DNA of 31,834 nt from an uncultured Bacteroidales bacterium (GTDB taxonomy: Bacteria; Bacteroidota; Bacteroidia; Bacteroidales; Bacteroidaceae): the NCBI GenBank assembly GCA_902768605.1, contig CACXLY010000019.1, positions 1 to 31,834 of the forward strand, read 5' to 3'. Position 1 is the stretch's first letter. Each line of letters begins with the position of its first letter. Both the position numbers and the translations under genes were made by a program. The notes under the pieces were generated by a model. It saw only the letters and a program-made list of their open reading frames with translations. It was not told where the DNA came from and did not search any database. Below are positions 1-31,834 of this stretch, one piece after another.

Positions 1-49
1 GCAATTGCTGCATGGCGACAAAGCAATTGCTGCATCGCCATGCAGCAAT
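1..49. repeat. Inverted repeat with internal direct repeat
   Basis: Bases 4-18 (ATTGCTGCATGGCGA) are perfectly complementary to 35-49, giving a 15-bp stem. The 12-mer GCAATTGCTGCA occurs directly at 1-12 and again at 23-34, so the loop carries a copy of the left arm start. It lies downstream of the minus-strand operon ending at 127, so it could act as a transcript-end hairpin, but no clear T-run follows. The window edge may cut off more of it. Confidence 0.6.
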
Positions 50-126
50 CAACTATGCAGTATATCTTTGGCAAAAAGACAAATGAAACGAGACGATGAT
101 GAAGGTAATGTCAATAACAATTTTCT

Positions 127-1248
127 TTATTTCTTGTCTTCTTTTGGTTCCATGCCTTTGAGGTAAGTCTTCTCTCCGTTGACGTAGCTCTTCAGGATGG
201 CATAGTCGCAAGGAACCCAATACACACCTTTGCTGTTGAGGGTGAGGATGTGGTAGCTGCCATCCTGTTCACGTTTGCAGCAAAGGAAGAACTCGTCGCT
301 GCCGTTATAGATGTGTCCTTTTACCATGTCGGGGAGCCCATGAATAGCATGGCTACTATCTGATCCTTCGAATTCAGTTGTGAATTTATAGGAGTAGGGC
401 TGTTCGGGATGACTGTTAACGTAGTCGTGTGCCAGCGCATCCAGTTCCTTGTATAGCGTTTTTGCATCGGCTTCGTTTTGAGAGGGAATGATATAGTGCG
501 TGCCAGTAACAAGGCCGGGATGCGTTTCGAACTCATGCTTGTCACGGCCATATTTGGGTGTCATAAAGAAATCTCTGTCATTCTCGAAGCCTTCGTCGTG
601 CTGCCAATGCACAGGATAAGCCTTCGCTCCCTTCAGCTTCATGAACTTCTTCAATACGGGCTGGATGTGTTCGCAGAAAGCTTCGCCGTCGAAGGGCTTC
701 ATGTCGTCCTCTTTGATGCCTGTGGAAACAGTATAAGAGTGATAGTAAGAATAGTAATAGTCGCTGTAGTCAATAATCCCATTATCATTGTTTTTATGGG
801 GCTTATTGTGGTATTCAAAGTTGGCAAATTCGTGGGAAGGCCCCATATAGGAATACTTGATGGTGTCCAAGCCGTTCTTGTGGAACTCATACAGGTAGCT
901 TTCTGGAGCATCCTTGCCTAAGCTGGCAAAAGTTGTGCGGAAGTAATCAATGACTCCCTCCATTTTCTGACGGTTCTGAGTAATGCGGCTATTAACCGTA
1001 AGGACACGCTGTTGCCTTTCTTCTTCGCTCAGTCCCTTCTTGAAATAGGATTCCCATCCACCTGTGAGGTGGCCGCCACCAGTCTCTATCATGTAAGTGA
1101 TTTTTCCTGCACTATTGTTCTGTCGCTTGTGGACATCAATGTATTGTGTCGGCAAGTATTGCTCCAACTGAGTGAGGCGAACGTTGGGCTGCTGCCCATA
1201 AGAAGTGGCAGTAACTGCCAAAAGCATAAAAGTAAGAATCTTTTTCAT
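127..1248 (-). CDS. Secreted protein of unknown function, third gene of an ECF sigma operon
   Basis: This is a 373-residue protein that I do not recognise. Residues 1-19 form a typical signal peptide (short Lys-rich start, hydrophobic core, then SYGQQ), so it is exported to the periplasm or beyond. The mature part is rich in charged and aromatic residues, has a Tyr run (YSDYYYSYYHSY) near residue 165 and a Lys/Glu-rich end, and shows no membrane segment or catalytic motif I can name. It starts only 12 bases after the stop of the membrane protein upstream, so it is probably co-transcribed with the sigma factor and may be its output or part of its sensing chain. That role is inferred from gene order only. 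Confidence 0.75.
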   Translation of the reverse strand: MKKILTFMLLAVTATSYGQQPNVRLTQLEQYLPTQYIDVHKRQNNSAGKITYMIETGGGHLTGGWESYFKKGLSEEERQQRVLTVNSRITQNRQKMEGVIDYFRTTFASLGKDAPESYLYEFHKNGLDTIKYSYMGPSHEFANFEYHNKPHKNNDNGIIDYSDYYYSYYHSYTVSTGIKEDDMKPFDGEAFCEHIQPVLKKFMKLKGAKAYPVHWQHDEGFENDRDFFMTPKYGRDKHEFETHPGLVTGTHYIIPSQNEADAKTLYKELDALAHDYVNSHPEQPYSYKFTTEFEGSDSSHAIHGLPDMVKGHIYNGSDEFFLCCKREQDGSYHILTLNSKGVYWVPCDYAILKSYVNGEKTYLKGMEPKEDKK

Positions 1249-1260
1249 CGTTCTATATTA

Positions 1261-1878
1261 TTAATGGTTATTCATCATTTGAGCTACTTCTTGATAAAGG
1301 CGTTCACCTCGAGAGCGGATGTCCTGAGCATCTGCTATTGCCATCAGGTACAAGTCGGGTTGTTGGGGCAGGTATTCATTCTCTTGCTCTGGCTCTACCT
1401 GCGCAGGTTCTGCTTCTTGGGGAACAGGTTCTTCGAGGATAGGCTTGTGGACCTTCCTGCGTTTCTTTGCTGGCTGAGGCTTCTCTGCTTGTGCCACGAC
1501 GGGCTGCTCAGTTGTCGTTGAAACTGTCGCTTGAGGCGTTTCCTCTATATTGTCTTTAGGCTGCATCACCTTTTCTGTAACGACAGGAGGCTGCTCAGGC
1601 TGCTGCTTTCCTATGTTGAGCAAGATGAGCAAGAGCACGCTGGCTGCAATAGCTACCCAGACCCCTCTGGACCTCCAGACCCTCTCTAACTCCCCCTTAA
1701 AGGAGGAGGACTCCCTCCCTTTAAGGGAGGGCTGGGGTGGGTCTTGGAGGCTTCCCATCACCCTTTGCTCCATGTCGTCGGGCATCTTCATGCCTGCGGC
1801 CCGGTCGTTCTGCCGTTGCAGGGCTTGGCGGAAAAGGTTCTTCGCTTCGCTCAGGCGCAGGCGGTTGTCGTTATTCAT
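1261..1878 (-). CDS. Membrane protein in the anti-sigma position, carrying an in-frame palindromic element
   Basis: The protein has 205 residues, with a cytoplasmic N-terminal part (1-70), one hydrophobic membrane segment (about 72-88, VWVAIAASVLLLILLNIG) and a Pro/Glu/Gln-rich extracytoplasmic part (90-205). Its start overlaps the sigma factor stop by four bases (ATGA), which suggests translational coupling. Size, topology and position fit the membrane partners encoded next to Bacteroidetes ECF sigma factors, so an anti-sigma role is likely but no zinc-finger anti-sigma motif is visible. Residues about 46-68 (DPPQPSLKGRESSSFKGELE and on) are encoded by a palindromic repeat at 1677-1744, inserted in frame in the linker between the N-terminal part and the membrane segment. 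Confidence 0.7.
   Translation of the reverse strand: MNNDNRLRLSEAKNLFRQALQRQNDRAAGMKMPDDMEQRVMGSLQDPPQPSLKGRESSSFKGELERVWRSRGVWVAIAASVLLLILLNIGKQQPEQPPVVTEKVMQPKDNIEETPQATVSTTTEQPVVAQAEKPQPAKKRRKVHKPILEEPVPQEAEPAQVEPEQENEYLPQQPDLYLMAIADAQDIRSRGERLYQEVAQMMNNH
1677..1744. repeat. Palindromic element E1, in frame inside the anti-sigma-like gene
   Basis: This 68-bp element starts AGACCC and ends GGGTCT. It contains two back-to-back palindromes built on CCCCCTTAAAGG and CCCTCCCTTTAAGGGAGGG. It is nearly identical to the intergenic copy at 30852-30919. The immediate flanks (CCTCC left, GGAGG right) also pair with a one-base bulge. It stays open in the host reading frame and encodes PPQPSLKGRESSSFKGELE. 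Confidence 0.9.
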
Positions 1879-2423
1879 GATTCAATGTGTGTTAAGATGA
1901 TTCTGAGGCGTTGGCGTATGCGGTGAAGCTGGCTGCTGAGGCGCGACACTTCGCGAGCTGTGGCTTCGCCCGCCTGGTTGGTGATGTAGGCAATCTCTTT
2001 TAGCGAGCGTCCGTCGAAGTAGAAGAGTTGCAGGAGCATCTGGTCCTGGGGTGAGAGCTGCTGTATGGCTTCGTCCAGTTGCTGTGCTGTCGTGTCTTCA
2101 GGTAACTCGTCGGGAACATCATCCCTTATGTTGAGCGGCAGCATGACTTGCCGTTTTCGCTTCCGCAGATGGTAGAGCGCTTCGTGATAGGCAATGCGCT
2201 GAAGCCATGTCGAGACAGATGCCCGCTGCGGGTCGTAGTCCTTCAGGTGCTGGAAGGCCGCAACGAAAGTGTTCTGCACCACGTCCTCCGTGTCCTCCTG
2301 CACCCCCACAATGCGTCCGACGAACACCATGAGCGATGGGCCGTAACGCTTTACCAGTTGTGCGAACTCACTTGTCTCGCCGCCTCGTATGCGCTCTATG
2401 ATGCTGTTTTCGTCGTTTGCCAT
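1875..2423 (-). CDS. ECF-family RNA polymerase sigma factor
   Basis: At 182 residues this is the normal length for an extracytoplasmic-function sigma factor. Region 2 lies at about residues 14-90, with the core-binding and -10 melting segment (EDVVQNTFVAAFQHLKDYDP and the following STWLQRIAYHEALYHLRKRKR). Region 4 lies at about 120-178, with LSPQDQMLLQLFYFDGRSLKEIA and a basic recognition helix ending RIRQRLR. There is no region 3, as expected for this class. It heads an operon with the overlapping membrane protein and the secreted protein, a layout that usually means control of the sigma factor by its membrane partner. The target genes cannot be told from this window. Confidence 0.93.
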   Translation of the reverse strand: MANDENSIIERIRGGETSEFAQLVKRYGPSLMVFVGRIVGVQEDTEDVVQNTFVAAFQHLKDYDPQRASVSTWLQRIAYHEALYHLRKRKRQVMLPLNIRDDVPDELPEDTTAQQLDEAIQQLSPQDQMLLQLFYFDGRSLKEIAYITNQAGEATAREVSRLSSQLHRIRQRLRIILTHIES

Positions 2424-2430
2424 TCAACCT

Positions 2431-2461
2431 TATATAGACACAAAAAGGTGAAATGTCACGC
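2431..2461 (-). promoter_or_regulatory. Candidate autoregulated ECF promoter
   Basis: Read on the minus strand, just upstream of the sigma gene start (2423), there is GTGACATTTC, then CACCTTTTTGT, then GTCTATATAAGG. The GTGACA-type upstream box and GTCTATA-type downstream box, about 13 bases apart, are unlike the TAnnTTTG housekeeping box used elsewhere in the window and would suit self-recognition by the ECF factor. No TAnnTTTG box is seen here. This is inferred from position and sequence only. Confidence 0.4.
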
Positions 2462-2466
2462 CGAAA

Positions 2467-2502
2467 GAAAAATTAAAAAGTTGAAAAATTAAAAAGTTGA
2501 AA
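2467..2502. repeat. Simple A/T-rich tandem repeat
   Basis: Two tandem units of about 17 bp (AAAAATTAAAAAGTTG) lie between the dextranase stop and the sigma factor promoter. Similar degenerate short-period repeats occur at 5870-5897, 27510-27540, 27625-27715 and 31008-31058. Confidence 0.7.
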
Positions 2503-2510
2503 TGGAAAGA

Positions 2511-4934
2511 CTATCGGAGCACCTTTTTGCCTTTGCTGACGATGATGCCCTTTGACCGCCCGCCATTGACCACCCGCCATTTCCTGCCACTAAGGTCGTA
2601 GACATCATTCTTCATTCTTAATTCTTCACTCTTCATTTCCTTGATGGCGTCTTCGTTGTCCTTGAACAGCGTTAGCGTGCCGGCTGGGATGTCGGCATGT
2701 ACTTCATAGACAGTTTCGTCGAGTTGGAGGCTCCAAGAGCGCGTGGAGGATGTGGTGGCGGCGAGCGACGAGGGGATATATGGGACGAGCGATTCGCCGT
2801 CGGTCGTCGGGGCGTAGCAGGTGTTGTCCTTCGTCGTCGTCTTTTCCGGCTCGACGACAATCATCGTCCAGAACTGCAGAGAGGGCAGGGTGAGTGTGAT
2901 GGTGCCAGTTGCCGAGACGTATCTGTAGTCCGTCAGCTCCTGCATGGCGCCGCCGCAATAATCTGGCGAAGCGACCCAGATGCGGCGTACCCTGCCCATG
3001 CCCGTCATGCCGGTCAACTTGATGGAAAGGTTCTCGAAGCGCTGCGGCCAGGGTCGCTTTGCCTCGTTGTCGTGCCAGCAGAGCATGTAGTCATCGCTGA
3101 CAGACCCACCCGAACCCTCCCTTAAAGGGAGGGCTTTCGTCGCGGCAAGGTTCTCGCCCAGGGGAGAGTCAGAGGGGGTCTCCTCGTGCGTGAAGTTGAG
3201 CAGGTGGACGACTTGGCGGCCACCTACTTCTCGGGCGAGCAGCGTCACCTGATTGGCTTGCGGTTCCCAAGTGTTGATAGTGACGTCGGAGCACGTGGCC
3301 TTGACGCCCGTCCGCTCTGTCCACGGGTCGCGCAACAGGTTCTCGTAGGCGGTGAGGAAGTCATAGTAGCGCGTCATCCAGTCCTCGAGTTGGCTGTGCC
3401 ATTTCATGCCCGAGTAGGGGAAGTACTCACGGCAGAGCATGTGGTCGCCGCCGAGTTCGAGGTGCGCACCGCCGAGGGCGAACATCACGGCGTCGGCCAT
3501 GACGATGCCCGGCGTGTTGAAGTTCTTGCCGTCGCTCGTGTAGTTCATGTATGCGGCGAGCACGGTGCGGCGGTTCGGGCTGAGGTTGCGGTTCTCGTCG
3601 ATGACGCTCTTGATGTTTGCGAAGCGTCCCTCGCCGCTCGTCAAGCTGTTGCCGGCTTGGTTCCCCCACACCTCGTTGTAGAGGAAATCCACTTTGCCCG
3701 TCCCCGCTATCTGCGATGCGCCCCATCCGGAGACAGCATTCATGATGAGTCGCTTCTCGGGGTGTCGGTTCTTCATGTGGTTGATGAAGGTGGCGAATCC
3801 GTCGCGCAGGTTGACGCTGTTGCCGCTGTAGTCATAGACGTTGCCGCGCGAGCCGAGCTGGTCTATCTGGTAGCCGTCGAAGTCGAGAAAGGAATAGACC
3901 TCGTCGTTGCGCTCAGCCAGATGGGCGAGCCACTCGTCGTTGGCGGGATTGACAAGGTAAATGTCGCTCTTCCACGAGTCGGGGAGGTCGTGTCGGTCTG
4001 TTGTCTGATGTCTGTTGTCTTTATAAATGAACCACTCCTGCTTTACGCCGCGTTCCTCCCAGCCGTCGAGTACGCCGAAGCAGAGGTTGTAGAAGATGCT
4101 CTTCATGCCGCGGTCGTGCTGCGCCCGGATGTAGTTTTTGATGGCCGAGGTGTAGATGGTGCGGTTTGCAATGTCTTTGTATGTTGCCCAAAGGCCTCCG
4201 TCGCGCGTGCCGCCGAGCGGCCAGTCGTGGCAGTAGTGCCAATCCTGGAACTGCACGCCGTTGATGTGGCAGCGGTTGAGCCACTTCATCTCGCTTCGGG
4301 TCTTGCTTAGTGTCTTGTCGCTCCCGAAGGTGGCGACGAATCCGTAGCGCGGAAAGCTTGTCCAGTCGCTGCTGACGTCGATGCCGATGGTGGCGCAGAT
4401 GTTGTCGCAGTCGTCGCCTCTGCGATAGACCTCGACCATGTAGCCCCGGAAGTCGTCGGGCGGCGCCAGCCATGTCCAGCTGCGAGAGGCGAGCAGGGTG
4501 TCTGCGATGACGTCGCCGAGGTAGCGGTAGCGCACGCGTGTGCCCTCCGCAGGTGCCGGCGACATGGTCAGCATCACGGTGTCGCCTGGGGCGTAGCAGC
4601 ACTTGTCGGTCTCTATCTGATAGCGCAACTTGGGCAGCTTCGTGCTTGCTCCCGACGCCAGTACAGGGGCGATGGGGCGCACGTCGATTGCCTTCTTGTA
4701 GGGCTTCGAGTGCAGCGCCAGCGTGCCGGAGGAGAGGGTGAGCAGTCCGCTGTAAGTGCCCGCATCGGGCGAGTCCTCGTGCAGGGCGTAGTCATTCTGG
4801 TCGTTGAAGGTTGTGCCGACGGCCGTCCCCACCGGGTACAGGCAGGGCGGGTAGATGCGTGGTTCCGGCTGGCCTGCCGCCTTTGCTGATGTTGTAAGCA
4901 ACAGGAAAAGGAAGGTATAGAGCAGTTGTTTCAT
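2511..4934 (-). CDS. Secreted GH66 dextranase-like endo-glucanase
   Basis: This 807-residue protein has a signal peptide (about 1-19). Residues about 100-190 look like an Ig-like N-terminal domain. The central part (about 193-540) fits the GH66 barrel, with DGYQIDQLG placing the probable nucleophile at Asp358 and YNEVW placing the probable acid/base at Glu421. GH66 enzymes cut internal alpha-1,6 bonds in dextran, or make cyclic isomaltooligosaccharides; the latter usually carry a large insert not obvious here. The C-terminal part is beta-rich and ends VYDLSGRK...KGIIVSKGKKV, resembling a type IX-like sorting or anchoring tail. Residues about 586-612 come from palindromic element E2. Residues about 766-777 (EMKSEELRMKND) come from a simple repeat joined just before the tail. 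Confidence 0.85.
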   Translation of the reverse strand: MKQLLYTFLFLLLTTSAKAAGQPEPRIYPPCLYPVGTAVGTTFNDQNDYALHEDSPDAGTYSGLLTLSSGTLALHSKPYKKAIDVRPIAPVLASGASTKLPKLRYQIETDKCCYAPGDTVMLTMSPAPAEGTRVRYRYLGDVIADTLLASRSWTWLAPPDDFRGYMVEVYRRGDDCDNICATIGIDVSSDWTSFPRYGFVATFGSDKTLSKTRSEMKWLNRCHINGVQFQDWHYCHDWPLGGTRDGGLWATYKDIANRTIYTSAIKNYIRAQHDRGMKSIFYNLCFGVLDGWEERGVKQEWFIYKDNRHQTTDRHDLPDSWKSDIYLVNPANDEWLAHLAERNDEVYSFLDFDGYQIDQLGSRGNVYDYSGNSVNLRDGFATFINHMKNRHPEKRLIMNAVSGWGASQIAGTGKVDFLYNEVWGNQAGNSLTSGEGRFANIKSVIDENRNLSPNRRTVLAAYMNYTSDGKNFNTPGIVMADAVMFALGGAHLELGGDHMLCREYFPYSGMKWHSQLEDWMTRYYDFLTAYENLLRDPWTERTGVKATCSDVTINTWEPQANQVTLLAREVGGRQVVHLLNFTHEETPSDSPLGENLAATKALPLREGSGGSVSDDYMLCWHDNEAKRPWPQRFENLSIKLTGMTGMGRVRRIWVASPDYCGGAMQELTDYRYVSATGTITLTLPSLQFWTMIVVEPEKTTTKDNTCYAPTTDGESLVPYIPSSLAATTSSTRSWSLQLDETVYEVHADIPAGTLTLFKDNEDAIKEMKSEELRMKNDVYDLSGRKWRVVNGGRSKGIIVSKGKKVLR
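3102..3181. repeat. Palindromic element E2, in frame inside the dextranase gene
   Basis: This 80-bp copy begins AGACCC and ends GGGTCT. It keeps one palindrome (CCCTCCCTTAAAGGGAGGG), while the other half has diverged. It lies in the opposite orientation to E1 relative to its host gene yet is still open, reading DSPLGENLAATKALPLREG in the C-terminal beta-rich region of the enzyme. Confidence 0.85.
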
Positions 4935-4967
4935 GGTTTATTATTATATATAATGTATATTCACCTG

Positions 4968-4975
4968 CAAAGATA
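4968..4975 (-). promoter_or_regulatory. Bacteroidetes -7 box of the dextranase gene
   Basis: TATCTTTG on the minus strand, 34 bases before the ATG at 4934, matches the TAnnTTTG box. No clear TTTG is seen 19 bases upstream, so the -33 element is weak. Confidence 0.6.
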
Positions 4976-5026
4976 GGCTTTTTTCAGCGAAGAGAGAAGC
5001 GTGGAAGCAAACTTTCTGTCTTGTTT

Positions 5027-5058
5027 CTTGTTTCGTAAGCAAAAACGTGCTATCTTTG
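5027..5058 (+). promoter_or_regulatory. Promoter of the PH-domain gene
   Basis: TATCTTTG at 5051-5058 is preceded, after 20 bases, by CTTG at 5027-5030. This fits the Bacteroidetes -33/-7 layout and lies 42 bases before the ATG at 5101. Confidence 0.65.
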
Positions 5059-5100
5059 CACAAAAAAGTAAATGGTTAATGATTAAATAGTAAAAGAAAG

Positions 5101-5670
5101 ATGGCAAATTACATCAAACAGAGCCTCGAAGAAGGCGAAACAATCATCTTTAAGGGACGGCTTCACTGGTCGTACATCTTCGGTTATTTATTTTTTGCGT
5201 TTCTGTTCTTAGTGGGTGGCATCGTGGCTATCGTGCTGGCGTACTACAAGTTCCCGGAGCAGAAGACGGCGCTCTTCTACACAGGCATCGCGCTGCTGGT
5301 GCTGTCGTTCTTCACGTGGCTTGTGGGTCGCATCATCCGCACGCGCAGCGAGTTCGCCGTCACCGACACGCGCTTTGTGCAGAAGGATGGCATCTTCAAC
5401 ATCAAGATGACTGAAATACCGCTCGGCCGCATCGAGACGGTGAACTTCTACCAATCGCTCTGGCAGCGCATCCTCGGCACGGGCTGCGTGGAGATGGTGG
5501 GCAGCGGCGGCACCTCGCATCAGGTGCATTGCATAGAGGAGCCCATGAAGGTGCGCAAAATCATCTGCGCATCTATCAAGAAGCCTCAGCCCAACCAGAA
5601 TACTCAGAACAATCAGAACACTCAGGATAATCTGAATTCTCCCAGTTCTCCGACTCCTCAGAGTAATTAA
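5101..5670 (+). CDS. Membrane protein with bacterial PH domain
   Basis: This 189-residue protein has two hydrophobic segments (about 23-48 and 56-76), followed by a domain of the bacterial PH type (about 77-160; TRSEFAVTDTRFVQKDGIF, then EIPLGRIETVNFYQSLWQRILGTG). The sequence TDTRFVQKDGIFNIKMTEIPL is the usual signature of the DUF304/YdbT-like family, whose members sit in the inner membrane and whose exact function is mostly unknown. The last 30 residues are low-complexity Asn/Gln/Ser/Pro (for example NQNTQNNQNTQDNLN), encoded by a degenerate CAGAAYACTCAG-like tandem repeat. The gene has its own promoter and is followed by a large inverted-repeat element, so it is likely monocistronic. Confidence 0.85.
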   Translation: MANYIKQSLEEGETIIFKGRLHWSYIFGYLFFAFLFLVGGIVAIVLAYYKFPEQKTALFYTGIALLVLSFFTWLVGRIIRTRSEFAVTDTRFVQKDGIFNIKMTEIPLGRIETVNFYQSLWQRILGTGCVEMVGSGGTSHQVHCIEEPMKVRKIICASIKKPQPNQNTQNNQNTQDNLNSPSSPTPQSN

Positions 5671-5700
5671 TATTTAAGTTACAGATGTTATTTTTTTATT

Positions 5701-5852
5701 GAAGTTAAAGAAGTTAAAGAAGTTAGCTCGCTATGCTCGCTTGGGGAAGTTAAAGGACAATAGCTTTTGCAGCCAAATCCGGGGCTGAATGCACGCCGCA
5801 TCCCAATGTATCATCCTTTAACTTCTTTAACTTCATTAACTTCTTTAACTCC
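5701..5852. repeat. GAAGTTAAAG-bordered intergenic element, copy A
   Basis: The ends are degenerate (GAAGTTAAA)n in inverted orientation. The roughly 100-bp core includes GCTCGCTATGCTCGC and the stretch AGCCAAATCCGGGGCTGAAT. Its reverse complement is nearly identical to copy B (17133-17285) and shares the flanking parts with copy C (30012-30140). It fills the gap between the PH-domain gene and the acyltransferase gene. Confidence 0.9.
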
Positions 5853-5883
5853 AGAAACTTGGATTAATTATAAATTGTGAATT

Positions 5884-6999
5884 ATGAATTATGAATTGAA
5901 AGAGCGCGTCGCGTTTGTCGATTGGATACGCGTCATCGCGTGTTTTATGGTGATGCTGGTGCACGCCAGCGAGAACTTCTATGGTGCCGACAACAGCGGC
6001 CTGGCCGGTAACGTGTCGATGCTGGCCACCGAGGCGAACCGCTTCTGGGTGGCTTTCTACGACGGCGGCTTGGGCCGAACGGCCGTGCCCCTCTTCATGA
6101 CCATCAGCGCCTTCCTGCTTGTCCCGATGAAGCCGGGCATGAGCATGACGCAGTTCTACCGCCGGCGCGCGCTCCGCATCCTGCCGCCGATGATTGTCTT
6201 CATGCTGCTCTACTGCTTCCTCCCGCTCCTGTGGGGCGGCATGACTCAGGAGCAGTCGTGGGCCGACTTCTGCCGCCTGCCCTGGAACTTCCCGTCGATG
6301 GCCGGCCACCTCTGGTTCATGTACCCCCTCATCAGCATTTACCTCATCATCCCCATCGTGTCGCCCTGGCTGGAACGTGCTACGGCGAAGGAGGAGCGCA
6401 TCTTTCTCTACATCTTCACGTTCTCGACGACGATGCCCTGGCTGCACCGTTTCGTGAGCGACGAGTTGTGGGGCGAGTGCTTCTGGAACGGCTTCCACAT
6501 GCTTTGGTACTGCTCGGGCTACCTCGGCTACCTCGTCCTGGCGCACTACATCCGCTTCCACCTCAAGTGGAGCAGCGAGAAGCGCATCGGCGTCGGACTC
6601 TTCTGCTTCCTCGTCGGAGCGGCATTCACGGCTTGGAGCTTCTGGCTGAAGGGCGAGCCGGGTGTCGTCATAGAGACACCGATGCTGGAATGGAGCTGGG
6701 AGTTCTGCACGTTGAACGTCCTGATGGCTACTTACGGACTCTTCCTGCTGTTCTCCACGATACAGAAGCCTGCGCCGCGCGTCATCACGTCCCTTTCCAA
6801 GCTGAGCTTCGGCATGTACCTCATGCACCTCTTCTTCCTGGCCCCCATCGCAGCCTACTTCGTGAATGGCAATCCCGCCGAACCGCTGATGCCCGTCTGG
6901 GCAGTCATTCCCGTCATCGCCGTGCTGAGTTTCATCTGCTGCGCTGTGACGACGAAGCTCATCTCCCTGCTGCCCGGCAGCAAGTATATCGTAGGATAG
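5884..6999 (+). CDS. Acyltransferase-3 family integral membrane protein
   Basis: This 371-residue protein shows about ten hydrophobic segments. It opens with ERVAFVDWIRVIACFMVMLV then HASENF, matching the conserved start of the acyltransferase-3 family (OafA/YrhL type), with the family His at residue 27. An Arg-rich loop (YRRRALRILPP) follows near residue 95, as usual. Such enzymes transfer acetyl or other acyl groups onto surface glycans or secreted compounds in the inner membrane; the acceptor cannot be told here. The start ATG at 5884 lies inside a simple ATGAATT repeat, so the first five residues (MNYEL) are repeat-derived, and the true conserved domain begins at KERVAF. No glycan biosynthesis genes are adjacent. 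Confidence 0.88.
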   Translation: MNYELKERVAFVDWIRVIACFMVMLVHASENFYGADNSGLAGNVSMLATEANRFWVAFYDGGLGRTAVPLFMTISAFLLVPMKPGMSMTQFYRRRALRILPPMIVFMLLYCFLPLLWGGMTQEQSWADFCRLPWNFPSMAGHLWFMYPLISIYLIIPIVSPWLERATAKEERIFLYIFTFSTTMPWLHRFVSDELWGECFWNGFHMLWYCSGYLGYLVLAHYIRFHLKWSSEKRIGVGLFCFLVGAAFTAWSFWLKGEPGVVIETPMLEWSWEFCTLNVLMATYGLFLLFSTIQKPAPRVITSLSKLSFGMYLMHLFFLAPIAAYFVNGNPAEPLMPVWAVIPVIAVLSFICCAVTTKLISLLPGSKYIVG

Positions 7000-7009
7000 G
7001 GAAAAATAT

Positions 7010-7089
7010 CCCACAGCAAGCGTTGCCACTTCCTACAGCAAGGAAAGCCCGACGCCACAGCAAGCGTCGGCCGTTCCCACAGCAAGGAA
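7010..7089. repeat. Constant-loop hairpin cluster (YACAGCAA)
   Basis: Three hairpins share the loop YACAGCAA but differ in their stems: TTCC/GGAA at 7030-7045, CCGACGC/GCGTCGG at 7049-7070 and TTCC/GGAA at 7074-7089. A fourth, half-degraded unit starts at 7010. The cluster begins 11 bases after the acyltransferase stop. A related cluster with the loop on the other strand lies just after the MscS-type gene (17059-17119). Confidence 0.85.
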
Positions 7090-7115
7090 AAACAATTATT
7101 GCTGTCCGGTAAATA

Positions 7116-7345
7116 GCACCGGAGGTGCGAAAGACCACAGACGGGGGTGTGAACCCCCGGGACAGGATAGCCTGACAATAATAAGCCCCGAACCAAAGGT
7201 CGACGATAGTCAAGGGGCGACAGAATATGTAATTTGTTTAATAACAACTTGCTTATGGCTCTGTCGCCCCTTCGGGGCTTTCTCTTTCGTCGCAACATTA
7301 CCGGGGGTTGTCACCCCCGTCTGTGGTCTTTCGTCTCTTCGAGAC
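7116..7345. repeat. 230-bp REP-like compound palindrome
   Basis: The outer arms 7129-7160 and 7301-7332 pair at 30 of 32 positions. They are capped outside by mini-hairpins GCACC-GGA-GGTGC (7116-7128) and GTCTC-TTC-GAGAC (7333-7345). Inside, 7173-7182 pairs with 7271-7280 and 7212-7222 with 7261-7271, plus GCCCC-TTC-GGGGC. It resembles the REP/BIME-type elements mobilised by RAYT (TnpA_REP) transposases, but no such gene is in the window. It separates the convergent acyltransferase and fasciclin genes. Confidence 0.85.
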
Positions 7346-7436
7346 TTTTGGCAAGCTCCCATAAGCTGCTATTCGTCAGAAACACCGATGGGAAAGGACC
7401 TAAAAGGAAGAGGGGGAAATTTTCCCCGAACAGCAA

Positions 7437-7488
7437 GGAAAAGCAATCCCCACACGTGGCGTTTTGAGATGCCTCATGTGGGGATTGC
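7437..7488 (-). terminator. Intrinsic terminator of the fasciclin lipoprotein gene
   Basis: On the minus strand GCAATCCCCACA (7488-7477) pairs perfectly with TGTGGGGATTGC (7454-7443), extended by a few inner pairs, and is followed by TTTTCC. It lies 34 bases downstream of the stop at 7522. Confidence 0.75.
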
Positions 7489-7521
7489 CTTGTCTATGCG
7501 AAAAGACGTGCGGCGGAAGCT

Positions 7522-9660
7522 TTACCAGATGTCCTCCGGACGCTCGGGGTTGTCGTAGATTTCCTTTGCCACGTACTCGATGAAGTCCATGTAGAACTCC
7601 TTGCGGTCTGAGTCGAGCACGGACTTCAGCTTGATGTAGTAGGTCTCGTTGGGGTCGAGCGTCTGGCGCACAAAGATGTGGCGGATGTTCTCGCGGTCAT
7701 TGTAGTCGCGCTCGGTGCCGTCGTTCGAGTCGATGGATTTCGGGCCCTTCATGTAGCCGTTGTTGCGCATCTTCTTGTCGTTCTCGGCGTTGATGTCGTC
7801 GTCAGTCTGCGAGTCTCTCTCCCACCCCACTTTCCTGGCGTCCAGCTCATTACGGCAATCGAGCGTCAAGTCCATGGGAATACCTGTGACAGGTAACTTG
7901 TCGGGATTCGAACCAAAATAAATCTGCGCTACACCACGATTGCCGTTGGCCAGCACCTTGTAGCGTACCTCGTAGGTACCTCTGCGGGGCACGGGCGGCA
8001 GCTTGAACATGACCTCGAAGCGGCCGACGGCCTTCATCTCGTCGCGCTGCAGGTTGCACCAGTCGTCGTTCCACGCGTTGTAGTACACGAAGTTCATGTC
8101 GCGGTTCTGCTGCATGTTCTCGAAGTAGTTGTAGGCGCGCACCGTGTTGGGGATATAGACGTGCTTGTAGCGCTCCTCAGAGGCCTTCTTCAGTCGGATG
8201 TCATTGTTCATGGCTTCGGGGAAGAGGCTCATGCCGTCGAAACGTATGCGGTGGCGCTGCAGGTTGTTGCGCGTCTCGTCGTTGTAGGAGATGGGAGCGT
8301 CGATGGGATACACGTTGCAGTTGATCATGTCGTTGAGGATGGCCAGGTCGGATTCAGTATCCACGCGGCTTCCCACGTTTTTCGCGTCGCAACCGATCTC
8401 CTCGCCCGTGCCCTGGCGACCATTATCGACGATGGGGAACCGGTTAATGTAGATGCCGCCGGCTTGCTTGCTCTCATAGAGTTTGAAGAGACGGCGCTTG
8501 CCCATCGTGGTGTAGAATTCCTCGACGGGAATGGTGTAGTTGTTGGGTCGGCTCAGGTTGTAGCCGTACTCGTTGACGTGGAACACCAGTTTGCCTTTCG
8601 GTATGCGCATGGGCAGGATGTGATAGGTAATCCACTGGTTGAGCAGGTTGTCCTCGCTCTCATAGTTCTCGTCGGTCGTGAAGTGGTCTTCGTCGCTGTA
8701 CTGATGCTTGTCGACAATCCACCTGGTAATCTTCTGAAGCAGGTCGGGGTCTTCGGGGTCGATGCCTTCGCCTCGCCAGAAGTCGTCGGGCTCAGCAAAG
8801 ATGGTGAAGCCGTAGAGGCGATGCTTGGGCGCATAGCCTATCTCGCCCTCGGCGAAGCCATAGCTCGTCATGCCCACCAGGTCCTCTATCATGCCGCTCT
8901 GGTAGAGCTCTTCGTACTTCTCGTCGCGTATCTTGCTCAGCGTGTCGAGCAGTCCGCAAGCCTGAATGACGCGGAAGCAGGCGTAGAAGCCTTCCTTCTT
9001 CTCGTCGAGGCACTCCTGAATGTAGCTGGCAGCCGATATGTCCTTGGGGGCGATGACTTTCTCCATCTGATGGATGATGCCGTTGATGGCCAGGATGTCC
9101 CTCTCCTTGATGCTGACAGGGCAAACGTCATTGATGTAGATGCTGTCCGGCTGGCTGGCGGGCTTTCTTACGGACAGCTTCTTGTCGTTGAGCGTACCGA
9201 GGATGAACTCGTCCTTGTCGTTGGGGAAGCTGAAAGTGTAGAAGAAGGCCGTGGTCTCGTCTCCGCCATCGATGATGCTGTTGTAGACGATGACCTTGCG
9301 AATGGAGTCGGCCTTGTGCTCGTTGGGGAAGCCGTCCCAACTCGGCTCGGAGATGAGGCCCTCCTCTGCAAGCTCGTTGAGGTACGCCTGAATAGCCGCG
9401 TTGTTGGGCGCAAAGACGGTGTAAACGCCGCGAGCGCTCAGCAGCTGGCTCACTTTCGAATCGCTGAGCTTGCTGATGTTCACTTTCTTGAGGATGTCAA
9501 CATAGCTGCTGTAGGCCTCGTGCTTTTCCAAATAACTCAGGATGGTTTCTTCCCTGAAAACATAACGTGCCGATGTGTCGATATTTTCTGTGCAATTCCA
9601 CAGTCCGACAAGACAGATTGCCAAAAGGCATAAATTGAATGTGTTTGAGAGTCTTCTCAT
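7522..9660 (-). CDS. Fasciclin (FAS1) domain lipoprotein
   Basis: I place the start at 9660 (712 residues) because a promoter box lies at 9685-9692; a longer reading from 9750 would start upstream of it. The protein begins with a lipoprotein-type signal (MRRLSNTFNLCLLAICLVGL) ending at Cys23. A FAS1 domain covers about residues 35-205, with the H1-like TVFAPNNAAIQAYL and the H2-like NGIIHQMEKVI. A second, more divergent FAS1-like region is likely around 210-385. The C-terminal third is beta-rich (PVPRRGTYEVRYKVL). Similar Bacteroidetes proteins are often found with SusC/SusD genes and are surface-exposed, but no such genes are here. It appears monocistronic. The ligand is unknown. Confidence 0.82.
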   Translation of the reverse strand: MRRLSNTFNLCLLAICLVGLWNCTENIDTSARYVFREETILSYLEKHEAYSSYVDILKKVNISKLSDSKVSQLLSARGVYTVFAPNNAAIQAYLNELAEEGLISEPSWDGFPNEHKADSIRKVIVYNSIIDGGDETTAFFYTFSFPNDKDEFILGTLNDKKLSVRKPASQPDSIYINDVCPVSIKERDILAINGIIHQMEKVIAPKDISAASYIQECLDEKKEGFYACFRVIQACGLLDTLSKIRDEKYEELYQSGMIEDLVGMTSYGFAEGEIGYAPKHRLYGFTIFAEPDDFWRGEGIDPEDPDLLQKITRWIVDKHQYSDEDHFTTDENYESEDNLLNQWITYHILPMRIPKGKLVFHVNEYGYNLSRPNNYTIPVEEFYTTMGKRRLFKLYESKQAGGIYINRFPIVDNGRQGTGEEIGCDAKNVGSRVDTESDLAILNDMINCNVYPIDAPISYNDETRNNLQRHRIRFDGMSLFPEAMNNDIRLKKASEERYKHVYIPNTVRAYNYFENMQQNRDMNFVYYNAWNDDWCNLQRDEMKAVGRFEVMFKLPPVPRRGTYEVRYKVLANGNRGVAQIYFGSNPDKLPVTGIPMDLTLDCRNELDARKVGWERDSQTDDDINAENDKKMRNNGYMKGPKSIDSNDGTERDYNDRENIRHIFVRQTLDPNETYYIKLKSVLDSDRKEFYMDFIEYVAKEIYDNPERPEDIW

Positions 9661-9684
9661 ATCATTTAAGTGTTTATTTTGGGA

Positions 9685-9715
9685 CAAAGATAGCAAATAA
9701 TACGATACAACGCAA
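9685..9715 (-). promoter_or_regulatory. Promoter of the fasciclin lipoprotein gene
   Basis: TATCTTTG (minus strand, 9692-9685) is preceded after 19 bases by TTGC (9715-9712), matching the Bacteroidetes -33/-7 arrangement. It lies 24 bases before the chosen ATG and decides that start. Confidence 0.7.
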
Positions 9716-9732
9716 CATTTTGTTTCAATTCT

Positions 9733-9763
9733 TTTGCTTTTTCCTTTCATAATTGTAACTTTG
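9733..9763 (+). promoter_or_regulatory. Promoter of the aldose 1-epimerase gene
   Basis: TTTG at 9733-9736, a 19-base spacer, then TAACTTTG at 9756-9763 is an exact match to the Bacteroidetes consensus TTTG-N19-TAnnTTTG. It lies 44 bases before the ATG and is divergent from the fasciclin gene promoter. Confidence 0.85.
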
Positions 9764-9807
9764 CAGCAAGAAGAACAATTTAATCAATACTAATTTAACA
9801 CAGAATT

Positions 9808-10971
9808 ATGAAGAAAAACCTTTTCCTCGGTCTCGCGGCTATAGCTGCCGGACTTTGTCTCACAGCTTGCGAAGGCAAGACAAACAGCAACACTGAGAGC
9901 GCAGACAGCCTCACCCTCTCTGGTCTCAACCCCGCCGACTTCGTCAGCGACTCTACTGCCCTCTATGTCATCTCCAACGATAACGGCATGGAGGTGTGCT
10001 TCACTAACTTCGGCGGACGCATCGTCAGCATTATGGTGCCCGACAAAGACGGCAACATGACGGACGTCTGTCTCGGACACTCCTGCATTGCCGACTATGA
10101 GAAGTACGGAGCCGACGGCTGCAACTTCGGCGCCCTCATCGGCCGATACGGCAACCGCATAGCAAAGGGCCGCTTCACCCTCGACGGCGAGACCTATCAG
10201 CTCCCCATCAACAACGGCCCCAACAGCCTCCACGGCGGCGGCCCCATCGCCTTCCACAACCGCATCTGGACGGCTGACCCACTCGACGACAACAGTATCG
10301 CATTCAGCACCAGCAGCCCAGACGGCGAGGACGGTTATCCTGGCAACATCGACGTCACAGTAACCTACGTCCTCACCAACGACAATGCTCTGCAAATTAG
10401 TTACTTCGCAACGACCGACAAGGCTACAGTCCTCAACCTGACCAACCACTGCTACTTCAACCTCAGCGGCGACGGCACGAAGGATTGCCTTGATGAAGTG
10501 CTCTGGCTCGACGCCGACAAGTTCACCGCCGTTGATGCCGACGTGGCCGTCACGGGCGAAGTGCTCGACGTCGCCGGCACGCCGTTCGACTTCCGCATTC
10601 CTACCGCCATCGGCGACCGCATTGATGACGAGAGCAGCCAGCAAATCGTGAACGGACACGGCTATGACCACAACTGGATTCTCAACAACCCAGGCGACAT
10701 CACAAAGCCCTTCGCAAGTCTCTACGACCCAAATAGCGGCATCCTCATGGAGATGTTTACCGACCAGCCCGGCGTGCAGTTCTACGCAGGCAACTTCCTC
10801 GACGGCAGCTTCGTCGGCAAGAAAGGCGTGAAGCATCCCCGCCGCAGCGCATTCTGCTTCGAAACGCAGCACTACCCCGACAGCCCCAATCATCCCGAAT
10901 GGCCCACCACAACCCTCCGACCGGGCGAAGAGTACATGACCACCACCATCTACAAATTCAGCACGAAGTAA
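9808..10971 (+). CDS. galM: Aldose 1-epimerase (mutarotase), lipoprotein form
   Basis: This 387-residue enzyme interconverts the alpha and beta anomers of glucose, galactose and related sugars. It has a lipoprotein signal with lipobox LTAC (Cys21), so it is anchored in the envelope rather than cytosolic, as is common for Bacteroidetes GalM paralogues. The family motifs are present: GRYGNRIAKGRFTLDGETYQ, NSLHGG (His142), LTNHCYFNLSG (His214, the likely general acid) and FCFETQHYPDSPNHPEWP (Glu352, the likely general base). It has its own strong promoter and an intrinsic terminator, so it is probably transcribed alone. Next to GH31 and GH66 enzymes it would process glucose released outside the inner membrane. 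Confidence 0.93.
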   Translation: MKKNLFLGLAAIAAGLCLTACEGKTNSNTESADSLTLSGLNPADFVSDSTALYVISNDNGMEVCFTNFGGRIVSIMVPDKDGNMTDVCLGHSCIADYEKYGADGCNFGALIGRYGNRIAKGRFTLDGETYQLPINNGPNSLHGGGPIAFHNRIWTADPLDDNSIAFSTSSPDGEDGYPGNIDVTVTYVLTNDNALQISYFATTDKATVLNLTNHCYFNLSGDGTKDCLDEVLWLDADKFTAVDADVAVTGEVLDVAGTPFDFRIPTAIGDRIDDESSQQIVNGHGYDHNWILNNPGDITKPFASLYDPNSGILMEMFTDQPGVQFYAGNFLDGSFVGKKGVKHPRRSAFCFETQHYPDSPNHPEWPTTTLRPGEEYMTTTIYKFSTK

Positions 10972-10998
10972 TATACCTTATATATATTATAGCGAAGC

Positions 10999-11050
10999 AA
11001 AGCAGCGAGCCTGGCATCTCCCGGGGTCGCTGCTTTCTTTGTCCGACGGA
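10999..11050 (+). terminator. Intrinsic terminator after galM
   Basis: AAAGCAGCGA (10999-11008) pairs perfectly with TCGCTGCTTT (11037-11046), followed by CTTTGT. It lies 27 bases after the galM stop. Confidence 0.75.
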
Positions 11051-11069
11051 CGGCCGGCCAAGTGGTAAT

Positions 11070-11255
11070 GGATTTGGCATCGTGATGTGGGAAAGCTGAC
11101 AACGTGACGTGGGAGATTTAGCAACGTGATGTGAGAAAGCTGACAACGTGATGTGGGAGATTAAGCAACGTGATGTGAGAGATTTGACAACGTGATGTGG
11201 AAGATTTGGCGACGTGATGTGGGAAAGCTGGCAACGTGAGGTGGGAGATTTGGCC
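11070..11255. repeat. Eight-copy tandem array with exact 22-bp period
   Basis: The core CGTGATGTGRGA (with small changes) starts at 11081, 11103, 11125, 11147, 11169, 11191, 11213 and 11235, every time 22 bases apart. The linkers vary between two types, AAGCTGRCAA and AGATTTRGCAA. The array lies between the galM terminator and the GH31 promoter. The period equals about two helical turns, so all cores face the same side of the DNA. Confidence 0.95.
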
Positions 11256-11317
11256 TCTATGGGGAGGTTTACGTTCTTTTTTTGCAGGAAGATATAGGCG
11301 GATAGCAAAAAATGTCG

Positions 11318-11325
11318 TATCTTTG
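11318..11325 (+). promoter_or_regulatory. -7 box of the GH31 gene
   Basis: TATCTTTG, 22 bases before the ATG at 11348, matches TAnnTTTG. The expected -33 position (around 11295) reads TAGG, a poor match, so an activator may be needed. The 22-bp array ends about 65 bases upstream. Confidence 0.65.
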
Positions 11326-11347
11326 CGCACGTAATTAACATTAGCTT

Positions 11348-14314
11348 ATGAAGAAACTGTTTTTCCTGCTGGCCGCCCTGCTGACCGCCAGCGCCATGCC
11401 AACCACCGCGCTGGCAGAAGAAGTCTATCGCGACAGCCATGTCCGCTTCACCCTCATCGACGAGGGAACCATTCGCCTCGAGTATGCCCCCGACGGCAAA
11501 TTTGTTGACGACAAGAGTTTCGTGGCTGTGATCCGCGAATACGGTAACGTGCCGCACAAAGCCTCGACGGGTGGCAGCAAGGTGGTCATCACGACAAGCA
11601 AGTTCAGCCTTACCTACAAGAAAGACGGGGCGCCGCTTAGCGCGAAGAACCTCTCCATCACCTCTGCCAAGGGGCTTGGCACGACGTTCAGCTGGACACC
11701 CGAATCAAAGCAGAAGGGCAACCTGAAGGGCACCTATCGCACACTCGACGGCTACGACGGCGACACCTATCAGTACAGCAACCCCAAGCACCCGATGCCT
11801 CTCGAGGATGGCTTGCTGGCAACCGACGGCTGGACGCTCATCGACGACTCCAAAAACTTCCTGTTCGACGGCGCTCAGGATTGGGACTGGGTCAAAGAGC
11901 GCAAGTGTGCCGAGGGCGCACAGGATTGGTACTTCATGGCTTACGGTCACGACTACAAGGGCGCGCTGAAGAGCTTCACGAAGTTTGCGGGCAAGGTGCC
12001 TCTGCCGCCGCGTTACACGTTCGGCTACTGGTGGAGCCGCTACTGGAGCTATTCAGATAAAGAGCTGCGCGACCTCATCAGCAACTTCCATCGCCTCGAC
12101 CTGCCGCTCGACGTGATTGTCATCGACATGGACTGGCATCCCAATACCAAGGAAAGCGGCGGCGGCTGGACTGGCTGGGACTGGAACGAGAGCATCTTCC
12201 CCGACTACAGAAAGTTCCTCGCATACCTCGACGAGCAGGGCGTAAAGACTACCATGAACCTGCATCCCGCCGACGGTGTCCGTCCCTACGAAAAGAAGTA
12301 CAACGAGTTCATGCAACGCTACGGCAAGAACGACGGCAAGACCTACGAGTGGATGGGTAGCGACAAGAAATACGTAAAGGCACTCTTCGACACTTATCTG
12401 CATCAGTATGTCGACGAGGGTGTCGACTTCTGGTGGCTCGACTGGCAACAATGGGAGAAAGACCGCACCCTCAAAGACCTCGACAACGTCTTCTGGTGCA
12501 ACTACATCTGGTTTTCTGATATGGAAAAGAACGGCACGAAACGCCCCCTGCTCTACCACCGCTGGGGCGGCCTCGGCAACCACCGCTATCAGATTGGCTT
12601 TTCAGGTGACTCGTACGCCACTTGGGAAAGCCTTCGCTTCCTCCCCTACTTCAACAGCACCGCGTCAAACGTGCTCTACGGCTACTGGAGCCATGACATC
12701 GGCGGACATCAGGTGAAGAGGTTCGGCATGGGTGTGGACACAGAACTCTACACTCGCGCCATGCAGATGGGACAATATCTGCCCATCCTGCGCAGCCATA
12801 GCGCAAAAGACGCCAGCCTCAACAAGGAGCCCTGGGCTTTCGATATGGCAACCCAGCGTCGGCTCACAGCCGTCATCAACGGACGCTATGCCCTTATACC
12901 TTATATATATACTATGGCACGCCAGACGTATGACACGGGCATCTCGCTTTGCCGCCCGATGTACTACGACTACCCTGAGGCGAAAGAGGCCTACGAGATG
13001 AAAGAGCAGTACATGTTCGGCGACAAGATGCTCATCGCGCCTGTCACGGCAGAGGCCAACAAAGAGAGTGGAATGGCTGCTGTCAAGGCTTGGCTGCCCG
13101 AAGGCGAATGGCTGGAGTACGAGACCGGCACGATGATAAAGGGCGGACAGACCGTCGAGCGCCTGTTCTCGATGGACGAGTACCCCGTTTATGTCAAGGC
13201 AGGCAGCATCATTCCCTACTACGGGAAAGTCAAGAACGTAAGCGGCACGGACCTGCCCGTCATCATTCGCGTCTTCCCGGGCGGCGACAAGGACGAGTTC
13301 ACCCTCTATGAGGACAACGGCGAGGACAAGAATTACGCCGGCGAATACGCCACGACGCCTCTCTCCTACCAACGTAACGGACAGCAGCTCAGCATCACCA
13401 TCGGTCAGCGCAAGGGTAACTATAAGGACATGCCTGCCCGCCGCGACTTCACCATCGCCCTGCCCTGCCAGAAGGCACCGCAATCCGTCAGCGTTGACGG
13501 CAAGAAGGTTAGCTTCGACTACGACGGCTTGAACCTCGAGGCTGTTGCCGCTTTGGGCAGCATCGATTGCAGCAAAGGCGCCACCATCGAGGTGACGTTC
13601 GCCTCTGCCGATTATGCCGTGACGGCTGGCGAAAAGGGACAATTCCACCGCATACAGAACGCCGTGCAGGACTACAAGCGTCATGATGCCAATATGGTCT
13701 ATACAAAGGACTTCGGCTTCCTCGAAGCCACGCCTCTGCGCCTCTATTATCATCCCGAGCAGCAGGATGCCACACTCGACCGCTTCCGCCAACTCTACAA
13801 GAAGCTGCCCGTCGTGCTCGTCGAGCAAATGGGCAAGAGTGAGAACTTCGACCGCTTCCTGAGGCAAGTGGGCGAGAACGGCAATACGCTCAGCGAGGTA
13901 GCGCCAGCCGCCTTCAGCACAGCAGCAGGAACGGGCTTCGACCTGCGCTACTTCCCCAATAAGAAACTTGAGGGCGAGGCAAAGGCCACGGCACATCAGG
14001 AGAAACTTGACTTCTTCATCAGCGGCTCGCCCGTCGAAGGCATCCCCGCCGACTACTGGAGCATGACGGCCACAAGCACCTTTACCGCTCCCGAGACGGG
14101 CGACGTGATGTTCATCATGTCGGGCGACGACGCCTATCGCCTCATCTTGGACGGCAAAGAGCTCTTCAGCGACTGGGGCGACCATGCCGAGACGAGCCGC
14201 AACGCCACCGTTCACGTCGAGAAAGGCAAGAAGTACGACGTCCGCATCGAATACTACGACAACGAGTACAACGCCATATTGCGCTTGCAGACGCTAATCG
14301 TCAAAGAACAATAA
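11348..14314 (+). CDS. Secreted GH31 alpha-glycosidase with C-terminal PA14 domain
   Basis: This 988-residue protein has a signal peptide (about 1-23). The N-terminal beta-sandwich spans about 25-225. The GH31 barrel spans about 226-540, with the family start PRYTFGYWWSRYWSYSD, the substrate-site IDMDWH (Asp262), the probable nucleophile Asp365 in FWWLDWQQ and the probable acid/base Asp421 in FSGDSYATWESLR. A DUF5110-like beta domain follows (about 638-705), then a region I do not recognise (about 755-860), then a PA14 carbohydrate-binding-type domain (about 863-986). GH31 members include alpha-glucosidases, alpha-xylosidases and others; the dextranase and GalM nearby favour alpha-glucosidase action on isomalto-oligosaccharides, but that is inference. 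The MscS-type gene follows within about 100 bases with no visible terminator. Confidence 0.9.
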   Translation: MKKLFFLLAALLTASAMPTTALAEEVYRDSHVRFTLIDEGTIRLEYAPDGKFVDDKSFVAVIREYGNVPHKASTGGSKVVITTSKFSLTYKKDGAPLSAKNLSITSAKGLGTTFSWTPESKQKGNLKGTYRTLDGYDGDTYQYSNPKHPMPLEDGLLATDGWTLIDDSKNFLFDGAQDWDWVKERKCAEGAQDWYFMAYGHDYKGALKSFTKFAGKVPLPPRYTFGYWWSRYWSYSDKELRDLISNFHRLDLPLDVIVIDMDWHPNTKESGGGWTGWDWNESIFPDYRKFLAYLDEQGVKTTMNLHPADGVRPYEKKYNEFMQRYGKNDGKTYEWMGSDKKYVKALFDTYLHQYVDEGVDFWWLDWQQWEKDRTLKDLDNVFWCNYIWFSDMEKNGTKRPLLYHRWGGLGNHRYQIGFSGDSYATWESLRFLPYFNSTASNVLYGYWSHDIGGHQVKRFGMGVDTELYTRAMQMGQYLPILRSHSAKDASLNKEPWAFDMATQRRLTAVINGRYALIPYIYTMARQTYDTGISLCRPMYYDYPEAKEAYEMKEQYMFGDKMLIAPVTAEANKESGMAAVKAWLPEGEWLEYETGTMIKGGQTVERLFSMDEYPVYVKAGSIIPYYGKVKNVSGTDLPVIIRVFPGGDKDEFTLYEDNGEDKNYAGEYATTPLSYQRNGQQLSITIGQRKGNYKDMPARRDFTIALPCQKAPQSVSVDGKKVSFDYDGLNLEAVAALGSIDCSKGATIEVTFASADYAVTAGEKGQFHRIQNAVQDYKRHDANMVYTKDFGFLEATPLRLYYHPEQQDATLDRFRQLYKKLPVVLVEQMGKSENFDRFLRQVGENGNTLSEVAPAAFSTAAGTGFDLRYFPNKKLEGEAKATAHQEKLDFFISGSPVEGIPADYWSMTATSTFTAPETGDVMFIMSGDDAYRLILDGKELFSDWGDHAETSRNATVHVEKGKKYDVRIEYYDNEYNAILRLQTLIVKEQ

Positions 14315-14323
14315 GAAAAGCAT

Positions 14324-14410
14324 ATGCCAGATAAGGCCGATGAGCCAGATAAGGCAGATAAGCCATATGAGCCATATAAGCCATATAGGGCATATAAGCC
14401 ACATAAGCCT
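14324..14410. repeat. Degenerate 9-bp tandem repeat (ATAAGCCAT) before the channel gene
   Basis: About nine degenerate units of ATAAGCCAT/ATAAGGCAG run directly up to the ATG at 14411. The repeat is open in the downstream frame and would encode MPDKADEPDKADKPYEPYKP and on. A hydrophobic signal peptide begins only at the ATG at 14411, so the repeat is more likely untranslated leader. Confidence 0.8.
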
Positions 14411-17047
14411 ATGAAAAGACTCTTCTTGGCAGCTGTGCTGCTCCTCTTCATAACACCCGCGGGTTCCGTCCTCAAGGAGAAGGACCTGGCGCGTACGCTC
14501 GGCGTGCTCAAGGCAGAGCTTCAGACCAACTACGAAATGCAGCAGGCCTTCATGCAGAGTTACGAGCAGCAGGGCATGCAGCAACATCAGCAGCTCGTCT
14601 GGTACATGCACCAATGCGAGCAGATTGGGCTGATGCTCTACTCGCAATCGACCGACAACACGTTCGACATGGCGTATGCCTGCCAGCAGGCATCCAATCT
14701 GAGGCGCGAGCTCGACAATCGCAACAGCAAGATGCGGCAGTATGACAAGATTATCGCCCGCATCAAGCAGGACATCGAGCGCACTGACCACCTCATCCGC
14801 TCGCTGAAGCGCATGCCGCCCGTCATCGATGCCGACAGCATCCTGACTGCCAGCGACAGCGTGCTGCTGCAGGCCATCGACTCGCTGGAAGGCAAGAAGG
14901 ATTCGCTCCTTACGGCTCGCCACAAGATGGACGAAGAGGAGGTGGAGCTCATCGAAGACGCGAACGAGGACGAGATTCCCGAAGAGGAAGACGGCATCGA
15001 GCCGCTGTACCTGACGAGGTCACAGCAGCGGGACCGCAACGCCTGCCTTATGTTTGCCGACACGATACGCAACAACATGCAGCACTTCCTGGAGAGTCTC
15101 GAGGCCGAAAACGCCTACTACCAGAGCGTCCGCGAAAAGGTGCTCGAACTCGACCAGTTCGCGCAGAGCCGCTACAAGCTGCTGCAGGACAACATCTTCC
15201 GTAACGGCGGCGCCAACTACTTCAAGATTCTGGCCACGCTGCCCATGCAGCTCAAGATGGCGCAATCGACCATCGACCTGCGCTACAGGCCGTTCAAGGA
15301 CCACGAACGCCTCTACTCCGAATGGCGCGGCGCAACGGTGCTCTTCATCAGCATCTTCCTCGTCCTCTACCTTGGCCTCTCGCTCGGCATCTGCTACATT
15401 GTGCTGCGCTGGCTCCTGCCGAAGAAATGGCGCGGGCCTGACTTCAAGGAGAAGCGGCGAATGCTCAACTTCGTGGCCGGCATAGCTCTCTTCGCCATTA
15501 TCGTGATGATAGTCCGGGCATCCGTTCAGCGCAACTTCATCCAGATGGGCACTGGCCTCATCATTAACATAGCATGGCTGCTCGAAGCCATCTTCTTGAG
15601 TCTGTACGTGCGTCTGAAGAGCGCGCAGATGCGGCATGCGGCCATCATCTACACCCCGCTGATGGTGCTGGCCTTCATCGTCATACTGTTCCGCATCGTG
15701 CTCATCCCGAACACGCTGGTCAACCTTATCTTCCCGCCCGTCCTGCTCGTCTTTGCCATCTGGCAATACTTTGTGGCAAAGCGTCATATACAATACCTGC
15801 CGCTCCTCGACAAGGTCTATACGCACATCACCACCGCAGCGATGTTCTTTGCGTGCGCTGCCGCCTGGACGGGCTACACGTTGCTTGCCGTGCAGGTCAT
15901 GATATGGTGGACGTTCCAGCTGGCAGCCATCATGACCATCACCTTCATCTACGACCTCACGAACAAGTACGAGGCGCGCTATCTGCTGAAGCACCTCGCG
16001 TCCGACATCAGCAGCGACGGCGAGCGCATTTCTCTGCTGAAACGCGTGAAAAAGGGCGAATTCATCGAGAAAACGTGGCTCTACGACCTCTTCTGCCGCA
16101 CGATAGTGCCCATCCTGGCAGTGCTCTCCGTGCTGTTCAGCATCTTCTGGGCAGCCCAGGTATTCGAGATGACGAGCCTCTGCCGCAAAGTCTTCACGCG
16201 CGACATTGTCAACCAGACGGGCCTCATCCGCATCTCGCTCTTCTGGGTCTGCATGGCGGCGGCCCTCTTCTTCATCTTCCGATACATCAACTATGCCCTG
16301 CGCAGCTTCTACCTGCACTATCGCAAGCAGTTCAGCGATAACAACGAGGCCATCAACAAGACGCTGGCCCGCAACGTCATCGGCATATTGAGCTGGGGAC
16401 TCTACATCATCCTGGTGCTCATCATCTTCAAAGTGCCGAGGGACGGCATCAGCATCGTCAGCGCCGGCCTGGCCACGGGTCTCGGCTTCGCCATGCAAAG
16501 CATCCTGGAGAACTTCTTTTACGGCATCAGCCTCATGTCGGGGCGCATCCATGTGGGCGACTACATCGAGTGCGACGGCATAGCAGGCCGCGTGGAGAGC
16601 ATCACCTACCAAAGCACCCAGATCACCACGACCGACGGCAGCGTCATCGCCTTCCTCAACAGCGCGCTTTTCAGCAAGAACTTCAAGAACATGACGCGCA
16701 ACCACCGCTACGAGCTCATCAAAGTGCCTGTGGGTGTCGCCTACGGCACGGACGTCGAGCGAGTGCGGGGGCTTATCGTCGAGGCGCTCAAGCCCATCTG
16801 TCATGAGGAAAACGACGCCGGACAGCCACTCACGGACACCAACATACCGCCCACCGTGGCCTTCAGCGACTTCGGCGAGAGCAGCGTGGACCTCAAGGTC
16901 TGCATCTGGATGCTTGTCGAGGAGAAGATTGCCATCACGGCACGCGTCAAGGAAGTCATCTACAACACGCTGAACAAGAATGGCATAGAGATTCCCTTCC
17001 CGCAGGTGGACCTCCACATCAAGGAGGGACAGGCAAATCCCTCGTGA
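14411..17047 (+). CDS. Large MscS-family mechanosensitive channel protein
   Basis: From the ATG at 14411 the protein has 878 residues. I prefer this start because it gives an N-terminal signal-like segment (MKRLFLAAVLLLFITPAGSV), while a longer frame would add 29 residues encoded by a tandem repeat. Residues about 20-300 are hydrophilic and helical, with coiled-coil character and an acidic patch (DEEEVELIEDANEDEIPEEE), as in the periplasmic part of large MscK/YbiO-like members. About ten membrane segments follow from residue 308. The conserved MscS part lies at about 675-850: pore helix GISIVSAGLATGLGFAMQSI, then ENFFYGISLM, GRIHVGDYIECDGIAGRVES and the beta-domain end. It would release solutes on hypo-osmotic stress. 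Confidence 0.9.
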   Translation: MKRLFLAAVLLLFITPAGSVLKEKDLARTLGVLKAELQTNYEMQQAFMQSYEQQGMQQHQQLVWYMHQCEQIGLMLYSQSTDNTFDMAYACQQASNLRRELDNRNSKMRQYDKIIARIKQDIERTDHLIRSLKRMPPVIDADSILTASDSVLLQAIDSLEGKKDSLLTARHKMDEEEVELIEDANEDEIPEEEDGIEPLYLTRSQQRDRNACLMFADTIRNNMQHFLESLEAENAYYQSVREKVLELDQFAQSRYKLLQDNIFRNGGANYFKILATLPMQLKMAQSTIDLRYRPFKDHERLYSEWRGATVLFISIFLVLYLGLSLGICYIVLRWLLPKKWRGPDFKEKRRMLNFVAGIALFAIIVMIVRASVQRNFIQMGTGLIINIAWLLEAIFLSLYVRLKSAQMRHAAIIYTPLMVLAFIVILFRIVLIPNTLVNLIFPPVLLVFAIWQYFVAKRHIQYLPLLDKVYTHITTAAMFFACAAAWTGYTLLAVQVMIWWTFQLAAIMTITFIYDLTNKYEARYLLKHLASDISSDGERISLLKRVKKGEFIEKTWLYDLFCRTIVPILAVLSVLFSIFWAAQVFEMTSLCRKVFTRDIVNQTGLIRISLFWVCMAAALFFIFRYINYALRSFYLHYRKQFSDNNEAINKTLARNVIGILSWGLYIILVLIIFKVPRDGISIVSAGLATGLGFAMQSILENFFYGISLMSGRIHVGDYIECDGIAGRVESITYQSTQITTTDGSVIAFLNSALFSKNFKNMTRNHRYELIKVPVGVAYGTDVERVRGLIVEALKPICHEENDAGQPLTDTNIPPTVAFSDFGESSVDLKVCIWMLVEEKIAITARVKEVIYNTLNKNGIEIPFPQVDLHIKEGQANPS

Positions 17048-17058
17048 AGCGTCGGCCG

Positions 17059-17119
17059 TTCCTTGCTGTAGGAAGAGCCGTTCCTTGCTGTGGGAAGAGC
17101 CAACGCTTGCTGTAGCGTT
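17059..17119. repeat. Constant-loop hairpin cluster, opposite loop orientation
   Basis: Three hairpins carry the loop TTGCTGTR (reverse complement of YACAGCAA): TTCC/GGAA at 17059-17074, TTCC/GGAA at 17081-17096 and AACGC/GCGTT at 17102-17119. They begin 11 bases after the channel gene stop. The 14 bases GCGTCGGCCGTTCC just before the first loop also occur at 7064-7077, but there the following loop is in the other orientation. Confidence 0.85.
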
Positions 17120-17132
17120 TGGGAACCCCTCG

Positions 17133-17285
17133 GGAGTTAATGAAGTTAAAGAAGTGAAAGAAGTTAAAGGACGATACCTTGGGATGCAGCGTGCATTCAG
17201 CCCCGGATTTGGCTGCAAAAGCTATTGTCCTTTGACTTCCCCAAGCGAGCATAGCGAGCTAACTTCTTTAACTTCTTTAACTTCC
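17133..17285. repeat. GAAGTTAAAG-bordered intergenic element, copy B
   Basis: The full-length element is inverted relative to copy A and nearly identical to its reverse complement, including the core CATTCAGCCCCGGATTTGGC and GCGAGCATAGCGAGC. It ends about 50 bases before the small secreted protein gene at 17335. Confidence 0.9.
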
Positions 17286-17334
17286 ATAAAAAACAGAACA
17301 TCCGAAACTTAAATCATCTATTATATAACAGAAC

Positions 17335-17778
17335 ATGATGAAACGAGTTATTGCACTGGCAGGGCTGCTGCTTGCCCTGCTTAGGATTCCCGCCTCGGCA
17401 GAGGAGCCCGTCTGGTGCCTCATGACAGACAGCGGCATTGCCATTGCCATGAGCCAGGTGACGTGTCTGGTGGCGGCAGACGACGAGACGACTTTTGGCA
17501 TTGTGCTGCAGGACGGCACCGTCCTGGCAGGTGTACGCCGCGCCACCTTCGACCAGACCATCCCCACCGGAATAGAGAAGCCCGGGGAAACCATCTTTCG
17601 CGTGAACAAAGAGCTGGGCTTGGAAGGCGTGGCGCCCGGCACGCCCGTCCGCGTCTATGACGCCGGCGGCAAGCTGCGGCAGATGGGCACGGCGCGCCTC
17701 ACTTCGCTCCAGTCCCTACCAGCCGGCATATACATCATTCAGGTCAACAACACGTCGTTCAAAATCAGAAAGCAATGA
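17335..17778 (+). CDS. Small secreted protein with type IX-like C-terminal signature
   Basis: This 147-residue protein has a signal peptide (about 1-22, ending PASAEE). The middle (about 25-85) is a short beta-rich segment with no recognised fold. The end, VRVYDAGGKLRQMG...LPAGIYIIQVNNTSFKIRKQ, matches the C-terminal sorting or anchoring signature common in Bacteroidetes secreted proteins. Such small proteins consist of little besides a signal peptide and this tail; their function is unknown. The stop overlaps the next gene's start by four bases (ATGA), so it is co-translated with the GH3 enzyme and may assist or accompany it. Confidence 0.75.
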   Translation: MMKRVIALAGLLLALLRIPASAEEPVWCLMTDSGIAIAMSQVTCLVAADDETTFGIVLQDGTVLAGVRRATFDQTIPTGIEKPGETIFRVNKELGLEGVAPGTPVRVYDAGGKLRQMGTARLTSLQSLPAGIYIIQVNNTSFKIRKQ

Positions 17779-20756
17779 GGAATGTAGAATCCACAGGGCT
17801 TCGCCCCTCTGCAATGCACTGGCTGCGTACGTCCCTACGAATTAAAGGCTGTCGGTTCCTGCTTGCCGGTTGCATCATGTCCGCATGCCTCATGCAGGCT
17901 GTGGCGCAAGAAGGCACGAGGCCAAAGTTCGCAGTCTTCTACCGCAACATGGTCGGCACAGAGGCCTTGCAGCAAGACTTCACGCAGCAAGACGACGCCG
18001 ACGGCTGGGCTCCCGGTCACACCTACTACGGACACAAGGACCTCAGCCAGATAGCATACATCTCGCGCTACGTCGCCTGCACCGACTTCACGGCAGCCGA
18101 CGCCGCGCCCCTGCTCATGCAAGGAGAGGTGAGGGACATCGCCCTCACTTTCACCCCCGCAGAAGCCGTCAGGCAGTACGTGGACCGCAACATCCGCACC
18201 ACCAACAACCGCGTTGCCACGGCAGAACGCATCGGGGGCAACCGCATCCGCATTACAGCCGTCGGCACCGGCACCTGCCAACTCATCCTCCATCACGAGG
18301 AGGCCGGAGACAGGGAGATAACCGTCAGCGTAAGCCACAGCGAAGAATACGTTGAGCGCTCCGCCGACTCAATCTGCAGCCTCATGACGCTCGACGAGAA
18401 GCTGAAATTGATAGGCGGCACCAGCTGGATGTACACCAACGCCATCGACCGACTGGACATTCCGCGGATGCGCATGTGCGACGGCCCGCACGGCGTGGGC
18501 GGAGGCACGTGGGGCCCCGGCAAGTCCACAGCCTACCCTGCCGACGTGCTGCTCACTGCAACATGGAACCGCGACCTGGCCCGGCAGGTGGGCAGACAGA
18601 TAGGACGCGACTGCCGGGCCCGCGGCATCAACATCATCCTCGGACCCGCCGTCAACATCTACCGCGCCCCATTCTGCGGACGCAACTTCGAATACATGGG
18701 CGAAGACCCGTACCTGGCCGCACAGACCTCCACCAATTACATCATCGGCGTGCAGGGCCAGGGTGTCTCAGCCACCATCAAGCACTTCATGGGCAACAAC
18801 TCTTCCTATGACCGCGACCACATCAGCAACGACATGGACGAGCGCACCATGAACGAAATCTACCTGCCCGCCTTCAAGTCGGCTGTGCAAGTGGCCGGAA
18901 CGGGATGCGTCATGAGTAGCTACAACCTGCTCAACGGCATCTATACCACGCACAATTACGACCTGCTCACCACCCATCTGCGTGACCGCTGGGGCTTCAA
19001 GGGCATCCTCATGTCCGACTGGGGCTCGACGCACGACGGCCTGCAAGCTGCCCTGGCCGGACTCGACCTCGAAATGGCCAGCGCCGACAACATGAACGCG
19101 GACGCCATGAAGCAATTCCTCAGCGAAGGCAAGATAACCGAAGAGACCATCGACAAGAAGGTGCGCCACATCCTCTACACCATGTACCGCTTCGGCTTCA
19201 ACACAAAAAGCGGCACGGATAGCTCCATCCCCCTCGATGACCCCGAAAGCGACCAGACCGCCCTGCAGGTGGCGCGCGAGGGCATAGTGCTACTCAAGAA
19301 CAAGGACAACATCTTGCCCATCGACCCGTCGAAGCACAAGCATATCGTCGTGACAGGCAAGAACGCCTCGGGCTTCGTGCGGGGAGGCGGCAGCAGCAGC
19401 GTGGACCCCATCCACTACGTCAGCATGAGCGACGGCATCCAAGCCATCGGCAGCCAGCTCGGCTTTGAAGTCGATTACAAAGACCAGCTCGATTTCCTGC
19501 CCGCCATCATGTTCACCTCCGACGACCTCTCGCAAGGCGGCTTCCGGGCCGAGTACTTCGAGGGCATCGACCTAAGCGGGTCGCCCGTCGCCACACGCAT
19601 TGAGACGAAAATCAACTACAACTGGAGCGGCATGGCTCCCGAAGTGGGAGGCCTCGGCTCGGACGATTTCTCCGTCCGCTGGACAGCAACCATGAGCTCG
19701 CCCAACAGCGCAAGCTATCAGTTCCAGCTCGGGGGCGACGATGCCTTCCGCCTTTACATCGACGACGCCCTCGTCATCGACCAGTGGACGCCATCCGCCT
19801 ATCACTCCAAGACCATTACCCGACGGCTCACGGCCGGCAGGAAGTACAAGGTCGTCGTCGAATACTACCAGAAAGGCGGCGACGCACGCGTTGACTTCAC
19901 CTGGAAGAAGGCGAACGACACGAAAGACTATCTGGCAGAATACCTGGCAGATGCCGACCTCGTGGTGGCCTGCTTCGGCATGAACTCCAACGCAGAAGGC
20001 GAGGGACACGACCGCCCATTCGACCTCGATGCCGACGACCAGGCCATGCTCGCCTCCATCAAGAAAAGCGGCAAGCCCGTCGTCGGCTTCGTCAACGCCG
20101 GCGGAAACATCGGCATGACCTCGTGGGAGCCGCAGATGGACGGACTCTTCTGGGCCTTCTATGCAGGACAAAACGCGGGCACGGCTGCCGCAGAGCTGCT
20201 CTTCGGCCTGACCAACCCTTCCGGCCATCTACCCATGACCTTTGAACGCCGATGGGAAGAGAACCCCGTCTACAACAACTACCACGACCCCGACGGTGAC
20301 AAGCACGTCGAGTACAAGGAAGGTATCTTCGTGGGCTACCGCGGCTACGACAAGCTGAACCGCGAGGTGCAATATCCCTTCGGCTACGGACTGTCATACA
20401 CCACCTTCGAAATATCGGGCATGGAGGTCGGCGAACCGAATGCCGACGGCTCTCTCGACGTGACCTGCACCCTGACGAACACAGGCACTCGCGACGGCGA
20501 CGGCGTCGTACAGCTCTATGTGGGAAAGACCAGCGAGAGTCCCGTGGAACGTCCCATCAAGGAACTAAAGAACTATGCCAAGACGATGTTGAAGGCTGGC
20601 GAGTCGGCCGAAGTGACGCTCCATCTCCCGAAGGATGCCTTCACCTACTACAGCACGGACGAGCACGACTTCGTCTATGACCCGGGTACTTATAATATAA
20701 TGTTAGGCCTCTCCTCACGCGACATCAGGCAGGAGGCCAGCATAACAATGCCATAA
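17775..20756 (+). CDS. Secreted GH3 beta-glucosidase-like enzyme with PA14 insert
   Basis: This is a 993-residue enzyme if the coupled ATG at 17775 is used. An ATG at 17814 (Met14) is a plausible alternative, because the signal peptide core (FLLAGCIMSACLMQAVAQ) lies at about 28-45. Residues about 48-192 are an N-terminal extension with a beta-rich, Ig-like look, not part of the standard family. The GH3 N-domain follows (about 195-470), with CDGPHGV, KHF and the nucleophile Asp415 in ILMSDWGSTHDG. The GH3 C-domain (about 500-860) holds REGIVLLKNKDNILPI and the probable acid/base Glu743 in NAEGEGHDR, and is interrupted by a PA14 domain at about 588-712. A FnIII-like domain ends it. It removes terminal beta-linked sugars; the substrate is not clear. 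Confidence 0.9.
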   Translation: MRNVESTGLRPSAMHWLRTSLRIKGCRFLLAGCIMSACLMQAVAQEGTRPKFAVFYRNMVGTEALQQDFTQQDDADGWAPGHTYYGHKDLSQIAYISRYVACTDFTAADAAPLLMQGEVRDIALTFTPAEAVRQYVDRNIRTTNNRVATAERIGGNRIRITAVGTGTCQLILHHEEAGDREITVSVSHSEEYVERSADSICSLMTLDEKLKLIGGTSWMYTNAIDRLDIPRMRMCDGPHGVGGGTWGPGKSTAYPADVLLTATWNRDLARQVGRQIGRDCRARGINIILGPAVNIYRAPFCGRNFEYMGEDPYLAAQTSTNYIIGVQGQGVSATIKHFMGNNSSYDRDHISNDMDERTMNEIYLPAFKSAVQVAGTGCVMSSYNLLNGIYTTHNYDLLTTHLRDRWGFKGILMSDWGSTHDGLQAALAGLDLEMASADNMNADAMKQFLSEGKITEETIDKKVRHILYTMYRFGFNTKSGTDSSIPLDDPESDQTALQVAREGIVLLKNKDNILPIDPSKHKHIVVTGKNASGFVRGGGSSSVDPIHYVSMSDGIQAIGSQLGFEVDYKDQLDFLPAIMFTSDDLSQGGFRAEYFEGIDLSGSPVATRIETKINYNWSGMAPEVGGLGSDDFSVRWTATMSSPNSASYQFQLGGDDAFRLYIDDALVIDQWTPSAYHSKTITRRLTAGRKYKVVVEYYQKGGDARVDFTWKKANDTKDYLAEYLADADLVVACFGMNSNAEGEGHDRPFDLDADDQAMLASIKKSGKPVVGFVNAGGNIGMTSWEPQMDGLFWAFYAGQNAGTAAAELLFGLTNPSGHLPMTFERRWEENPVYNNYHDPDGDKHVEYKEGIFVGYRGYDKLNREVQYPFGYGLSYTTFEISGMEVGEPNADGSLDVTCTLTNTGTRDGDGVVQLYVGKTSESPVERPIKELKNYAKTMLKAGESAEVTLHLPKDAFTYYSTDEHDFVYDPGTYNIMLGLSSRDIRQEASITMP

Positions 20757-20766
20757 CTCCTTTTGT

Positions 20767-22611
20767 ATGAACAAGACAGTTTTCAACTTCTCTCGCCACC
20801 TTCGTGTGTTGCTGTTCGCCTGTGTGGCATTACTCAGCGCATCCCGCGCCGTTGCAGGCGGACTCGAGAGCAACGAGCTGGGGGCTTACCTCATCTCATC
20901 GCCACAGGACCTGCTCGACTTCTCCGACCTCGTGAACAACGGAGCATCGGGCGCCAATGCCGTTCTGACCGTCGACCTGGACATGACGGGTTACGACTTC
21001 ACACCCATCGGCAACGCGGAGGGCACAAGCTACAACGGCACCTTCGACGGAGCAGGACACGTCATCGACAACCTCAACATAACACGCACAGGACAAAACG
21101 GCGTGGGGCTCTTCGGCTATGCCAACAGCGCCACAATAAAGCAACTCATCTGCGGCAAGGGCAACAAGGTCCAGGGGCAGGCCTTCGTGGGCGGCATCGT
21201 GGGCGATAAGGTGTCGAGCGGCACGCTCACGCTCATCGCCTGCGGACACGAGGGAAGCGTCAAGTGCTCGGCACAGAACGGGGCAGCCATGGTGGGGTGT
21301 GTTCACTCGGGTAGCCTCGTCATCGACCATTGTTATAATACGGGAACCGTGCAGGGCGGGCGCGAATCGGCCATCTTCTGCGGGTGGTTCAGCGGCTCAG
21401 CATCCACCATCTCAGACTCCTACAATTCCGGCCAACTGACCTCTGGCGTGGATGGCAGCAACTATCTGTGGAGGTCGTCGCCCACCATGTCACGCGTCTT
21501 CGACATCAACGGACGGCAAAACACCACGAAATTCACGCAGGCCGACCTTGCCAGCGGTGCCTTGGCCTGGAAACTGAACGGCAATCGCGCACCGGGTATC
21601 TTCCGACAGAACCTCGACACGGATGAGCCCGACAGCCACCCCGTCAGCAGTCAGCTTCACGCCGTCGTCTATGCGTGCGGCACCCTGAAATGCGACGGCA
21701 CAGCCGCCACGGGAACGACTCTCACCTATGCCAACACCAACCAGGCCGAATACCAACCTCACCTCTACGACGAAGGCATCTGCTCCATCTGCGGTGAGCC
21801 AGATGCCGAGTACCTCTACCCCAACCAGCAGGGCTACTATCCCATCGAGACGCCACAGGCTCTGCGTTGGTTTGCGGCATACGTCGCCAGCAATCCCGCC
21901 CATGCCTCGCTCGACGCACGTCTCATGGCCGATCTGAACATGAGGGGCATCGCCTTTGAGGGAATCGGTTCGCTCTCTGCACCCTACTGCGGAGAGTTCG
22001 ACGGCGGGAAGCACACCGTGGACTATCTCACACTCAAAAAGACGGGACAGAACTGCGTGGGCTTTATCAATGCAGCCAATACCAGCGCTTGGATACACGA
22101 CATCACACTCGGTTCTCACTGCGCCATCACGGGCTATCGCTATGTGGGCGGCATCGTGGGACACGTGGGCGGACAGAACGGCGACGTCATCCGCCTGGAG
22201 CGTCTTGGCTTCGAGGGTACGATAACCGTTCACGACAATGGGGGCGGCATCGTGGGATGCATCCCCAACAACGACATCACTTCACTCTTCAAGTCATGCT
22301 ATTCCACGGGAAAAGTGACGGGCACTACGGAATGCGGAGCCCTCTCGGGATGGTCCACCGGAGCACGCCTGACGAACTGCTACGTGCGCGTCAACGGCAC
22401 GGGTTGGGAGGCGGGTCACGACGTGGTGCGCGGCTTCTCGCCTGTCTTCCGCAACAGCTATGCATACGGTGCCAAGCAGACAGCCGAAGGCCTCTACTCC
22501 TTCACCCTGACCGAGATGCGAAACGGCACACTACTCGAAATGCTTGCCGACCCCGCATTCAAGCAAACAATCGGCACAGACTCATGCCCCAAGTTGAGGG
22601 AAGATGAATAA
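20767..22611 (+). CDS. Secreted GLUG/beta-helix-like repeat protein
   Basis: This 614-residue protein has a signal peptide (about 1-30). It starts 10 bases after the GH3 stop and is probably in the same operon. It consists of two similar modules, about 38-285 and 355-610. Each has a start of the type YLISSPQDLLDFSDLV, an LDMTGYDFTPIG / LNMRGIAFEGIG strand, a GTFDGAGHVIDNL / GEFDGGKHTVDYL turn, KTGQN, and VGGIVG repeats typical of GLUG-motif and right-handed beta-helix proteins. Between them lies a short Cys pair segment (CSICG at 339-343, with a nearby His332). GLUG proteins are surface adhesin-like or glycan-associated; no enzyme site is seen. No type IX-like tail is visible at its end. Confidence 0.78.
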   Translation: MNKTVFNFSRHLRVLLFACVALLSASRAVAGGLESNELGAYLISSPQDLLDFSDLVNNGASGANAVLTVDLDMTGYDFTPIGNAEGTSYNGTFDGAGHVIDNLNITRTGQNGVGLFGYANSATIKQLICGKGNKVQGQAFVGGIVGDKVSSGTLTLIACGHEGSVKCSAQNGAAMVGCVHSGSLVIDHCYNTGTVQGGRESAIFCGWFSGSASTISDSYNSGQLTSGVDGSNYLWRSSPTMSRVFDINGRQNTTKFTQADLASGALAWKLNGNRAPGIFRQNLDTDEPDSHPVSSQLHAVVYACGTLKCDGTAATGTTLTYANTNQAEYQPHLYDEGICSICGEPDAEYLYPNQQGYYPIETPQALRWFAAYVASNPAHASLDARLMADLNMRGIAFEGIGSLSAPYCGEFDGGKHTVDYLTLKKTGQNCVGFINAANTSAWIHDITLGSHCAITGYRYVGGIVGHVGGQNGDVIRLERLGFEGTITVHDNGGGIVGCIPNNDITSLFKSCYSTGKVTGTTECGALSGWSTGARLTNCYVRVNGTGWEAGHDVVRGFSPVFRNSYAYGAKQTAEGLYSFTLTEMRNGTLLEMLADPAFKQTIGTDSCPKLREDE

Positions 22612-22645
22612 AGAGTGTTAAATAATAGAAAAACTTGCCAAGAAA

Positions 22646-22677
22646 TTTGGCAGTTCACGAAATAAATTGTAGTTTTG
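22646..22677 (+). promoter_or_regulatory. Promoter of the 268-residue secreted protein gene
   Basis: TTTG at 22646-22649, 20 bases, then TAGTTTTG at 22670-22677 matches the Bacteroidetes promoter layout. Because the box overlaps an ATG at 22675, that upstream start is excluded and the ATG at 22729 is chosen. Confidence 0.7.
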
Positions 22678-22728
22678 CAGAACAAAAAGGCAAAAAACAT
22701 ACATATAAACCTACAAATTTATAGACTT

Positions 22729-23535
22729 ATGAGACACATTACACTTCTTTTGATGGCAGCTGCCACCATTTGCACCAGTGCCTTTGCACAGCCAAGGCCT
22801 AAGTATGTCTATACCAGCAGCACGACGCTCAACGTCGAGGCACTGCAGAATCAGGCTCAGCCCGTTGTACTCAATCGCACGCTCTTCGCAGGCTACAACA
22901 CCATCTGCCTGCCCATGAGCCTCAATGCAGAACAGCTCAAGGCTGCTGCTAAGGACGTTCAGGTAGAGCGCCTCGAAATGGTCCGTCAGGAAGGCAACAC
23001 GCTCTGCATGTACTTCCTCGACTGCACCAACGAGGGCATCGAGGCAGGCGTACCCTACCTCATCTTCTCTCCCACATTCCAGTCACTGCGTGCCAACACA
23101 GAGCAGTCCTCTGGCATCAATGCTGACCTCAAGAGCATCACCAAGAGCGACAACAACGGCAACACGGTGACCTTCGGCAGCTCATGGGAGACAATCCAGG
23201 TGACCGGCCGCTACGGCATCCCCGCTCAGCAGGATACCTACATCCTCGAGAGCATCCTCATCCGCACCGAAGGCGATAAGGCATTCCTGCCCACACGCTG
23301 CGGTTTCACATGGGACCAGCAGGCAAGCGACGCCACTGAGCTCGAAATTAAGCACGTCACCAGCCTCGAGGACATCGAGACAAGCATCGAGAAGCTCCAG
23401 CAGGCAGGTGCAACCGTCGACGTCTACAATGCTCAGGGCACACTCGTACTCTCGCAGACCACCATCAGCGCTGCCAAGAAGAGCCTGCCCCAAGGCATCT
23501 ACGTTGTCAAGGGACAGAAGTTCGCAGTTAAGTGA
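22729..23535 (+). CDS. Secreted protein of unknown function with type IX-like tail
   Basis: From the ATG at 22729 the protein has 268 residues; an upstream ATG at 22675 overlaps the promoter box. Residues 1-20 are a clear signal peptide (MRHITLLLMAAATICTSAFA). The body contains FAGYNTICLPMSLNAEQLKA and further beta-rich sequence, a pattern I know from Bacteroidales secreted proteins of unknown role. The end, VDVYNAQGTLVLSQ...LPQGIYVVKGQKFAVK, matches the C-terminal signature. It has its own promoter and terminator, and codon usage is strongly biased (few rare codons), which suggests high expression. A function cannot be given. Confidence 0.78.
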   Translation: MRHITLLLMAAATICTSAFAQPRPKYVYTSSTTLNVEALQNQAQPVVLNRTLFAGYNTICLPMSLNAEQLKAAAKDVQVERLEMVRQEGNTLCMYFLDCTNEGIEAGVPYLIFSPTFQSLRANTEQSSGINADLKSITKSDNNGNTVTFGSSWETIQVTGRYGIPAQQDTYILESILIRTEGDKAFLPTRCGFTWDQQASDATELEIKHVTSLEDIETSIEKLQQAGATVDVYNAQGTLVLSQTTISAAKKSLPQGIYVVKGQKFAVK

Positions 23536-23648
23536 GCATGAAGCATAGGGCATGAACACCTTTCATGCCATTGCTCCACCGAGCGAAAGCTCTAATTTTC
23601 AACACTAGATTACATTCAAGTAATATTTTTGTTTTCATAGCTGTTAGG

Positions 23649-23692
23649 GCAGGAAGCATCCTCTGTGAAGAGTAAGCTTCCTGCTTATTTTA
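23649..23692 (+). terminator. Intrinsic terminator of the 268-residue secreted protein gene
   Basis: GCAGGAAGC (23649-23657) pairs perfectly with GCTTCCTGC (23676-23684). There is an inner CTCT-GTGA-AGAG stem in the loop, and TTATTTTA follows. Confidence 0.75.
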
Positions 23693-23710
23693 TATATATA
23701 TAATGTATAG

Positions 23711-23755
23711 CTGCCATCGGATTGTCACCTTTTTAGGGTTTCGATGGCAGTTTTT
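23711..23755. promoter_or_regulatory. Hairpin with T-run upstream of dnaK
   Basis: CTGCCATCG (23711-23719) pairs perfectly with CGATGGCAG (23742-23750), followed by TTTTT. The 22-base loop includes TGTCACCTTTTTAGGG. It could be a second terminator, or a regulatory hairpin, since it lies just upstream of the candidate dnaK promoter. Confidence 0.5.
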
Positions 23756-23782
23756 GTCATATTCGTGGCAGAATGTCACGTT

Positions 23783-23798
23783 TTGGCACGGCCTTTGT
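23783..23798 (+). promoter_or_regulatory. Candidate sigma-54 type -24/-12 promoter of dnaK
   Basis: TTGGCACG-GCCT-TTGT matches the sigma-54 consensus TTGGCACG-N4-TTGC at all but the last base (GT in place of GC at -12), with the required 10 bases between the two dinucleotides. No TAnnTTTG housekeeping box is seen in the dnaK upstream region. TGTCA and TGGCA half-sites recur just upstream (23755-23790), and a CGTTAT/ATAACG inverted repeat follows at 23812-23829. Confidence 0.4.
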
Positions 23799-23880
23799 AT
23801 GACATTAGTGTCGTTATGGCGAGATAACGGAATAACAAATATCACTAAATTGTCAAAACATTAAAACATTAAATACTATT

Positions 23881-25797
23881 ATGGGAAAGATTATTGGAAT
23901 TGACTTGGGTACCACAAACAGTTGCGTATCCGTATTCGAGGGCAACGAGCCCGTAGTTATTGCCAACAGCGAGGGCAAGCGTACCACTCCCTCCATCGTG
24001 GCATTCGTCGATGGCGGCGAACGCAAGGTGGGCGACCCCGCCAAGCGTCAGGCCATCACAAACCCGAAGAAGACTATCTTCTCCATCAAGAGGTTCATGG
24101 GCGAGACTTACGATCAGGTGCAGAAGGAAATAGCACGCGTTCCGTATAACGTAGTGAGGGGCGACAACAACACTCCGCGCGTCGATATCGACGGCCGTGC
24201 TTATACGCCGCAGGAAATCAGTGCAATGATTCTGCAGAAGATGAAGAAGACCGCTGAGGATTACCTCGGACAGGAAGTCACAGAGGCTGTCATCACCGTG
24301 CCCGCCTACTTCAGCGACTCTCAGCGTCAGGCCACAAAGGAGGCCGGACAGATTGCAGGTCTCGACGTCAAGCGTATTGTCAACGAACCCACCGCAGCCG
24401 CACTGGCTTACGGCGTTGATAAGGCAAACAAGGACATGAAGATTGCTGTCTTCGACCTTGGTGGCGGCACATTCGATATCTCCATCCTCGAGTTCGGCGG
24501 CGGCGTCTTCGAAGTGCTCAGCACCAACGGCGACACGCACCTCGGCGGCGACGACTTCGACCAGGTCATCATCGACTGGCTCGCCAGCGAGTTCAAGGCA
24601 GAGGAGGGCATCGACCTCAAGCAAGACCCGATGGCGCTGCAACGCCTGAAGGAAGCTGCCGAAAAGGCTAAGATAGAGCTCTCAAGCAGCACCACGACAG
24701 AAATCAATCTGCCCTACATCACTGCCGTAGGCGGCGTGCCCAAACACCTCGTCAAGAGTCTCACACGCGCCAAGTTCGAGCAACTCGCCGACAGCCTCAT
24801 CCAGGCTTGTAAGGCTCCTTGCCAGAAGGCTATGCAGGACGCAGGTCTTACTAACAGCGACATCAACGAGGTCATCCTCGTGGGCGGTTCCACACGTATC
24901 CCCGCTGTGCAGAAGCTCGTGGCTGACTTCTTCGGCAAAGAACCCAGCAAGGGCGTGAACCCCGACGAAGTGGTTGCCATCGGCGCAAGCATCCAGGGTG
25001 CAGTCCTCGCAGGCGACAAGAGCGACATCGTGCTGCTCGACGTAACGCCTCTTTCTATGGGTATCGAGACGATGGGCGGCGTGATGACTCGACTCATCGA
25101 AGCCAACTCGACCATCCCCTGCAAGAAGAGTGAAATCTTCTCCACAGCTGCCGACAACCAGACGGCAGTCACCATCCACGTCCTTCAGGGCGAACGACCC
25201 ATGGCAAGCCAGAACAAGAGCGTCGGCCAATTCAACCTCGACGGCATCGCACCCGCTCGTCGTGGCGTGCCTCAGATTGAAGTGACCTTCGATATCGATG
25301 CCAACGGTATCCTTAACGTTAGCGCCAAGGATAAGGCAACCGGCAAGGAGCAGCACATCACGATTACCGCCAGCAGCGGCCTCAGCAAGGAAGAAATCGA
25401 GCGCATGAAGGCAGAGGCAGAAGCCAACGCAGAAGCCGATAAGAAGGAACGCGAGAAGGTCGACAAACTCAATCAGGCCGACTCGATGATCTTCCAGACC
25501 GAGAATATGCTCAAGGAAAGCGGCGACAAGATTCCTGCCGACGTGAAGAGCGAAGTCGAGGCTGCCGTTGCAAAGCTCAAGACTGCCCACCAGGCACAGG
25601 ACATCCCAGCCATCGACGCAGCTATGAACGAACTGCAGACCGCTGCCGGCAAGATGTATCAGGCACAGCAGCAGGCAGGTCCTCAGCCCGGCCCCGACAT
25701 GAACGGCGGCTTCACCGGCAACACTGGCGGCAACACTGGCGGCAACAACCAGCAAGGCCCCGACATCCAAGACGCCGACTTCGAGGAGGTGAAGTAA
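23881..25797 (+). CDS. dnaK: Molecular chaperone DnaK (Hsp70)
   Basis: This 638-residue protein is of full family length. The ATPase domain starts with [20 protein letters not shown] and includes [16 protein letters not shown] and [11 protein letters not shown]. The substrate-binding domain starts near residue 390 ([19 protein letters not shown]) and includes [20 protein letters not shown] and [18 protein letters not shown]. The C-terminal lid ends in a Gly/Asn-rich tail ([15 protein letters not shown]) and DADFEEVK. It folds and disaggregates cytosolic proteins together with DnaJ and GrpE. Neither dnaJ nor grpE is next to it here, so it is a lone gene with an intrinsic terminator. Confidence 0.98.
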
Positions 25798-25833
25798 AGT
25801 GTGATGACATTTCTAAAGGAGAGACATCAGATG

Positions 25834-25866
25834 CTCCGCGTAAGCAATGCTTATGCGGAGTTTTTT
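25834..25866 (+). terminator. Intrinsic terminator of dnaK
   Basis: CTCCGCGTAAGC (25834-25845), a 3-base loop, then GCTTATGCGGAG (25849-25860), followed directly by TTTTTT. The 12-bp stem has one G-T pair. Confidence 0.9.
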
Positions 25867-25871
25867 GTTAT

Positions 25872-25947
25872 GACTCGAGAGTGACGATGAGGCGAGGAGG
25901 GCTATGAAATGAAGTTAAACAGACTCGAGAGTGACGATGAGACGAGG
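25872..25947. repeat. Pair of 26-bp direct repeats 50 bp apart
   Basis: GACTCGAGAGTGACGATGAG followed by RCGAGG occurs at 25872-25897 and 25922-25947 with a single difference. The repeats lie between the dnaK terminator and the end of the histidine kinase gene, and no gene overlaps them. Confidence 0.85.
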
Positions 25948-25995
25948 GGAGTTATGCTTGATAGCTGGATGAAAGTTGAATTGAGCTGAGTTTAT

Positions 25996-26934
25996 TCAAT
26001 TCTTCTCGATGACAAAGGTGACGTTATAGCCGCGATGGGGACTCTCGGCGAGGCTGAGCGTCATGCCCTGCTTCATCAGTATCTGGCGTGAGAGGGAGAG
26101 GCCGATGCCTGTGCCCGTCGGCTTTGTCGTGAAGAAGGGGATGAAGATTTCCTGCTGGACGTCGAGCGGGATGACGTGGCCGTCGTTGGAGAAGAAGAGA
26201 GCCCAGCTGGCCCCCTCCCCGCTCCCCCTTTGGGGGAGTGCCACAGTCCCATTGCCTCGCTGCTTCAAAGCACTCCCCCAAAGGGGGAGCGGGGAGGGGG
26301 CCAGCCCAAGTCCTATCGCCTTCGCCTCAGCCTCGATGGCGTTCTTGACGAGGTTGATGAAGACTTGCCGCAGGAGGTTCTCGTCGGCCTGAATCGTCAT
26401 GTCGGCAGGGATGTCGATGTCCCAACGCAGGTCGGGATAGAGGGCGGCGATGCTTTGCGCAAACGTCAGCATGTTCACTTCAGCCATCACCGGCTCCTGC
26501 AGCTGTGTCAGCTTGCGATAACTCTCGACGAAGGCCAGCAAACCTGTGCTGGTGTCGTTGATGGCACGAATGCCTTCCTCGTAGGGCGAGTCTTTGATGT
26601 CGGGACAGCTCAGGTAGGCCTGGCTGATGCTTTGTATGGGTGTCGTGGCGTTCATGATTTCGTGCGTCAACACCCTTGTCAATTTCTGCCACGACTCCAC
26701 CTCGCTGTGCGCCACCAGCTTCTGTATCTCCTGCCCCATGTCGTTGAGTGCCTCCTGCAGAGCTTTCTCGCCGAAGAAGAGGCCGCGGGTTGGCAACCGG
26801 AACGAGAAGTCGCGATGGCGGATGGCATCGCGCATGATCTGTGCCCGCTCTCTCAGCAGACACTGATGGCGATACCAACGGACAGAAGCCACGACAACGG
26901 CAAGGATGATAGTTATAATGATGATGGGAATCAT
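25996..26934 (-). CDS. Sensor histidine kinase with a palindromic element inside its ATP-binding domain
   Basis: This 312-residue protein has one N-terminal membrane segment (about 1-17) and no large sensor domain. The phosphoacceptor region has VLTHEIMNATTPI, with His91. The catalytic domain shows the N box LRQVFINLVKNAIEAEA (Asn194/Asn198), a weak G1 box (FFSNDGHVIP, about 248-255), the F box FIPFFTTKPTG and the G2 box GTGIGLSLS (274-282). Residues 211-243 (starting APSPLPLWGSALKQRGNG) are encoded by a perfect inverted repeat at 26207-26304, placed between the N box and the G1 box, where related kinases have no such segment. All key residues remain and the frame is open, so the kinase may still work. 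It starts 6 bases after the response regulator stop and forms an operon with it. Confidence 0.88.
   Translation of the reverse strand: MIPIIIITIILAVVVASVRWYRHQCLLRERAQIMRDAIRHRDFSFRLPTRGLFFGEKALQEALNDMGQEIQKLVAHSEVESWQKLTRVLTHEIMNATTPIQSISQAYLSCPDIKDSPYEEGIRAINDTSTGLLAFVESYRKLTQLQEPVMAEVNMLTFAQSIAALYPDLRWDIDIPADMTIQADENLLRQVFINLVKNAIEAEAKAIGLGLAPSPLPLWGSALKQRGNGTVALPQRGSGEGASWALFFSNDGHVIPLDVQQEIFIPFFTTKPTGTGIGLSLSRQILMKQGMTLSLAESPHRGYNVTFVIEKN
26207..26304. repeat. Palindromic element E3: perfect 34-bp inverted repeat inside the kinase gene
   Basis: Bases 26207-26240 are perfectly complementary to 26271-26304, with a 30-base centre. Each arm also contains a small palindrome (CTCCCCCTTTGGGGGAG). 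The sequence differs from E1/E2/E5/E6 but shares the same style of short C/G-rich palindromes around a TTT/AAA centre. Confidence 0.95.
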
Positions 26935-26940
26935 AGTCTA

Positions 26941-27492
26941 TTATTCCCCCTCTCCTCGGAGAGGGGTTAGGGGTGAGGCTTTTACCTTATTATATAATGT
27001 CTGGCGGCTGATGCCGAGGAGGTCGGCGGCGCGCTTCATGTTGCCGTCGCACTTGCTGAGCACCTTGCGTACGTGCTCGCTCTCCAGTTGGTCCAGCGGA
27101 ATCACCTCGCCCGCCTTGTCGATAGCATCCTTCAGGACGCGGATGAGCTCGTCATTGTCCCACGGCTTCGTCACAAAGTCCGCGGCGCCGTTCTTCAGGG
27201 CACGCACGGCAAGCTTGACGTCGGCATAGGCTGTGATGAGGACAATCGGGATGTCGGGGAAGCGTCGATGTATGGCCGAGAGCCACATCATGCCTTCCTG
27301 CCCGGAGTTCACGCCGAGGCTGAAGTTCATGTCGAGCAAGACGACCGACGGATGCTCCTGAGCGATGGTGGCCAGCGCCTTGTCGGGAGAGTTCAAGGTG
27401 AGAACTCGCTCGAAGGTGCCGCCGAGGCATATCTTCACTGCCGTCAGGATGGAAGGGTTGTCGTCAATGACGAGGAGCGTTCCGTATTTCAT
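26941..27492 (-). CDS. NtrC-type response regulator lacking the AAA+ domain
   Basis: From the ATG at 27492 the protein has 183 residues. The receiver domain spans about 1-122, with acidic pair Asp10/Asp11, phosphoacceptor Asp54, Thr87 and Lys109. Directly after it, PLDQLESEHVRKVLSKCDGN and MKRAADLLGISRQTLYNKVK (about 132-171) form the Fis-type helix-turn-helix that ends NtrC-family regulators. The central AAA+ domain of about 240 residues, with GAFTGA and Walker motifs, is absent, so it should not activate sigma-54 itself. The last residues (KASPLTPLRGEGE) come from a palindromic element (E4). An upstream ATG at 27507 is less likely because it lies upstream of a TATCTTTG box. It is encoded just before its kinase, and divergently from the ABC genes it probably controls. 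Confidence 0.9.
   Translation of the reverse strand: MKYGTLLVIDDNPSILTAVKICLGGTFERVLTLNSPDKALATIAQEHPSVVLLDMNFSLGVNSGQEGMMWLSAIHRRFPDIPIVLITAYADVKLAVRALKNGAADFVTKPWDNDELIRVLKDAIDKAGEVIPLDQLESEHVRKVLSKCDGNMKRAADLLGISRQTLYNKVKASPLTPLRGEGE
26946..26979. repeat. Palindromic element E4 forming the end of the response regulator gene
   Basis: CCCCTCTCC-TC-GGAGAGGGG (26947-26966), then TTAGGGGTGAGGC. It supplies the codons for SPLTPLRGEGE and almost the stop codon of the regulator. Confidence 0.75.
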
Positions 27493-27496
27493 AGTG

Positions 27497-27504
27497 CAAA
27501 GATA
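27497..27504 (-). promoter_or_regulatory. -7 box directly before the response regulator ATG
   Basis: TATCTTTG on the minus strand ends only 4 bases before the ATG at 27492, so the transcript would start at or next to the start codon. The -33 position is a simple repeat without a TTTG match. Confidence 0.45.
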
Positions 27505-27573
27505 CAAAGAAATGAAGAATGAAGAGTGAAGAATGAAGAATTTGCTACCGCTTTCGCGTGTATTTACCCGAAA

Positions 27574-27614
27574 GTGTCAAAGAATTGGACACAAACGTGT
27601 CTAATATCTGGACA
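27574..27614. promoter_or_regulatory. Paired operator GTGTC-N8-GGACA between regulator and ABC genes
   Basis: GTGTCAAAGAATTGGACA (27574-27591) and GTGTCTAATATCTGGACA (27597-27614) are two copies of the same hyphenated inverted repeat, 23 bases apart. The facing half-sites form a third palindrome, GACAC-AAAC-GTGTC (27588-27601). They lie between the divergent response regulator and permease genes, about 50-90 bases upstream of the permease -7 box. A Fis-type regulator dimer binding here fits well. Confidence 0.65.
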
Positions 27615-27663
27615 AAGCGCAATTATGAGCTATGAATTATGAACTATGAACTAAGAATTGCCT

Positions 27664-27671
27664 TACCTTTG
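27664..27671 (+). promoter_or_regulatory. -7 box of the ABC permease gene
   Basis: TACCTTTG matches TAnnTTTG and lies 31 bases before the ATG at 27702. There is no -33 match, so an activator is likely. The box decides that the ATG at 27639, upstream of it, is not the start. Confidence 0.6.
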
Positions 27672-27701
27672 CAGCAGAAAACCAACAATGAACTAAGAAT
27701 T

Positions 27702-30008
27702 ATGAACTATGAACTGATTTCTCGCACCGTCAGGGCCAGCTGGCGCAATCTGATGAAGTACAAGACGCAGAACATCATCTCGGTGCTCTGCCTGGCAGTG
27801 GGAATGGTCCTCTTTAGCGCGACCTTTATCTTCTCGTTGCGGGCGTGGCAGCTCTGGCAAATGCATGGCGGCCCGCGTCGCGCACAGGTTTCGCTCTATA
27901 CGAGCGAAGGCAAACACCACTCTGTGAACCACGACGACGTGAGGCGCATCTACGAAGCCAACCTGTCGAGCATCGACTTCATCGACCTCGACTGGTATGC
28001 CGTGGGCACCGTCGCACCCTTTACCGACCTGAAGGGAAAGCAGTATGAGGTGGAGACGTCCTGGAAATGGACAAATCCCGAACGCTTCAACTACTTAGGG
28101 CTGAGGTCTGCCATCACAGGGGAACGCATTCTGATACTGAAACCCGGCGACCTCATTATGACGAAAAACATGCTGGAGCGCACGTTTGGCAAGGGCGTGA
28201 ATCCCATCGGCTTCAAAGTCGCTGGCTGTCCCGAGTACAACGGACGCAAGTACGAAACCATTGTCGATGTCGTCGATACGGGCGATTGGTTGCTTAGCGA
28301 CGACCATCTCTACGTCGTCACCGACCAAATGAAGGAGTTCACGACATCCGTTGAACCCTTTAGCAACTTTTACTTAGACGTCATCCTTGCGAAAGGCAAG
28401 ACGCGCAAAGACCTGCAGGCAGAACTTCAAAAGGCTCTGCCCGAGTATGAGGTAAAGGCAATGACAAACTACTCAATCGTACTAATAAGATTATTCGTGT
28501 TAATCTTTCTCATGGGAAGCAGCATCCTGCTTATCGGCCTGTCCGGTTTCCTGAAGACAGAGATTCAGCTCTTCCGCCTGAGGCAAAGGGAGATGGGACT
28601 GCGGCAATGCATGGGAGCACAAAGGGGCCAGCTCTTCGGCCTGCTGATGTGGGAGGTGGCGATCGTCTTCTTCTTCGTCACGCTGCTGGTCATATTGCTT
28701 TCCTACTGCTTGGCCGACTATGCCCTCCCCATCATGCAAAAGCAAATGCCAGGGTTTACGGTAGATATGTCGCGCACTTACGTCATCGAACTCTGGCTGT
28801 GCCTCGCCACGTTCATACTCACCGCAGGCATCGCCGCCCTGTCTGTCCGCAAGGTTATCCAAGCGCCGCTGAGCGAAGTGGTAGGCAAGAGCCGCAGGGT
28901 CTCTACGCGAGGCCGCAGTCTGCTTGTCGTCCTGATGATGGTGGTTTGCCAGGGATTGCTCTTCGTTGATTCGGGCGTCTTCTTCTTCTCTAACGCCATA
29001 AGCGCGATTCGCACGCCTGCCAACGCCGATGACTTCCGCCGCAGCATCGTCACAGAAGGCAGCAAATGGAAGCCCGAGTTTCTCGACACCTTGCAGCACC
29101 TGAAGCATATCGAAGGCACGACGCATGTGGTGTCAGCACGCTTCAATGCAGTCGGAGGAGGGGATGACGATATCTTCCTGACCGACGAGAACCTCTTCCG
29201 TCTGCTGGACATAAAGCTCGTGCCGAGTCACATAGCAGAAGAGATGGACTCGAGGGACATGATTCATGTGCGCGACTACCGTAACGTAAAGCCAGGCGAG
29301 GAAGCAAAGGTGATAGGTTACATCGATGTCGGTCAGCTTAAAGCTCTCGCCAGCATCCACTACAGGCCGCTTTGCATCTATCTCTGCGATACATCGTACT
29401 TCCTCGATAAGCGCGACATAGCAGAGCGTATATGGGAAGACTTCGAGCGTGCCGTAAGGGGGTATGCCGTCAGGCATAGCATTATCCTCAAGGCTAAGCA
29501 GGGTGAGCGAAAGGAAGCCATGAAGGAGCTGAGCGAACTTTATCGCGAGCAGGGACGCTACACGCTGTCTCATGCGCCCATCGACAACCTGTTCAACGTC
29601 TGCTTCAGTCTGCTGCGCTCGACTGAGCTGTCAGTGCAAATCCTGCTCGTCCTGACGGTAGTTGCCGTCCTCTGTATCGTGCTGACGCTCTACTCGTCTG
29701 TCTCTCTCGACACGCGCCGCCGCCAGAAAGAAGTTGCCATACGCAAGGCGCACGGAGCCGACACGCGGCAGATACTGTGGCTCTTCGCCAAACCATACAT
29801 CTGGCAACTCATCATTAGCAGCCTCATCTCGTTGCTCCTCGCCAACGTCTTTGCTTACATCGTAGAAGAAATTAGCTTCAAGAGAGATGTCGTCATGCCC
29901 TATCTCATAGCCATCTCCGTCGTCGCCCTCGTCACACTCCTGACCGTTGGCTATAAGATATATAAGGTCTCACAATTGAACCCAGCAACGATAATAAAGA
30001 AAGAATAA
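27702..30008 (+). CDS. FtsX/MacB-type ABC transporter permease with two FtsX domains
   Basis: The chosen start at 27702 gives 768 residues; an earlier ATG lies upstream of the promoter box and inside a simple repeat. Eight membrane segments are visible: one near the N-terminus (NIISVLCLAVGMVLFSATFI), three around residues 265-400, one near 410-430 and three in the last 150 residues. Two large extracytoplasmic loops lie between them. This is the layout of the fused permeases of the MacB/LolC/FtsX superfamily found in Bacteroidetes. The loop after the first segment resembles MacB periplasmic core domains. They form exporters or mechanotransmission complexes with a separate ATPase, here encoded 149 bases downstream. 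The substrate is unknown; antimicrobial or lipid export are both possible. Confidence 0.9.
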   Translation: MNYELISRTVRASWRNLMKYKTQNIISVLCLAVGMVLFSATFIFSLRAWQLWQMHGGPRRAQVSLYTSEGKHHSVNHDDVRRIYEANLSSIDFIDLDWYAVGTVAPFTDLKGKQYEVETSWKWTNPERFNYLGLRSAITGERILILKPGDLIMTKNMLERTFGKGVNPIGFKVAGCPEYNGRKYETIVDVVDTGDWLLSDDHLYVVTDQMKEFTTSVEPFSNFYLDVILAKGKTRKDLQAELQKALPEYEVKAMTNYSIVLIRLFVLIFLMGSSILLIGLSGFLKTEIQLFRLRQREMGLRQCMGAQRGQLFGLLMWEVAIVFFFVTLLVILLSYCLADYALPIMQKQMPGFTVDMSRTYVIELWLCLATFILTAGIAALSVRKVIQAPLSEVVGKSRRVSTRGRSLLVVLMMVVCQGLLFVDSGVFFFSNAISAIRTPANADDFRRSIVTEGSKWKPEFLDTLQHLKHIEGTTHVVSARFNAVGGGDDDIFLTDENLFRLLDIKLVPSHIAEEMDSRDMIHVRDYRNVKPGEEAKVIGYIDVGQLKALASIHYRPLCIYLCDTSYFLDKRDIAERIWEDFERAVRGYAVRHSIILKAKQGERKEAMKELSELYREQGRYTLSHAPIDNLFNVCFSLLRSTELSVQILLVLTVVAVLCIVLTLYSSVSLDTRRRQKEVAIRKAHGADTRQILWLFAKPYIWQLIISSLISLLLANVFAYIVEEISFKRDVVMPYLIAISVVALVTLLTVGYKIYKVSQLNPATIIKKE

Positions 30009-30011
30009 TAC

Positions 30012-30140
30012 GGAAGTTAAGGAAGTTAGAGGAAGTTAAGGAAGTTAAAGGACGATACCTGATGGCAACTTCCAAAGCTATTGTCGTTTAACTCCCAGCG
30101 AGCATAGCGAGCGATAACTTCTTTAACTTCTTTAACTCCC
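30012..30140. repeat. GAAGTTAAAG-bordered intergenic element, copy C (internally shortened)
   Basis: The ends match copies A and B, including GCGAGCATAGCGAGCG and GCTATTGTC. The middle with the CAGCCCCGGATTTGGC segment is missing and replaced by a short GATGGCAACTTCCAA stretch. It lies between the ABC permease and ATPase genes. Confidence 0.85.
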
Positions 30141-30156
30141 ACAAAAATCAAGGAAT

Positions 30157-30831
30157 ATGATACACTTACACAGCATCAAGAAAGTCTTCCGCACGGAAGA
30201 GATCGACACTTGGGCGCTCCGCGAAGTGAGCCTCGAAGTGAAGGAAGGAGAGTTTGTCAGCATCATGGGGCCTTCGGGCTGCGGCAAGACTACATTATTA
30301 AATATAATGGGACTGCTTGACGTGCCTACCGAAGGAACCTACCTGCTCGATGGCAACGACGTGAGCCTGCTGCCTGAGCGCGAGCGCACAAGCATTCGCC
30401 GAGGCACTATCGGCTTCGTCTTCCAAAGCTTCAACCTCATCGACGACCTCGATGTCTATGAGAACGTCGAACTGCCTCTGCTCTATATGGGCGTGCCGGC
30501 AAAGGAAAGGAAGAGACGTGTTGAGGAAATCCTCGACCGCATGGCGATGTCCCACCGCAGGCGACACTTCCCGTGCCAGCTCTCGGGCGGTCAGCAGCAG
30601 CGCGTCGCCGTGGCGCGAGCCATAGTGGCAAAGCCTAAGATTATCCTTGCCGACGAGCCGACAGGCAACCTCGACTCGAAGAACAGCAAAGAGGTAATGG
30701 ACCTTCTTTGCCAGCTCCACGATGAGGGCACCACCATCGTCATGGTGACGCACTCACAGCACAACGCCAGCTTTGCCGACCGCATCGTCAACCTCTTTGA
30801 CGGACAAGTGGTGGAACAGACGGAGCTGTAA
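30157..30831 (+). CDS. ABC transporter ATP-binding protein (MacB/LolD type)
   Basis: This 224-residue protein has the usual size for a stand-alone ATPase of this class. Walker A GPSGCGKTT is at 38-46, the Q-loop Gln at 90, the signature LSGGQQQR at 142-149, Walker B ILADEPTGNLDS at 163-174 and the switch His at 199 (VTHS). The DEPTGNLDS sequence is typical of the MacB/LolD/FtsE group, which energises FtsX-like permeases by binding and hydrolysing ATP on the cytoplasmic side. It most likely partners the permease just upstream, although a 129-bp repeat element separates the two genes. Confidence 0.95.
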   Translation: MIHLHSIKKVFRTEEIDTWALREVSLEVKEGEFVSIMGPSGCGKTTLLNIMGLLDVPTEGTYLLDGNDVSLLPERERTSIRRGTIGFVFQSFNLIDDLDVYENVELPLLYMGVPAKERKRRVEEILDRMAMSHRRRHFPCQLSGGQQQRVAVARAIVAKPKIILADEPTGNLDSKNSKEVMDLLCQLHDEGTTIVMVTHSQHNASFADRIVNLFDGQVVEQTEL

Positions 30832-30842
30832 GCACAGCCTGT

Positions 30843-30928
30843 CCCACAGCCAGACCCCCTCTAACTCCCCCTTAAAGGGGGAGGACTCCCTCCCTTTAAG
30901 GGAGGGCTGGGGAGGGTCTGGCTGTGGG
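30843..30928. repeat. Palindromic element E5, intergenic and the best preserved
   Basis: The outer 15 bases (CCCACAGCCAGACCC, 30843-30857) pair perfectly with 30914-30928. Inside are the two palindromes CCCCCTTAAAGGGGG and CCCTCCCTTTAAGGGAGGG. The core 30852-30919 is 68 bp, the same length as E1. It starts 11 bases after the ATPase stop, so it could also serve as a transcript-end hairpin. Confidence 0.92.
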
Positions 30929-31007
30929 GCTGGTAGGTTGTATTCTCTTAATAAAACATAATTCTTTGCCTCAACGCGTAACATTTCGCACGCTCGTGCG
31001 TTATATA

Positions 31008-31058
31008 TATAAAAGGTGAAAAGGTGAAAAAGGTAAAAAGGTAAAAAAGTAAAAAGAT
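31008..31058. repeat. Simple AAAAGGTGAAAAAGG repeat before the last gene
   Basis: Degenerate tandem units of AAAAGGTGA / AAAAGGTAA run up to 5 bases before the ATG at 31063. The GGTGA and GGTAA parts may interfere with or provide ribosome binding. Confidence 0.7.
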
Positions 31059-31062
31059 AACA

Positions 31063-31834
31063 ATGAAGCAAACAATCATCGCGTGCCTTCTGTTCATAGC
31101 GGCAGGGGCAGCACAGGGAAAGCAAATCGTGTGGGAGCAGCCCACTACGGAGTTCAGTACAAGCTACGGCGACGGCTTCTTCAATTTGGCTCTCGACATC
31201 ACGAAGGTCCAGTTCGCCAGCGGCTCTTATCTGAGGGCTGACGGCAAGCAATATGCCATCACGTCTGCCGACGGCATACAGCTCGACACGCACCAGCAGA
31301 CGGGCCCCGACGGCACAAGCGACGTCGTGCTCCACTTCGAGCCGCTGCCCCTATCGACCAAGTCGTTCGACTTCACCGAAGGAGATTTCGACGGCGCATG
31401 GTCCATCACGGGCATCAAGCCTGTGGAAGAACGCTGGCGCCAACTGCTGCCTTCCTATTGGTGCGACGAGAAGGGCGACTGGAAGATTGCCTTCCTCGAG
31501 GACCAAGCCATATATGATTGCAAGTTCTGGCGTTACAAGAAGCTCGACATCAACCAGAAGACGGGCGAGGCAGAAATGCTGCTAGAGGCAGACCCACCCC
31601 TGCCCTCCCTTAAAGGGAGGGAGTCTTTGTCCTCCCCCTTTAAGGGGGAGTTAGAGGGGGTCCGCGAGCTGCGTGTCATTGTTGGCAAGGACAAGAAGGG
31701 CAAGCGCACCATACAGATTGGCGACCAGAAGGCTTCGTACAGCATGATAACCAGCCGCTTCATGCCCGACTACCCGCAAAAGGACACGCGCACCGACTTC
31801 GTAGATACCGATTACAAAGCCGACACGGTGACGG
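31063..31834 (+). CDS. Secreted protein, truncated by the window end, possibly TlpA-like
   Basis: 257 codons are visible and the stop is outside the window. Residues 1-18 are a signal peptide (MKQTIIACLLFIAAGAAQ). The visible part has FNLALDITKVQFASGSYLRA, KSFDFTEGDFDGAWSITGI and KPVEERWRQLLPSYWCDEKG. From memory this resembles the N-terminal half of Bacteroidales secreted proteins with a C-terminal thioredoxin/TlpA domain, but that domain would lie beyond the window, so the call is tentative. A palindromic element (E6, 31590-31662) adds about 24 residues (PPLPSLKGRESLSSPFKGEL) between EAEMLLEA and RELRVIVGKDKKGKR, in frame. Confidence 0.7.
   Translation, partial: MKQTIIACLLFIAAGAAQGKQIVWEQPTTEFSTSYGDGFFNLALDITKVQFASGSYLRADGKQYAITSADGIQLDTHQQTGPDGTSDVVLHFEPLPLSTKSFDFTEGDFDGAWSITGIKPVEERWRQLLPSYWCDEKGDWKIAFLEDQAIYDCKFWRYKKLDINQKTGEAEMLLEADPPLPSLKGRESLSSPFKGELEGVRELRVIVGKDKKGKRTIQIGDQKASYSMITSRFMPDYPQKDTRTDFVDTDYKADTVT
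31590..31662. repeat. Palindromic element E6, in frame inside the last gene
   Basis: This 73-bp copy begins AGACCC and ends GGGTC, with palindromes CCCTCCCTTAAAGGGAGGG and CCCCCTTTAAGGGGG. It has the same orientation and the same reading frame as E1 relative to the host gene, giving PSLKGRES...FKGELEGV. Confidence 0.9.

Follow-up and report, generated by a model that had tools for sequence, protein, structure and literature searches.

Palindromic repeats lying in frame inside protein genes are described, in the passages of the literature considered here, for Rickettsia and for a minority of REP copies. Of the Rickettsia palindromic elements (RPE) reported initially, close to half lie in genes (passages of PMC10969869, reporting Ogata 2000). 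RPE-4 and RPE-6 carry a CGTC tag, and intragenic copies of REPs are also known, different REPs being found at about the same site in recB of two Xanthomonas (passages of PMC3733652). Bacteroidetes have RAYTs of subclasses 2.4 and 2.6, whose own genes contain REPs in frame or lie next to atypical hairpins (passages of PMC6006769). Our literature search found no account of intragenic palindromic repeats in Prevotella or of REP in Bacteroidales. In the Bacteroidales DNA described here, such palindromes lie more in genes than between them.

Six palindromic elements and their host genes

The window, a stretch of 31,834 nucleotides from an uncultured Bacteroidales bacterium, contains six C/G-rich palindromic elements, all located where an initial annotation of the sequence had placed them. 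Its description of their centres as TTTAAA-like fits only four of the six, since the centre is CTTTGG in E3 and CTCGGA in E4. The elements and their hosts are as follows.

E1, 1677..1744: type A inverted dimer, within a 205-aa sigma-operon protein
Host of E1, 1261..1878, minus strand: small protein, its gene lying downstream of that for a sigma-70 factor (1875-2423)
E2, 3102..3181: type A, single intact hairpin, within a GH66 protein
Host of E2, 2511..4934, minus strand: glycoside hydrolase family 66 protein (PF13199)
E3, 26207..26304: type C inverted dimer (CTCCCCCTTTGGGGGAG), within a histidine kinase, residues about 211-243
Host of E3, 25996..26934, minus strand: histidine kinase (HATPase_c)
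E4, 26946..26979: single half of type D (CCCTAACCCCTCTCCGAGGAGAGGGG), C-terminal tail of a response regulator
Host of E4, 26941..27507, minus strand: response regulator; the gene finder puts its start at 27492
E5, 30843..30928: type A inverted dimer, intergenic, 3' of an ABC ATPase gene (30157-30831)
E6, 31590..31662: type A inverted dimer with a 10-nt spacer, within a protein called secreted in the initial annotation
Host of E6, 31063..31834, plus strand: protein running off the window, without a Pfam family

Five of the six had been said to lie in coding sequence with the frame open, and this is what we find: E1, E2, E3 and E6 are inside genes, the response regulator ends in residues encoded by E4 (KASPLTPLRGEGE, followed by the stop), and E5 begins beyond the ABC ATPase stop at 30831. 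The E1 insert, whose second hairpin has one mismatch, immediately precedes a hydrophobic segment of its host and is kept in the near-identical proteins P0121-P0124. A protein search found 507 homologues of this host, a gene missed by the gene finder used for the gene and intergenic counts below. E4 is present in the relative L001 and absent in L002. The arms of E3 measure 36 nt and are 100% complementary. Its insert is predicted to form a disordered loop between strands 206-211 and 245-250, residues 214-242 having pLDDT under 50; the kinase was modelled with modest confidence overall (mean pLDDT 63.5, pTM 0.46), and other stretches are also of low confidence. A scan of the window against Rfam gave 0 matches at gathering scores.

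Element families and architecture

E1, E2, E5 and E6 form one family, type A, in which an AGACCC... head is followed by a hairpin (CTCCCCCTTAAAGGGGGAG or CCCTCCCTTAAAGGGAGGG) and then by a second, inverted half. Several families share one common plan, a C-rich unpaired head of ~13 nt and a short hairpin, often as inverted dimers. The DNA examined holds 54 unique inverted dimers of 66-130 bp; single halves are also common, and neither internal sequence nor length is fixed among the elements. Among 145 heads, three hold GTAG or CGTC, and the commonest foot tetranucleotides are CTAA (23), CCAA (17), CCGA (10) and CCGT (10). The idea that flanks are generally complementary beyond the element was rejected: in 31 type A dimers the values at the first three offsets were 0.65, 0.42 and 0.45, versus 0.63, 0.36 and 0.31 with flanks shuffled.

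Copy number and placement

Element clusters outnumber those of a reversed-sequence control in two genomes, with 61 versus 4 in the relative G001 (40 stretches chosen blind to content, 785,159 bases) and 34 versus 1 in G077 (20 stretches, 284,464 bases); the window has 6 versus 2. The pattern CTCCCN{2,9}GGGAG occurs 331 times in G001, versus 21 times for the reversed pattern. Across 139 genomes of one Bacteroidales genus, copy number ranges from hundreds down to no excess over control.

A predominance of intergenic or frame-breaking copies would have spoken against the initial annotation; it was looked for and not found. By the calls of a home-made gene finder, 36 of the 61 copies of G001 and 22 of the 34 of G077 are within predicted genes, and 22/61 and 12/34, respectively, are intergenic. 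A scan of 11 same-strand intergenic pairs, picked for short distances on both sides from a set with 18 further pairs, revealed no split gene; ten pairs join different families and one is ambiguous. Genic density is 0.27 (G001) and 0.42 (G077) of intergenic density, which is of the order expected from random entry and loss of out-of-frame copies (about 2.4-4.2 of 6 frames open, multiplied by one third for length).

Insertion within domains and maintenance of the frame

Pfam domains were found on both sides of, or spanning, 27 of the 41 mid-gene copies scanned (15/23 in G001, 12/18 in G077), and a scripted comparison of intervals placed 14 of these 27 inside one matched domain. Hosts of this single-domain kind include OMP decarboxylase, PRA isomerase, exonuclease VII and CobD. 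Of the 46 mid-gene positions in the two genomes together, five in G001 were omitted: one is the kinase (L182 3852) and four are weak hairpins, of which one, L093 18546, falls in thymidylate synthase and probably represents chance pairing within a native gene. Some of the 28 mid-gene copies of G001 are consequently false, and the control predicts about 4 false copies among the 61 in this genome.

The initial annotation had left a choice between selection and an element built to be tolerated. We favour selection as the cause of most frame keeping, because type A elements leave frames open no more often than shuffled sequence does (2.42 of 6 versus 2.56, n=40). The lengths of type A dimers, divisible by three in 28 of 38 cases, point the other way. 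Orthologues carrying the same peptide without the palindrome, which would have refuted the initial annotation, were looked for and not found: palindrome-free orthologues have short unrelated segments instead. On this ground an origin as native low-complexity loops was rejected.

Exchange of elements at the same sites

The sites of these elements are exchange hotspots, a property beyond the initial annotation. At favoured sites, related species hold different element types or none. These comparisons use the best 120 proteins of each search, two of the searches having scored the candidates that shared most words (7998 and 7995). The kinase loop could be parsed in 115 of 121 proteins, and these orthologues show 78 different segments, many of them one residue apart and 8 of them empty-type; types were assigned from peptide motifs and 37/115 are 'other'. 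The 5' and 3' peptide motifs of this loop form mosaics, and several palindrome types are seen in the DNA of the site (13 of 26 loci parsed). At the E1 site (109 of 120 proteins and 20 of 31 DNA loci parsed), orthologues outside the near-identical group carry different types or lack an element, while the dextranase site of E2 shows variants of one family, remnants or none. Type changes on the tree number 43 at the kinase site, 32 at the E1 site (with 19 filled/empty changes) and 10 at the E2 site; these are raw counts from short proteins, which errors in the tree and recombination inflate. An alignment of the E6 site (16 of 30 fetched loci and the window) comprises six alleles of type A, one of type C and ten empty ones; the A and C alleles have common flanks, which differ from those of the empty alleles.

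Near-identical backbones with different types are seen at the kinase and E6 sites. One kinase cassette, together with its immediate flanks, lies on an identical tract of 124 bp that two species have in common: the L001 and L054 kinases have no mismatch across the 124 b containing the insert and many elsewhere. The spacer of this cassette was found at this locus only in 1.88 Mb examined (overlaps counted). Insertion was accompanied by replaced host bases at the E1 and E6 sites, and no target duplication was resolved.

Transposases

A large RAYT-like family is present in 87 of the 139 genomes. The median palindrome excess is 126 with this family versus 20.5 without it (Mann-Whitney 5.8e-9, a raw value ignoring ancestry and genome size); the excess is still at least 80 in 7 of the 52 genomes without the family, and 15 or less in 15 of the 87 with it. 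Strong IS200-like matches, picked by us at E below 1e-15, were discarded as a guide to copy number (26 vs 113 genomes, p 0.22).

A transposase adjoining the element was also rejected. No C-rich elements were found near 18 Y1 loci, two clear and two doubtful ones lie near 30 RAYT-like loci, and 2 of 23 loci in a partly overlapping RAYT set have them nearby. More RAYT-adjacent elements would be expected from the density in G001 than were observed. One RAYT-like transposase gene (L035) contains in-frame palindromes of its own; the palindromes in or beside RAYT-like genes (TAGCGGCG..., CTGGCGGATT...) are unrelated to the C-rich elements.

Proposed explanation and alternatives

In our view these palindromes are probably non-autonomous mobile elements that resemble REPs and REPINs and fall into several families; they are swapped at favoured sites and would enter through a trans-acting HUH enzyme. 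Insertion would be roughly blind to genes, frame-breaking copies being purged and those at tolerant loops surviving. Once a site is occupied, homologous recombination over short tracts between alleles and conversion between dispersed copies with similar heads and hairpins may account for most later changes. First entry at a new site would depend on a RAYT-like transposase of the single-strand (HUH) kind that acts in trans. A bolder version, which we offer tentatively and think rather doubtful, is a cassette system in which half-elements, as interchangeable modules, are continually exchanged one half at a time, also between species, at fixed gene loops genome-wide, so that the whole genus would sample new protein loops, in places faster than host amino acid change. 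That the intragenic copies are functional diversity cassettes, with loop peptides of kinases and other proteins swapped by recombination and variants selected, seems quite unlikely to us: the 78 segments at one kinase loop, the 5'/3' motif mosaics and the different types in near-identical backbones would suit it, but elements of the same kind occur in unrelated housekeeping enzymes and between genes.

An element adapted in both length and sequence to leave frames open, a selfish peptide-coding module, is unlikely, although type A dimers most often have 66 bp (3 x 22), counted from GACC to GGTC, in intergenic copies too, and types C (4.20 of 6 versus 2.83, n=5) and B/D/E (3.56 versus 2.72, n=9) exceed shuffled sequence in open frames. 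Against it stand the type A frames, the 92-bp length of three of five type C dimers, and the spread of census genic dimers over all three length classes (8, 6 and 4 of 18). Moreover, the 38 type A dimers were mostly sampled from loci retrieved with a single 66-bp query or as orthologues of one site; in the unselected stretches and the window, type A length is divisible by three in 6/10 genic and 2/5 intergenic cases. MITEs mobilised by an ordinary DDE transposase, with no HUH enzyme, would agree with inverted halves that resemble terminal repeats in behaviour and with the lack of a linked RAYT, but the unfixed internal sequence and length, the common single halves and the absence of any observed target duplication make this an improbable reading. 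An assembly or gene-calling artefact is very improbable. The two named relatives are metagenome-assembled genomes, the searched genomes are in many contigs and repeats can confuse assembly; yet the dimers are short, the same gene continues on both flanks, similar alleles recur in separate protein clusters and Pfam domains span the inserts.

Since filled, empty and swapped alleles of one protein coexist, how selfish DNA shapes proteins becomes directly testable in this group, where some copies lie in enzymes of core metabolism and copy number varies widely across related genomes. Annotators of Bacteroidales should treat predicted peptides derived from the palindromes (SPTLSRGRG, NPSPRRGE, PSLKGRE and similar) with caution.

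Comparison with known palindromic elements

RAYT subclasses 2.4 and 2.6, matched here by description, resemble the present case in being HUH transposases of the same phylum with in-frame palindromes in the transposase gene, as in L035, but the palindromes of the RAYT-like genes here differ from the C-rich elements. With REPs and REPINs the elements share a short hairpin with an unpaired tag, inverted dimers and the presence of several families per genome. REPs (GTAG/CGTC superfamilies) are mostly intergenic and carry a GTAG or CGTC tag, whereas the elements here are mostly genic and hold either tag in 3 of 145 heads; the two inverted hairpin units of a REPIN are present, and a cognate flanked RAYT gene was not found among the Y1 and RAYT-like loci described above. 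The CGTC tag of RPE-4 and RPE-6 is likewise absent from the elements here (145 heads). RPE are about 150 bp long and belong to another phylum, in contrast to dimers of 66-130 bp, a somewhat larger genic share (36/61, 22/34) and same-site exchange of types here. Like RPE, the elements comprise several palindromic families and sit in frame within protein genes that are unrelated to one another. The likeness to RPE drawn in the initial annotation stands as a likeness in behaviour.

Composition of the elements

The window (31,834 bases, 55.5% GC) is nearest to the metagenome-assembled Bacteroidales genome RUG14526 (genome G001, locus L001; best segment 94% protein identity, a permease) and next to the likewise metagenome-assembled RUI392 (L002, 90% protein identity); RUG in such names presumably stands for rumen. 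The six palindromic elements reported in the initial annotation are all present in the window at their positions.

E1, 1677-1744: type A, in the gene of a sigma-operon protein
E2, 3102-3181: type A, in the gene of a GH66 protein
E3, 26207-26304: type C, in a histidine kinase gene
E4, 26946-26979: GCCTC-headed (B/D/E), in the tail of a response regulator gene
E5, 30843-30928: type A, intergenic, 3' of an ABC ATPase gene (30157-30831)
E6, 31590-31662: type A, in the gene of a Pfam-less protein

Their building block is a half-unit: a hairpin whose stem is at least 6 bp long, together with a C-rich head that usually starts with GACC, GCCTC or GCCCC. The window and the census loci together yielded 145 halves; the head starts with GACC in 57, GCCTC in 41 and GCCCC in 22, the other 25 having another head or none. 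The type names were coined here: A for GACC heads, C for GCCCC, and B, D or E for GCCTC, found in E4 and others. E5 is enclosed by a longer inverted repeat, 30838-30933 (CCCACAGCC...GGCTGTGGG), which may serve as terminator for the ABC ATPase gene. The window also holds other repeats.

5692-5855, 17130-17293 and about 30008-30150: second interspersed repeat, about 164 bp long and rich in AAGTTAAAG, unrelated to the palindromes; copies one and two 95% complementary, the third partly similar
11049-11290: tandem array, 22-bp period, upstream of a 988-aa ORF at 11348
7009-7118 and 17026-17118: related repeats around CCACAGCAAGCGTCGGCCGTTCC, in inverted orientation

Exchange of inserts at the same site

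At the kinase position of E3, related loci carry different inserts (DNA comparison; 13 loci could be parsed out of 26, with L001 and L051 representing one locus).

Occupancy of the kinase position
Window: type C
L001, L054: type B
L002: single C-like half
L052: D plus another half
L053: a further type
L055, L056: remnants, as we read them
L057, L060, L070, L073: nothing of the kind

Among the 115 kinase proteins parsed (of 121), the segment, 10-41 residues long, takes 78 different forms, many of them one residue apart; eight of the 78 (11 rows) are short segments of the empty type. Type labels here are peptide motifs, class A (QPPLGG) being defined from the peptide alone. Half motifs combine: 3' KGGW occurs with four 5' classes, and 5' K with both KGGW and HPSLGG. 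A tree from which the insert was excluded requires a minimum of 43 changes in the combined 5'/3' motif type and of six between filled and empty. At the E1 site, 109 proteins gave 32 changes of type and 19 between filled and empty; at the E2 site, where 18 of 120 proteins are filled or carry a remnant, all type A variants, there were 10 changes. Such counts are inflated by tree error and recombination, and we therefore place the main weight on near-identical backbones and on the E6 alignment. The kinase P0029 is 98% identical to that of the window outside the insert, and its insert is different; P0036 and P0024-P0027 share the same kept columns and differ in their inserts, as do the adjoining P0102 and P0116, whose backbones are identical or nearly so. 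The E6 site holds type A in the window and five loci, type C in L143, and is empty in ten. Its flanks are common to the A and C alleles and unlike those of the empty alleles, which points to one type having replaced the other, and not to two separate insertions at an empty site.

The E1 site is filled in eight of 20 parsed loci (31 examined), either by type A in varying phase and orientation or by type D with another half; the inserts follow the codons of a conserved SL and replace a segment like KPQATKRRWLYPLS. The E2 site of a second genome, G077, holds an array.

The kinases of G001 and G015 (the genome of L054) have many differences, none of them over 124 bases (616-739, L001 frame) that comprise the insert as bounded (629-713) and identical flanks of 13 and 26 bases; sliding identity over the rest of the gene, ends excepted, is 65-91%. 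The cassette's spacer occurs only at this locus in 1.88 Mb searched (overlaps counted). Short-tract homologous transfer of the cassette between species would be expected to leave such a tract; the tract bears on how a cassette spreads, not on how types first came to a site. A modest structure prediction for the window kinase (34 sequences, mean pLDDT 63.5, pTM 0.46) has the insert forming a disordered loop that lies between two ATPase-domain strands.

Placement in genes and frame keeping

For the census, up to 20 kb was taken from the start of each of contigs C1-C40 (G001) and C1-C20 (G077), regardless of content, and genes were called by a hexamer model; clusters were C-rich hairpins accompanied by a head rich in C or a tail rich in G, and reversed sequence served as control. 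G001 (86.0% coding) gave 61 clusters against four in the control: 28 mid-gene, eight within 60 bp of a gene 3' end, three across a gene edge and 22 intergenic. G077 (81.3% coding) gave 34 against one: 18 mid-gene, two N-terminal, two C-terminal and 12 intergenic. With edge cases removed, 36 of 58 and 22 of 34 clusters are genic, fewer than the share of coding sequence would predict (p = 5e-6 and 0.02); entry into genes is therefore selected against, yet not prevented. Some intergenic hairpins in both genomes begin 11-17 bp past the upstream gene end, with the head starting about at the stop codon.

For 41 of the 46 mid-gene positions, the surrounding open frames were searched with Pfam, and the best stretches were compared with hairpin positions by script. 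A domain runs across the hairpin, or domains lie on either side, in 15 of 23 cases (G001) and 12 of 18 (G077). The hairpin is inside one matched domain in 14 of these 27 copies.

Hairpins within one matched domain
L081: aminotransferase
L087: OMP decarboxylase
L172: DEAD helicase
L174: PmbA/TldD
L182: acyl-CoA dehydrogenase
L186: exonuclease VII
L187: PRA isomerase
L189: GH20
L192: phosphoglucomutase
L194: a helicase
L202: CobD
L203: Mg chelatase
L205: 2-hydroxyacid dehydrogenase (match also encloses the NAD domain)
L208: rhamnosidase

Three of the 27 frames are apparent gene fusions across the element.

L074:1454-3763: sigma-70 and TonB plug
L176:11457-13646: acyltransferase and glycosyltransferase, carrying two positions
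L176:13833-15689: acyltransferase and cyclophilin

A domain on one side only was found at 14 positions, among them the G077 GH66 protein, whose sequence is conserved on both sides. Ten of 11 same-strand intergenic pairs scanned have clearly different families on either side (e.g. dihydrofolate reductase and thymidylate synthase), and no gene broken by an element was seen in the 11, a sample in which genes that decayed long ago would go unnoticed.

Frame keeping had been ascribed either to selective removal of harmful insertions or to an element built to be tolerated. Type A dimers leave 2.42 of six frames open against 2.56 when shuffled (n = 40), type C 4.20 against 2.83 (n = 5) and types B/D/E 3.56 against 2.72 (n = 9). 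Multiplied by one third for length, open frames give an expected frame-keeping share of about 0.13 to 0.23 for random entries; the observed genic/intergenic densities per base, 0.27 (G001) and 0.42 (G077), are of the same order and somewhat higher, as expected if intergenic copies were purged too or sites reused. Length is a multiple of three in 28 of 38 type A dimers and in two of five intergenic copies; the excess would go beyond selection alone if it held for the latter. Selection thus suffices for most frame keeping, and a 66-bp unit length may help.

Candidate enzyme and comparison with known systems

Across 139 genomes of the genus, the palindrome pattern counts 5 to 700 per genome (reversed-pattern control 2 to 86), several genomes having no excess over the control (pattern/reversed 21/21, 9/9, 11/18). 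Of the 139, 62 have Y1 transposase matches. A large protein resembling RAYT, the REP-associated HUH transposase, is matched in 87, with at most 14 matches each, some pairs of matches belonging to a single gene in two pieces; the G001 member (398 aa) scores 34.7 bits with NCBIfam REP_Tyr_transpos, under the cut-off of 80, and 23.2 with Pfam Y1_Tnp (cut-off 23). Many members of the family (L035:1252-2445 and kin L236-L265) have open frames of about 350-500 aa, and a genome often carries several such genes. Median palindrome excess is 126 with the protein and 20.5 without it (rho 0.58 with match number), an association that could come from shared ancestry alone; at the loci examined, elements beside RAYT-like genes were not above background. 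Several RAYT-like genes contain unrelated palindromes inside their open frame, in some members TAGCGGCG..CGCCGCTA and TGCCCGCA..TGCGGGCA.

Earlier work describes REPs of two superfamilies with intragenic copies, RPE-4 and RPE-6 of Rickettsia being CGTC REPs (PMC3733652), and the subclasses of RAYT, where genes of subclass 2.4 contain REPs in frame (PMC6006769); RPEs are summarised in PMC10969869. Save for the recB case in two Xanthomonas (PMC3733652), searches of open-licence papers brought up none on intragenic palindromes of Bacteroidales or on same-site exchange. The phenomenon is real and unusual: these are intragenic palindromes akin to REPs and RPEs, and the new part is exchange at the same site.
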